Shown: positions 1 through 64,000 of the stretch, one piece after another | How positions within the stretch are numbered: the stretch's first letter is position 1 | Layout of the letters: each line of letters opens with the position of its first letter | Source of the DNA: Ulota crispa | Lineage: Eukaryota; Streptophyta; Bryopsida; Orthotrichales; Orthotrichaceae | NCBI GenBank assembly: GCA_963920765.1 | Contig: OY987251.1 | Location: 11,597,219 to 11,661,218 of the forward strand | Direction: 5' to 3' | Length of the DNA stretch: 64,000 nt | Notes under the pieces: model-generated | The model's database searches: none | What the model saw: only the letters and a program-made list of their open reading frames with translations | What the model was told of the DNA's origin: nothing | Made by a program: the position numbers and the translations under genes

Positions 1-100
1 GCTGCCATAGCTCCTCAGCGTGTTTTCGAGTAGCCGAAGAGTCTTTCTCCCTTTCGGCAAAGACAGGAAACACATTATCCCAGTCTTTGAAATGTACAAA
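1..100 (-). CDS. Exon 2 (partial) of unidentified plant-type protein gene
   Basis: On the minus strand this stretch is open and reads FVHFKDWDNVFPVFAERE and, further on, RKHAEELWQ before leaving the window. It sits behind a pyrimidine-rich tract ending in GTGGTGGAGCAG, a good splice acceptor (exon start at 100, or 103 if the last CAG is included). It continues exon 1 at 792-956 in phase 0. I see no catalytic motif. The spacing of a FPV-like motif before LW recalls a plant protein family whose later part carries an HNH-like zinc region, but this is from memory and unproven. Function is unknown. The opposite strand also has an open frame here (20-226), which I take to be a shadow because it lacks this splice context. 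Confidence 0.55.
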
Positions 101-791
101 CTGCTCCACCACAGGAAAAAGAGAAACACACACACCCACACACACACACCTGTCAAAGCTCAGTATGCAACCTCGTTAATTCGAGACACTCGACTCCGAT
201 CCAGGGGTACTATACTACTACACTAATTCCAGGCTAGACTAACAAGCGCCTTGCAAGAATATCTAAACCTCGCAGTGAGTGTACTCCAAAACTACTCCAA
301 ATTTGGACTAGACAGCTGTTCTCATTCTCGTTCTAACTCGTGCAGATCCAAACTTCTTTGCATTCTAAAGGAGAAAGTGAAAGCTTCACTCAATCCCCTG
401 TACTGTAGGAGTCTTTCAATGATTCCTAAAATGTTTCTGCCTGTACTATCGAAGTCTTTCAACCTACGAAACACACAGTACCTCAATCCACTCAACACCT
501 TGCTTCGAAGAATTGTGCAATGCAACCTATCCTTCTCAAACACCGACTCGACCACTCCATACCTCACTCAACCAAAATACACTCGAAGATCGTTTTCACT
601 CAACTCCACGACCACAAACCTTTCCTACTAGCGACATTCTCAACCTTCCGGTAAAGATCACGAACAAAACAGTAGCGCATAACATCAAAGCAAAAGTCAC
701 GAGAACCGGCGTACAAACCAAAATCCATTTGCTCAGAACATAACTACACAAACAACTTAATCAAAAACTACAAGCAGGCGCGTTTATTTAC
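101..791 (-). other. Intron 1 of the left-edge gene
   Basis: The donor is GAT followed by gtaaat at 791-786; the acceptor lies at 101-103. The 691-base intron contains a CA/TG microsatellite near its 3' end. Open frames inside it on either strand (251-631 plus, 322-567 minus) show no family resemblance and are taken as chance. Confidence 0.5.
126..149. repeat. (CA)n microsatellite
   Basis: A 24-base run of CA units with one CC interruption lies just upstream of the exon 2 acceptor. On the minus strand it is a TG run feeding into the polypyrimidine tract, so length variation here could affect splicing of exon 2. Confidence 0.85.
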
Positions 792-956
792 ATCGTCCGC
801 GTGAGGAGAATAGGGCAGAAACCGCTGCGGCGCGCCTTCAATGAACGGCATCGGCAATTCCACAGCAACAGCATGCCGGCACAGCTTAGCATACACCGGC
901 GGATAGCCGAGCTGCGAGTCCACCTCGGTCTCCTCCTCCGCAAACATCTCCACCAT
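792..956 (-). CDS. Exon 1 with start codon, unidentified plant-type protein
   Basis: Minus-strand ATG at 956-954 opens a 55-codon exon beginning MVEMFAEEETEVDSQLGYP and ending FLPYSPHADD, followed by donor gtaaat. The start is an acidic segment (EEETE), then a GYPPVYAKLCRH segment and a proline-rich PMPFIEGAPQRF segment. It is GC-rich compared with the bulk of the window, has typical coding codon use, and joins exon 2 in phase 0. No signal peptide or membrane segment is visible. I do not recognise the family with certainty. The combination of an acidic start, GYP.VYAKLCRH and a following FLPYS motif looks like a conserved N-terminal module rather than noise. The overlapping minus frame 788-991 is a shadow. 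Confidence 0.6.
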
Positions 957-987
957 AGTTGCCGCTCTCTCTTAACAACCAAAAAAC

Positions 988-1113
988 TCACAGCTCCACT
1001 CTCCTCTCTCTCTCTCTCAAACTCTCAAGAAACAGCACGACCGCAGCATTGCAAAATCTCCAAACCTCACAACTCCACTCTCTCTCTCTCTCTCTCAAAC
1101 TCTCAAGAAACAG
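988..1113. repeat. Duplicated (CT)n leader segment
   Basis: Two copies of a roughly 47-base block (about 990-1036 and 1068-1113) each hold a CT run of about 17-20 bases followed by CAAACTCTCAAGAAACAGC. On the sense (minus) strand these are GA runs just upstream of the start codon, a common feature of plant 5' leaders. Confidence 0.75.
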
Positions 1114-1167
1114 CGATCACAGCATCGCAATAACTTCAATAGCTCCAAAAGCTTTTAAAAGCTTTTA

Positions 1168-1772
1168 AAAGCTTCTAAAACAATACACTAACAAGAAAAT
1201 GCTCGTCAAAAGTTTAAAAAAAGGAGGTTAAGTAGAAAAAAGAAACAGGAGGTGACTGTGACTATGGCCTGTTGCTATTGCTATTGCAGCTCCTCGTTCC
1301 TCGTGTCTCTCATGATCAGTCCACCATTTAAGCTGTTACTGACGCCTCCTAACAGCGAAACCTCATAAAAAGCTTCAAAAGCAATACACTAACAAGAAAT
1401 TGCTCGTCAAAAGTATAAAAAAATGGAGGTTAAGAAGTAGAAAAAAAAAAAGACGAGGTGATTGTGAGACTATGGCCTGTTCCTGTTGCTATTGCAGCTC
1501 CTCGTTCCTCGTGTCTCTCACGATCAGTTCACCATTTAAGTTGTTACTGACGCCTCCTAACAACGAAACCTCATAAAAAGCTTCAAAAACAAATAATACA
1601 CTAACATGAAAATGCTCGTCAAAAGTAGAAAAAAAGAAAGAGGAGGTGACTGTGACTATGGCCTGTTGCTGTTGCTACTGCAGCTCCTCGATCCTCGTGT
1701 CTCTCATGATCAGTTCACCATTTAAGTTTATTACTGACGCCTCTTAACAACGAAACCTCATAAAACACCTCC
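1168..1772. repeat. Three tandem ~200-base direct repeats in leader/promoter
   Basis: Copies start near 1168, 1367 and 1573. Each runs from AATACACTAACA through GCTCGTCAAAAG, a GTGACTATGGCCTGTT block, CTCCTCGTTCCTCGTGTCTC and CACCATTTAAG to GACGCCTCCTAAC. Copy 3 is slightly shorter and more diverged. They lie upstream of exon 1 and may be transcribed leader or promoter. Confidence 0.85.
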
Positions 1773-2398
1773 ACTCAAAGCTGCTGCATCAAAGGCAAAA
1801 AAACTCCAGCAACTCCATCAACTCCAGCAATAAGCTTACTAGCAACAGTTGCAACAACAGCAGCAGGTTGTGTCATGTTGTGCTATTATAATCGAGAAAA
1901 AGCGCCGGAGTGGCGTTGCTTTCGTCGTCGTCTGCCGCGCTCTGCTCTGCTTTGTTCTCTCGGCTCGGCTCGGCTCGGCTCGGCCTTTGGCTTGGCTTGA
2001 TCTGTCTGGTGTAGTGATTCTGTGAAGCACTTTTGCTTTGGCTTTGGCAGCTTTGGCTTCGGAGAGAGTCAGAGAGACAACTGAGGGAATTGATCCCGGG
2101 CATTGAAGACGAGGGGTTGGCTAAATTTGAAAACGGGGGAGGGGGATTTTATTGATTTGTCCGCCGGACAGAATGTTTGTTTGTTTTTGGGGGGCGGGGT
2201 TTGAATGCGGAGGAGGACTGGGAGGAGCGGAGTGACGGAGTGACGGAGTCGGTCATGATCTTCGGGGATTGATTGGATGGCAGGATTCGTTTGAATTTTT
2301 TGTTTCTTGTACTGTACGAACAATCATCAGCACGAACCCGCCATGGAATGGAATGGGAATATATACAGTGAACTGGTGAAAATCAGGGCTTTTTTTTT
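1773..2398 (-). promoter_or_regulatory. Probable promoter/upstream leader of the left-edge gene
   Basis: This GC-rich stretch lies upstream of the minus-strand gene and ends where the AT-rich repeat landscape begins. A TATA-like TATATATT on the minus strand sits at 2358-2365. A CGGCT pentamer run occupies 1961-1984 and GTGACGGAGTGACGGAGT is duplicated near 2231. The transcription start cannot be fixed. Minus-strand open frames at 1839-2323 are low-complexity and not supported as genes. Confidence 0.4.
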
Positions 2399-2763
2399 GG
2401 GTCTTTGATACTGCCACCCCTTTTTGATATTGCCACCCCCTCTTTTACAACATTTTTTTAATTCTCAGTCATTTTTGGGATTTTTTGGTTTGAATTTAGA
2501 AAAAAATATTCATCGAACCAAGTGATTTTTTGTTGATGTTTTTCAAAATGATAAATTATAATCAAATTTTTTGATAAGCAAAGATAATAGAGTGTTGTCT
2601 TTTCTTATTAAAATTTGTTATTGCACCAAAAAAAAATCACTTGATTTAATTCATATTTAATTCTAAATTTTAAAAAAAAAATCCCCAAAAATAATTAAGA
2701 ATTGAACAATGCTATAAAAGAAGAGTGGCAGTATCAAAAAGAGGGGTGGCAGTATCAAGACCC
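2399..2763. mobile_element. 365-base MITE with iterated terminal motif
   Basis: Ends are GGGTCTTTGATACTGCCACC and its inverted match at 2742-2763. Each end repeats the motif GATAYTGCCACCCC twice in tandem, with inverted homology extending over about 45 bases. There is no open frame. The superfamily cannot be assigned. Confidence 0.8.
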
Positions 2764-2769
2764 TTTTTG

Positions 2770-4119
2770 GGGGGAATGACTAGGGGGACACCCCTCATTT
2801 GCTAAGTGGACACCCCTTATAGCCCACCCTATTAAATTTGAGATTCTTATTATGTTGAAAGATGAAATAAAATCAAAACAATATTTTAGCGCACATCTGC
2901 ATTTGCAAGTGTTGCAGACATACAACATATATGTCTCATTTGTGACATGGTCAAAAGTTAAACTTACAAATGAAAGGAGTGACTAGTTTAACCCCTAAAG
3001 GACCATTGTCCCCTCGGGGGACAAATGGGATTTTGGGCAGGTACCTATGGCTAAACTACTTTGCATGATTTTCTGAAACTTTTATTCAAGGTGGGGAATG
3101 TGAAGACCTACGTGGGGGTATAATTTTTTCTCCATTTTGACAATTATTGAAGAAGTTATGCATGAATAACTGAAAAACAAGGGAGAATCGGGCATAAAAA
3201 AAACTTGCAAATTTTTTAAATAAAATCTTGAAAGTGGTTCTTTAAATTTTTATGTATTTGGGAAGCTTTGAATCATTTAGTTTTGATAGATGAGATGAAA
3301 GTTATGAGAAGTTTTAGTTTGCGGATAGGTATGAGACTCCCAAACCTCCATTCTTTTTCCCCCTTGTAAAACTTTTTGCTTTACTTTTTTGAGCTCTTTG
3401 TGTATTTGTTTTTTGACTTTTTTTTGCAAGTTGTAGTAGACTAAGATTCCTTGGTTTTCACCATTTGGATCAAAGTAATTTGGGTTTTTGAATTTTACAT
3501 AAATCCTCCAATTTTGCCTAGTGTATATGCAAATTTATGACCTTACGGCATTGCAAGATTTTACAAAGTATGATCCACACCTCCATTTCATTTGAAAATT
3601 CTCCCACATTTATCTAACTTGGTCTTCTACATGGGAAAAATAAACCGCAACTTTGCGTAAAGCAATTTTTTTGATATAGGAGCCGTCAAAGGCTTTTGAA
3701 ATTTCTGGGCAGCAATGAAAAAAACTTTTTTTTCATTTCTTATGTGAATATCTCACTCCTCACCATCTAGAATGAGCTAATTTTTTTGCATAAGTACCTC
3801 CCATTGTCTAGAGCAAGATCTTACAATTGGATTTCCAAAAAAAAAAAAAAATTACATTTCTCCTCACTCCCCCAAAAGTGGCAGTTTTGAGTGATTTTCA
3901 CAAAAAAATGGGCTTGGGCCTTTAGGGGTTAACTCTTGACCATGTCACAAATAAAACATATTTTTGTTACATGTTTGTAACGCTTGTAGATGCAAATGTG
4001 TGCTAAAATATTGTTTGATTTTATTTCATATTTCAATATAAGAATAATCTCAAATTTAATAGGTTAGGCTATAGGGGGTGTCCACAGCAACTGGGGGGTG
4101 TCCCCCTAGTCATTCCCCC
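2770..4119. mobile_element. Foldback element interrupted by a TTAA element
   Basis: Arms of about 190 bases (2770-2960 and 3935-4119) are inverted copies starting GGGGAATGACTAGGGGGACA and containing GACATGGTCAAAAGTTAA at the inner side. Without the TTAA element at 2992-3928 the host is about 409 bases. Confidence 0.8.
2992..3928 (+). mobile_element. TTAA-flanked non-autonomous element, family A
   Basis: Flanked by TTAA at 2988-2991 and 3929-3932. Ends are CCCCTAAAGGACCATTG and, as reverse complement, CCCCTAAAGGCCCAAGCC. Length is 937 bases with no coding capacity. Family A interiors share GGCTAAACTACTTTG near the left end and CAAGTACCTCCCA near the right end. This is a full-length reference copy in the window. 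Confidence 0.85.
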
Positions 4120-4334
4120 TTTTTTTTTGCATTGTAGATGAACAGGAAGAAGCCTCCATGCCCATCTAGGAATGGATGAATTGTGGAGGGACGCAGATGC
4201 ATTGGTCAATATGGAAAATAAAAAGAACAAGAATCTAGCACCATGAGGCCAAAAAAAGCCCTAATGAAAGTATGGTCTACATAAGGAATTTGTGCTTTTT
4301 TTTAAGTATAGAAAATTGTCTAAACGGGTGATAC

Positions 4335-4971
4335 TGTAGGTTGAGAGCAGATTTGGCATAAAATAATTTCCCAAACTTTAGTCAAATAATATTGTAAATT
4401 ATTCTCCAATTATGCTCAATGTCAAATAAAACAAAAAATGGAATTGCCCAATATTGTATAAGTCATTAAGCCTAGTTAGTTTTGGACAATGATCGGGAAG
4501 AATCAGCAGTTAGTATATTGTCAGCCAATTGAAATTGAAACTATCAAATACAAAACTAGCATTTTTTATCCAAAAATCTAATTATAGAATAACATAGTGT
4601 ATTTTTAGAAGTTTCACAAGAAATAACCGGTCCATGCTAGTGGAAAATTTGTTGAAATTTGAAAATGCCGGATTTTAACCGGTGAAGCTAAAATTTCTCC
4701 CCAACCTTTAGTTTTGGAAGGTCAAGGCTAATTCTAGGAGGGCTCCATCTATGCAAACTTTGTCTCAAGGCCTGATTTTGGAAAGTCAAAGATGCTTTGG
4801 AGAAGGCTTGATTCTACTAAAAAAATAGTTGATTGTCATATAATAATAGTTTTTTTTAAATGCCTAATATTTATCTAATTACCGAACTTGATGCCAAATC
4901 AAAATTTTCTCTAAAAATAATTAATGCTGCAGTTTGCTGTCAAATTTGCTTTCAACCTACAATATATGGCC
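4335..4971. mobile_element. Inverted-repeat element, family K, copy 1
   Basis: Left end GTAGGTTGAGAGCAGATTTG is matched inverted by the right end at about 4950-4971. An inverted relative lies at 35966-36368. The interior is interrupted by a family L insertion near 4487-4718. No open frame. Confidence 0.65.
4487..4718. mobile_element. Family L element nested in K
   Basis: Shares AGTATATTGTCAGCCAATTG near one end and a TTAGCTTCACCGG-like inverted end with related sequences at 6780-7015, 12150-12735 and 17222-17430. Boundaries are approximate. Confidence 0.5.
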
Positions 4972-5018
4972 TACATAAGAAATATGCCTTCTTTTTTAGA
5001 GTAATGAAAATAATTTAA

Positions 5019-5339
5019 AGGGAAAATCTTATGGATACCCTTGAAGTTTGCCGCATTTGTATAGGTAACCCTAGTTTTATAAATTACACAAAGATCTTTG
5101 GATCATTTCAAGCATTTGTTTTGTTATGCATGCAACTTTCTTTGTGATTGATGTTAAGGTAAGGAGTACAATAGAACATTAAAAAAAAAACAATGTGCAT
5201 ACAACAGAGAAAGAAGTGGCATGCACAATAAAACAAATGCTTGAAAATTATAGTCCAAGGATATTTATGCAATTTCTGAAAAACTTGATGTATCTATACA
5301 AATACAGCAAACTTTAGAAGTATCCATGAAATTTTCCCT
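5019..5339. mobile_element. Family D foldback element, copy 1
   Basis: Ends GGGAAAATCTTATGGATACC and the inverted equivalent at 5320-5339. The element is close to a full-length palindrome of 321 bases. Related copies are at 25757-26073 and, split, at 58130-58170 and 60385-60442. Confidence 0.75.
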
Positions 5340-5682
5340 AATTTAAAACCGATGAAAATGGTCTATATAAGTCATTTGTGTAGATTTTTCTTTAAGAATA
5401 TTGAAAATCATCTAAAATCGGTGAAATATGGGCCAAGTAAGGAGTTTGTTTTTTCAGGATATTGAAAATAATCGGAAACCGGTGAAGGTGGCCTAAATAA
5501 GGAATTTGTCTTTTTTTTTTTTCTAGTATTGAAAATCATCTTTAATCGGAGATTTTTTTGGAAGGACCTTCACTATGAATAAAAGTTGGATGTTTGTTAG
5601 TTACATTTAAAAATTAGCGGTACATATTGGGGATTGGAACAAAAGTGAGGCTGGTTTTTGGGGAGAATTAGCATTTGGAATA

Positions 5683-6801
5683 GAGAATTGCTATAAACAC
5701 ACTCAAAATTGTTAAAGTCACACTCCAAAGTGTGTTTTGAGCATGAAATGTGAGAATTTAACCCTTAAAGGACAGGCCTACAATCATGGATTTTTCATGG
5801 AATTGCAATCATTTTCTAGGAGTTATTTTGGCAACGTAATCAACATCAAAATTCAACATTGTAATCTTAGTAAAAGAAGGTATGTGCATACTACATGTAT
5901 AAAAAATATTCATAAATTTTGGTGAAAATTGAAATTATTATAATTTTTTGAAGCAAATGCAAAAGATATTTGTATTAATTACAAAATGTATTCAATTATA
6001 CCAATTTTTTTATCATGGATGTGAATCACAATGAAGGTCATCATGATGGAATTTTTTTTCCATGTCAATAAAATTAGAAAAAGTAACCATTCCATGGTAA
6101 TAGGTATTCAACTTGTGATAGTAATAAAAATTTCAAAACTTAATTTTTTTCAAAAACTATATTTGTTAAGCTATTTATTGCTAGTTATGCTCAAACTAAA
6201 AACACATCATGTTAATAACTCAAATGGAGTTTTGGTAAAAAGATCCTCAAAATTCAAAGTACACTACATGGTGGTGCATCTTTAGTACTCAATTAGCAAG
6301 TGGGACCCTTTTGTGAACATTGTGCGTGCAAAAGCTATCTATCTACATGCTCTAGATTGCATTGTTCATATCCCAACGGAATCATGGATGAAAAGCATTG
6401 TTATTCCACTGTTAGAGCACTTTTTAGTCATCTAGAGGCCATAAAATGGCTCCTGCCATGTTTAAGGGTTAATGCTAATTTGTTTGATTTGGATCAAAAA
6501 TATTTGTTTCACCTCTATCATTCTAAGGCTATATTCAAAAAATTAGAGGTGCATGAGTTTGAAACTAAAAATATAGGACTTTTGAATTATTGAAAACAAA
6601 AATTCATCAAATGAATAGCAATGGTGCAAGAAAAATTCAACAAAAATTTGTATTTGTCCTTCTTTCTTTCAAGTAGGTGGTAATGCCATGATTGAATGAA
6701 TGATGGACCACTTGAATATCAAAATATAGCGTTAAATTCTCAAATTGCATGCTCACAAGGATGTGGCTTTAGCAAATTTGGGTGTGGCTTTAGCAATTCT
6801 T
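5683..6801. mobile_element. Inverted-repeat host element carrying a TTAA insertion
   Basis: Left end AGAATTGCTATAAACACACT is mirrored by the right end, whose reverse complement reads AGAATTGCTAAAGCCACACC. Inner arms GAGCATGAAATGTGAGAATT and GAGCATGCAATTTGAGAATT also pair. Without the insertion at 5762-6468 it is about 408 bases. Confidence 0.7.
5762..6468. mobile_element. TTAA-flanked element, 707 bases
   Basis: Flanks are TTAA at 5758-5761 and 6469-6472. Ends CCCTTAAAGGACAGGCC and CCCTTAAACATGGCAGG. The interior differs from family A. No coding capacity; the frames at 6031-6285 and 6300-6593 lie in it and look random. Confidence 0.7.
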
Positions 6802-7015
6802 TTAGTATATTGTTAGCTAGTTGAAATTGTGCAAAAATTGAAGTTTGAAACTAAATGGAAAAAACAAGACATGTTTTTTCAAATGCTAATCACAGTATAT
6901 TATAATATATATTGGGAATTTTTGGTGTATGCTATTTAAAACAAGTTGAAAATGGGAAATGTTGAATTTAGCTAGTCAAGCTAATGTTTCTCTTTGAATG
7001 CTAGATAAGTCTATT
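6780..7015. mobile_element. Family L element fragment
   Basis: Contains AGTATATTGTTAGCTAGTTG at the left and TTTAGCTAGTCAAGCTAATG at the right, both recurring in the other L copies. Edges are approximate. Confidence 0.45.
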
Positions 7016-7378
7016 GATTGAGTCAAAGGTATGAGACCTTAATTGAAAATAGCTTTAAATCCACAATTTGGTTTGTTTTTACTACAAATCTAGACAACAA
7101 GAGAGGAGGCTTTGCATCAAAAGAATTTACCTTGATGAGTTTGAGTAGCTACCTTACTCAAAATGCTAACCATTGGTATAGGGATAGAGCCACTTGTAGA
7201 GTAGCTCCTTGTGCATGCAAACACTTTGATGCACAATTCAACTCTAGTTTAGTGGGAGGACACTAAGCCTTTATTTGATGAAATTGTGTCGTAGGTTCCA
7301 TTCTTGCCATTGATGCAATCAAGGTGAATACTATAAGATCCAAATACAAATTCCTATGATATTAGAGGATTCAAGCTA

Positions 7379-7688
7379 CAATAGAACCTCTGTAAACTAA
7401 TATGGTTGGGACTCCAAGGTCCATATTAGTGTAAGTAGGTCATCAATTAAATATGTGGAGGTGTAATTGGAGCAACCTTGAGGGTAGTGCCGGCTTGCTA
7501 AAGATAGCATTGTAGAACATGAATGTTCTTTAATGAAATGTTTTGGTATATGATTGACATTTATTTCTTTGTGGCTGCATTATTAGTTTTGCATTTTTAT
7601 ACTATGGGGCTCACATTAAGGTTAGCAATAGACATTAGAATAGAAGAGATATTGGTTTAGACAATATTGCTTTAAAGAGTTTCTATTG
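7379..7688. mobile_element. pogo/Emigrant-like MITE
   Basis: TA on both sides (7377-7378, 7689-7690). Ends CAATAGAACCTCTGTAAACT and CAATAGAAACTCTTTAAAGC. Plant pogo-type MITEs such as Emigrant have ends of the form CAGTAAAACCTC with TA duplication, which this matches closely. 310 bases, no open frame. Confidence 0.75.
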
Positions 7689-7690
7689 TA

Positions 7691-8374
7691 GTGAATCGAT
7701 TAGTTTGACGATAATGAATTGGTACAAGATTATTTTGTAGGAAAAATTTAAAAAATATTTTAAGATTGAAAGAGGATAAAACTTGATGAGAAAAAAACTT
7801 ATACATTCTTCGAGACATAATATATATACCCAAGGTATCAAATTCTAATGTAAAAACCACCAAAATTTGGTGCCTTAGGCTTTAAGGGTTAAAAGCTCTT
7901 CCCTAAACCTAGTGACAATCCATTAGCTCGTAAGTCGCTCATGATGGAATGACGTGAAAACCCCTTAGTAAAACTACTTACACTTTTCTTTAGTTTTTTT
8001 CATATTTTTGGCATGCAGTTCTACAATCAAATCCAGAAATTTAGACTTGGGTTTAAATTTGGGACATTTGAACTTTTTTGCAGGCCAAATTCCACTGTCA
8101 TTGGAAACTGCTCCTAGATGGTGGGATCGTACATGCTTTTCTTATATATTTTTTGAAAAGGTACATCAATTTTCAGAATCAGAGTTCTTTTGTGGCAGAA
8201 ATTTCGGCAACTCTGACAGATTGTGGACCAATGTGGGCAAGCCCCTCCATAAATTTCCCAATTGCTGTTCAGAATGCGTCAAAAAAATGCACACCTGCAT
8301 GGAAACGATGTCCATTCTTATTAAATTATAATTTAGTACAACTTTAGGGGAGAAAAGAAAAATAGATAGAGCTC
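7691..8374. other. Unassigned stretch with one TTAA-element right end
   Basis: TTTAAGGG followed by TTAA (7882-7892) looks like a right terminus resembling that of the element at 19788-20555; no matching left end was found, so a truncated copy is likely. Two overlapping frames at 8008-8347 show no protein family. Nothing else recognised. Confidence 0.4.
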
Positions 8375-8742
8375 AGAGCATTGCCACTGCATACGCAACA
8401 ATAGATGTAAATGCAAATGTTGTGCAAAGGGAGAACTTTTGAGCTCCATCAATCCACGCCAAAGCCTTTCCCGAGTTTACGGGCAACACTACAAGCTCCT
8501 GTCCACGTCACTTTTTAGGTCTTTTGAGTTCACATTACAGCTCACGGGAGGACTCAAATAGGTTGAGGCTCGTTCCTACTCGTTTCCTTTCCTGGTGCTG
8601 GAGAGAAGAAACAACAAAGTAGCGTGAGTGCGCAATGAAAGAGCTCCCGGAAGGGCGGAGCTAGTACGGAAAGTGGCCCCCGTGGTAGCCTGTGAATTCT
8701 TTGGTTGCTTTCAATGTTGCGGAAATGGAGTGGAGATGCCCT
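8375..8742. mobile_element. Tourist/Harbinger-like MITE, GC-richer interior
   Basis: Left end AGAGCATTGCCACTGCATAC and right end, as reverse complement, AGGGCATCTCCACTCCATTT, continuing to CGCAACA in both: imperfect inverted repeats of about 28 bases. The GAGCATCYCCA type of end is typical of Tourist-like elements. Interior of unknown origin, GC-richer than its surroundings. Confidence 0.6.
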
Positions 8743-8847
8743 AAGTTAGGCATGTTTGTACTCTTTAGTGGTTATTCACGCTATGTCCCATGTTCATCTT
8801 TGCAAGTCCCACCTCAACATGAGGTCCTAACTTTGCTAAGTTATTAA

Positions 8848-9766
8848 CCCCTAAAATTCTTTTGTGTTTAGAGGCCCAAAACTGCTTCAAAATACTAGTC
8901 CCCAAAGCAAGGTCAAAATTTATATTGAAACTTGCTTTTTAACAAATCCAACTATAGGATCCTTTGGTTGACTTGCACAAGTACATTGTCCCAAAATTTC
9001 AGAATGAATATCCACACCAATTGTATGATCAATGTGCCTAAACTTCAAAATGTAGGCTTTTCTAGTCCTTCCAGAAGGTGAAGTTTCGTTTTTCAAACTT
9101 TTTAGAAAAAAACACGTGTGTTGTGTTTCTTGTGGAATTTTGGCAATATGTTGGAAAATGGGTTGAAAGCATACATAAAAAAAATAACCAAAAACAATTT
9201 GGATTCATTTTTACAAAAATAATAAAGTGAAAGGCACTGATGAACAAAAGATAAAACTAATATGCTAATAAGTTTTGGAAGAATTTGAAAAATGTTAATC
9301 CCAATGGTGAGAATGCTCTAATAGACAATTAGTAACTTTAATTTTCATTTTAATTTGAAAGATTTCAAAATTGAAGGTAAAAGATAACTTTATATAAATT
9401 ACATGTTTTTTCTACCCTCTTCCTACCTTCATTGCCCGCAAAGTAAAACTCCTTTTAACTCTTACCTCATTATATAAAATTGAGTGATTCAATTTTTTTG
9501 AGTAGGTATCAATCTATAAAACTCTATAAAAAAAATTAAAAAAAAATTAGAATATTTTAATTGTTGCCCGATTTGACATTGAAATTGAAAAAACCTTCTA
9601 ACTTTTGCATTACTTACCAGAATGACATGAAATAAAGCTTTCCATGTAGATTATGATGAGTAGCATCCATCCTAAAAAATTCATGAAAAAATTCCAAATT
9701 ATGAGGTCAATAGAGCCTGCATGAGTTCTCATAAAGCCCAAAGTGGGCTCCTTGGTCCTTTAGGGG
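8848..9766. mobile_element. TTAA-flanked element, 919 bases
   Basis: TTAA at 8844-8847 and 9767-9770. Left end CCCCTAAAATTC, right end as reverse complement CCCCTAAAGGACCAAGG. It abuts the next element with one shared TTAA. Confidence 0.7.
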
Positions 9767-9770
9767 TTAA

Positions 9771-10683
9771 CTCCTAAAGAATTGAGCCCTTTTTTTGCAA
9801 GTCATTGAAAATTGCCACTTTTAGGGCAATGAGTAGAAAGGTAGAAAATTTTGATTTTAAAAAAAATACAATTGTAGGATCTTGCCTTAGATTACAAAAG
9901 GTATTTGTGGGAAAAAAAATCAGCTCATTATAGATGGAGAGGAGTGAGATATTGACATTTGGAGTGAAGAAAAAAGGTTTTTCTCTTCCTACCCAAAACC
10001 CTCAAAAGCCTTCAAATGCTCTTATAGCAAAAAAATTACTCTACCCAAAGTTGAGTTTTAATATCCCCATATAGAAAACCAAGTTAGACATGTGTGGGAG
10101 AAATTAATTCATGAATTTGACGTGTACAACATACTCCAAAAAATCTTTGAATGCTTGAAGGTCTTGAAATTTGCAAATACACTAGGCACAATTGGAAGCT
10201 TTATGTGAAATTTAGAAATTTGAATTACACCAATCTAAATAGTGAATAGCAAGGACTCTTAGCCCACAATAACTTGGGAAAAAAAAACAAGTACACAAAT
10301 CACTCAAAAAATTAGAGTACCAAATTTTACAAGGGGCAAAAGGAATGGAGGATTGGAAGTTCTCCAAAACGAGCTCCTTCCACTCCACTCCCCTTTGTCC
10401 AAGTGTCCACATCTTGTGCCCATAAGGGCTAACCCTCTTTGGAGCCAACACCCACTTACAAAGGAGAGGCCTTGCCCAAATTGCCCCCCTCCCCTAGTTT
10501 TGATAAGTTCTTGCATAAGTTCTTCATTAGATGTCAAAATAAAGTTTAAAATTAGATGCCTACATAGATCTTTCAATTCCCCACCTTGAATAAATGCTAC
10601 AAAAAATCACACAAAGTAATTTAGCAATAGGTACATGCCCAAAATCCCATTTGTTCCCTAAGGGGACAATAGTCCTTTAGGGT
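9771..10683 (-). mobile_element. Family A TTAA element, reverse orientation
   Basis: TTAA at 9767-9770 and 10684-10687. Ends CTCCTAAAGAATTGAGC and ACCCTAAAGGACTATTG. The interior is the reverse complement of 2992-3928 (for example CATGCCCAAAATCCCATTTG near 10633). 913 bases, no coding capacity. Confidence 0.8.
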
Positions 10684-10734
10684 TTAAGAGTAAAAATGTG
10701 TATGGAAGAAGTTATGAGATTTTTATACAAAAAT

Positions 10735-10835
10735 ATTGGTAGGACTTGGGCTCAAAGTTGGGTCTAGCACAATGGTTGACCCAAATCTTGAGTGAAGTCT
10801 CACCTTTTTTGACACCAAAACTTCCAAAAAGTATT
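10735..10835. repeat. Dispersed repeat J (inverted partner at 21765-21880)
   Basis: AAATATTGGTAGGACTTGGG and TTGAGTGAAGTCTCACC recur, reverse-complemented, near 21765-21880, with TTGGGTCTAGCACAATGGTTG between. Element boundaries not determined. Confidence 0.5.
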
Positions 10836-10882
10836 GCCATATAAGCAAAATGCAACAAACCCAAACATAGGACATGAGACAT

Positions 10883-11014
10883 CACTACAAGGAAACCATG
10901 GTCAAATCTACAAAAAAGTTAACAAAAATTATGACCTAATCTACAGTATATCGTAGATTAAGTCACAATTTTTGTCAGCTTTTCTGTAGATTTGACCGTG
11001 GTTTCCTTGTAGTG
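10883..11014. mobile_element. CACTA-type MITE, 132 bases
   Basis: Begins CACTACAAGGAAACCATGG and ends with the inverted match CCTTGTAGTG. Flanked by direct CAT repeats (10880-10882, 11015-11017). CACTA termini with 3-base duplication are diagnostic of the CACTA (En/Spm) superfamily. The whole element is nearly palindromic. Confidence 0.88.
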
Positions 11015-11248
11015 CATGATAGTGTGAACCACCCCCTTAGGCCCTATTTAAACTAGAGCGGAAAAGCTATGAAGAAAAGCCTCCTTGGACCCTGGCTTGG
11101 CTTTGAGAGGCCGGCCTTTGGAGGTAGAGGCGTCTTGTTGTAATGTAAAGTGAGAAGATGTCATAATTTATATAAATAAATAGTTTTTCAAAAATATATA
11201 TATAGTTAAAAAATCTTTAAAAAGCTTTTTTTTGACAAGGATCCCTAG

Positions 11249-11292
11249 AATTATAGTCAAGCCCACCTCTTTAGGTGGGCTTGACTATAATT
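11249..11292. repeat. Perfect 20-bp hairpin with 4-base loop
   Basis: AATTATAGTCAAGCCCACCT (11249-11268), loop CTTT, then its exact reverse complement (11273-11292). Weaker pairing CCCTAG/TTGAGGG continues outside. May be the core of a very short foldback element. Confidence 0.8.
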
Positions 11293-12149
11293 TTGAGGGA
11301 CCCTTTGCTTGTGCTTTTTCATTGTCACTGAGGACAAAAGTGTTGTCCACCTCATTTTCTCCTTCTCTTGTCCCTTGGAAAGAAAACTCCCATCTAAAAT
11401 GGTGTTTCTTGGTCTTCTCAATTCTTGAAGTTTTTATTGGCTGAAATTTTGCTCTCCACGGCTTCTTGGCTCTAGTGTAAAGGGGGCCTTAGTGTGAAGC
11501 AATAATACCAAATGTGATTTGCATAAGTAGTTCTAGTAGCTAAATATACAATTACACGTGGTAGAATATGTAATTAGACATTGAGCTAAGGTGTTTGCAT
11601 ATAAGGAACCGTTCTAATTATGCCTCGAATCCCTCTAATTCCTCAAAATCTTGTTGTTAGTTTTGAGGGGTTGTAAATTGAGAGTTATAGCTTCACACAA
11701 TTTTCCTAGCCCTAATTCTCTTTAACATGCTTGCATGGTAACACTTTTGCAAATTTTGGCACTAACAACACTAGCCATTTTTTCAAGAATTGAGTTTTAC
11801 TAAATTTAGAAACCCGACGTGGGTACTAACTCTCAATTTAAAAATACTATAAAATATATGAACATTTTTTTAGAATACCGTTTTGTCCTTTTCAACATAA
11901 CAAAATTGAGATGTTGAGACTTGTAAATTGGGACATGGCACACGAATGTGAACCGCCCTTTAATTGAAATTATGAAAGGTTTTGGGAAGATTTGGGGAAT
12001 AAGTTTTGCTGAATCTAGACACATTTACTAACACAAGTGTGCTACTGCTACAGATGTCAGCTTATGTTTTGTCTCGAAAACCGTGAACTGGGTTAAGTTG
12101 TTATTATAGCAAAATTAACCAAATCCAGGCGGCTTTTGTTGATCAGAAT
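11293..12149. other. Unassigned AT-rich stretch
   Basis: No gene or complete element recognised. The frame at 11232-11444 runs through the hairpin and shows no family. The minus frame at 11833-12024 is not supported. Confidence 0.4.
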
Positions 12150-12735
12150 CCTCATGTCTTAACCCATGGTTTGAGGAGAGCCGGCATTTAGTGTATTGTC
12201 AGCCGGTTGTTATTGCAAAAGAAACCAGTTGAAACTCGGAAATAGGAAGTTTAAGGGTTTTGAACATAATGATTATTGAACATGATGATTATTAATAAAT
12301 ATCTAGCAAATTATAGGATCTTGTTAGCAACAAGAAAATAATGAGTTTGCACTTTCAAATGTATTATTTGGATATTTTGAGAATAAGTTGTGAATTTTTA
12401 AAGAGCAAAATGCCATTGCATCCATAATCAACACTAAGGTTTCATGTTCACATGTTGAACATCCTTGTCATTACATTTGTTTACTTTTACAAATTTTCCA
12501 AGATTTTAGAGGTGGTAGTTATGGGGACACTAACACTTATAGGTGTTCCTACCTTACCGGATGAAAAACCAGCAATTTTCTTCAAAAACTTAATAATAAT
12601 AGTCATAGTTATGTTACAATATAAATATAGAAATTTTATGAGAAATAGTTGGTACATGTTTGTGAAGAACCAATTGAAAATGGGAATTGTCAAATTTTAG
12701 CTAGTTGTTCTAAAGTTTATCCCCAAAGTTTGTCT
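12150..12735. mobile_element. Family L element, longest copy
   Basis: Starts near GTTTGAGGAGAGCCGGCATT, has TATTGTCAGCCGGTTG, and ends near TTTAGCTAGTTGTTCTAAAG followed by TATCCCCAAAG, in the same order as the other L copies. Edges approximate. The opposed frames at 12452-12700 are not supported as genes. Confidence 0.5.
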
Positions 12736-13982
12736 TAAACCCTCAACACTCTTGGAGCGAACTAAAATATGCCATAGGCAATTTTTCAATGCAAAATGGC
12801 AGTGGCAAATGATTTGATAAGTGCAAGAAACAAATCCAAGTTGGTTCACCCTTCTTTGTTGCCCCTAAGGGTGTACTTCTTGGATTATTGGGTACTTTAG
12901 AATTGCACAAATCATGCCAGATTGCCACCAAGCACAAAAAGGAACACAACATTTTGTACAAACTTTCCAAAAACTGACCAAACATAATTAGTTGTGTTTG
13001 CGTGGTGCAGGTCACCATGCCAATGTTGCACACTTATTGCCTTATTTGGTTTCTAGTTTGCTTCACATATGCATTATGTACATGTAGAGTTAGACATGGC
13101 TATTGCAATAGCAAAGTCTTGGTGATGGGAAGCCCTCAATTGACATGGCTCATCATTGTCGCACAAGTGATAGTGAATTGGGTGTTGTTACAGCCTCCTA
13201 ATTGCAATTGCTTGTGATCAATTTATTTGTCTCTTGGAAGCACTAATTGCTACACCTCCTTCAAGGTTGTTGAAGATCACAATTCAGCATGGAGCAATTC
13301 AAGTGGTACAAAGGCCAAGCAGTAAGTTGCTCTTGGCAATATCCTACAAGCCTCTTCTGAATTGGGCACTTTTATCTTTTGGTAATTTTCTTCAAAGATG
13401 CTATAATTTACAAATGCATAGGTCCAATGCAATAGCTCATTTGTTCAAATGTTTGTTGTACTTTGTGTACAAAGTCATCCAATATTCCTTGCAAAAGTAA
13501 AGGAGACATTGAAATACTCTCCAAGGTTGAACTTTTTAACCTTTTGTTGTTATAATCTAAAAATCGATATTGTGAACTCAAGATAAAAAATTTATTCAAT
13601 ACATCAATAATTGAGAATTCAATTCAACAATAAAATATACATCAATTTTGCATGTTGCAAAAAAATGTACTAAAATGTGCATGGGGCCCAAATGCATCTC
13701 GACTGCACTAGATGGGTGTGGGGCTCTTTGTTACACTGTGATGGGTAAAAAGAAATGTTAAAAGAATGTTCAAATGTTTTCTACAAAATAAAAATTTGGG
13801 AATGGTCCCTAGATTGGGTTTTTGTTTTTGCTAGACTTGATTCTTGATATGAACTCCTAAGCTCTTGTCACTATGATTACTATGATTATTATAAATGTTG
13901 TTATGTATGTACTTTTAACTCTTAAAAGCAAAAATGGCATGTCATGTCACTAAATGCATTTCCCTTGCAAGCCTCTAAATGT
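12736..13982. other. Unassigned stretch
   Basis: Several 60-96-codon frames (12743-13599) on both strands, none with a recognisable family, motif or splice context. GC slightly above surroundings around 12780-13400. No repeat partner found in the window. Confidence 0.35.
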
Positions 13983-13986
13983 TTAA

Positions 13987-14334
13987 CTCCTAAACGTCCA
14001 CAAGGACGATTTTTGTCCTTTGCCTCCAAAAAACATTCTGAATGGTAGAAGAAAGCAAAATTTCATCTAATTTTTTGCCATAAGTGATCATAAACACATT
14101 CTTCATCATGGAAGGCAGAAAATAACTTCATCAAATACACTCATATTTTTAAATAATCCAAATTGTGAGAAGATCTATATTGGCCTTCCTACAATTTTTG
14201 TGAGGTCAACCTGTATTGTTCACTTTTGCAGCTAGCTAGACACTTGTTACACCAATCATAGTTCTGAAATCCTTGAAAAACACTGTAATTCATTGTAGTG
14301 GGCTGGCCACGAGGATGAGTCCGACTTTTAAGGG
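13987..14334. mobile_element. TTAA-type element, family A3, 348 bases
   Basis: TTAA at 13983-13986, altered right flank TAAA. Ends CTCCTAAACGTCCACAAGG and CCCTTAAAAGTCGGAC. Interior with ATCATGGAAGGCAGAAAATA and TTGACTTTTGC-like segments shared with 15051-15414, the 49029-50035 element and 56773-57106. Confidence 0.7.
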
Positions 14335-14345
14335 TAAAGGGATAA

Positions 14346-15508
14346 CCCCTAAACAACTGTAGTCCCTTAGGGGACAAATGGGACCTTGAGCTTGTACCTA
14401 TGACTAAACCAATTTTGATAAAATTTTGAAACTTTTGATGAAGGTGAGGAATTTAAAAATGTACGTGCACATCTAATTTTTTCTTCATTCCAACATCTAT
14501 TGAAGAAGTCATGCATGAATTTCTGAAAAACGGGGAGAGCGGGCAATCTAAGTAGCCCAAAAAAAATCTTTAAAAATTGCATTTAAAAAAAAAAAAATCT
14601 AAAATTGGTTCTTTAGATTTTTATAAGTGTGAGAAGCTTTGAATCATTCAATTTTGATTGATGAGTGAGAACTTTTAGTTTGCGGGTAGGTATGGGACTC
14701 CCAACCTTCCAATATTCCTTTTGCCCCTTGTAAAATTTGGTGATATGGTTTTTTTCTTTTACTTTTATTTTCCAAGTTGTAGTAGATTAAGATTCCTTGG
14801 TTGAAAATTCTCCCACACTTACCTAACTTGGACTTCTACATGGGAAAAGTAAACCTTAGCTTTGCATAGAGCAATTCTTTTGATATAGGAGAGGTCAAAG
14901 GTTCTTGAAATTTTTGGGTAGGAGGGGAAAATAACTTTTTTGCACTTCAAATGCCAATATTTCACTCCTCTACATCTAGAATGAACAAATTTTTTTCCCA
15001 CAATTACCTCCCATAGTCTAGGGTAGGATCCTATAATTGAATTTTTTTAACCTCCAAAGGCCTAAACTTCAAGGAGGACAAAAAACATCCTTTGGCTCCA
15101 AAAAAAACTCTGTAGCCTAGAAGAAAACTAATTTTGATCTGATTTTTTTTTCAAAAGTGACCATAAATGTGTAGCGTATCATGGAAGGCAAAAAAAATCA
15201 TCAAATACACTTATGTTTTTAAGTACCCCAAGTTGTGAGAAAATTCAGAGTCACTTTATTAAGTCCAACTGCCCTTATTGCAATTTTCATGGAATCAAGC
15301 ATGTACTATTGACTTTTGCAACTTTTTTGAAGTAATATTATTGATGCCCATTTGCAAAATACTGTAGAAACTAAAGTCAAAGCAAGCCACAGTGACCCAC
15401 CCAATGCTTAAGGGTTAAAGCAATTTTTCTACCTTTCTATTCATTGCCCTAAAAGTGGCAGATTTCAATGATTTTTGCAAAAAATAAAAGGGCTCAGTCC
15501 TTTAGGTG
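14346..15508 (+). mobile_element. Family A TTAA element with nested A3 element
   Basis: Left flank ATAA (mutated TTAA), right flank TTAA at 15509-15512. Interior collinear with 2992-3928 but broken by the A3 insertion at 15051-15414. No coding capacity. Confidence 0.75.
15051..15414. mobile_element. TTAA element A3 nested in family A
   Basis: TTAA at 15047-15050 and 15415-15418. Ends CCTCCAAAGGCCTAAAC and CCCTTAAGCATTGGG. 364 bases. Flanking host sequence continues the family A order on both sides. Confidence 0.75.
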
Positions 15509-15512
15509 TTAA

Positions 15513-16484
15513 TAAAAACGAGACTCACTCTTGGTTTTCAATCTGTTGACCAATTGGATTTTGAGAACTAGGTGGGCCTTGGACTTTGGGATTTGAAACA
15601 TGGGATATGGTGTAAAATGCCCCTCTTGCAAAAATCTGCATTTAGTGCTCAGAAAATAAATTGCAATTTATGAATATAATAGTACTGCAGTGGCTTCCTT
15701 TTTTATTTCGGGTTTATGTTGAAATGGCTTCTATAATTTTTTTGAAGCTCTCAAGTTTCTGCAATATTTTCATATTAATTTGATTGTTCGGTAGCTACCA
15801 TACACTTCTTTGGAGCTTTTCAGCAAATTTTTGTTAGGACTTCGCTTAGATAATCGCATTTTTCAAATCATAAATTCTGTACAAGCTTGTAGGTAATAGT
15901 ACAAAACCAAAAAATCTGTTCAACGCCGATATTATATAGTCAACAAAAACAAGTGACTTTTATAGTTGTCTAAATAAGTTTAAGGGTTAGAGTTTACATA
16001 GATAACAAACTTTCACATCCATTGTTTTACATTCATTTGATTGTTCTTTTTTCTCAGACACTTCCGTCAATAGTAAATCATATAAAAAAGGAACGTTATT
16101 AGATCAATATTTTTTACAATACAATCAACACCAAGTTCATAAAAATACCACAGGCCATATGAAATGTCATATGTGGTCTGTCGCAAATTCAGGGCTTGGA
16201 ATTTCAAGCAAGGTTGGTATTAGTTTGTAGCAAACAAATGTGCATTGTGAACTATGCATTATCACATATATATTAAAACTAATGATCAACATAAACAATG
16301 ACTAATTTTGGGATATGCTTTTTTTTTAATCCATCCTCTAATTGATCAGCTTTGAAAGGCCTTTAAAAATGTCACAGTCTAATGTGACATTTTCGTAAAG
16401 ACAATGTTGATTTTTCACCTTATCTAGTTTGTGTTCTAATTCATTTATCTATAAAACTACAGGCGTTATTTCAACCTTTGTAGG
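15513..16484. other. Unassigned AT-rich stretch
   Basis: No gene, complete element or tandem array recognised. Short inverted stretch CACAGGCCATATGAAATGTCATATGTG-like near 16150 only. Confidence 0.35.
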
Positions 16485-16728
16485 GGAATGCTATTTTGTG
16501 AGCGGGGATCCATGAGCTATGAGCAGAGACTTTTTTTCAAAAGACTCAATTTCACCTATAAGTGTGTATATAGGGCCCTATAATTATATATTTTAAACCT
16601 TTATTTTTTAACAAACTTGCTTTTTTAAAGTATTTCCATTGATATTGAGATCAAAATAGATTCTTGCTCACCAAATCTTGGCTCACCGCTCACAAGCTCA
16701 CCATTATATGCTCACAAAATAGTGTCGT
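16485..16728. mobile_element. MITE family I, copy 1
   Basis: GGAATGCTATTTTGTGAGCG at the left is mirrored at the right by CTCACAAAATAGTGTC. Both sides carry several direct GAGC/GCTC-type submotifs (TGAGCGGGGATCCATGAGC; GCTCACCGCTCACAAGCTCA). A second copy is at 61880-62129. Confidence 0.7.
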
Positions 16729-16920
16729 CCGTTTCAAGTATTTACGTAAACCTAATGTGAAGTAGATTTGAGTCTTTAATTTCTATCTCAAATAATGTCA
16801 CTCAAGTGACCAAATTTTTAAGAACATTTTGTGAGAATGTTGCATTAAGAAGATTGCTCCTCCAAGCAGCTTTGTGATGGGGTAATAAAAGGTTGTGGTC
16901 AAAATCTCTACTAGAAGTTA

Positions 16921-17203
16921 GGGTATGTTCACACTTGGTGTTAAGAGTGGTAGTAGCAAAGAAAAAATAGATTCATTTGGACACACTTTTAGATTGCATT
17001 CATATTACTAAGGGCATCCTTCCATGCTCACCATGTGGCCTGAAGGAAAAATAACTAACCAATAATTGGTCAGATTAGGTTCCGGTTTTTTTGGAACTTA
17101 ATCCAACCAATTATTGATCAGCTATTTTTGCCTTCATCAGACACAAGGTGAGCATGAAAAGATGCTCTAATACCCCTCCTAACACCAAATGCAAACATAC
17201 CTT
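16921..17203. mobile_element. MITE family B, copy 1
   Basis: Left GGGTATGTTCACACTTGGTG and right inverted end near 17185-17203. Internally TTAAGAGTGGTAGTAGCAAA. A second MITE is nested at 17012-17167. Other copies: 23320-24391, 50743-50865, 53372-53715. Confidence 0.8.
17012..17167. mobile_element. Tourist/Harbinger-like MITE nested in B
   Basis: TAA on both sides (17009-17011, 17168-17170). Ends GGGCATCCTTCCATGCTCAC and GAGCATCTTTTCATGCTCAC. Inner arms AACCAATAATTGGT and CCAACCAATTATTGATC also pair. The other family B copies show the uninterrupted TAATACCC, confirming a TAA duplication. Confidence 0.85.
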
Positions 17204-17221
17204 CAAGATAGAAGACATGCA

Positions 17222-17430
17222 ACCCAATGTTTGAGGAGAACTTGACATTTAGTGTATTGTTACAAGGTGAAATTGCAAAAAGTCAATTGAGTTTTAAACT
17301 ATTGGCTTAAAAAATAGACTGATTTTACAACAAAATATAATAACACTACTACACAAATATAGAAATTATCTGGCATGGTAATGAGAAATGCTAGATTTTA
17401 GCTGGTGAAACCGAAATTCCTCCCCCAAAC
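17222..17430. mobile_element. Family L element, short copy
   Basis: GTTTGAGGAGAACTTGACAT at the left, AGTGTATTGTTACAAGG, and TTTTAGCTGGTGAAACCG at the right match the order in the other L copies. Confidence 0.5.
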
Positions 17431-17773
17431 GCTAATATGCTGTCCTATCACTCTAATTAGATAAAAATTACCTCAATTAGTGTGATGGGCTTAGCACTAT
17501 TTAGAGTAATTGCAAAGCCTTGTAAAGTAAAAGTGATTTTCTGAAGGTAACATGCTCTTCAGTTATATCTTGGTTTGGGAAGTTGAGGGGTTGTTGGTGT
17601 GGGGTTTAATAGAACTGACTGGGCTCGGCAGTTTTAATGTTGTCCTCGGATTCCCCATTCACTAGTCACTACTCAAATAATGCAGGCAAACAATAATATA
17701 TAAAACAGGTAAGCAAAAAAATAATGTGACAATCATGTGCATTTAATAGGCATTGGAAATCTGGACTGGGTAA

Positions 17774-17865
17774 CATGCATGGTGAATGAAATCAATGAAT
17801 TGGAACTTTTACGTGAGGCCATGCATGGTGAATGAAATTAATGAATTGGAACTTTTACGTGAGGT
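17774..17865. repeat. 46-base tandem duplication
   Basis: Two adjacent units CATGCATGGTGAATGAAAT... ending TTTTACGTGAGG, almost identical (one clear difference, ATCAATG versus ATTAATG), suggesting a recent duplication. Confidence 0.9.
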
Positions 17866-19787
17866 TGCTCACTCATATCAAACATATAAAGCATTTTATT
17901 TGAGTTTTCAGCTATGAAAATAAGTAAATATGAATTTTTATTTATTTATATTTGTTTATTTATTTACTCAGAACTTAGGATGGTTGTATTTTATTAGTTG
18001 TGTAGACAATAGATTTGGTTGTTCATACTCAAAATTTCTCCCTTTTCATGTTAACAAGTATGTCGCCTTCTCTCTCTTAATATCTACAAACTTTTCATGT
18101 GACTTTTCTAAGTGACTTTTCATCATGTCATTCCTCCTCTTTTCCTCTCCTTCCCCTCCTTTGAAATTCAAAAGTTGGGTGATAAATAAACACTACTTGA
18201 CATTCAATAATTTATAGCTCAAGTAGGTTTTAATAATGACATTAGAGTTAGTAAGTCAACCAAGAATCAAATTGACGAAATTATTAAAATAATAAGTCAG
18301 AACTATTTAGTTGATTTTAAAGTTAGTAATTTAGAGGGATATCAAACAATTGATGAGTATTGGTTGTTATGTGGTTTTTGTCATAATGCAAGATTGCCCT
18401 TACCTCAACAAACTCATACTAATGCTCATACTTGTTACAAATTCAAGAATTTAGAACTTTTAGAGTCAATAGATAATTTTGGACTTATAGCATTAATAGA
18501 GAATTTTGAACTAGAGTTAATAGAGAATTTTGAATGTCTTGTGGCAACCAAAAAATCCACTCTTTATAATGTATAGACGGATGATTTCAATATCAAAGTA
18601 TTTTTTATGAACTACAATGCACTTGATATTTGTTATATTGTCAATATTTTTTTTATTTTGGTTGGAAATATGTGGCTTGTAACGCTTTTGTAAATATGTT
18701 GTTTTGAACCTAAATATCCTTGCTCTTAAATAGGTTAAATTCTTCTCTTAATTAAACTCAAGTTTTGCTTATGAAATACTCATCATTTTGCATTTGATTG
18801 TTTTTTCAAAACAAACAAGGGATAGGTGAGAATTATTTTGTCTATTTTATTCTTAAACATAAAGAACAAGATCTAAAAAATATCAAATTATTTTAATTTC
18901 AAGCTTTGTGATTTCAGAAAATGTATCATAGAAATAAAGTTTGCAATTGCGATTAAAACCCAAATCACGGAAAACCGTGGTTTTCCATACTTATTTTTTT
19001 TATGTTATGATCTTTTTGAATTTTCATTTAGAATGATTTTTCCAACCCTCTTTTTCTAGAAAGTTGTGCAAAACTTGCTAATAAATGTATAGATTTCGTA
19101 GTTTTCTTCCCACTTCATACTCCAGGGGATTCTAGTTATTCTATTCTCCCTACATTTTTGTTTAATTTAAAGAAATCAATTTCATAGATAAGTATTACCT
19201 TTATTGATAATATTAAAATTTTCTAAATAAATGAAAGTGTTCAATTTTGCTTAAGACTAGAAAATCAACTCGAAGGTTGTTCCAAAGGGTGTTTAGAGAG
19301 AAAAATAGAATTATTGGTGGAATTCTTTGACACAATTAAATCCTCAGTGCTACGTACACTCATGTTAAATGAATTCACTTTGTTGGATTTATGAATTATG
19401 TTAATTTTATTGTAAAAACCATTGAATCAAATTCTTGTGAAAATCAATTAATAATTTGACCCAAAGAAAAGATAATACTTAGTTTTACAATAAAGAGATG
19501 TAAATTAAACACGTACATTCAAATAAATAAGTCCTAAATGAGCTTCAAAGTAATGTTTGATTGTATTGTTATGGAGTTTATTCTTAAGGAATTGGAATTA
19601 TTGACCAATGGTGGGAAGTGCCCTTGCACTTCAAGAACATTGAACCCTCTACTAAGAATACAAGCACTACAAGAGATCTGAAAGCAATAAGCACATAAAA
19701 CAAATTATGCAACTCGATCTTTAAACTCTTTAAAAGAATTGCTAAGTAATATTTTCTATTTCCTATTACAACGTCAAGACACATTAT
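17866..19787. other. Unassigned AT-rich stretch
   Basis: No gene recognised. A short imperfect duplication of TTAATAGAGAATTTTGAA lies near 18490-18535. Frames at 17930-18115, 18364-18576 and 19584-19784 show no family. Confidence 0.35.
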
Positions 19788-20555
19788 CCCCTAAATGGCC
19801 AAGGCCTTTTTTGAGCTTTTAGGACTTTGCTCTAAATTGAACAAAAAGTCAATACTTTGATAAGTTGTATCAATTTAAATAAAAATTGTAACCGTACAAA
19901 TTCAAACTAGATATGTTAAACATCACTTAGGAAAAGAGAACACATCAACATTGCTTATGAATTGAAAGATTATTATGTTTGATCAAGAGGGTGTTAAAAA
20001 TGCAAAAATGACTTCAAGGCTTTCAATCATCTTTTCACCATGGTTTATTTTGTTTGGCAACAAAGTGCCAATATCTGCCACTAGACTTCTGTCCCTCCAG
20101 ATATGCTGCAATGTGGAGGGGACAAGTGGCACTCTGTTGCCAAAAAAACCGTGCTTTTCATATGTCAATTCTAAAATGTTGGTCATCAAAAAAATATGAG
20201 GTTAAAGGACAGAACATTCATAACTTAAATCATTTTATGGCTTTTCAAAATCTCTTTTACAAATTTTAAAAATGAATTTCTAGTGTAAATTTTCTCCAAG
20301 AGCTAGTACATTTGAGGCTCATTTTTGTGAGCTCTCAACACTAAAAAAGTAAAGGTTGCAATGGACACCCTTGCACAAAATCTTGAATAAAAATTTCACT
20401 ATCAATAACTTTAGAATTGGGTTTTTGATGCTAGAACTAGACTTCATGAATAATAATTATAAAATACTACATACTAAAAATTGTAGCTTAGTTATGTTTT
20501 ATTGAACATCAAAATATTGCCGGTACCAAAATGTGGTGCCTTGGGCATTTAGGGG
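19788..20555. mobile_element. TTAA-type element, family A2, copy 1
   Basis: Ends CCCCTAAATGGCCAAGGC and CCCCTAAATGCCCAAGGC are nearly identical. Flanks TTAT and TATT appear degraded from TTAA. Interior (AAAGTCAATACTTTGATAAG, GTAACCGTACAAATTCAAAC) is shared with 31476-32121, 44927-45571 and 49037-49676. Longer than those by a small nested element. Confidence 0.75.
20050..20150. mobile_element. ~100-base MITE nested in A2 copy
   Basis: TTTGGCAACAAAGTGCCA and inverted TGGCACTCTGTTGCCAAA frame a palindromic core with GTCCCTCCAGAT/ATGTGGAGGGGAC. Absent from the three other A2 copies, which identifies it as an insertion. Confidence 0.75.
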
Positions 20556-22126
20556 TATTGCTTTCTAAGGCAATCAGAAATAAAACTTAGTGTACAAACT
20601 TATGCTTTTTTGAACTTCCAAATAATACCAAGTTTGGAGTACATTTGTGATTTGTTAGTGATCTTCATGTTTCAAACAGAAAGTATTCTATCAAGCATTT
20701 GATTACTAATCATACCATTATCAAATTTAAATCTGGCTTAAAAAATATCTCAGAGGATTTTTTAAAGAAGGATTAGGCAATTTCATTTTAAAATAAAATA
20801 AAAAACAAAACCTTTTCAAATTTTCACATTGACAAAAGTTTTGTATATTATTTGCATGTAATTGGAGGGAGTAAACAAGTGAAAGACAGAATTGCATTGT
20901 TGTCAAAGAAATCCAAAATGTGATTATATATAGTAACAATAAGTTTATATCCATCTTTTAAACAATCCCATGGGAGGAATTTTTAATCCAAATTGGATGT
21001 ATGATATATTTTTGATAATCTCTAAACAAAAGTACATTTTCAATGATATGTATGACATATTTAACTACTTATAAACTTTCTAGATTAATGAACATTGTGA
21101 AAATCTTCAATGTTTTGCATGTATTTCTCTTTGTTTTGCATGTATTACCCAATGCTTTGCATAAGTTTCTAATGTTTTACAAATCAATACACAATCTTAG
21201 TGTCATTTTTACTATTATCTATGGACTTTGGATAGCCCATATTTAGTTATATATTACATAGTAACACATGCTACACGTTTCTAAAACCCAATAATTAATG
21301 TTATATTACTTGAAGCGCTAGTAACTATACACATCCACGTCCCTTAAAGACCCGTTTTGCATTTGCACAGATGATAACAAAAATAAGAAGTTTACACTTA
21401 AGTTTGGCAAATGCAAAGTATACAGACATGAAATATAAAAAACAAGCAATTATGCTACTCGAGGCTCAATCCCTACAGCACTAACTTGTTTTCTAAGTAA
21501 AATACCTACTCAAACTTCCTCAAGTTAGCTTTTGTGAATGCAAAACAAAGCCTCCTCACAGTTGGTATAGAACCGATACAACAATGCAAGAACCAAAGTG
21601 AATTTAATCAAACAATGCTCACCAAAAGGGGCCGGTCATCCTATGTCCCACATCCCACTAAACTTTGAGTATCTCATTGATGTAGAATCAAAGGTTGGGA
21701 CTTGGCGCTTCATAGTGCTTCTCAAGTCCCACATCTTAATTTTGTTGCATTTTGTTTAGGTTGTAATATTTTTTAGAAAGTCTAGTGTCAAAATAGGTGG
21801 GACTTCACTCCAGGCTTGGGTTTACCATTTTGCTCAACCCAACTTTCAACCCAAGTTCCACCAATATTTTTGCATAAACCATTCATGGCTTTCTTTAATA
21901 CTCATATTTGCATTGAATTATTCAACAAAGCTAGGATCTCATGTTGAGGTGGAATTTGCAAAAATGGGACACAAGATGTAATATAAGAGTAGCCTCAATG
22001 GACTTGCCATGTAGGAGCATAAAATGTAAGATGGAGGTGACAAGGAAACTTGGGACCCAATGGAAAGTGCAACCAACTCATCTAATTGAAGTGCACCCCA
22101 ACCAAGAGCATTGAAGCAATATTAAC
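20556..22126. other. Unassigned stretch with dispersed repeat J
   Basis: Repeat J (inverted relative to 10735-10835) at about 21765-21880. The sequence around 21640-21980 shares CTCATGTTGAGGTGGAATTTG-type wording with 8790-8835, inverted. No gene recognised. Confidence 0.4.
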
Positions 22127-22400
22127 CTCATATTCACTAAAATGGGAGTTTTCCATTGAAATGAGAGGTAATGTAAAGGAACATTGACAAAAGGTTTTTT
22201 TGTCAATTCAACTCGATTTGAGCTGAATTGACATAAAACCTTCCACATATGACTTAAAATTAGAAGGTTTTTATTGCAATTTAGGTTGACCAGACCTAAA
22301 TTGCAATAAAGCCTTTCAAAACTAACCTAAAATTGAAAAGTATTATGTCTCCTTTGGTTATTTTGGGAGGTGCCCAATCTCCCATTTTAGTGAATATGAG
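22127..22400. mobile_element. 274-base MITE with perfect 22-bp inverted ends
   Basis: Left CTCATATTCACTAAAATGGG and the exact inverted match at 22379-22400. Two further palindromes lie inside: TTGTCAATTCAACTC with GAGCTGAATTGACA, and TTGCAATTTAGGT with ACCTAAATTGCAA. No clear target duplication. Confidence 0.85.
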
Positions 22401-22520
22401 CTTTATTTTGTAGCTTATTGCATTGTGCTCTAAGTGAAGCAAGGAGTGAGGTCAACAACATTGTGGTAACAAGTGGGCCCAATTAACAATACATTTAGGG
22501 ATACACATTGTCAATTGCCT

Positions 22521-23170
22521 AGGGCGTCCCCAATGCAATTGTTGCTACAGCACCCTCCATGTTGTCAACCAGGGTTTGACTGCAAGGCAGTGAGACAGCC
22601 GGGGCACTTACCAGTTTGCTAGCCCCTAATGCAAATAGGCTTTTCACTCTCAAGAAACACAATTGCATTTCCTAGTGGAATCTCATTGTACTAGGTATTT
22701 TATGTGAGAAGATTCATGGTAGAAACATAGCGTTTATAGTTAGAAAATCAAACATTTTGGAGTGTTATTTAGGACTCTCCAAAGTTTGCTAAAATGCAAG
22801 GGCGGGGCTTTCATGTGGAGAGGCTTGCAACATGTAGTTGCAAGCCTTAGCAAAATTCGGAACCCTCCAGAGGGCCCCTAAAAATCTGTGCCGCTCTACA
22901 TAACAAAGGTGAACGAAATAGTAAACAATTAATTAATCAATTAATACTAAAACCGCCATGGCACATCATATGACACACTGCAGAGGTCAAAAATGGCAGA
23001 TTCTGACAGTCAGAAATGGCAACTTTTTCTCTATCTCTCAAGTGGAGTTAGGGGCCTTTTGGAGGGCTCAAAATTTTGTTAATGAAGCCACCACATTGGA
23101 GCTTGGGTTTCCACTAAAGCCTTGTTTAACACTTATTACCATTGCTCATGGGCTGCATGGAGGATGCTCT
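22521..23170. mobile_element. Tourist/Harbinger-like element, 650 bases
   Basis: Ends AGGGCGTCCCCAATGCAATT and AGAGCATCCTCCATGCAGCC, same type as 8375-8742. Interior partly GC-richer. The 128-codon frame at 22958-23344 crosses its right end and runs into a neighbouring repeat, so it is not a gene. Confidence 0.6.
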
Positions 23171-23319
23171 AAGTTAGCACCACAAGTTCCTTGTTTAGCA
23201 AATTTGACCATTGTATTCTTTCACCCAAAATCTTGCACTTCAAGCACAATAGCCCATAATTACAACTCTATTTGTCATATGAAATGCTCACATATTGCGC
23301 TGACATTGAGGTTGTCTTT

Positions 23320-24391
23320 AAGGTTTGTTCACACTTGGTCTTAATCCCTAAAGGACCATTCTCCCTTTGGAGGACAAATGGGATTTTAAGCATGTACCTA
23401 CTACTAAACTACTTTGTGTGATTTTTTGAAACTTTTATTGAAGATGGAGATTTCAAAGATCTACGTGGGCATATAATTTTTTCTTCAATGCTACATTTAA
23501 TGAAGGAGTTATGCATGAGTTTCTAGAAAATAGGGGAGGGCAGGTAGCCCAAAAACTTCTTTAAAAATTTCATTTCTTAAGAGAAAATTTTGAAATTGGT
23601 TTTTTACCTTTTTATGCATATGTGGGAAGCTTTGAATCATTTCCATTTTTATTGAGGAGTGAGAACTTTTGGTTTGCAAATAGGTATGGAACTTTCAAAC
23701 CTCCATTCGTTTTTCTCCTTGTAAAATTTGGTGCTTTCCTTTTTTGAGCTCTTTGTGTATTTGTTTTTTGACTATTTTTTTCCAAATTGTAGTAGACTAA
23801 GACTCCTTAGTTTTGACCATTTGGATCAAAGTAATTCAAATTTCTGAATTTTACATAAATCATCCCATTTTGCCTAGTGTATATGCAAATTTCATGGCCT
23901 TACAGCATTGCTAGATTTTACAAAGTCTGATCCACACGTCGAATCCATTTGAAAATACTCTCACACTTACCTAACTTGGTCTTCTACATGGAAAAAATAA
24001 ACCTCAATTTTGCATAGTGCAATTTTTTGGATATAGGAGAGGTCAAAGGCTTCTAAAAAATTTGGGTAGCACAGAAAAAAACTTTTTTTTTCACTTTAGA
24101 TGTCAATATCTCACTCCTCTATATCTAAGATGAGCTAATTTTTTTCCCACAAGTACCTCCCATAGTCTAAGGCAAGATCTTATAGTTGGATTTCCAAAAA
24201 AAACTTTTTTCCTACCTTTCTACTCATTCTCCCAAAAGTGGCAGTTTTCACTGATTTTCACATTAAAAATGGCGTGGTCCTTTAGGAGTGAAGAGGGGTA
24301 GTAGCAAATGAAAAATAGATGCATTTAGACACACCTTTAGACTACTTTCACATTGCTAATACCCTTCTAACACCAAGTGTGAACATACCCT
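23320..24391. mobile_element. MITE family B, copy 2, interrupted by TTAA element
   Basis: TAA flanks both ends. Left GGTTTGTTCACACTTGGTC, right inverted CACCAAGTGTGAACATACCC. The 944-base family A element is inserted where other B copies read GTTAAGAGTGG. Confidence 0.85.
23345..24288 (+). mobile_element. Family A TTAA element nested in B
   Basis: TTAA at 23341-23344, right flank TGAA (mutated TTAA). Ends TCCCTAAAGGACC and CTCCTAAAGGACC. Collinear with 2992-3928. Confidence 0.85.
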
Positions 24392-24446
24392 AAATTGTCC
24401 CCAAGTAGCACAATAATTTATGTAGAAATATGTGGATATTTTTAGA

Positions 24447-24859
24447 AGGGAATTGATATGTGCACATTTGGGGTTGATATATGCACCCCCCCCCCCGGAG
24501 GTGAATTATAGGTTTCTACCATCAGAAAGCTAAATTTGAGAATTCTAAATTCAGATCTGGACTCAAAGACCATGATTTTGTCTATAATCATAAAAAGGTT
24601 GCAATTGAACAATACCCAATGAAAAAGCATATTTTTTTACAAACAAAAGTAAAAGCAATACATTTCTCCCTAGCTAAGCTTTTTCATTGGGTGTTCTTCA
24701 ATTGCAACTTTTGTATGGATCTAGATTAAATCATGGTCTCTGAGTCCAAATTTGAATTCAAATTTCTCAAATTTTGCTTTTTCTTGGAAGAACTCTAAAC
24801 TTTACCCCGGGGGGCGTGCATATTATATCAACCCCAGGTGTGCACGTATCAATTTCCTT
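24447..24859. mobile_element. Foldback MITE family C, copy 1
   Basis: Ends AGGGAATTGATATGTGCAC and the inverted equivalent near 24840-24859. The element is a near-complete palindrome with a 12-base C run at about 24486. Copies at 56367-56779 and 58171-58553. Confidence 0.85.
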
Positions 24860-24886
24860 TTCAAACGATTGAAAAATATAGAGGTA

Positions 24887-25213
24887 AGGTAAGAGGCTCA
24901 AATTTGGAGCAAGCTCAAATTCGAAGCACCTCCTCAAATGTACTCATGTTGTACATCTTGTTTTTCATAGCCCTTCAACAATGTACAGCTCATGTACATT
25001 TGAGGAGGTGCTCCATTATAGAGCCCTATGGCATTTCCACTTCAAATATTCATAACTAATTCCACAAAGTTCCAAAAAATATGAAACAACTTGGGTTAGA
25101 TGCGGATTCTTCTTGTCTTTCAAGGAAAGTTTATTGAAAATCATTTCAAGAAGTTTCACCTACCCAAAATTCAGTTTCAACCCTTAGATGCTCCATTTAT
25201 GAACCTCCTACCT
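24887..25213. mobile_element. TA-flanked AGGTA-type MITE, family G, copy 1
   Basis: TA at 24885-24886 and 25214-25215. Ends AGGTAAGAGGCTC and AGGTAGGAGGTTC. Inner GCACCTCCTCAAATGTAC and inverted GTACATTTGAGGAGGTGC. Inverted-orientation relative at 31102-31427. Confidence 0.75.
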
Positions 25214-25215
25214 TA

Positions 25216-25756
25216 AGCTTAGTTTTGGTAATATTTTTTCTCATATTTTGCTTTCATCATGAATGAAAAAAAGTTGTACTAATAAGCTTAGACAAGTTGC
25301 ATAGCATGCAGTGCGTGTGAGATCCATAAAGACTGGCGCTCCTAAAGTTTAATTGCATTAAGTTTTTGTTTCCATGCAGGTCCTTTGAAGGGGGTAGAGG
25401 CACTAGAGGGGGTGGAAAATTGAAATGGACCAATCAGGGACTCGCTGTCTAGTTCCCAGCATGTGAACTGTACACATGTCAGACAGCGGCGTCAATGGGT
25501 TGTATCAGTCCCTCCCCCTGACAAATTTTATTTCTCTGCTGATCTGGCAAGCATTCATTTTTTTTTACTTCATTTATTGAAATTTTATCTGCCATGAAGA
25601 CATTGAACTATTGAAGTGATTGTTTTCTCTGATTCTTCTGTTAATTACTAGAGTTACAAAATTGGGAGCAAATTTTTGCCAGGATCTTACCTTATATTGG
25701 CACTGGCAACTAGGCAAAATTGAAATGAAAATTTGAAATTCCTCTCACGGAAACAT
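25216..25756. other. Unassigned, GC-richer segment at 25380-25520
   Basis: No repeat partner seen. The GC-richer part has no open frame of note. Nothing else recognised. Confidence 0.35.
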
Positions 25757-26073
25757 GGGAAAATTTTATGGAAACCCCCAAATTTTGCCATATTTGCATG
25801 GATACCCCTAGTTTTTCAGAAATATCACAAATATCTTTAAATCATAATTTTTAGGTTTTTATTCTATTATGGATGCCATTTTTTCCCCTTTGTACGCATG
25901 CGGCTTCTTTTTTGTTTTATTGCACTCCTTACAATAGCATTGATCATGAAGGAAGTAGTGTGCACAACAAAATAAACGCTTGAAAATTATGGTCCAAGAG
26001 TATATGTGCAATTGCTGAAGAACTAAGGGTGTCGATACAAATATGGCAAACTTCAGGAGTATCCAAAATTTCC
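25757..26073. mobile_element. Family D foldback element, copy 2
   Basis: GGGAAAATTTTATGGAAACC at the left and inverted GGAGTATCCAAAATTTCC at the right; inner TGCATGGATACCCCTAG type sequence as in copy 1. Confidence 0.7.
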
Positions 26074-26419
26074 TAAGAAACATTAGGTTTGCAAATGTTT
26101 GAAAGAAAATTATAAATAATTGCTGGTTTTGTGGATGAATGTGCGGATATAGATGGTTCTGTTTTTATTTTATTTTTGCTAACATGCTAGGGTGCTTGAA
26201 GCTCTACGTATGAAAGAAGAACAAATAAAATCTTTTAAAGCTAAATATAGAAGTGATTTGCAATCTCATGAGGTAGGACAATCCAAAAGAGATTATGTAC
26301 CTAAAGGTGTGCTTTAAGAGCGTCCTACCATGCTCCATCCGTGATTGGGAGTAGCAATAGACAACAATGGTTCTCCCAATTGGTACTCATAGAAGCAAAT
26401 TTTGGAATAAGTACCTTAA

Positions 26420-27113
26420 CTCCTAAAGGATCACTTATCCCTATGGGGATAAATGGGGTTTTGGGCATGTATTTATGGCTAAATTAATTTGTGTAATTTT
26501 TTGAAATTTTTATGGAAAATGGAGAATTCAAAAATCTATGTGGGCATTTAATTTTACCTCATTTTGAGATTTATTGAAGAAGTTAAAAATGAATTTATGA
26601 GAATTCTAGTTCAGTGGGCAACCCAAAAACTTTTTTAAAAATCGCATTTCTTAAAAATAAAAATTTGAGGTTAGTTCTTTAGACTTACGTGTATGTGGGA
26701 AGCTTTGAATCATTCAATTTTGATTGATGAGATGAAAGTTATGAGAAGTTTTAGTTTGTGCGTAAGCATAGTTTTGAAATTTTTCACACCTACGCATAAA
26801 CCAAAACTTCTCATAACTTTTATGTCATCAATTAGAATTGAATGATTCAAAGCTTCCCACATATATGTAAGTCTAAAGAACTAACCTCAAAGTTTTATTT
26901 TAAAAAAATGCTATTTTCAAAGAAGTTTTTGGGCTACCCGCTGAAATAGAATTCTCATAAATTCATTTTTAACTTCTTCAATAAATGTCGGAATGAGGTA
27001 AAAATTAGTCGCCCACATAGATTTTTGAATTCCCCATCTTCCACAAAAGTTTCAAAAAATTACACAAAGTAGTTTAGCCATAAATACATGCCCAAAACCC
27101 CATTTGTCCCCCT
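26420..27113. mobile_element. Family A foldback derivative, right end lost
   Basis: TTAA at 26416-26419 precedes CTCCTAAAGGATC. The left half of family A is followed by its own reverse complement, with the axis near 26765, so 26450-27110 forms one large palindrome. The right terminal ~25 bases and TTAA are missing. Confidence 0.75.
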
Positions 27114-27602
27114 TTTGAGCTCTAGTTTTTTTTTTTCTTGTTTCTACCAATCATTGGTAAGGGTTATTTGCACTGTCCCTTGCACATGGAAGTGTTAAAA
27201 GTAAAAATCAATTATTTAACTCTAGGATCGTCCACCTACAATTAGTCTTGTTTTTATAAACCACCCCCGCCCCCTCATATGGACTGATGCCCTAATAGAC
27301 CTAGGTGATCAATGGCTCAATTACATATGTCAATGTGTGGCTAGGGTAGAAAAGCTCAGGTTTTTAATAGTAATAAATTTTCCCCTATTTTGTTTTGTTC
27401 AATTGTATCCTCCTCCAAGGTTCTAAATTAATGCAGGGTCTCTTGAATCCAAATATGAATTCATAATTTCTAAATTCAATCTCCCAAAGATAAATATCTA
27501 AACTCTCATATTTTTTGGCAAGTGAAAAACCAATGTTTTATCACTTTGATCCCACATCAATATATGTGCATGTGCAGTAAATTGAGTTGTGATCAATGTT
27601 TA

Positions 27603-27997
27603 AGGTAGTATGCTTTAATAGCAACCCACTTAGATAAAGCGCCCCAGAGGTAGATCAAGAATGGATATGAAATGGTCCTTGAACGGACCCCTTCAAGTCA
27701 TAGAAAAACATCCTACTATATTGCAAGAGCATGTTATACTCCTTGATTTCACTCATCTTTTCTCAAGTTATACGGGGATAGTTTATGGGAAACCTAGAGT
27801 CACAAATATGTGTCTACTACAAAAAACTTTGAAAATTCATCAACAATTTAATGTTTCAAAAAATAAGAAAAAAAAAATGTTACATTTAGCATCCATTTTT
27901 GTTTATCTACCTTTAAACAAAAAATCTTCTTGTCTTTAAAAGACCATGAAAAAGCAGACCAACCCCCTTAAAGTGACTGTTTTAGAGCATACTACCT
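27603..27997. mobile_element. TA-flanked AGGTAG-type MITE, family F, copy 1
   Basis: TA at 27601-27602 and 27998-27999. Ends AGGTAGTATGCTTTAA and AGGTAGTATGCTCTAAA. Shares AGAATGGATATGAAATGGTC with 52971-53369 and, inverted, 61439-61832. Confidence 0.82.
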
Positions 27998-27999
27998 TA

Positions 28000-28776
28000 C
28001 TCATTATGGAATCCTTCCTACTAGGATATCAAAATTAGGGAATAGATTTAAAAAACACTCTATTTGACTTTGGCCTCTTTTTAATTTGGCCTATGCTTAT
28101 TCTCATACGTGGTATTCAAATGCCATTTCTGAGTTTAGCACTGAATTGATACTATAACGACTAGATAGTAGAGCTCATTGATAATGAATCACTAGAATCA
28201 TGAAATTTTGTTTGAATACAAATCAACCTCCCTTGAGCTGTGAAGCTTGACTTGGCACACATAGTTTAAAATTCAAATTCTATAACTTCCTGTTCTAATT
28301 ACTCATGGAAGTTGCTGAATAGCCATGTAAACACCATATTATGTAATCTGGGAAAAAGGGAGGTATCATTTTGTACTCCACCTTAAACCCAAAAAATTAC
28401 CTTAGATCAGATTTGAAGGTATCAGATTTAGTATGAGTCACTAAGATTTTTTCCCTCTCGAATTCCTTCTCTTAAGTGAGGGCATGTGTACCAAAAAAAT
28501 GCTAAAGCTCGGTTTTAGGTGATCACCTAAAACCTTCAAAAGTCCCAAAAAGTACCCTTTTACCCAAATTACATAATATGGTATTTGTATCTTATCAAGA
28601 CATGATCAAAAGATGAATAAAGGCATTTATTAGCCAAGAATTCAAAAATATTGTATAGAAATATTACATTTAGAAAGCACAATGTACACAGAGTATAAAT
28701 AAGTTTAGAATAAATGCTATGTTTGGTTATTTTTAACTTATCCTAAATTGGTGACAAATCCAAAAGCGACATCATG
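28000..28776. other. Unassigned AT-rich stretch
   Basis: No gene or element recognised. TTTTAGGTGATCACCTAAAA at 28513-28532 is a perfect 20-base palindrome. Confidence 0.4.
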
Positions 28777-28778
28777 TA

Positions 28779-29013
28779 AGGTAAGAGGCTCTAATAGTCT
28801 AATTGCATTATGGCTCTCATTGCGTCTGCGTCTAGGAACGTGTGACATTTGAATTAAAATATCTATGACTGTCATTGATGAGTTAGGTAGGCTTAGCAAT
28901 ATGCTAAGCCTACCTAACTCGTCAATGACAGTCATAGATATTTTAACTCAAATATCACACGTTCCTAAACACAAACGCAATAAGAGCCATACTGCAATTA
29001 GAGCCTCTTACCT
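28779..29013. mobile_element. 235-base near-perfect palindrome (family G type ends)
   Basis: TA flanks at 28777-28778 and 29014-29015. Ends AGGTAAGAGGCTCTAAT on both sides. Arms of about 112 bases pair almost throughout, meeting at GCTTAGCAATATGCTAAGC. Both strands give open frames beginning with the same peptide MTVIDELGRLS, a result of the symmetry and not of coding. Confidence 0.9.
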
Positions 29014-29015
29014 TA

Positions 29016-30745
29016 ATCCAATTATGATTTGGAACTTGATGGATAGGCACTATTGTCTTTACGTTTACTTTTGATTAGTTTGAGCATAATTTATGTTATA
29101 GCTACCAAAAAATATGCACGATGTTAAATTTTGATATTTGGTACACAAATCTAAATGTGAATAGTAATGTCTTTCAAGCTAATCACAAAAACAACGTTTG
29201 GGATCATTTCTGTTTATTTGCATGTGTGGTGGATTCTAATATAGAGCATAAAAGACAAAGAGTGGATGCTCAGGGGCCCATGGAAATGTGCTTAATTGAT
29301 TAAATAAGAATTGACAAACTTGATTTACAAGAAAAATCTCTTGTTTTTAGAATTTTTCGTTGATTGAGAACATGGCCAAATTTTATTAATGAATTTGATA
29401 TGCTATTGGTCACCACTAATGTATGATCTTCTATAACAAGTATTAAATATTATAAGGTTGTTTCAAACACAACATATAATATGCAATTGGAAAGCTATTG
29501 TCAAGAGCTTTCCAACAATGTATCAAGCATCAAGTTTGGACATATACTCCACAAGTAAGACTTTGTTAAGCGCATAGCGCCCTAGCAATAGGATCATGTT
29601 GCTGGGTATTTCATATGCTTATTTGCAAAACTGGATCTAAATTTTTGATCTTGCTATAAACTACAATTATGAAAGCATTCAAGTTGTCCATGTCAATAGA
29701 GTAATGGCAAGGAAAGCCAAATGTTGTAAAAGTGCTGCAAGAGATTTGATTGAGTGAAACACCATACGGCGCGTGGTGGCAAATAGCGTTTTACAAGCCA
29801 GAGCCGGTCAATATCCCTTGCAAAACTTCCTTGTGTGTGCTTTGTGGTAGCCGGAAATTTGCCACTAAGGGTTCAAGCATGTTCTAGACCCTTATTATGG
29901 CAACCATTACCAATTGTGCCAGTCATTATTTTTTGTGCAATAGTGATTTGAAGCCCTAAAACCTGACATAAAAAGAAGTGCAATCTTCAATAATTTACAA
30001 GTGTGTGAACTCATATCTAATCTTGTTGCTCACAAAATTTGAGATGAATCAAGAGCTTATAGAATTTTGCAAAAATCATCAAATAGCAACTACTTACTAG
30101 AAAATGAGATTTTGCCATCAAATGTTGTTTGATCTAATGTTATAATCTTCCATCTCCCATGGTCAATTATTCCCAAAATTTGCAAGCCATTTTCAAAGTA
30201 GGTGTTTCACTATTTTCAATGGTCACTTTTTTTGGATCATCTGATTGACTCAAATACAATGAGTCAAAGTTGTAGGTCTCCCAAAACCTTGATTTTGGTG
30301 AATATGGCCTAGGCGATCAAGGGTTAAAGGATTGATGGTAACACATTTATGTGATTTAATACATTTCCAATGTCTTTGAAACAACAATCCTACTCCTCTA
30401 CTTATTTGCTCCCTACTCAAATAGAAGTGATTTGCAAATTTTTATTTACCATTCAACATGAAAATACACTTCACAAATTCCAGATTAGATTTAGGATCTT
30501 TGTCAATTTTACTAACACATGGAATGTTGCCAATACAATGTTCAATCAAATTGGAGTACTTACCCATACCTGAGCATTTAAGGGTTTGGTGTACTTCAAG
30601 GTTTCAGAAAATTGAGGAGTTTTTTTTGTAGGGTTAGCCTTTCAACAAGCTATTATAGAAAAGTATTTTTGTGGAAATATTTATTGTAGAATGTTTTATA
30701 ATAAAGGGCAAAGTTAAAGCTCATAAGGTCCCTAAATGCAACTAC
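29016..30745. other. Unassigned stretch with TTAA-type right end
   Basis: GATCAAGGG followed by TTAA (30317-30326) resembles a right terminus, but no matching left end was found. No gene recognised; small frames at 29121-29303 and 30370-30573 are unsupported. Confidence 0.35.
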
Positions 30746-30883
30746 CACTACAAGAAAATAGTGTCTAAATTGACACGTTTTAATTGACTAAATGTGTCCA
30801 AAGTGACAAAAAAGTGTGCTTATTGACAAAAGAATGTCCAAATTGACAAAAATTAACTAAGTTGCTAGTGTTCCTTTGTAGTG
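30746..30883. mobile_element. CACTA-type MITE, 138 bases
   Basis: Begins CACTACAAGAAAATAGTG and ends CCTTTGTAGTG. Flanks TAC and TAT differ by one base, so the duplication is imperfect. The interior holds repeated TTGACAAA motifs. CACTACAAGAAA is a classical plant CACTA terminus. Confidence 0.82.
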
Positions 30884-31101
30884 TATAGACTAACCTTGAA
30901 ACTACTTGGATGTGTTCCTATAACAGCACTTGATGGTCCCGATCCCAACTCTCCCAAACCAGCTTAGCACCTCCCATATGGTAGGATTAGCTTGTGCAAG
31001 TAGCATTCACAACTCCACATTAGGTTCAATAGTGTATGGTAAAACCCTCAAATATAGGGTGCGGATTTGCACACCACTTGGAATTGAGTGTGATTACCTT
31101 A

Positions 31102-31427
31102 AAGTAGGAGGCTCATCAATGGATCATCTAAGGGTTGAAACTTAATTTTGGGGAGGTGAAAACCTCTTGAAATAATTTTTAGTAAGTTTTCCTTCAAAGA
31201 CAAGAGGAATTGGCTTTTGAACCAAATTGTTTCATATTTTTTGGAGCTTTGTGGAATTAGTTATGAAATTTTGAAGTTGAAATGGCATAGTGCTTTAAAA
31301 TGGTGCACCTCCTCAAATGTACATTGTCTATACATTGTTGAAGCTTATGAAAAACAACATGTACAATATAGTGCATTTGAAGATTTGAACCATTTCAGAG
31401 CCTGAACCAAATTAGAGCCTCCTACCT
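31102..31427. mobile_element. Family G MITE, copy 3 (inverted relative to 24887-25213)
   Basis: TA at 31100-31101 and 31428-31429. Right end as reverse complement AGGTAGGAGGCTC; left AAGTAGGAGGCTC. Interior GGTGCACCTCCTCAAATGTA as in copy 1. Confidence 0.75.
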
Positions 31428-31475
31428 TATTCCTTGTGCAATGGAGATTGCTATAAAATTCTAACACGGACTTAA

Positions 31476-32121
31476 CCCCTCACCGCCCACGGTATTTTTG
31501 AGTATCTTAGAATTTGCTTGAAAGTGAACAAAATGCCAGCATTTTTATCTATCCTATTGATTTTCTTTGAAGTGTGCAACCGTACAAGTTCAAAGTAGAC
31601 ATGTTATAGATCACATAGGAAAAGAAATCACAACTATATCATTTATGGATTGAAAGATCATAATGTTTGATCATGAGGGTGTTAAAATTGCAAAAGTGAT
31701 TTGAAGTCTTGCAATCCTCTTTTTGCATCTCAAACCTAAAATTGAGGATACCAAAAAAATATGAGTATGTAAAGTATAACATGCATAATCCCTATCAATT
31801 TACGGCTTCTCAAAATCTATTCTACAATTTTTTAAATTGATTTTTCAATGTGATTTTTTCTCCAAGTTCTAGTGTATTTGAGGCTCATTTCCAAGAGCTC
31901 TCAACACTAGAAAGTAAAGATTTGCAATGGACACCCTTGCACAAAATCTTGAATAAACAAATCACTTTAATTCATTTTTAAAATCAGACTCCTGTTGCTG
32001 AAACTAAATTTTGATAAAAATTTAAAAATAATAATAATCACTAAAAAATCTTGATGAAGGGTTGCGCATCTCTATACAAATTTCAGAGGGGCCCAGTTTG
32101 GCCCCCTTGGGCGGTGAGGGG
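31476..32121. mobile_element. TTAA-flanked element, family A2, copy 2
   Basis: TTAA at 31472-31475 and 32122-32125. Ends CCCCTCACCGCCCACGG and CCCCTCACCGCCCAAGG differ at one position from each other but differ strongly from other A2 copies, while the interior is shared. 646 bases. Confidence 0.88.
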
Positions 32122-32185
32122 TTAATGGGCATTTCAAAACAACTTCAACAAAGCGCATAACCAATAACAACCACAAAGCTCTTAA

Positions 32186-33079
32186 CCCTTTAGAGACCAC
32201 CAAACCATATTTTGGTTCAAAATATTGGTTTTTGGGCTATAGAGTAAAATTGCTCAACAATTTGAAAATAGTTCTTGAAGAATGCTTGTGATCACGAGAA
32301 TTCTGCATCCAACCAAAAAAGCAACAATGGAATCATATTTGTGAGTTGATAAATAATGGTCATTATAAAACATGACCTCAAAATACATATCCATATTTGA
32401 TCAAAGATGGATCAAAGCAACAACATAGTACATCAAGCATCCAAAAAAAATGCCAAATTTCAATTGTGCAATTCTAAAAATTCAAATTGCTTAAAAAATA
32501 TGCTTGTATTGAAACCCTATATAGGTAGCAGTATAATTGTAGTACTTGAAGTTCTATTGAAATTCATCCCTAAAACTTGTCATCCTCCATTTAAGGCCAA
32601 TTCTTGATTGTTTCACCAATTGGATTTTCTATGACTCACATTCATCAAATTTCTTGTAGAACTATTTTGCATAGCAAAAGAAAGTGGGATTTTTTACCCT
32701 TTTTGTCCACTTAGCTGCACCTTGTGATTGCTATTTTTCCATTTTGAGTGAAACTAGTCTCATTGGAAAGGTGAGAAAGCTTGCTTTCTAGGAATATAAG
32801 GCCTATCTCATACAAAGCTTGTATAAAGTAGTAAAATCCAAAACCACATAAGCATAAAAAACAAGAGATTTTCTACCTATAGCTCATTCAATCATTATAA
32901 TATTTCACTTCCAATGGTAGATTTGGTTGGGATTTTAATATTTTACAATAAACAAGATGTTGTTCCCATTTGTTTAGTTAGATTATAAAAATTGAGTCCA
33001 TATTTGAATCAACTACACATCTAAATTTTCACCCTGGTTTCTAGTGAATTTTGTGAAAATGTGTGTAGTCTTTAAAGGA
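32186..33079. mobile_element. TTAA-flanked element, 894 bases
   Basis: TTAA at 32182-32185 and 33080-33083. Ends CCCTTTAGAGACCACC and TCCTTTAAAGACTAC. Interior not shared with family A. The frame at 32407-32607 is unsupported. Confidence 0.7.
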
Positions 33080-33083
33080 TTAA

Positions 33084-33940
33084 TGGACCTTGTTGTTCTA
33101 TTTTGACAAGGAAGTACACTAAAAGGGAAACCCTCCCCTACAAATCAACACTTTGATTTTGTTTGAATAACTTGAGAGTTGAGGCCACTACCCTTGTAGG
33201 GGCATTCTCAATCCAACCAAGTTGAGGGTATAGTAACAATACAATGAAGGTGGGTAAAGGTGTAATGGTAAAAAGTTGTACCCAATCCGGCCGTAAAGCT
33301 AATTGGTAAGCTCACAGCCTTGGCACAAGAGTGGTCTTGGCCAACACTCAAAGGAAGCTTGCAAAGCTTAGAAAGTTGATCGCTACTAGTCCAATTAGTA
33401 AGTGCAATTAATTTTCTAACAATTCCTATTGCAACTCTTCCATCCTTCTTGGGATTAGCCTTCCTAGCCACACGCTCCCATGTCCTTGACAATTCCAAAA
33501 TTGGTTGCGCAAAGGAACCAGAGAGTCCTCAAGGAAGTCATCACAAAAATATTTGTAACTAAGCTCTCCTTTTGCTAGTTTTGGGGCTTACTCATGCCTT
33601 GACTAAGGACACCCTTAGAGCATCTCATGCCACCCACAAAATGAGCTTCAGAAACAGATTTGTTGCCAGCACGTAACGGCTTGCAGATATTGAGTCTCCA
33701 ATAGCATTGTAGTTGCAAATATGCATGTGTGGGCCCACCAAAATGAGTCACAGCCATGCCAAATTCCAGCTTTCTATAGATTCTCTTCATGGCCTCTTGC
33801 ATGCTCTGCTCACACATGTGGAAGTTGCAAATTGTCACAACATCACTACCCAACCAAATGTACCATTGCGACACGTTCTATTGCTAACCCAAAATCCTCC
33901 TAGATTGCAAGAGAGTTTTAAACCTTGCCCTGCCACTTCA
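33084..33940. other. Unassigned, GC-richer, possibly degenerate coding or SINE-like
   Basis: Minus frames at 33208-33498 and 33575-33874 (96 and 99 codons) have no recognisable family. A tRNA-like patch at 33284-33345 (AAAGCTAATTGGTAAGCTCA, then GTCTTGGCCAACAC) resembles polymerase III box A and weakly box B, as in a SINE head, but no A-rich tail or second copy is seen. Confidence 0.3.
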
Positions 33941-34090
33941 TGCATGTTCACGTCACTTCATGCATGTTCAAGTCATCTCATGCATGTTCAAGTCATCTCA
34001 TGCATGTTCAAGTCATCTCATGCATGTTCAAGTCATCTCATGCATGTTCAAGTCATCTCATGCATGTTCAAGTCATCTCGTGCATGTTCA
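33941..34090. repeat. 20-base tandem repeat, 7.5 copies
   Basis: Unit TGCATGTTCAAGTCATCTCA. Copy 1 has two changes, the next five are identical, copy 7 ends CTCG, and a half copy follows. Each junction forms CATGCATG. Because 20 is not a multiple of three, all three forward frames stay open and give the same 20-residue periodic peptide in different registers. Confidence 0.95.
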
Positions 34091-34766
34091 TGCCACTATC
34101 CCTCTGAAACTCATGATGAAGCGGGCGACAGGAGATGCTCTTCCTCCCATTTGGGTTTGCTAAACATGTTTTTCCAGTGAAAGTGCCATCATATCAGTCC
34201 AGCCACAACAGTAGATTGTAAAAACTAACCCATTATTACAACCTCAGGGTGGCCTCAGGGTGGCCTCAGTCTGGACATTAAAAGCTAGCAAATGATAATG
34301 TTTGGAGCAAAATAATAGACCCCACAAAACACAGTGAGGCACATAAAGCTTGCCATGCATGTAAATTTTGCAGGATATACCTGAGTGACGAATTTATCAC
34401 GTCAGTGGTGCATGCTCATGAAAATCCCCATGAGAAATGGGCATGAGAAATCCACCTAGTTTAGAGTCTAGATCATAATTTTTACTTTTTGCTTTTGTTC
34501 ATGCCAGTCTGTGTGCACTGTCCATTTTGAATACACAAGGGTATGAAATCATTTTTTGCAGTAAAAGAAAAGCCTGCTTTTTTTGCACCCAAGGGCCCTC
34601 AGTCCCTCACTAAGCTTTGTACTTGAGTTGGGTCTATAACCTCCATATTGATGGAACCAGATTATTCTAGCAAAACTGGAATGTCAGGGCATCCTCAATC
34701 AAAGCATGGATAAAAGCCCCAAAAATGGAGGCATGAGTAAAAGACTCAAAAAACGGAGGCACAAAG

Positions 34767-34798
<32 letters not shown>

Positions 34799-35406
34799 CA
34801 GGGGAGATAGACTCGCACCCCATAATACACGCAGGTAGGGAAAAATTGACTAAAATTGGAATGAATTAATGATTTGTCCATGTTCATCCAATACGGTTAT
34901 TAATATAAGCCACTTTCATCCCTTTAACAAACATGGTATTTGAGTTAGGAGGAATGTGGCAATTTCATCCACTTTTTCTCACAAATTTTTTAGTGTGTTG
35001 ATTGTTGGAGTCAATTTGAGGTAAGAATTAGGCAAAAATTTGCTAGAAAAAAAGAACCCTGGCACAAGTAAGAGCTTTGAAAACAAAGGTAAAAGCCCAA
35101 AAATAGAGGCAAAGGTAAGAGCCCCAAAATAAAAAATGGAAGTCCTTGTTACATGTGCAATTCATGTAGAGGCCTCCTCAATGAGTTTGCAACCTTCCTT
35201 TAGGAGTTTGCAACCCAATGTGTAATTGGCTTTGTAGTTGTTAGGGACGTAAGATTGTGTGGTTGGAGAGGTTGATTGCAAGAGGGATGAACAATTCCAA
35301 AAACAACCATCAAAGAATCAAATGTACTTGCCAAACAAACTAATAGCAACTAGCTCTTTGAGTTTGCAAGTTTCCTTTAAGTGTCAGCAAAGACTACTGT
35401 ATTGTA
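34091..35406. other. Unassigned; short tandem, poly-T and a possible element end
   Basis: GGGTGGCCTCA is repeated at 34246-34270. A 28-base T run occupies 34771-34798. AGGGCATCCTCAATCAAAGC at 34686 looks like a Tourist-type left end, with internal repeats of AAAAGCCCCAAAAATGGAGG near 34712 and 35090, but no right end was found. No gene recognised. Confidence 0.4.
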
Positions 35407-35966
35407 CAGTGCCCTCCAACAAGTCCTCATACACCATATTTTGTCCTTAAAAGAACTTTGCTCATATGAAGTGTAATTGGAATTTTGTTTTGTTCTGAAG
35501 CATATGAATTTGATCCTTATGCAATCTCAGCCAAGCATACCAAATTTTGATTCTTGAAAACCAAAACCTCATTCTTGGTGAATTATTTTGTATTAATTTC
35601 AAGGTTTTACATGATAATTGATTAAAAAATATCGGTGATGAATTTTTGAGAGCTAATTTGCATGGGTATGTAGGAAACATTCATACACACATCTCCTATG
35701 CTAAAAAGAATCCCCTTAAGTAACACAAAATTGATCTACAAAGATTTCAATGTAACTTGTGATATGCTCAAATTTTGTAAAATAGACATTTAAAAATTTT
35801 AACTAGTTTTTCACCAAATAAACATAACATCATGTTGAAAGGTCCCTACAAACTTAGTCACAATGTATGAACCGGAAAGCAAACTTTGATTATCATATAG
35901 AAATATATATTAGCAAAGTTCTTTGAATGGCAAACATGATGTATGAGGACTTGTTGGAGGGCACTG
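35407..35966. mobile_element. Inverted-repeat element with CAGTGCCC ends, 560 bases
   Basis: CAGTGCCCTCCAACAAGTCC at the left is matched exactly by the inverted right end over about 28 bases. Left flank TA, right flank TT. CAGT ends with TA flank suggest a Tc1/mariner-like element. The right end overlaps the start of family K copy 2. Confidence 0.75.
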
Positions 35967-36368
35967 TTGGTTGAGAGCAAATTCAACAGTCAACTCCCAA
36001 ATTGATTATTTTTTGAGAAAATTTTGATTTGGAATCAAGTTTAATAATTAGTTGAGGATTAGGCATTTTTAAAAGTAACAATTCCTATATGGCAATCAAC
36101 TAATTTTTTTTAGTAGAGTCAAGCCTTCTTCAAAGTATATTTGACTTTCCAAAATTAGACTTCAAGTGATACAAAGTTTGTAGTAGATTGAGCCCTCCTA
36201 ATATTAACCTTGACTTTCTAGAATTAACTAGGCTTCATGACTTTTACAATATTAGGCAATTCAATTTTTTATTTTATTCAACATTAGACATTTTTGGAGA
36301 ATAATTTACATAATAATTGGACTAAATTTTGGGAAATTCTTTTATGCCGAATGTGCTCTCAACCTACA
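35966..36368. mobile_element. Family K element, copy 2
   Basis: GTTGGTTGAGAGCAAATTC left, inverted TGCTCTCAACCTAC right. Reverse-complement relative of 4335-4971 without the family L insertion, which gives the uninterrupted order. Confidence 0.65.
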
Positions 36369-37200
36369 TTACTACTATGCCTAGACCGTGAGCTTCTTGT
36401 TTGGCTTTGCAGTTGGATTGAGGATAATCTCCCATTACTCTCAAACCCACCTCCTTTGTACCATTAATATACTCTCATTTGGCTGGACTAAGAATACCTG
36501 TAATTGGTAATGCCTAGTTTCTTTGTTTGTCGACATACTTTCTTGTCACTGAAATGAAACACCAAGCTCCATTAGAGGTTAGTTGCAATTTTTTTGTTCA
36601 ATTTGTAATCTTTTGTCAAAGATGTTTGGTAATCTCCATTGAATCTATGGATTTCTAGAGGACTCCATTTCCCAAGGAATACTCCAATCTGATTGAATAT
36701 TGTGTTGATGTGTGTCTTTTTGTCTATTCTTGATGGAAATTGCAGAGGTTCTCTTTTGTTGTCACAAGCAATGATTTTTAGGCCTAAAATGACCTACAAT
36801 TTTTTGAGAGGATGTTTAATAATAAATCCTTCTATTTGCAATGGATAAATTCACTCAAATATTTCACAATCTTGAGATGGTATTGCTTTTTTTGGATTAA
36901 CTCGAACAAGTTTTAACAGATAGATAAGTGTTCATCCATATTCTGCATATGACATGTATGCGAGCATCTATGTCCTGGATGCGAATAGCTTTTGTCATCC
37001 TAACAAAGGCTTTTTTTTGCAATACCAAAAAAGAACATATGTTATGACTCATGAGTGAACAAACAAAGGTGGTATTTGCAAAAAATAAGAAAAATACATC
37101 ATCAAAAACGGAGTTTAACAAATAAAAGTACAATAAATAGGAGGAAAACTAAATCCATGTTTTGTGAGTGTCATGTAATAACTTTATCCAAGTTTTTTAA
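36369..37200. other. Unassigned stretch
   Basis: No gene or complete element recognised; minus frame 36897-37133 is unsupported. Confidence 0.35.
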
Positions 37201-38134
37201 CCCCTAAAGGACAAAAGGTGTTTTTTGAGATAAAATCTCAGAAACTGCCAACTTTTAGTACATTGCCTAAAATTGAAAATAAAAACCTTTTTTCTCAACT
37301 TCAACCGTACAAAAGTGTGTAAAACAGATTAATTAATGTGTGCACAAAATTTCAGGTCATTTGACTGCATGGATTGTAAGATTATAACATTTGAAGTGAG
37401 AAAAACAACTTATTTTCATTCCTGCAAAACAAGACTTTGAGCTTTCTTAAAGTAAAATTGCTCTACAAAAAAAATGAGATTTTTGACCATTCACAAGTAT
37501 ATGATGTTAGGTTCACTCTTGAAAATTTTTAGATGTAAATATAGAATCTAGCTTATTCTAAATCACCTTGCAATGCAAGGAGGTTTAGTGAATTGGCAAT
37601 GCATTAGTTTATTTTTCATGATTTCTTGTGCAATGAGGAAGTATTTTATTTGAAATCTAGACAATAAAAAGTTAGAGACAAACATTTGGAATATGTGAAA
37701 AAAAATTCAAGAGCTTTGGATTTATAGATTGAAAGATAATAAGGCCTAAAGTTAGAGGAACACATTTTTTTGAAACTGCTCGAACATAGTTAACAAAGTT
37801 TGACTCCCTTCAAGATGTGATGTGAGAGCTCATTTTTTTTGACAATTGTATACCATGATTTTTTGGTTAGATGCATGCCAAATTTCAAAAGTTGATGAGA
37901 GTTTTAGCATAAGATTCTCCAAAGATGCCCAAATTGCCCAAGTTGCCCAAATTCTTTTGGGTAGCATAACTTTTGAACTGAGCATCCAATTGGGGGAAAA
38001 AAAAATTTCCACTTGGGGGATACATATTTTACACCTTTTGTAACAATTTTGAGAATTTCCAACTAAAAGTGACTCCATATGACTCTACCCGAGTTCTCAA
38101 GTGGATATTGAACGGACACTTGGGCCTTTAGGGG
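37201..38134. mobile_element. TTAA-flanked element, 934 bases
   Basis: TTAA at 37197-37200 and 38135-38138. Ends CCCCTAAAGGACAAAAGG and CCCCTAAAGGCCCAAGTG. Interior differs from family A. Abuts the next element, sharing its right TTAA. Confidence 0.8.
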
Positions 38135-38138
38135 TTAA

Positions 38139-38601
38139 CCCCTAAAGCAGCATTGTCCCTTTGGGGGACAAATGGAATTCCAGACATGTACCTATGGCTA
38201 AACTACTTTGCGTGATTTTTTGAAACTTTTATTGAAGGTCTCGAAATCACACCTACCAACAAACTAAAACTTCTCATAACTTTCATCTCATCTATCAAAA
38301 TTGAATGATTCAAAGCTACCCACGTCTATATAAGTCTAAAGAACCTATTTTAGATTTTTATTTTAAAAAAAACCCAATTTTTAAAGAAGTTTTTGGGCTG
38401 CCTAGAATCCCTTGTTTTCCATAAATTCATTTTTAGCTTCTTCAATAAATGTCAAAATGAAGAACAAATTACATTCCCACATAGATCTTTGAATTCCTCA
38501 CCTTCAATAAAAGTTTCAAAAAATCACGCAAAGTAGTTTAGCCATAGGTACATGCCCCAAATCCCATTTGTCCCCCAAAAAGGACCCTCGGTCCTTAGGG
38601 G
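38139..38601. mobile_element. Family A foldback derivative, 463 bases, intact ends
   Basis: TTAA at 38135-38138 and 38602-38605. The left ~90 bases of family A are followed by a longer reverse-complement copy of the same half, so both ends derive from the A left end. Compare the independent foldback at 26420-27113. Confidence 0.82.
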
Positions 38602-38660
38602 TTAACAATACTTTTCTTCCTTTGGAGCCCAAACTCAAACACCATGTTTTAAGATAGTTA

Positions 38661-39242
38661 CTCCCTCTGTCCTAATATAAAGCTCCAAACTAGGCATAGT
38701 TCTTGTCCCACTAAAAAGCTCCCTTTTGCTAATTTCAATTGCTAAGAAAGCAGATGTCATGTTCCATGATCTCATGGGGGCAACTGAAGCAATTAGAGAG
38801 CATTCCTCTCCTAACAAGCTTGGCCTTGCCCATATGAGGTACCATTGTTGCTACTACTCTTTAAATCATCACTAATGAGGAGTTAGCAAAATATACAAAT
38901 ATGGTACTTTTTGCATGGAATTTGGGTGCCCAAAAGGCAACATCAAAGCTAGAGATTTTGCACACATTTGGTAGATGGTATATTGATTCTAGTACGCATG
39001 TGTCATTATCAAAAATATTAAAATAATGAGGAGCCGGCAGCCCTCACAAACTATGCACAAATTTGATACTTTTTGCATGAAATTTGGGTGTCTAAATAGC
39101 AACATAAACATTTGAGATTTTGCAGATATTTGGTAGGTGGTATATTGATTCTAGGATGCATTTGTCACTAGCATAATGACTAAAAATACAATTAATCCCT
39201 CATGGAGAAGTTTTTTGGAGTTTTATAATGGGACAAAGGAAG
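38661..39242. mobile_element. Stowaway-like MITE with internal duplication
   Basis: TA at 38659-38660 and 39243-39244. Left CTCCCTCTGTCCTAATATAA, right reverse complement CTTCCTTTGTCCCATTATAA: the classic Stowaway terminus. Inside, a block of about 130 bases containing TACTTTTTGCATGGAATTTG and GGTATATTGATTCTAG occurs twice (about 38900 and 39065). Confidence 0.88.
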
Positions 39243-39295
39243 TACTTGTTATTTTTGGTCATTTTCTTATACACATTAACAAGTTTATAGGGATA

Positions 39296-39516
39296 AGGTA
39301 GAAGCATTCAATACCAATAGGGTATCTAATGGCATCACTCTTTATGTAAGGTGATCATTCTAGAACTTAATTCTAAGTACTCCATAAATAGTTTATCATT
39401 TTGGTCAACTCTAATAAGCTATCCACGGTGTACCTACATTTACATTCTAGAATGACCACTCTGTATGTAAAGAGTGATGCCATTAGGTATATTGTTGATA
39501 TTAGGTGCTTCTACCT
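39296..39516. mobile_element. TA-flanked AGGTAG-type MITE, family E
   Basis: TA at 39294-39295 and 39517-39518. Ends AGGTAGAAGCATTCAATA and AGGTAGAAGCACCTAATA. Arms extend through GGCATCACTCTTTA and AAAGAGTGATGCC. A lone right end of this type is at 54983-55002. Confidence 0.82.
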
Positions 39517-39518
39517 TA

Positions 39519-41181
39519 AATGTTATGTTTACATTTGAAACAATAGAAATGTCATTATTCTAATCCGTTTTAAGTACAGCCCAAAAACTTCTGAGGTTCA
39601 ATTTATCATAAAAATGCCTCACAAAAAAAAAAAAAAGTCTTCACATGATTTGTTGTCTGTAAAAATATGATTTAAAAAAAATCAATCTAGATGGGTTCTA
39701 AAAATTAAACAATGATGTTAAAATACTTGGAGAATACCACTACTAAGGCCTAGCAAAATTCCTTGTTTTTTACACATATTGCACGAACTTTACAAAACGT
39801 GATCTCCAATCTAGAATTCTTCTATCTAAGGGGCATCATAAAATTTATATCAAAACCATGAAATTTTCTGCAAAATATTGCTACATACTCAATACCGCAT
39901 ACTCAAGTACGATTTTAGAAAACAAGTTTGTACAGAACCATAACTGTACTTACATTGAAGAAAGACCATTATTTATATTGGTTCGCATGATATTTAAGAT
40001 ATGTTTTTGTTGTATATGATGATTTCTTGTACTAGATTTATGACTTATAGTAATCCAGAAGACTGTCTTTGTTACAAATGACCAATTTCTAGAATATACC
40101 ATATTGAAAGTTGCTTTATCATTGAATTTACATTTATTAGTACATGAACTATTTTGAAATTTAAAATCCTGTTAACTAAATGTAAGATTAATAAAACGAA
40201 TGGGCTAAATCTACTTTCTAATCTACTATACAATTCTTGAAAAGTAATCCAATATTGAGAATTATTACAACCGTAAGTTTCAAGAGGCATAACCTCAGAT
40301 TTTACATGGTGAAAAATTATTCCATCAAACATTTCACATGTAAATACAACTCTTATTTCCTCAATAAATATGTTCTTTACAACACTTTATATCTCTTATG
40401 AAAAATTGGAGAGATTTTGAGTAAACAATGTACTATTGAAACTTTTGATCTAAACACTCAAAAAATACAACACACAGTAGAGGAAAAATGAGCTCAAGAG
40501 AAGGCCTCCCAACCTTGACAAACCACCTTATTTATTTAAATAGGAGAAGCATAGGTAAGGTTTCTACATAAGTGTCATTACCTTGTGCAAATTACTCAAA
40601 TGTACCATGGTACAAACAAAAGGATTGATGATGGAAAACAATATTATAACACGACAATGACAAATACAAGAACCTTTAGTGGGACACAAGAATAAATTAG
40701 GACTAGAATTCCCAATAAAACAAGGACACTCATCAAACAAAAAACATATGATATTGTAAAAATAAATTATCCTCATGAAGTACTTGTAAGCGGTTATAGG
40801 GGATTAGTCTTTTTTTATTTAAAAAAGGACATTACATTTAAATACTTTTGACCCCTCCAACCACTTCCCATAGGGGCCTTCTCTTGAGCTCATTCTTCCC
40901 ACAAAGTTTGTGTTTCTTTTTTAATAGGTTGTGAAATTTGTAGGTAGACGAAGTTATTCAAAAATAAATCCAAAACACATAATTCAAGTGCGCAGTTATT
41001 TCTTGTAGCCAAAACAAGAGCAAAAATTAAAATTTAGCAGTTCGGGAATCATGTACCCTCGTACTTAAAAGGTTTTTCATGTTGTTTTTCTACTAACTTT
41101 TATTGTGCTTTGATGAATCATTCCTTCTATCATAATTGCCACAAGTTTATATCATTGATATTCTAGAATGGTCTCTTTTAA
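39519..41181. other. Unassigned AT-rich stretch
   Basis: No gene, tandem array or complete element recognised; small minus frames at 40072-40776 have no family. GAGCTCAAGAGAAGGCCTCC at 40490 and inverted GGGGCCTTCTCTTGAGCTCA at about 40873 mark an inverted-repeat element of about 390 bases (roughly 40487-40893). Confidence 0.45.
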
Positions 41182-42106
41182 CCCCTAAAGGTCCAAGCAG
41201 TTTTTTCCAATGAAAGTCATAGTTACCTGCCACTTTGGGGGAATGAGTAGAAAAGTAGGAAATAAAATTTGTTTTGCAAATCCAATCATAGGATTTTGCC
41301 TTATACTAGAAGAGGTACTTGTGGGAAAAAATCAGGTCATTCTAAATGGAGAAGAATAAGATATTTACATCTAAAGTGAAAAAAAAGGTTTCTTTTGTGC
41401 TATCCAAAAAAATTTAGAAGCCTTTGTCCACAATTACATGAAAAAAATTACTCTACACAAAATTGAGGTTTATTTTTTCCATGTAGCACACCAAGTTGGG
41501 TATGTGTGGGAGAGTTTTCAAATCAATTGGAACTATACAACACATGGGGGAAATAGTAAGTAAAAAGAAGTAGAGAATGAGTCAAATCACTAAATTGTTA
41601 AGAATTTAATAAAATGAAAAAATGAAAATCCCAACGGTTGTAATGTTGTGATAAACAATCTACTTCCTTAGGTTTAGTTTCTTTTCCAAAATATTAAAAA
41701 TTGTGGAAAATAATGGACTTCAAAGTTTATTTTAGAGTAGAGAATCCATAATTGCCCACAAACTAAAACATCTCATAACTTTCATTTCATCGATTGAAGT
41801 TGAATGATTCAAAGCTTCCCACATATGAAAAAATCTAAAGAACCAATTCCAGATTTCTATTTTTAGAAAATACAAAATTTTAAAAAGTTTTTGGGTTGCC
41901 CAGATTGCCCTTCCTCCCTTTGGATTGGCAAAAATTCTTGCATAAGTTCTTTGTCAAATGTCAGAATGACAAAAAATTAGATTTCCGGGTAGGTCTTGGA
42001 ATTCCCCACTTTCATTAAAAATTTAAAAAAATCACAAAAACTAAATTAGTTATAGGTACATGCCCAAAATCTCAACTGTCCCCTTGGGGGACAACTGGGC
42101 CTTTAG
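41182..42106 (-). mobile_element. Family A TTAA element, reverse orientation
   Basis: TTAA at 41178-41181, right flank TGAA. Left CCCCTAAAGGTCCAAGC. The interior is a reverse complement of family A (AGTAGAAAAGTAGGAAATAA near the left, GGTACATGCCCAAAAT near the right). Confidence 0.8.
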
Positions 42107-43882
42107 GTGAACTTGAAAACATAAAATACTTACACAAATACACACGTGTATATGCATGTATGCATGCACAAACACATACAAATACACATCTCCATGTTTG
42201 TGCATATGCACTTGCATACGTGGTCTTAAAAGTTTTGCATAAATCATATTACTAGAATCACAAGGCTCTTTGTAATGTCACATTTGTAATTCTGTAATAT
42301 CACATCGCCAATCTATGTGTTATCATAGATATAATTTGTAAACTTATTGAATTTTTTACTTTGCATTCCATTCAACATATAAAAACCCTAATAAACTTCT
42401 AATGGTGAATGTATAGCGTAGCAAGCACCAATATCTAATAGAATATAAAAACTTATTTTAAGATTAATATGATGACAAGGGAATACATGTGAGATAAGCT
42501 CAAGAAATGCAAACTATGAATGATGAACTAGGGCACCAAGAAGTGCTGATAAAACATATGCTAGAATTTGAACAAAAGGGAGGTAGGAATGAGAATTTCA
42601 AAGTGTCAAAAGATGTGTTATCAAGATGTAGGATCCCTTGAGCTTCAATCCCTAAATATGATATACATTATTGATCAAATTGGATTATTCATTAGGCTAT
42701 AGATTTTGTTGGAGAATTGTTGCATGGATGAAGTTGGATTGCCAAAAAGCTTCAATAGAGCACAAACCAAATCTTGTATTGTCACAATTTCCTAAGAGAA
42801 TGTTAGATTTTTATTTTGTAACAAACATTAGAATTAAAAAATCTCGCATTGCTAGCTATTCCATTTGGCATTCCAATTTGATTGAAATTCATGTTCATAT
42901 TTGTAAACGTTCCCTCTAAAACCTTGTAAGTAATTTTGGAAGAATTTTTCATCAGAATTTTATGAATGTTCCTATGAGATTACGTTGTTGCTTTTTATTT
43001 TTAGTAAAGAGTCCCACAAGAAGCATGAGTTGCTAGCACTAAAATCACTCTTTTCTTAGCACTGGTGGAAATAAAGTTTACAATATCAATGTTGACAAAA
43101 TTCTTGTATTGTTTTAAGATGCTTTACAAAGATTTGTAGCTTGTTCTTAGAAATATCAAGGAATTAAGTTGGTTGGAATTTACAACAACAATGCTGCAAA
43201 TTCTCTTCTTACCATGTTATTGTTGTTGAACACATTTAACAATCCAAATTTTACTAAAAGCCTAGAGTAAGATGGTATTTGTAGAGTGAGAGGATAGATA
43301 ATATTGTTCTATGCAAATTTGGCAGTTACTAAAAGAATATATTTGCTTATATTTGTGATGGTAAATAATGCATTGCAAAGTTAGTTCCAAATGTTATTGA
43401 CATGCTCTATTTGACCATTCAATTTAGGATGAATTGCTCAATTTCTTTTAACGACTACCCTTAAAATATCAAAGAAGTTTGTTAAATCTTTGAAACAATT
43501 TTTTAGTTCATGATTGGATATAATTTTGGCTGTTATAATCCATGACATTGATAGAAATTATGAAAAGAATCCACAATGTATTTCCATCAATGATTGTGGA
43601 CAAAAGATGCCATTTTTGTGAAGCTCATCAGTCATGAATACTTTATTAAAAGAATTCAAGGGTGAAAATCTATTAAAAGAATTCCACAAATACAAAATGT
43701 CATGGTTGATGAGAAGTAGGCAACAATTGTAAAAGCCCATAAAGTTAATGGCAACAATTTTTGGACTTAGAGCATGTATCACAAATCTTTTTAATGGACC
43801 ACTACATTTGAAACCATAAAAATTCCAAAAGGGAATTCAATGTGTTTTTGAGCACAAAATGACCAACAAATAAAAAATACTA
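42107..43882. other. Unassigned stretch
   Basis: CA/TG-rich patch at 42120-42220. No gene recognised: 42671-42919 plus and 43558-43782 minus are unsupported frames. Confidence 0.35.
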
Positions 43883-44140
43883 AGGTAGACATACTCATTC
43901 GTAGAGGGCACTCAATTCCGCACCTTAGTGTTGAGGTGTTCACCGCCCACTCTTGAACCTAAAGTGGAGCATTACAAGGTGTTGGCATAAGAGAATTTTG
44001 TCACATGTCAATTGCTAAGTTGCTTTGGGAGGATTAGAATTGGGACCGTCAAGTGCCATTATAGGAACATATCCAAGCAATTTCAAGGGTAATCTAGAGT
44101 TGCTTTTAAGGACCTTATGAGCTGCAACTTTGCCCTTTAA

Positions 44141-44374
44141 CCCTTAAATGTCCAAGCAACCATAGGACATAGTGTGTATGCTCTTGTATAGCTGGCATTT
44201 GCTACCAACAAAAAGTATTAATTTGGGATCTTTACTACCTCACTAGAATTGCATTGATTGATATTCTAACTTCTTTGTTGATCTCAAATGTAGTAAAGGT
44301 GTGGATGCATTCCAAATATAAGAAAAGTACATCATATTTTATTGCTTACTACGGGCTGCTCAGACATCTAAGGG
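44141..44374. mobile_element. TTAA-flanked element, 234 bases
   Basis: TTAA at 44137-44140 and 44375-44378. Ends CCCTTAAATGTCCAAGC and CCCTTAGATGTCTGAGC. A degraded reverse-oriented relative lies at 51444-51640. Confidence 0.85.
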
Positions 44375-44501
44375 TTAATAGAAAAAAATGTACAAGAATT
44401 TTTTCCTAAAAAATGATGCCCCATGATAACTTATTGAAAGGCTAGCCCTATGGATTGTTTTCTTGAATTTTCCAAGACCTTGAGGTACCCCAAACCCTTA
44501 A

Positions 44502-44574
44502 CCCCTCAGCTTACTAGCAACAAAAAACTTGCTCCATTCCCCATGTATTCTATGATACCCGGGACGTTGAAGGG
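44502..44574. mobile_element. TTAA-flanked miniature element, 73 bases
   Basis: TTAA at 44498-44501 and 44575-44578. Ends CCCCTCAGC and CCCTTCAACG. The relative at 60764-61168 shows the empty site, so these 73 bases plus one TTAA are a genuine insertion. Confidence 0.8.
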
Positions 44575-44926
44575 TTAAACGATTGGATATAGGTCTGTCT
44601 ACCTTATGATAAGCTTGAAGAACACAAATGCATGCAGGAACATTTGGAGTAAGTTACACATGCATTTTTCATCGGCACAAAAACCATCCACTAATTGAAA
44701 TAGATATCAGTTGTTGTCAATGTTGCTTTTTTATGAAGAATTGTGAATTTGTAGTATATATTACAAAAATATGGTCGAAAGAATGAATCCATGTACTGAA
44801 CACAACAGTTGTAGGGTGGAAAACTTATTTAAGTTTTAAAATTGCCATTTGTTAGTATTTGTATGGTGCTTCTTTGAGCTTGCGCATATAGCAAGATTGT
44901 CTAAACAAATCACATATAATCATTAA

Positions 44927-45571
44927 CCCCTCGTGAAGGCTCATGCACTTTTCCGAGTATCTCAGAATCTGTTTTTGGATGAACAAAATATCAACATTTT
45001 GATAACTTGTATTAATTTTTTTTAAATTGTAACTGTACAAATTTAAACTAGATATATTAGAAATCACATTGGAAAAGAAAACACAACAATATCACTTATG
45101 GATTGAACGATTATAACATTTGATCAAAAGGGTGTTAAAACTGTGAAAGTGATTTGAAGTTTTTCAATCCTCTTTTCACATCTCAAATTTAAAATTGAGG
45201 ATACCAAAAAAATATGAGTATGTAAAGTACAACATGTGTAACCCTAATCAATTTACGGCTTCTTAAAGTCTACTCTATAATTTTATAAATTAAGTTTTTA
45301 ATGTGATTGTATCTCCAAGTTATAATGTACTTTAGGCTCATTTCCAAGAGCTCTCAACACTAGAAAGTGAAGATTTGCAATGGACACCCTTGCACAAAAG
45401 CTTAAATAGAAAAATCATAATTAGACATTTTCAAAATTAAATTTTTGATACTAAAACAAGACTTCAACAAGAACTTTAAAAAAAATCATTGTAGTTAATC
45501 AAGAAGAAAATTTAGACATCCCAAATTACAAACAAGGAGGGACACTTTTGGTCCCCTTAGACCTTGAGGGG
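44927..45571. mobile_element. TTAA-flanked element, family A2, copy 3
   Basis: TTAA at 44923-44926 and 45572-45575. Ends CCCCTCGTGAAGGCTC and CCCCTCAAGGTCTAAGG. Interior as other A2 copies. 645 bases. Confidence 0.85.
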
Positions 45572-45575
45572 TTAA

Positions 45576-46135
45576 TGCATCTTGGATTGTTTTGTAATGT
45601 CAAAATTGAGCTTGGATAGAAACTTTTTCCAACAAGTTTGGCATCAATTCAATAGGGAGCATAAAATACTCTACATTTTTAGATTCGTATAAAATCACAA
45701 CTTGTAAAGTGCCTTCAAGTAAGTAGCATTATTCTTAGAGCAAGTCGTTTTTACTTTCAAGAATGCATATATATCCAATTGGACCTAATCATCTCAATTG
45801 TGAGTCTTATAGTTGATTTTGTTAACTAAAACTTTCATAAAGCTAAACAAGATTGAATAAAGATATTCTTCTATTCATGTGTAGTTGAATTACTTGTAAG
45901 TTGATACTAAAAGTTGTAGGTATCAATAGTACTAACAATATTTTTTTTGGTTATATCATAATAATAATAAATGCACATCCACAAAAGTTTAGAGTTCATT
46001 ATAACAAAGTACAAGTGCTATGACATATGACTTGAAATGCCAAATGAAGATTTTATGACATGAGTTTTATTTTTTATTTTTTTATTTTGATTTTTTTTGC
46101 AATAAGGTACAATCTATCTAGTTTTATTACCACTA
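45576..46135. other. Unassigned AT-rich stretch
   Basis: Low-complexity T/A runs at 46065-46100. Nothing else recognised. Confidence 0.35.
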
Positions 46136-46832
46136 AGGTGGAAGCACCCATTCCCATCAATGCTCAATACCCAACTAGTAGGGTGTGCTATTTTCAACAT
46201 GAGCAAGGATAGGTGTTTTGGAATGCATTCTTTTGTCCTTTTCAAGGTTAGGGTCACTTAGATCATGCCACATGTCCCAAAGTGAGGTAGGAAGTAATGA
46301 GCTGAAAGTAGTTTGGCTTTTACCTAAATTGCATGAGTTTAGACATTGGCCATGAGTTTCAAACACTTCTTAACTACCACAACTCATAATTTTGCAAATA
46401 CAATTATGAAAAAATTGCAATTCTAGTATTTCTTATCTTCCTAAGGTAGGACCACCCATTCTTGTTCATTTAAGCTCCTACGGGATAGCACATTAGAGCA
46501 ACAATGCGGTGCAAAATTTTCTTTGGTGGCTTCATACAAAATATTGCAACAAAAAAGAAAAAAATTCAAAATTTTTCATGCAAAATTAAATTATATACAA
46601 ATTTTGAAGTGCATGAAGTGTTTTGAACCCATACACAATCACTAGACTCTCCTAATCTTGATCATAGCCAAATTACTTCTTGCTCACTACTTCCTACTTT
46701 CTTTTTAGACACATGTCATGACCTCATTTGTCTTAATCTTAAAAAGGGAAAAAATATGCATTCCAAGGCTTGGAAATAGGCTGGTTGGAAATCAGCACAC
46801 CCTAGAGGTTGGGAATGGGTGGGTCTGTACCT
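46136..46832. mobile_element. TA-flanked AGGT-type element, ~697 bases, possibly composite
   Basis: TA at 46134-46135 and 46833-46834. Left AGGTGGAAGCACCCATTCCC, right reverse complement AGGTACAGACCCACCCATTC; inner GGGTGTGCT pairs with AGCACACCC. A third, direct terminus-like sequence AGGTAGGACCACCCATTCTT lies at about 46444, suggesting a partial duplication or nested relative. Confidence 0.65.
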
Positions 46833-46891
46833 TACATGGGAAAAATATTTGTTGCCTCAAACTCTTTGTAATTTGTTGCAAAATTGCTTAA

Positions 46892-47848
46892 CCCCTAAAG
46901 GCCTTTTGTCCCTTTGGGGGATCAATGGGACTTTGGGGGATCAATGGGACTTTGGGCATGTACCTATGGCTATACTACTTTGTGTGATTTCCCAAATCTT
47001 TTATGGAAGATCGGAAATTCAAAGATCTACATGGGCATCTAATTTTTTCTTCATTTGACATTTATTGAAGAAGTTCTACATGAATGTTTGAAAACCAAGG
47101 AAGGGCATGCAACCCAAATACTTTTTTAAATTTTTATTTTTAAAAAATAAACATCTAAAATTAGTTTTTTAGATTTATGTACATGTGGGAAGCTTTGAAT
47201 CATTCCATTTTGATTGATGAGTGAGAAGTTTTAGTTTGCAAGTAGGTATGGGACTCCCAAACCTCTATTCCTTTTGCCCCTTGTATGATTTGGTGCTTTC
47301 CTTTTTTGAGCTCTTTGTGTTTCTTTTTTTTTGATTTTTTTTTTCCAAGTTATAGTAGACTAAGATTCCTTGGTTTTCACCATTTGGATCAAAGTAGTTC
47401 AAATTTCTGAGTTTTACACAAATCCTCCAATTTTGCCTAGTGTATATGCAAATTTCATGGCCATATGACATTACAAGATTTTACAAAGTATGATTCACAC
47501 CCCCAATTTGTTTGAAATTTCTCCCACACTTACCTAACTTGGTCTTCTATATGGAAAAAATGAGCCTCAACTTTGCGTAGAGCAATTTTTTTGATATAAG
47601 AGAGGTCAAAGGCCTCTAAACATTTTGGGTAGCTTGAAAAAGCTTTCTTTTGCACTTCAAATGTCAATATCTCACTCCTCTACATTTAGAATGAGCTAGT
47701 TTTTTCCCACAAGTACCTCCCATAATCTAAAGCAAGTTTCGATATTTGGATTTCCAAAAAAGCTTTTTTCCCTAACATTCTACTCATTTCCCTAGAAGTA
47801 GCGGTTTTCAATGACTTTCACAGACAAAATGGCTTGGTCCTTTAGGGG
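46892..47848 (+). mobile_element. Family A TTAA element, 957 bases
   Basis: TTAA at 46888-46891 and 47849-47852. Ends CCCCTAAAGGCC and CCCCTAAAGGACCAAGCC. Near the left end GGGGGATCAATGGGACTTT is duplicated in tandem (about 46915-46953). Otherwise collinear with 2992-3928. Confidence 0.88.
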
Positions 47849-47852
47849 TTAA

Positions 47853-48538
47853 GTTATGGGATATGGGTGCTTCCAATTTACACTAAATACTTTGCATTTA
47901 GGTTGCTTTAACAATCAAGTTGTCTTACCTTGCAAATTTACTTCATGAATCATCACTTGGCCACTTGAAGGCACATGCAACTACCTTTATATACCAAGAA
48001 ATCACATGATTTGCATCTGGGACAACACTAGTTTGTGATTCTACAACCTTCTTTGTTGTTGCCAAGCCTTTTAAAATTTGTTTTTTGCAATAATAATTGA
48101 TGAAAATTATTGTAGTGCCAACAAGTATTTATACTCTAAAAAATGTCAAGGAATTAATGTAGGGCAAACAAAACACAATAATTTAGCATACACTAAATAG
48201 TGCATTTAGGTTGCCCAGTACTAATTTCTTGATATATTACATTATGTAAATGCTTATTGATACTAGTAACTTTCATCAATAATCATTGCAATGAACAAAT
48301 TTTAAAAGACTTGACAACATCAACAAAGTTATAAAAAAATAAAAAAAAACTAGCAATGTCCAAGTTGTAAACCATGTGAAAAATCCTAATATCTAAGGAG
48401 TTGCAAGCATCTCCAAGTGGCCAAGCAATGATTCATGGGGTAGTTTCTTAAGGTAAAACAAACCTAATTGTAAAGGCAACCTAAATGCGGTATTTAGTGT
48501 AGTTTCAAATTGTAATTGGGGTTTTCCCATTTCAACCG
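47853..48538. other. Unassigned AT-rich inverted-repeat region
   Basis: AATTTACACTAAATACTTTG/CATTTAGGTTGCC near 47876-47906 pairs loosely with GGCAACCTAAATGCGGTATTTAGTG near 48475-48500, so 47876-48515 is probably one inverted-repeat element of about 640 bases. No gene. Confidence 0.5.
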
Positions 48539-49024
48539 GCTGACTTTGTATTGATAGCCAGTTGCCCAGTTCTCCCAGATCATTGGCCCCAATTCAATTT
48601 CAAGCCGCTACAGCTTCCATGCAGGAAGTTTTGAAACAGGCAAAGAGGGGGGGAACACAACTGGACACGTGTCGCTCCAGGAGTGGTGCAAGTTTCCTCA
48701 TTCATGGCTCTGTCCAAAATCCTACCATAAACCTTACCATAAACCCTACTAGGCTGTGTGTATCACTGTAGGAAACCCTAGCAAGACAAGAAGTTGGGGG
48801 CCAAGGGGATGAGTCCAACTTTGCAAACTCAAGTACCGTAGAGGATTCATGATAGTTCAGGACAGAGCACTGCAGTGCTCACAAATGCGACAACCTTTCG
48901 CAGAATTTCTACCGAGTTTTTTATTGCTAGATATTGGTGAGTATCATAGTGTTGGGTTTTTGATTTTTAGCTCATTTACCAATATTTTCTTTCTTACAGG
49001 TTTGAGCCAATCGTGAACATCATA
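48539..49024 (+). promoter_or_regulatory. Possible gene-start fragment (GC-richer, G-box, intron-like signals)
   Basis: GC-richer than both neighbours. Contains the palindrome GACACGTGTC (G-box/ABRE type) at 48664, two CATAAACC repeats, AAACCCTAG at about 48771, and a candidate intron 48937-48999 with donor GTGAGT and acceptor TTTCTTTCTTACAG. The 69-codon frame 48562-48771 shows no family. It could be a relic promoter and first exon cut off by the following TTAA elements. Confidence 0.3.
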
Positions 49025-49028
49025 TTAA

Positions 49029-50035
49029 CTCCTTAACCCCAAAACGACCCTGGAATTTCCTGAGCTTCTAATCTGCTCTGATTTTAACAAAAAGTCAACA
49101 TTTAGATAAGTTGTATCAATTATTTTTGAATTGTAACCGTGTAAAATCAAACTAGACATGTTAGAGATCACATTAGAAAAGAAAACATAACAATACCTCT
49201 TATGGATTGAAAGATTATAATGTTTTACTATGAGAGTGTTAAAATTGTGAAAGTGATTTGAAGTCTTTCAATCTTCTTTTTACATGGAAATATTTAAAAG
49301 TTGGTCACCAAAAAAATATGAGGTCAATTAACATGCATAACCCCAATCAATTTATGACTTCTCAAAATCTACTCTACAAATTTTTTGAATGAATTTCTAA
49401 TGCAATGTTTTTCTCTAAGGTCTAGTATATTTGAGGCTCATTTTCAAGAGCCCTCAACACTACATAAAGTCAAGATTGCAATGGATACTCATGCACAAAA
49501 TCTTGAATAGAAAAATAATAAACAATTATTTGCAAAATCAGATTCATGAAGCTAAAACTAAACTTCAAAAAGAATTTTTCAAAAAAACAAACTACTCAAA
49601 ATAGTAATTTGGTAAGGTTTCATTTAACCTCAAAAATTGGTTGAGGACATATTCTGTCCTCAAGGTCATTTTGGGGTTAAATGCCAAAGGGGGGACTTTT
49701 TTTTGTCCCTCATATAAAAATAAAAATAAAAATTTGTAGGTTTAAAAAAGTTTATTTGATTTTTTTAGAAGAGATCTTAGATACATGGTTCATCTTGGAA
49801 GGCAAAAAATAACCTCACCAAATACGCTCATTTTATTAGGTAACCCAAATTGTGAGAAGATTCACAAACATGGTGTTGGATCCCATGATACCTTTTTGCA
49901 ATGTTCATGAAGGTAGCATGTACTGTTGACTTTGGCAACTTTTGAAAATAGTAGGATAATGTGTGGGCACTTTGTCACACCAGTGTAGAGCTAATGTAGA
50001 GGGGAATTCACTCTAACCAGCCTAGCATTTAGGGG
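49029..50035. mobile_element. TTAA element family A3 with A2 nested in its terminus
   Basis: TTAA at 49025-49028 and 50036-50039. Ends CTCCTTAAATGCC (split by the insertion after CTCCTTAA) and CCCCTAAATGCTAGGC. Without the nested element it is about 363 bases, like other A3 copies. Confidence 0.8.
49037..49676. mobile_element. TTAA-flanked element, family A2, copy 4, nested
   Basis: TTAA at 49033-49036 and 49677-49680. Ends CCCCAAAACGACCCTGG and CCCCAAAATGACCTTGAGG. Interior as other A2 copies. The target was a TTAA within the A3 inverted repeat itself. Confidence 0.88.
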
Positions 50036-50038
50036 TTA

Positions 50039-50579
50039 AGAGCATCTCACCAGTCCTGGCTCTTTCAAAGTTTCCATCTATTTCTAAAGGCCCCTCAAGC
50101 TCCTTGATCTCCACCCATGCTTTTCAAAAAAGTGGTCTTGCACTTCAACATATCCCATAAATAATCATCTAACCACTTTTCAAAGAAAGTAAAGGATAAA
50201 GTTCACTAAACCTAAAATGAATACTAATGAATAGTGTCTTAACCCTTGAATGGCCCGAAAGCCCTTCACGGCTATATGTATGGTTGTATGTACAAACGTA
50301 TTTGAGTTACTATGAGGGCTTCCAAATTTTTTTATGCACCCACCATCATACAACCCTTTAATATATATGGTTGTAAAACTTAATTTCTAGCTGATTCAAA
50401 CTTCTAAATAATGGTTGCAACTATCTTTGGTACTGTATCTCCAAAATCCAAGGACCCTTCAGGGGTTAAGGGGCCCTTGCTAGAAATGGTAAGACAAAAT
50501 ATCTTGAGAAGATTTTGAGAGTAACCTCAGCAATTTTCATCCATTTTGAGCCTATTTGAAGCACCGGTGGGGATGCCCT
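50039..50579. mobile_element. Tourist/Harbinger-like element with nested TTAA element
   Basis: Ends AGAGCATCTCACCAGTCC and AGGGCATCCCCACCGGTG. Without the nested 223-base element it is about 314 bases. Its left end touches the TTAA of the preceding element. Confidence 0.6.
50243..50465. mobile_element. TTAA-flanked element, 223 bases
   Basis: TTAA at 50239-50242 and 50466-50469. Ends CCCTTGAATGGCCCGAAAG and CCCCTGAAGGGTCCTTGG. Interior unlike A, A2 or A3. Confidence 0.78.
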
Positions 50580-50742
50580 ACAGATCACTACAAACAAATT
50601 TGATATTTGAAAGTACAATTTTTTTGGCAGCAGAGAACTAAAAGCCAGCGGAATAAACGTCATTTTGCCTTGTTTTATGACTTGTTTCTCAATTAACGCT
50701 AAGTTAGCATCACTCTTCTACAGTGTTCTCAAATGCAGCTAA

Positions 50743-50865
50743 GGATGTGTTCACACGTGATGTGAGAAATGGTATTTGCAATATGAATGTAGTCTAAAGA
50801 TATGTCCAAATGCACCTAATTTTTCTTTGCTACTACCACTCTTAACACCAAGTGTGAACATATCC
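50743..50865. mobile_element. MITE family B, copy 3, shortest
   Basis: TAA at 50740-50742 and 50866-50868. Ends GGATGTGTTCACACGTGATG and GGATATGTTCACACTTGGTG. 123 bases, uninterrupted; useful as the empty-site reference for the other B copies. Confidence 0.85.
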
Positions 50866-51051
50866 TAAGTCTAATAAGAGTTTATCAAAAGTGATCTCAT
50901 ACCTGCAAGTTATTGTTTGGGAATGGTAGATTTGAAGCTTGTAGGTAGTGTTTTTTTATCAAGCAACTTGAAACGCTTAACATGAAAATCAAAGAATGAG
51001 AGCAACTTGCTTCTCTTTGTCTCTTTGTCTCTTTTCTTTTTATTCATTTAA

Positions 51052-51292
51052 CCCCTGAGCGCCTAGCCCATATCCATCAAAATCTAGACCCACTCACACT
51101 CAATCCAACTAAAATTTCATCACAAACAAGATCCATAAAATCTAACCTTATTGAATGGTAGGTGAGACAAGCTCCAAAGTATAAGGAAAAAGACAAATGA
51201 TTTGACTGTACCAATAGAAAGATTATAACAAGTCAAACAAAAACTTTTTCATTTTTGAGCTCCCCATTTTGAGGTCCTGGGGCGCTCACGGG
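51052..51292. mobile_element. TTAA-type element, 241 bases
   Basis: TTAA at 51048-51051, right flank TAAA. Ends CCCCTGAGCGCCTAGCCC and CCCGTGAGCGCCCCAGG, again matched to each other. Confidence 0.78.
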
Positions 51293-51443
51293 TAAATCAT
51301 CAAAATTTAATTTTACGATGTTTAAATTTTTTCATTGATTTGATTTAGAGGGAGATAGATAGCCAAAAGTGAACAGTAAGGTGAAGCCACTTATTTTTAC
51401 ATTCATGTATATTTTGCAAAGAAATCTGAGATTCATCTTAATC

Positions 51444-51640
51444 CTTCAATGTTTGAGCGCGTCGCTCTAATCAATATATTACGAATTACTTTTTTTTTAA
51501 TTTTAAATTGATTCACACTTTTACTACATTTGAGATTAACAAAGAAGTTGGAATATAGATCAATGCAATTCTAATGAGCTATTCAAAATCCCCAATTAAA
51601 ACTTCTTGTTGGTAGCAAATGCCAATAATACTCTCGGGGG
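51444..51640. mobile_element. Degraded relative of the 234-base TTAA element
   Basis: TTAA at 51440-51443 precedes TCCTTCAATGTTTGAGC. Interior (ACTTTTACTACATTTGAGAT, GTTGGTAGCAAATGCCA) is the reverse complement of 44141-44374. The right end is not recognisable. Confidence 0.6.
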
Positions 51641-51644
51641 GTCA

Positions 51645-52970
51645 CACCCCTTTACAATTGGATACCACCTGCAATAATGGGGTAATTAAATGAGGGGTAC
51701 TTAGATTCTTTAAGGTAATTTTTACCTCCCTTTTTTTAGATAAAAAGCTGCTTTAGTGTATTTTGGGGCACCCTATGCTTATTTCTAAATGGTTATATGA
51801 CCTAATTTTTCAAACCCTATTTTTTTTACAAATACAAAAGTATCATAAGAAAAAATCATGTGTATACAATGAGTTTATAAAAGACTTTGGCCCGCAAGAA
51901 AATAGCATAAGAATTCAACACATAGCAAGTCCCTAAAACCATACTTACAAGGCAACCTTCCTAATCCCTAACTCATTCCTAAAAATTCAGGTTACCCTCA
52001 ACCACATGCATACTCAAGAAAAGGCAAATGATGAGTTTTGAAGCACTGAACTCCAAAATGGAATAAAAAAGAAAGAAAGAAAATCGAGCAAAGGACAGCA
52101 GGTAAGTCTAAGCATGAACCCAAGCTCTTATAGTCAAGAACTGCAAAAAGTACTGAGTGGTAATGCTGACGTCCACCACCGTCGTTGGCGGTTGAAGATA
52201 AGAAATCCAACCCTGAATGTGCCAACAAAGAAAACAAATCCATCCCTGAACGCAAATTCTACAAAGCTCACACTTCCGCGCTTGCAAATATAGCACTGTG
52301 ACAAAAATTATGTAAGGAGGATGAGAAGTTTCAATTGTACAGCACCCTCGCCACTTTCAGCTCACTCAGATAATCCGAGGGGATAAGAATTGCAAACATC
52401 AAGAAAACAATCTCAAATATGAAAATCCTAAGTGCCAGCAAGAGCAATGGTAAGCTTAGCATAACATGTAAAGAAGCTAGCGTATAAAGAATCCAATGTG
52501 CTTGCTAGTACAAACCCTACTCTTGAGATTCTACAACAATGCCAGCCTTTACCAACACGCTTGACCCTTCTTGAATTATCCTTCAACCTGTTGCTAAACC
52601 CTACACCATTACAATCCAAAACCTAAACAAAAAAAACCATTTTTCATCCATGTTGCTCATGAACTCTAAACCCTACACTCATCCTACTAAACTCTTTTAG
52701 GATAATTCTATTATTCCCACCATATTTTTTTCCTACAATATTCTAAAATGGAGCATTATACACCACCCTATTTTACATATAATGAAGCAAGACATATTTT
52801 TCCAATGCTATGTTAAATATAAAAAAGATATAAAATTGATCTCCAATGAATAAAATTGACCCTATTTTTTATCTCACGTAGTTTACTAAAAAATTGGAGA
52901 GTGACCCCCCTGAGATAATACTGCAGCCTATATACTATGCCCTATGGTTGTTTAAGAATCTTGTGTTCTA
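51645..52970. other. Unassigned, partly GC-richer, telo-box-like motifs
   Basis: 51990-52640 is GC-richer than its surroundings and has overlapping minus frames (51998-52296, 52428-52619) without a recognisable family. Three AAACCCTA motifs lie at about 52512, 52595 and 52669. No repeat partner in the window. Could be unique intergenic or decayed gene sequence. Confidence 0.35.
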
Positions 52971-53369
52971 AAGTAGGTAGCTCAAATTACATCCCCTTGC
53001 AGATAATGCGTCCCATAGGTAGCCCAAGAATGGATGTGAGGTGGTTCTTGAATGGACCCTCCTTCATCTTAAAAGAAAAGGCGTTTTTTATTGCAAGAGT
53101 CAATCACACTCCTTGATTTCATCTCATCACTTTATAAGTTGCAAGGGGACGGTTTATGGGAGACCTAGAATAACAAATAGGTGCCTACTATAAAAAACTT
53201 GGAAATTCATCAACAGTTCAATAATGCTTCAAAAAGTAAATAAAGAATTGTGTTACATTGAGCATCTATTTCTCTTTGTCTGAAAATAAGACAGAAAAAT
53301 CTTGAAGTCTTGAAAGGCCAAGAAAAAGCAAATTAGCACATAAACTGTCACTTTTCAAGCTACCTACCT
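52971..53369. mobile_element. TA-flanked MITE family F, copy 2
   Basis: TA at 52969-52970 and 53370-53371. Ends AAGTAGGTAGCTCAAATT and AGGTAGGTAGCTTGAAAAG. Shares AAGAATGGATGTGAGGTGGT with 27603-27997. Directly abuts family B copy 4. Confidence 0.82.
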
Positions 53370-53371
53370 TA

Positions 53372-53715
53372 GCGTATGTTCACACTTGGTGTTAAGAGTG
53401 GTATTAGCAAAGGAAAATTAAGGTAGGTACACACAATGGCGTGGGTGTACCCAATGCCACTCACATGTCAGTCCGCATTTCATTTCAAATTGAAGATGTA
53501 GGCCATCCATAAATGACTTACCTTCTGAGACTCAAAAGGTAAACCATCTACGGATGCCCTAGATTTTCAATTTGAAATGAAATACAAACTGACATATGAG
53601 TAGCATTGGGTACACCCTCACCATTAGGTGTACCTACCTTAGATGTATTTGGACACACCTTTACACTACATTTGTATGACTAATACCCCTCCTAACACCA
53701 AGCGTGAACATACGC
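53372..53715. mobile_element. MITE family B, copy 4, with nested MITE
   Basis: TTA at 53369-53371 and 53716-53718. Ends GCGTATGTTCACACTTGGTG and GCGTATGTTCACGCTTGGTG. Interrupted at 53421-53639. Confidence 0.85.
53421..53639. mobile_element. TA-flanked AGGTAGGTACAC MITE nested in B
   Basis: TA at 53419-53420 and 53640-53641. Ends AGGTAGGTACAC perfectly inverted; arms continue through GGGTGTACCCAATGC/GCATTGGGTACACCC and CATTTCATTTCAAATTGAAG. Other B copies read straight through as AAAATAGATG. Confidence 0.85.
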
Positions 53716-53718
53716 TTA

Positions 53719-54144
53719 GGGTAAATCTGGTGATTCCATCGTGTATTTATAAGAAAGACGGGACTTGAACTAGCCTAACAATTTCTCAAAATTTAGCTCA
53801 TTTGATAAATCAGAGGTGATATCTGACTACTTTGCCCCCAGAAAAAGGGGCCTGGAGTAAGAGGGGCTGATCTTCAGAGTAGATTTTCCAGGACTGACTG
53901 AGAGATTTCTGCAGGGCAGCCTTCTTTCTCCTCGAATGGGGAAAACGAGACGGACAGCATCACAGCAGCTTTCCAATGCTTTCCAATCAGCGTCCCAGGA
54001 GATTTTCAACTCAACTAAGCTTATGTGATTCCCCCTCTTCAAGAAAGTGCTTTGGCCCTCGGGTATTGTGCTAAGTCAACCAACTCACGCTTGTTGTCGG
54101 TTTCAGGCTTTTCAGGGCCGCTTCACACTAAGGCAGAAGCACCT
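53719..54144. other. Unassigned GC-richer segment
   Basis: Plus strand has a 55-codon open stretch ending at 54028 containing MGKTRRTASQQLSNAFQ, and the minus strand has 53827-54042. Neither has splice context or a recognisable family. Possible gene fragment. Confidence 0.3.
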
Positions 54145-54510
54145 TACAGCATCTCCTGCATCACGTTTAAAGAAGCGCATGGAAACTAGGTTTGGAGGGG
54201 ATAGGAGCAGCAAGTAGCGCAACACAGTGTGAAATTCCCCTGCACTCCAGAAGGTTTGAGGGCCTGCACCTGCATTGCAACAAATCACAAGGTACGCCTG
54301 GCGTTGCAGCGTGAATAGTGCTTGATAGGGACCGTGAAGGGAGCCTGGAGAAAGCTCAAATTTGACATGAAAGTGGCCAAGCCTAAAAGGCCCCGCTCCT
54401 GCACATCGACAAGTACCGTGCCGTTGGAGACTTGAACCGCAAAAGCTGTTAGCCTGTTACGGGTTGAACGCAAAACAGCTTTTTTAACGTGCTGCAGGAG
54501 ATGCTTTTAT
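54145..54510. mobile_element. GC-rich inverted-repeat element
   Basis: ACAGCATCTCCTGCATCACG at the left and, inverted, AGCATCTCCTGCAGCACG at the right, continuing as GTTTAAAGAAGC / GTTAAAAAAGCTG. Interior GC-rich and unlike the surroundings. Superfamily unknown. Confidence 0.65.
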
Positions 54511-54837
54511 ATGGACACTATTGTGAAATCAATTCAAGAGGAAGGCACACGGAGACTTTGAAATCAAATTTTGGTTTGCAAATGGGCACAGATGGGCAAA
54601 AAATTGTCCTCATATTATTTTGCAGTTTTATGAATAAAAATAAGGATTTTTGAAGACGAGGTCGTAAATATACCTATTGTGGCCCCTAGGCTTGCTCTAA
54701 ACCGGTCATGAACCTTGGGAAAACAAATAGGGAAGACCAAATGAGTGAACATGAGAGTTTAAGATAAAAGCACTTTTATTAATGCTTAAAATAGTCACCG
54801 CAACTTGAATACGGAACAACACTTATCACATTTGCCT

Positions 54838-54947
54838 GCAACAAGGGTTCAACTTGCATGCAACGAGGGATTGATTTGCGTGCAACTGGGATTTGATTTG
54901 CATACAACGGGGGTTTGATTTGCATGCAACAAGGGTTTGCTTTGGGG
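54838..54947. repeat. 22-base tandem repeat, five copies
   Basis: Unit of the form GCAACAAGGGTTTGATTTGCAT, with 2-5 changes per copy. Ends in the middle of a unit at about 54947. Confidence 0.88.
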
Positions 54948-55003
54948 AAATTTTAGGAGTCCAAAAACGGGTAGTGTCCATATTAGGTGCTTCTACCTTA
55001 TAG

Positions 55004-56366
55004 CCAACCAAGTCTAGAGGCCATGGGATTGAGTGGCCAAAATTTGTTGAGAGGTCAAAAAAATGGGCTAAAAGTAGGCAATAAAAAATATAATTTTTGA
55101 CACTTTTGGTTGTTCTTAGGCTTGGTTCAAACTAGCAATTAGACAAAGCACAAAAAGTGGCACCTTGTCTGGTCTTTTGTCCTCTAGGAGCACTTCCACG
55201 TCATCCAATTTGGTTGGGAGTGCCGTCCAATTCACTAAACCAAGCCAAAGGATGAGTGTTCATCTATTAAACAAGTTTGGAGCCACCGTAATTGCAAGCT
55301 CCAAAACTTCACTATCTTGTTTGCTGACATGGCGATATTGGTTGGTGACTTGGCAAGTTGAAGTACTAAACAAACCTTAAGTGTGAACACTTCAACGAAT
55401 AGAACTAATGTTTCAACCAATGACATTTGAGATAATTTCATCAAGTTGCCTAGTCTAAATTGAGCCTTAGTGTGAAGCCTTTCAAGGCCAAACCCTCGGT
55501 AATGAACTTCCATGGCCTCTCAACTTGATTGCTCGGGGAGATCACTTAGTGTATTTCTAGTATACCACGTGCGGCTAAGTGATCTTTTGACCCCCTATTT
55601 ACATTTTAGTATTCTATAATTTTAGCTTACAATTTTGAACATTTTTTAATCAAGACAATAGGATTCTATTGCCAAAATCTTCAATCCAAATAATATATTA
55701 AATGATTTCTAGAGAAGGTTGAAAAATGAACTAAAATGGCATATTTTTCAACTCAAATGTTTATAGAGAACACATTTAGACAACAATTGCATCAATATTC
55801 AAGAACTATAAACTTCTAATAGAGCCTCATTTTTGAGAATTTTTTAAATAATTTTTAAACAATTTTATCATATATAATATAAGGGTCCAAAAGTTATTTT
55901 CAGCTTCACAATGTATCCTTCTACTTTAAAATTTTGTAACTAATTATAATCAACAAGCAAAAACATCAATAATTCAAAACATAAACTTTCAAAGTAGGAA
56001 AAATTACTCATATTTTTTTCTTTTCCTTTTATTTAAATTTTAGGACATAATATAGAGGGGTCAAAATCTTTACCACACATGGGTTGTAGAAATGACAAGA
56101 GTGACCTCCCCAAGCTTGATTGGCCATAATGTGAAGCTTTGAAAGGCCATGGCCAAAGTCCAAAGTCTAAAGTCATAATAATTATAAGACCTTCCAAATC
56201 TAATACCTTGATCTTGCTGGTTTTTTAATTATTTCATAGAAAAAAATTGACGACCTCTTAACCATAGTTTGGGTCTTCATTTTTGCTTGACCCAATACTT
56301 TTCTTGAGAGGCCATCATTTTGGATGAAAGAGTGATGTCATGGAGGGTACAAGGACAATAAAGAAA
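55004..56366. other. Unassigned; short inverted repeat only
   Basis: AGATCACTTAG at 55539-55549 pairs with CTAAGTGATCT at 55575-55585; flanking sequence continues to about 56110 where GACCTCCCCAAGCTTGATTGG resembles the inverse of CCTCTCAACTTGATTGCTCGGGG near 55516, suggesting an element of about 620 bases. Frames 55165-55380 and 55235-55513 are opposed and unsupported. Confidence 0.35.
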
Positions 56367-56779
56367 GGGAATTGATATGTGCACACTGAGGGGTTGATAT
56401 TTGCACACTCCCCTGGAGATAAATTGTAGATTTCTACCATCAAAAATTTGAATTTGAGAATTTTGAATTCAAACTTAGATTTAGAGACCATGTCTTACTC
56501 TAGAGCCGTGAAAAAAAGTTGTAATTAAATAACACTTAGTGAAAAAGCTTAGTTAGTGGAAAGTGTTACTTTTACTTTTGTTTGTAAAAAATATAAACTT
56601 TTTCATTGGTTGTTGTTCAATTGCAAACTTTTTAATGGTTCTAGAGTAAACCATGGTCTCTAAGTCCAAATTTGAATTCAAAAATTCTCAAATTCAAAAT
56701 TTTGATGGTAGAAATCTACAATTTACCTCCCAGGGGGGTGTGCAAATATCAACCCCCGGTGTGCACATATCAATTCCCT
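56367..56779. mobile_element. Foldback MITE family C, copy 2
   Basis: AGGGAATTGATATGTGCACA left, inverted TGCACATATCAATTCCCT right. Near-complete palindrome with TTTCTACCATCAAAAATTTG and its inverse inside. Confidence 0.88.
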
Positions 56780-57106
56780 AAAAGAATACTTTGTAAGATG
56801 GAAAAAAGTTTTTTTCCATATTATTTTTGTGAGAAGTAATCATGAAGACATGGTCAATTATGGGAGGCAAATAACAATAGCACTAAATGCATTTATATTT
56901 TTAGGTAATTTAATTTGTGAGAAGATTCACAAACACAACGTTAGGTTCCTTGCTATTTTTTTTACAATTTTTGTGAGGACAACAGGCATTTGTTGACTTA
57001 TGCAACTTTTGAAAACAATATAAAATTGTGTAGGCATTTGCTGCACCACTATAGCGCTACAACATAGAGTAGACACGGTGACTAGCTTGACATTTAAAAG
57101 TTAAGC
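56773..57106. mobile_element. TTAA-type family A3 copy, degraded ends
   Basis: Interior GGGAGGCAAATAACAATAGC, TTGTGAGAAGATTCACAAAC and TTGTTGACTTATGCAACTTT follow the A3 order. Right end as reverse complement CTTTTAAATGTCAAGC before TTAA at 57101-57104; left end merges with the family C terminus. Confidence 0.6.
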
Positions 57107-58129
57107 TAGTATTTTGTGTTTTCTCATACAACTCTAGTTTAAGATTTTTATAATACTACATGATCCTTGGTAGGATATTAACTTTGCAGCCTACCAACCT
57201 ATTTGGTGGTAAGGATTCACCTTTCCGACATATGAATCTCAAAATTGAAAGAACTTGGTATGTTGGAAGACTTCCAGATGTACACAACCATGTACAAATG
57301 ACAACCAAACATTAGGGGTAGTCACGAAATGTATGAGGTATTCTCTAAGATGAGAGAATGCTGAAGTGGAATTGGAAGTGCGGTTCACAGGGATGGATTT
57401 TACCGAGGTTGGAGAAATTTTTTTCTCCACTGCTGAGGCCACAGAATGGAGTTGGAGAAGTTTTCTTGGGAAACTTTTCACCCATAACCTCTTGTTTTGA
57501 CCATTTTTTACTCTCTTGGTTGCTCCTTGGAGTTGTTCCGCAAAAGTAAATCATTCTCCACTCACAATTCTCTATTGCCCAAAAAGGATGTCACACCCTC
57601 TCCATGGAGAAATATTCGCATTGACTCCTATTTTCACTAAGCCAATTCTCCATCTCCAAGGAAGTTCCAATCTCCAAGAACGCGTGACTACCACTATTGG
57701 TGAGATTACCACTTCTATCATCAAAATCAATGATGCTCACAAGATATTGTTGAAAGTTAAAAATAAATTGTTAGAAACTTTGTAGACTTCTTCCACAAAG
57801 CTTAAGCCTTCATCAACATTGATTCTTTGTCACATGAAGGACCCTTAAGGACAAGATGTATAACAGACTTCAAGTTCCTTATTTGTAACCTATCACAAAC
57901 CGTAGTTTTGATGGCATTTTGAACCCAAAAAAAAAAGTTGTTTGCATCATACATTGCGCATCAGCATAGTTTATACAATGCAAGATACCATAAATCAACA
58001 AACATTTGGTCACAAAATGTTAAAGTGATCAACTTTGGGTGTTATCAACGTATTTTTGGTAAATATGAATTCCAATTTATTTTTGTAGCCTTTTTTCTAG
58101 GATCTCCCTATTTCTAATTACAAAGAGTT
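57107..58129. other. Unassigned, GC-richer around 57240-57790
   Basis: Opposed open frames (57239-57481 and 57345-57554 minus; 57358-57549 and 57516-57785 plus). The last contains RVTTTIGEITTSIIKIND and reaches a stop, but no family is recognised. Possible decayed gene fragment. Confidence 0.3.
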
Positions 58130-58170
58130 GAAAATTACAATCCAAGGATATTTGTGCAATATCTGAAAAA

Positions 58171-58553
58171 AGGGCACTGATATGTGTACCACACCCTTTG
58201 AACTACTGTACCACACCTCCGGGGTAAATTTTAGATTTCTACCATCAAAAAGCTGAATTTGAGAATTTTGAATTCAAATTTGGAGTTAGAGATCATGATT
58301 TAGTCTAGAACCATGAAAAAAGTTGCAATTCAACAACACTTAATGAAAAAGCTTATCTTTTTTTACAAACAAAAGTAAAACTAATATTTTCTCCCTAACT
58401 AAACTTTTTCATTAGGTGTTGTTGAATTGCAACCCTTTTTATGGTTCTAGACAAAATCATGGTCTCTAAGTCCAAATCTGAATTCCAAATTCTCAAATTC
58501 AACTTTTTGATGGTAGAAGTCTAAAACTTACCCCAAGATGTGGTACCACGCCC
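58171..58553. mobile_element. Foldback MITE family C, copy 3
   Basis: AGGGCACTGATATGTGTACC left; the right terminus reads GTGGTACCACGCCCTT. Palindromic interior as in copies 1 and 2 (TTTCTACCATCAAAAAGCTG). Confidence 0.75.
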
Positions 58554-58841
58554 TTGTCATTGTTTTCGTTCACCCTATTTTATAGATTCAAATCCTTTGG
58601 CATTTTATAAAATTAAATCAACATTTTAGTATCTTGGTCACTAATCTTCAATTTTTATGCAATCTCAATCAAGCATACTAGTTTTGAGTTTCAAAAAACC
58701 AAAATCCTATTTTTGGTGAATTATTTTACATGATATTTCTGGTTTTACTTGATAATTGGTTAAAAAAATTTGATGATAGATTTTTGAGATTCAATTGCAT
58801 GGATGCATAGGAATCATCCATACACTCATCTTTTCTTTTAA

Positions 58842-59762
58842 CCCCTAAAGGACCATTGTCCCTTCAAGGGACAAATGGAATTTTGGGCATGTACCTATGG
58901 CTAAACTATTTTGCGTGATTTTTTTAAACTTTTATTAAAGGTGAGGAATTCAAAGATCTACGTGGGAGTGGAATTTTTTCTTCATTCCAATATTTATTGA
59001 AGAAGTTATGCATGAAAATTTAGAAAATGCTGCTCCTCAGGCAGCCAAAAACTTCTTTAAAAATTTCATTTTTTTCAAATAAAAATCTGAAATAGGTTCT
59101 TTAGACTTACATAGACGTGGGGAGCTTTGAATCATTAAATATTGATAGATGAGATGAAAGTTATGAGGAGTTTTTGTTTGCAGGTAGGTGTGGTTTTACT
59201 CTAAAAAAAAACTTATAAAATTCATTTTTGAATGCAAATTTAACATTTTTGCAAAAAATAACTATTGGAAAGGATGAAGATTGCTTGCTAGAACAATCTC
59301 ACCATTGGGATTATTGTGATTCAATTCCATTGCAAGGTTATTAACAAAGTAAAATTTTGGTCAATCTCAAACCTTCTTCTTTTTAAAGTATTTTTAAGAA
59401 TGAAAATTAAGTATATTTTGTTTTGGTTTTTTTCCAAAGATTTTCAACTCAATTCCCCACCACAAAAAAATAAACCCCAAAACTCCATGGTGCAAAAAAT
59501 TTAAGTTAAAAAGGTTCAAAGTCAAATAATCTGGTCGTGCAAGTTGCAAAAAAGCTTGTTTTTTACACTTTAAGCGCAAATATCTTGCAATCTGTGCAGT
59601 CAAAGTTTTTAAGTTTTGAATGACACATTCCTATACAAGTCTAGTACAAGATCCTACGATTAGATATGCAAAAAGACCAATTTTCAAGCTTTTTACCTTT
59701 TGCCATAGAAATGGCTGTTTTGAGTGTTTTTTGACAAAATAAAGGCCATTGTCCTTTAGGGG
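58842..59762 (+). mobile_element. Family A TTAA element, diverged right half
   Basis: TTAA at 58838-58841 and 59763-59766. Ends CCCCTAAAGGACCATTG and CCCCTAAAGGACAATGG. Left half as family A; the right half is different. The opposite arm of the surrounding inverted duplication shows the uninterrupted target region. Confidence 0.85.
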
Positions 59763-60632
59763 TTAATAAGCATCTCCAAAAAGTTATAAAATTCCTTTTA
59801 TATAGATTTTAATGTTGGGTAACCACAACCAAATCTTAGAAAAATAGATATTTCATTATGATAATTAGATTTTGCTATTTGACTTATAAAATATGATAAG
59901 GCTTGAATCTTTGAACATAATGGTATTGTTATTTTGTCAAAAAAAATGGTTAAAAAACTAGACATATCTATTTTACAAGATTTGATCATGTTCACTTCAA
60001 CATTAAAAGCTACATAGAAAGAATTTTATAACTTTTTGGAGATGCTTGTCAGAAGAAAAGATGAGTGTATGGATGTTTCCTATGCATCCATGCAATTGAA
60101 TCTCAAAAATCTCATCAAATTTTTTTAACCAATTATCAAGTAAAACCAGAAATATCATGTAAATAATTCACCAAAAATAGGATTTTGGTTTTTTGAAACC
60201 CAAAATTGGTATGCTTGATTGAGATTGCATAAAAATTGAAGATTAGTTACCAAGATAATAAAATGCTGATTTAATTTTATAAAATGCCAAAGGATTTGAA
60301 TCTGTAAAACATGATGAACAAAAACAATGACAAGGGCGCGGTACAGTAGTTCAAAAGGTGTGATACACATATCAATCCCCTGAAAAAAATAAGAATCCAT
60401 ACAAATATTGCAAACTTCACAGGTATCCATCAAATTTTCCCTAATTGAAATAACTTGTATAGTACATATAAGATATGGAGTGTACAACATTGCCATAAAT
60501 AAAACTGTTATCAATAGTTTAAACTCAAAGTTTAACAACACATTAACACGCATGAACAGTAGAATACCGCATCTAAATTTTTCTAAATTAGAATAAATGA
60601 AACTCGTGATCGAGAATGAGGTAATTGCATAC

Positions 60633-60708
60633 CTCCATAACATTTTCAAACTCTCCCTTTTCTGCTGTTTCTTTGCAAAAGACTGATACATTCTCATGAC
60701 TTCACAAT
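60633..60708 (-). CDS. Candidate exon of unidentified minus-strand gene
   Basis: Minus strand, entered through a GATGCAG acceptor (or TTAG six bases earlier, to 60714) and left at GGAG followed by GTATGC. It reads CEVMRMYQSFAKKQQKRESL, a lysine-rich, helix-prone segment, and starts one base into a codon. It is the most protein-like part of a 206-codon open frame (60155-60775), the remainder of which runs into repeats and is not believed. Assigned to the same gene as the exons at 61245-63330 because strand and signals agree, but the exon linking it in phase to 61245-61280 was not found. Confidence 0.4.
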
Positions 60709-60763
60709 CTGCATCTAATTCCAGCACGTGCAATGAGCCAAAACATATGCAAATGTAGACATA

Positions 60764-61168
60764 AGGTCGGCACACCCATCAGCGACACCTCTTAATACCA
60801 CACTTTGGTTTTTGGCTGTTGTCCATCCACTGTTGAACTTAAAGTGGAGCACTAAATGTCACTTGCACAAGCAAATTTTGTCACATGTTAGTTGCTAAGT
60901 TGTTTTGAGGCAATTGGGATTGGGACCATCTCGTGCATTTATAAGAACACACTCAAGCACTTCCAAGGGTAGTTTAGAGTTACCTATAAGATCTTTTGAG
61001 CTGCAACTCTGCCATTTAATATAAAACATTCTACAATACCTTTTTCTTCAAAAATTACGTTCCTTGATAGCTTGTTGAAAGACTAACCCTACAGATTTTT
61101 TCCCGGAATTTTCCAAGACCTTGAGGTGCCCCAAAACCTTAAATGGTTGGGTATGGGTGTGCTTACCT
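60764..61168. mobile_element. TA-flanked AGGT-type element, intact relative of 43883-44604
   Basis: TA at 60762-60763 and 61169-61170. Ends AGGTCGGCACACCCAT and AGGTAAGCACACCCATAC. 405 bases, collinear with 43883-44604 but without its two TTAA insertions; lies in an intron of the minus-strand gene. Confidence 0.88.
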
Positions 61169-61244
61169 TATTAGTTCCAACCTGCAAGTGTTACTTTCCA
61201 GTGATGTCTTGAAAAAAAAGGCTCGTTTAGTAGAAATAGCTTAC

Positions 61245-61280
61245 CTCAGACTGACAATTCCGAATTATGATTTCAAGTTC
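61245..61280 (-). CDS. Candidate 36-base exon, unidentified gene
   Basis: Minus strand between GAATATAG acceptor and a strong CTGAG/GTAAGC donor. Reads ELEIIIRNCQSE in phase 0 at both ends, so it can follow the exon at 62865-62921 directly and continue its helical character. Lies between two miniature elements. Short exons are easily mis-called; the supporting points are the strong donor and the matching phase. Confidence 0.45.
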
Positions 61281-61438
61281 CTATATTCTCAGCAAAACCA
61301 GTACAATCGATCATGGACAATCCCCACAGATCCACATCATTGAAGCATAGTTTGTTTGGACGTGAGCACCAAAACACGAGGTACCCGAGGGCACCAGCTG
61401 CACACACTGAACTACAATCAAGGGCATAGCAGCCAGTA

Positions 61439-61832
61439 AGGTAGGTACCTCAAAAAGCGACATTTAAAGGGCTGATCTGCCTTTCCATGGGCATTTTGAA
61501 ACATGAAGATTTCAATCTAATTTTCAGACAAAAAGAAACGGATGTCAGATGTAATATAATGTTTTTCATATTTTTTAGAGTTTTATTGAATTGTGGATGA
61601 ATTTTTGAAGTTTTCTGAAGTATGTACGTATTTGTGACTCCAGGTCTCTTATAAATCATTCCCTTGTAACTTGTGAAGAGATGAGGTGAAATCAATGAGT
61701 ATGATTCACTTTTGTAGTAGAAGACACCTTTTTTTTATGACTAAAGAGGGTGCATTCAAGAACCACCTCATATCTAGAGCTACCTCTTGGATGCTTTTCA
61801 AGAGAGGGGATGCAATTTGAGCTACCTACCTT
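61439..61832. mobile_element. TA-flanked MITE family F, copy 3 (inverted)
   Basis: TA at 61437-61438 and 61833-61834. Ends AGGTAGGTACCTCAAA and AGGTAGGTAGCTCAAATT. Reverse-complement relative of 27603-27997 and 52971-53369; 394 bases. Confidence 0.85.
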
Positions 61833-61879
61833 ACCCCTAACAAGACCAACAACTCACCACCAAGCAAAGCATCATTAGA

Positions 61880-62129
61880 CAATGCTATTTTTGTGAGCAT
61901 AAAATGGTGACAATGAGCCATGAGCACAACCCAAGATATTGTGAGCGGGAACCAATTCTAAACTCAAAATCAATGAAAAAACTAAATAAATTGCAAAATT
62001 TTTAAGAGATGAGAATTTAAAATGCATGCTTATAGGGCCCTATGTACATGATTATAAGTGAGATATAGTATTCTAACAAAAAAATCTGGGTTCATTGCTC
62101 ACGGATCCCCGCTCACAATATAGCATTCC
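61880..62129. mobile_element. MITE family I, copy 2
   Basis: AATGCTATTTTTGTGAGCAT left; CGGATCCCCGCTCACAATAT then AGCATTC right. Same submotifs as 16485-16728, in the opposite orientation. Confidence 0.72.
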
Positions 62130-62442
62130 TTGCAAAGTATCCAAAAACCATCACCCAAAATGAGCATATCAGAAGCTATTTCTACATTTCAATGGCCTAA
62201 AAGACAGTAACCGAATACAAATACAAATCTCCAACTTTGGAGCAATTGTTCAAACACACACAATTGCAATAGGAAATTAGACAACCAGGTACAATTAGCA
62301 ATATCCACATTGTGAAGAACATTTAGTGAAGGGCTGTCACATACTAAAGTCGCGACTGATATCATAGCAACACTGGCATGCCTTAGGTACATGGTTAGGC
62401 ATATCAGTTACTTGATTCCAGTACCTAAACTCTGCACTAATA

Positions 62443-62618
62443 CAGTAGTGCCTCTTTAAGATGAATCTGTATAAGAAAAAACGGTTAGCTAAGATGAAGG
62501 AGATGACTGTCCCTGACGGTTGTGAAGCTAAAAAAAATGTGTTTGGTTACAATGAATGCTTTCCTTACACAAAATGAATATGCTGTCTGGATACCTTCAT
62601 CTTATTGAGGCATCACTG
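62443..62618. mobile_element. Tc1/pogo-like MITE, 176 bases
   Basis: TA at 62441-62442 and 62619-62620. Ends CAGTAGTGCCTCTTTAAGAT and CAGTGATGCCTCAATAAGAT. Same general terminus type as 7379-7688. Arms continue through GATGAAGG. Confidence 0.82.
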
Positions 62619-62864
62619 TACCTAGATCTTCCCTACATACCCTGGCCAAGTTTAGCAAAATTTCTACCAAGTTTTTTAATTTTAGCTAAACAGAATGTGA
62701 ATTCCACAGTATTGTATTTGAAATTTTAGCACATTCTAGCCATTTGAGCTACTTATGAAATTATATTTGGGGTCACTGCTACTCACATAATTTAGGTGTC
62801 AACCTTTCGCTATACCGAAAACTCATGAAACGAATCGAACTAAAAGTTGAAATGTAGGGATTAC

Positions 62865-62921
62865 CTCGATTTTCAAATCTTTGTCACAGCATTCTAATAT
62901 TAACAAATTTTGGTGTAGGTT
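62865..62921 (-). CDS. Exon of unidentified minus-strand gene
   Basis: A 57-base exon with a textbook acceptor (TGTTCTGATTTGCAG) and donor (ATCGAG/GTAATC). Reads NLHQNLLILECCDKDLKIE, phase 0 at both ends, so it joins the exon at 63166-63330 (ending SESE) and the one at 61245-61280 without a frame change. The composition suggests an alpha-helical, possibly coiled-coil stretch. No family recognised. Confidence 0.6.
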
Positions 62922-63165
62922 CTGCAAATCAGAACACTGAGAACAGTCCAACGGGTACGTTACTTGAAAGAAAATACAAAACCCTATTCGGCCTCATTAT
63001 GCTGAACTTTGCACTAAGGTCAAGCGCGTACCTATCAATTAAGGACCTGTCAATGCCCCATGATTAGTCGATACACAATTGTGCATAAAATCCATCATCG
63101 TATAAAACACAAAAAAAGCACACCCGAAATCATTTAAGCTTATTAAATTTGGTGATTCTAATTAC

Positions 63166-63330
63166 CTCGGACTCAGATAGGTGGCCCCTATCAACTGCAA
63201 CGAGATATACAAATTCAAAAGAGCAAGGATCGTCATCAATTTCAAGGTGTTTGCGACGCAGGTATTCTGGCCTCCCAGAGAACAAATGACTAAAAATAGT
63301 TATATTAGCCTCTTCACCAGCAGGGGAATA
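63166..63330 (-). CDS. Main recognisable exon of unidentified minus-strand gene
   Basis: A 55-codon open stretch containing EEANITIFSHLFSGRPEYLR, then RKHLEIDDDPCSFEFVYL and VAVDRGHLSESE, ending at GAG/GTAATT. Composition, lack of stops and mixed codon use look like conserved globular coding sequence. The 5' boundary is uncertain: an in-frame TAG ends at 63331, so either GTGTAG is the acceptor or the true exon is shorter. A candidate first coding piece is ATGGCC at 63448-63443 (start context AAATGGC, then LTWNPMSA and a weak donor). The plus frame 63181-63540 is its shadow. Function unknown; the direction is the same as RPT1, directly downstream of it. Confidence 0.65.
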
Positions 63331-63589
63331 CTACACACCCCTGCACGAAGCAGAGTCGGTAAGTATGGAACGGAGCAGAAAAAAATGAAAGAAAACTCCT
63401 ATTTCGGTAACTTTTCACAGCAGACATTGGATTCCAAGTCAGGGCCATTTAGGACTACACCAATACGGTGTCGCCTGCCAAGAGAATACCTCTTGGATAT
63501 CTTTACAATATCAGGTTACAATCTGTTTATCCGCCAATGAAACAAGATATCTCCGAACTTTATGAACACTTACAAAGTAAGGAACCGGG

Positions 63590-63747
63590 CTAATTGTACA
63601 CCATGTACTTGGGTGTCGCACTAAACTTCTGGTAACCTTTAATGACCTTATTGACAGCTTCCAAAAAGTCCTTCTCTGTCACAGTTTTCCTACGTGCTCG
63701 AATTGCGTACATGCCTGCCTCTGTACACACACTCCGAATATCGGCAC
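63590..63747 (-). CDS. RPT1: 26S proteasome regulatory ATPase Rpt1, last exon
   Basis: Minus strand, acceptor GTTATTCAG at 63756-63748, stop TAG at 63592-63590. The 51 full codons begin [19 protein letters not shown] and continue with [20 protein letters not shown], ending [12 protein letters not shown]. This is the C-terminal lid helices of the AAA+ domain of Rpt1 (subunit 7, PSMC2 in animals); KTVTEKDF and [15 protein letters not shown] agree with plant Rpt1 as I remember it, where the human form differs. Rpt1 is one of six ATPases in the base of the 19S particle, which unfolds ubiquitinated substrates and feeds them to the 20S core in cytosol and nucleus. The exon starts inside a glycine codon (NSTG/AD); upstream exons are outside the window. 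Confidence 0.94.
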
Positions 63748-64000
63748 CTGAATAACATAGTACTTGCATTAGTTTTGCAATTTCAGGTCACTGTTGACCA
63801 ACAGATATTCATAATTCTTCGCCCATCATTTTCATCGACGTCTTTATATACCATGTTGAGTCATGATATTCAAGTACTCTCCACTATCGTCTCTTTTACT
63901 GTCGTCACGTGAAAAATAACTCACCACCAAAAACCAAGCACAGACAGTCCCTAGCAACTACTTACACACTTGGAGACATATCAAACTTTTAATAAATCCA
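63748..64000 (-). other. Intron upstream of the last RPT1 exon
   Basis: No Rpt1 coding sequence (the expected upstream part ends in NSTG) is visible to the window edge, so the rest is intron. The plus frame 63694-63912 is a shadow of the exon and intron. Confidence 0.75.

Follow-up and report, generated by a model that had tools for sequence, protein, structure and literature searches.

What kind of transposon filled a 64-kb stretch of a moss nuclear genome (the whole stretch analyzed here, hereafter the window) with short elements set between TTAA tetranucleotides? An earlier note, made from the sequence alone, had assigned them to piggyBac, which is mostly studied as an animal element and serves as a gene-delivery tool. 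Our analysis supports that assignment: the elements are very probably non-autonomous miniature members of the piggyBac superfamily of DNA transposons, resident in the nuclear genome of the moss. Judged from plastid psaA, the host is most likely a moss and thus a land plant.

TTAA-flanked elements in the window

Scanning both strands of the window for TTAACCCYTNANNGNCC ends, we found 13 exact ends, 26 at ≤1 mismatch, 40 at ≤2 and 84 at ≤3. As a control, each threshold was also applied to four newly made Markov sequences, which gave 0, 0, 0 and 0 exact ends, 0, 0, 0 and 1 at ≤1 mismatch, 6, 4, 2 and 0 at ≤2, and 18, 15, 29 and 29 at ≤3; these control counts climb, which leaves just the first two or three thresholds free of background. 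Pairs chosen by hand from the end-motif scans gave 22 non-nested intervals that cover 15,355 bp (24.0% of the window), in line with the more than twenty elements and about 15 kb reported before, and with ends far above the Markov controls. A strict automatic pairing rule returned 12 elements (7740 bp, 12.1%) in the window and none in five Markov sequences. The shortest element measures 81 bp with both TTAA (73 without) and the longest 1171 bp with its nested element included, close to the 73 to about 1160 bases given earlier. Clustering at ≥150 aligned bp placed 23 elements (the nested one included) in 10 clusters, which upholds the earlier count of at least eight interior types. The window has nine reading frames of at least 110 aa, all of them outside the elements save for a single 4-base overlap, and an Rfam search of the window gave no match.

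One cluster merges type A with a nested element and with the short element at 13983..14338 (356 bp, with its right TTAA decayed to TTTA as read on the minus strand). On the plus strand (strands are given where assigned), type A copies lie at 2988..3932 (945 bp, exact ends and TTAA on both sides), 14342..15512 (left TTAA decayed to ATAA), 23341..24292 (952 bp, exact TTAA absent at the right end), 46888..47852 (965 bp) and 58838..59766 (929 bp). Two are reversed on the minus strand, at 9767..10687 (921 bp, by end scan and clustering) and 41178..42108 (right end of the interval unrecognizable). The nested element occupies 15047..15418 within the 14342 copy; other A copies cross this site without the insert, and the tetranucleotide there is not clean. 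Two further elements are type A derivatives: a palindromic one at 26416..27115, self-complementary (88%) along almost the entire element and with an unrecognizable right terminus, and one at 38135..38605 (471 bp), whose inverted ends of 106 bp (87%) are each similar to the left end of A. Decay of this sort is common among the ~44 ends.

Type A3 is represented by plus-strand elements at 31472..32125 (654 bp, exact ends on both sides) and 44924..45575 (652 bp), with relatives at 49033..49680 (plus strand, 648 bp) and 19784..20559 (outer TTAA decayed on both sides); the 44924 and 49033 elements were placed by end scan and clustering. The type A2 element at 37197..38138 (942 bp), which has a full-length relative in L046 (81.8%), adjoins the 38135 element with one TTAA in common, as does an element of another type at 8844..9770 (927 bp, full-length relative at another genome locus) with the 9767 element. 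A 902-bp element of another type (32182..33083) has a full-length relative (79.8%) at positions 997-1909 of the joined E6 region on C2, a transposase region. The shorter elements lie at 44137..44378 (242 bp), 44498..44578 (81 bp, the shortest), 50239..50469 (231 bp, exact left end, full-length relative at another genome locus) and 51048..51296 (249 bp, right TTAA decayed, relatives at two other loci over up to 83% of its length). Five of the 23 elements, among them the one of only 81 bp and the singleton-type element at 5758..6472 (715 bp, TTAA ends), have no relative of ≥100 bp among the genome loci compared.

Transposases and full-length elements in the genome

The window is without a transposase, as the earlier note had stated: with 116 of 528 candidates scored, no row of PF13843 (piggyBac transposase family) lies inside it, the nearest listed being ~69 kb upstream on C10, and tblastn with moss piggyBac transposases against the window reached an E-value of only 0.088 at best. 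The note had proposed a genome search for a transposase whose flanking ends match those of the elements, and this search was positive. The same scoring gave at least 120 PF13843 rows in the genome (of these 120, 10 are stop-free and 110 have stops) against none in any of 14 control genomes. One 388-aa moss frame matches piggyBat (PDB 9c0f, 2.7e-24) and piggyBac (6x67, 7.8e-20), and its DDD blocks TVDE, TDNFF and GVDIVDQ align with piggyBat. By eye, we assigned these blocks to residues D268, D346 and D447, which are needed in piggyBac according to the available text of PMC2533014. Protein identity among the transposase lineages compared is 28-58% (the L002 and L039 frames match at 42%), and an NCBIfam search with two of the transposases gave no match.

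Flanks of 1.5 kb revealed ends at only two of eight transposase loci. Longer flanks were fetched for ten regions: six proved to be bounded left and right by TTAACCC-like ends, which delimit elements of 5.0-8.0 kb, and four gave no convincing end pair. Within the six delimited elements, left and right ends agree at 12-15 of 16 bases, and agreement between ends of different elements still reaches 8-13 of 16, so end similarity alone cannot pair left with right. Two of the six, E1 and E10, represent the same 5.03-kb element, with 90.5% identity across 5029 bp, and their homology stops within one base of the element ends; E1 and E6 share no DNA similarity at E ≤ 1e-3. Two candidate ends were dropped: the right end at L046, which belongs to the adjoining type A2 MITE, and an A2-like MITE in the E3 region, which lies inside E3 and was counted as nested.

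Type A resembles both ends of the transposase element E3 (8033 bp): the A profile matches the left end of E3 with positions 1-208 (E = 5e-15) and the right end with positions 603-931 (E = 1.6e-30). The middle of A (~208-603) has no match in E3, so E3 is a relative of the type A parent and not the parent itself. The profile also matches an end of the A2-like MITE nested in E3 (E = 9e-16), and profile matches alone therefore cannot tell a MITE from a full element. The A-type 3' region is also present at two further loci, which match 1441 and 1267 of the 1601 bases of the E3 transposase region (70%); in one of them, homology to E3 reaches the last base but one. The 3' TTAA ends of both are decayed or missing, and since no A-type left end occurs in the 5.3-5.4 kb fetched upstream, the left-end link of type A to a transposase comes from E3 only. 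The E3 relatives are ~30% apart in DNA and 30 A copies differ by 4-10% from their consensus, so the source that amplified A is not among the elements found. These similarities are best read as type A being a non-autonomous piggyBac derivative that was moved in trans.

For the other types, a piggyBac assignment is suggested by ends and target site. Their link to transposons consists of end matches of 20-35 bp, or of the motif and TTAA alone; the end of the A3 element at 31472..32125, for example, resembles the E1 and E6 ends over 22-29 bp, and the right end of its relative at 19784..20559 that of E4 over 32 bp.

Kolobok and Sola3 also duplicate TTAA, and the elements might belong to one such superfamily and lie near piggyBac transposases by chance. 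Exact ends number 31,318 in the 275-Mb genome (9 for the reversed pattern), about one per 8.8 kb and more with mismatches; given this density, an end can fall near any gene by chance, and the likeness of left and right ends between different elements (up to 13 of 16) adds to the difficulty. We nevertheless consider such an origin very unlikely, as the homology of the shared 5.03-kb E1/E10 body stops within one base of the ends at two loci, the A-type 3' region is kept in E3 and two relatives, and the 5' motifs of animal piggyBac elements are CACTA, CCCTC, CCCTT and CCCAT in the accessible part of PMC10813416.

Empty sites and the target duplication

Insertion of the elements has duplicated TTAA. 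We looked for uninterrupted paralogues of 51 insertions, 22 of them in the window (counting the nested 15047 element and omitting the one at 41178) and 29 of type A elsewhere. Six window insertions have a clean paralogue with TTAA once: 5758..6472 (in L023), 23341..24292 (in the window at 50868-50742 and 16918-17011, a single TTAA in each), 44137..44378 (in the window at 60874-61142), 44498..44578 (61016-61171), 46888..47852 (in L017, 78 bp aligned) and 58838..59766 (in L015 and in the window at 60199-59961). Thirteen have no junction-spanning match, and three were set aside, namely the nested element, whose site shows AAAA, TTTA or gaps in the other A copies, and the 37197 and 38135 elements (abutting-pair artefacts). 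Among the type A insertions elsewhere, five were usable, 20 had no match and four (L012, L023, L025 and L032) were excluded because the alignment has a gap at the junction or next to it, which brings the totals to 33 without a match across the junction and seven unusable. All 11 usable empty sites carry the tetranucleotide once and ungapped. For ten of them, one or more paralogues show TTAA; at the eleventh (L035), the best paralogue has CTAA and a gapped relative TTAA.

Filled sites alone cannot decide whether TTAA belongs to the terminal repeat of a Tc1/mariner-like element with ACCC ends, the true duplication being TA or none, because TTAA is palindromic. We dropped this reading, which the earlier note had named as one that would count against its assignment, as extremely improbable, since the empty sites keep TTAA once where an element with two TTAA is missing. 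The outer T and A should also vary under it, yet 936 (88%) of the 1066 genome occurrences of the 21-base left terminus of type A directly follow TTAA (controls, 0).

Abundance and genome share

Type A is dispersed at high copy number: the 58838..59766 copy, used as a genome-wide query, returned 39 other scored copies at 88-92% identity. We fetched 30 copies, counting the one in the window; with a tolerance of at most 3 bases, 21 of them are flanked by TTAA left and right. The sixty 100-bp flanks of the 30 copies contain only two alike pairs from different copies at E ≤ 1e-5, on one side. Spread by segmental or satellite-like duplication without transposition, for which these one-sided likenesses and the two abutting pairs sharing a TTAA (9767/9770 and 38135/38138) could be cited, has a next to negligible probability, given that the remaining flanks are unlike at that threshold and that empty sites are present.

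In the A copies examined, C-to-T changes amount to 0.264 at CG, 0.190 at CHG and 0.059 at CHH sites, compared with 0.037 for any change at A/T; the excess at CG and CHG sites suggests methylation.

Very roughly, piggyBac MITEs make up ~7-13% of the genome, and this scale is the unusual part. The upper figure scales the 24% of the window by exact-end density (1.14 per 10 kb in the genome, 2.03 in the window). Beside A copies, the window families mask 8996 of 86,966 bp (10.3%), or ~7% after the same scaling, while the strict pairing rule finds only six elements there (2.2%). Seven chromosomes sampled at round-number positions, in sixteen pieces of 2.5 kb, gave 3003 of 40,000 bp (7.5%).

Discussion

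The moss elements share with piggyBac and piggyBat the TTAA duplication, ends starting CCC and a PF13843 transposase. They differ in their moss host, in the stops found in 110 of 120 transposase rows and in the size of the full elements (5.0-8.0 kb), set against ~2472 bp for a well-defined piggyBac in the portion of PMC10813416 at hand. The CMITEs of Acropora corals are also linked to piggyBac-like transposons and form tandem arrays, as the moss elements form abutting pairs. In the excerpted text of PMC2872659, however, CMITE interiors are more conserved between families than the ends, whereas the moss elements have a common end code and interiors that differ between types. With plant MITEs of the Stowaway, Tourist, hAT and Mutator types they have in common that they are short, non-coding, present in high copy and bounded by inverted ends, but the target duplications of Stowaway and Tourist are 2 and 3 bp (PMC10004981, partial text).

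The earlier note had called such elements little described in land plants, which is fair without being absolute: the same excerpt of PMC10004981 counts PiggyBac among seven MITE superfamilies of angiosperms, and PiggyBac has a line, bearing the figure 1230, in a repeat table for a fern (PMC6890710, in part). Neither 'piggybac' nor 'TTAA' occurs in the main text of a plant survey that covered 207 genomes (PMC12550479). In the open-licence literature, no moss piggyBac element appears in titles or abstract openings among the matches listed, a weak negative; the accessible part of a paper on the moss Niphotrichum has only 'piggybacking', and excerpts of the literature on piggyBac as a plant tool leave native elements unmentioned.

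We infer that a piggyBac transposase made elsewhere would bind the CCCYTNANNGNCC ends of the elements, excise them by a chemistry analogous to that of piggyBac, and join them at TTAA so that the tetranucleotide is duplicated. Being without a coding frame, the elements would move in trans, and several transposase lineages may use one end code. We offer more tentatively, and as less likely than not, the idea that piggyBac is now a dominant MITE source in mosses: diverged lineages (28-58% protein identity) might keep one 13-base end code, many unrelated interiors might be movable by any of them, and the load (~7-13%) might exceed the MITE shares quoted in one survey section.

About a quarter of the window consists of gene-less, TTAA-inserting elements with ends like those of full piggyBac transposons of the same genome. 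Where a moss repeat annotation has no category for piggyBac, a sizeable part of the genome may be overlooked or misnamed. This moss genome, whose exact ends exceed 30,000 and whose transposase matches, over 100, come from several lineages, would be a natural plant system in which to ask how piggyBac recognizes ends, how MITEs outlive their transposase and whether plant silencing keeps them in check.

Terminal motif and abundance of the elements

The dense population of TTAA-flanked, piggyBac-like MITEs described in the earlier note is visible in counts of the terminal motif. Exact TTAACCCYTNANNGNCC ends occur 13 times in the window and never in Markov-randomised sequences; the number rises to 26 at up to one mismatch (Markov 0-1), 40 at two (0-6) and 84 at three (15-29). 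Pairing ends by hand yielded 22 non-nested intervals covering 15,355 of 64,000 bp, several of them decayed at one or both ends. When ends were paired by a strict automatic rule, 12 elements (7740 bp) remained, and the five Markov controls yielded none. Two pairs of elements abut, each with one TTAA common to both members. Among the derivatives of the left part of interior type A are a palindromic element (26416-27115), 88% self-complementary along almost its entire length, and an element with 106-bp inverted ends (38135-38605). The window also carries a 20-base tandem repeat (33938-34090; 7.7 copies, 96%) within a 155-aa open frame and a 208-base tandem repeat (1167-1765; 3 copies, 85%).

The window lies on contig C10 of a 274.8-Mb genome in 157 contigs. 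Genome-wide, we counted 15,685 forward and 15,633 reverse exact end patterns; the backward reading of the pattern, used as a control, gave 4 and 5. At two ends per element, this amounts to some 15,000 elements or more. On contig C1, the first 100 listed places show 33 distinct 13-base ends, with CCCCTAAAGGACC (type A) at 32 places and CCCCTAAATGCCC at 18. Querying the genome at the DNA level with the copy at 58838-59766 (type A) gave 39 non-self matches of 88-92% identity, most of them full-length, among the best 40 of 9043 first-look candidates, which were the ones scored. The 21-base left terminus of type A occurs 1066 times (controls: 0), 936 of them directly after TTAA.

In sixteen spaced genome samples, 3003 of 40,000 bp (7.5%) are masked by window families; beside type A copies the masked share is 10.3% of 87 kb, or about 7% once scaled by end density. 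The strict pairing rule assigns 2.2% of the same 87 kb, and the window's 24%, adjusted for end density, corresponds to about 13% of the genome. The relevant section of a survey of 207 plant genomes lists MITE group averages of 0.7-2.2% and, as its top figure, 6.04% in rice (PMC12550479), a comparison that is indicative at most because the methods differ.

Insertion at TTAA

For an empty-site test, the flanks of 22 window insertions and of 29 type A insertions outside the window were fused around a single TTAA and searched against the window and the loci fetched from the same genome. Eleven of the 51 insertions have an uninterrupted relative that aligns gap-free across the tetranucleotide, namely 5758, 23341, 44137, 44498, 46888 and 58838 in the window and the type A loci L010, L011, L027, L029 and L035 elsewhere; within this comparison, 33 insertions had no junction-spanning match, and the matches of 7 were unusable. 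At least one gap-free relative has a single TTAA for 10 of the 11 usable insertions, the best relative of L035 reading CTAA, and some further relatives carry GTAA, CTGA, TTAT or CTAA at the same site. The relatives are copies of other dispersed repeats, roughly 78-95% identical. The usable cases show that insertion took place at TTAA and duplicated it. TTAA lies on both sides of 21 of 30 fetched type A copies (window copy included; shift of up to 3 bases allowed), and their 100-bp flanks (n = 60) contain only 2 different-copy pairs alike at E<=1e-5.

Other dispersed repeats lie in the window near 24, 28, 31, 46, 53, 58 and 61 kb. Window 60874-61171 and the region around 44137-44578 are two copies of another such repeat, the former with no TTAA insertion and the latter with two.

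Transposases and full elements

Searching the genome with the piggyBac transposase profile PF13843 returned at least 120 matches (116 of 528 candidates scored), some of which are parts of one gene, compared to matches in 0 of 14 control genomes. Ten of the 120 listed are stop-free. TAG appears to be common among the stops of the remnants, as expected from CAG-to-TAG decay at CHG sites. All five transposase frames submitted to Pfam matched PF13843, and the stop-free 388-aa frame of locus L039 aligns with the piggyBat and piggyBac structures, including three aspartate blocks. Protein identity is 28-58% among pairs at E<=1e-5 (seven of the eight best loci plus L039, L045 and L046) and 42% between L002 and the L039 frame; several old transposase lineages thus coexist in the genome.

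Flanks of 1.5 kb revealed an end at only two of eight transposase loci. Longer flanks of ten regions showed TTAACCC-like ends on both sides in six, giving the full elements E1 (5027 bp), E6 (5102 bp), E3 (8033 bp), E4 (5746 bp), E2 (6010 bp; left end TTAACTCC) and E10 (5026 bp; left end TTCACCCC); no convincing end pair was found with longer flanks at C1 1.18 Mb, C8 19.57 Mb, C4 3.59 Mb and C2 34.59 Mb. E1 and E10 share 90.5% identity over 5029 bp, and their homology stops within one base of the ends, which fixes the boundaries of that element. Two of these four places, at C8 and C1, hold the stop-free transposase matches L046 (C8:19570986-19572215; one 472-aa frame) and L045 (C1:1180709-1181995; two frames, perhaps intron-split), which, lacking a convincing end pair nearby, are possibly domesticated piggyBac genes.

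Relationship of the MITEs to full elements

The type A profile matches E3 at both ends, correctly ordered and oriented: positions 1-208 match the left end (E 5e-15) and 603-931 the right end (E 1.6e-30). The profile also hits an A2-like MITE inside E3, at the end of that nested MITE (E 9e-16), and E3 has nothing that matches the middle 400 bp of type A. Of 46 DNA matches to the E3 transposase region, two, one on C1 and one on C10, are long (1441 and 1267 of 1601 bases, 70%), and the rest are shorter. Both long matches are followed downstream by the A-type 3' region (E 1.5e-12 and 4.9e-22). Since E3 homology extends on C1 from the transposase side across this region, and on C10 resumes past an unmatched stretch to reach the second-last base of E3, the A-type 3' region is part of the element. 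The terminal TTAA is decayed on C10 and was not seen on C1. The A-type left end was not found upstream of either relative; the parentage of type A is less secure for it, while the piggyBac assignment is unaffected. Taken together, the end matches and the 3' region are best read as making type A a relative of the E3 lineage minus its coding part. A3 ends match those of E1 and E6 over 22-29 bp, A2 ends those of E3 and E4 over 20-29 bp, and an end of element 19784 that of E4 over 32 bp; the remaining types are putatively assigned by their TTAA and end motif.

Age and possible silencing of type A

The 30 type A copies, chosen as best matches and hence biased toward young copies, lie 4-10% (median 6%, K2P) from their consensus. 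Counting both strands, C-to-T changes reach 0.264 at CG (157/595), 0.190 at CHG (108/570) and 0.059 at CHH (470/7932), and any change at A/T 0.037 (1380/37,542). The CG/CHG excess is the mark that would be expected of methylated, silenced copies.

Plastid genes of the host

Contig C157 carries stop-free psaA and psaB. Counted by eye, 9 of 749 aligned PsaA positions differ from PDB chain 8htu_A; next by score come 6l35_A, then 9lut_A and 7wfd_AA. The structures 8htu and 6l35 are from the moss Physcomitrium patens, so that a moss is the most likely host. Short psaA/psaB fragments outside this plastid contig make up 46 of 48 matches, and are presumably plastid DNA moved to the nucleus.

Proposed mechanism and place among known systems

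Most likely, a piggyBac transposase from a full element would cut the CCC ends beside TTAA and join them to a new TTAA, the short elements carrying the recognition ends alone. Because transposase loci of several lineages bear the end code CCCYTNANNGNCC with few or no changes, cross-mobilisation of the MITEs by several of them is possible. The examined loci of this genome include no intact source of type A, so the family may now be dead. MITEs linked to piggyBac are already known from corals (PMC2872659) and PiggyBac is listed among angiosperm MITE superfamilies (PMC10004981); among the listed hits of a literature search of open-licence papers there was no account of such elements in mosses. 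PiggyBac MITEs as such are therefore known, and what is notable here is their host and their scale.
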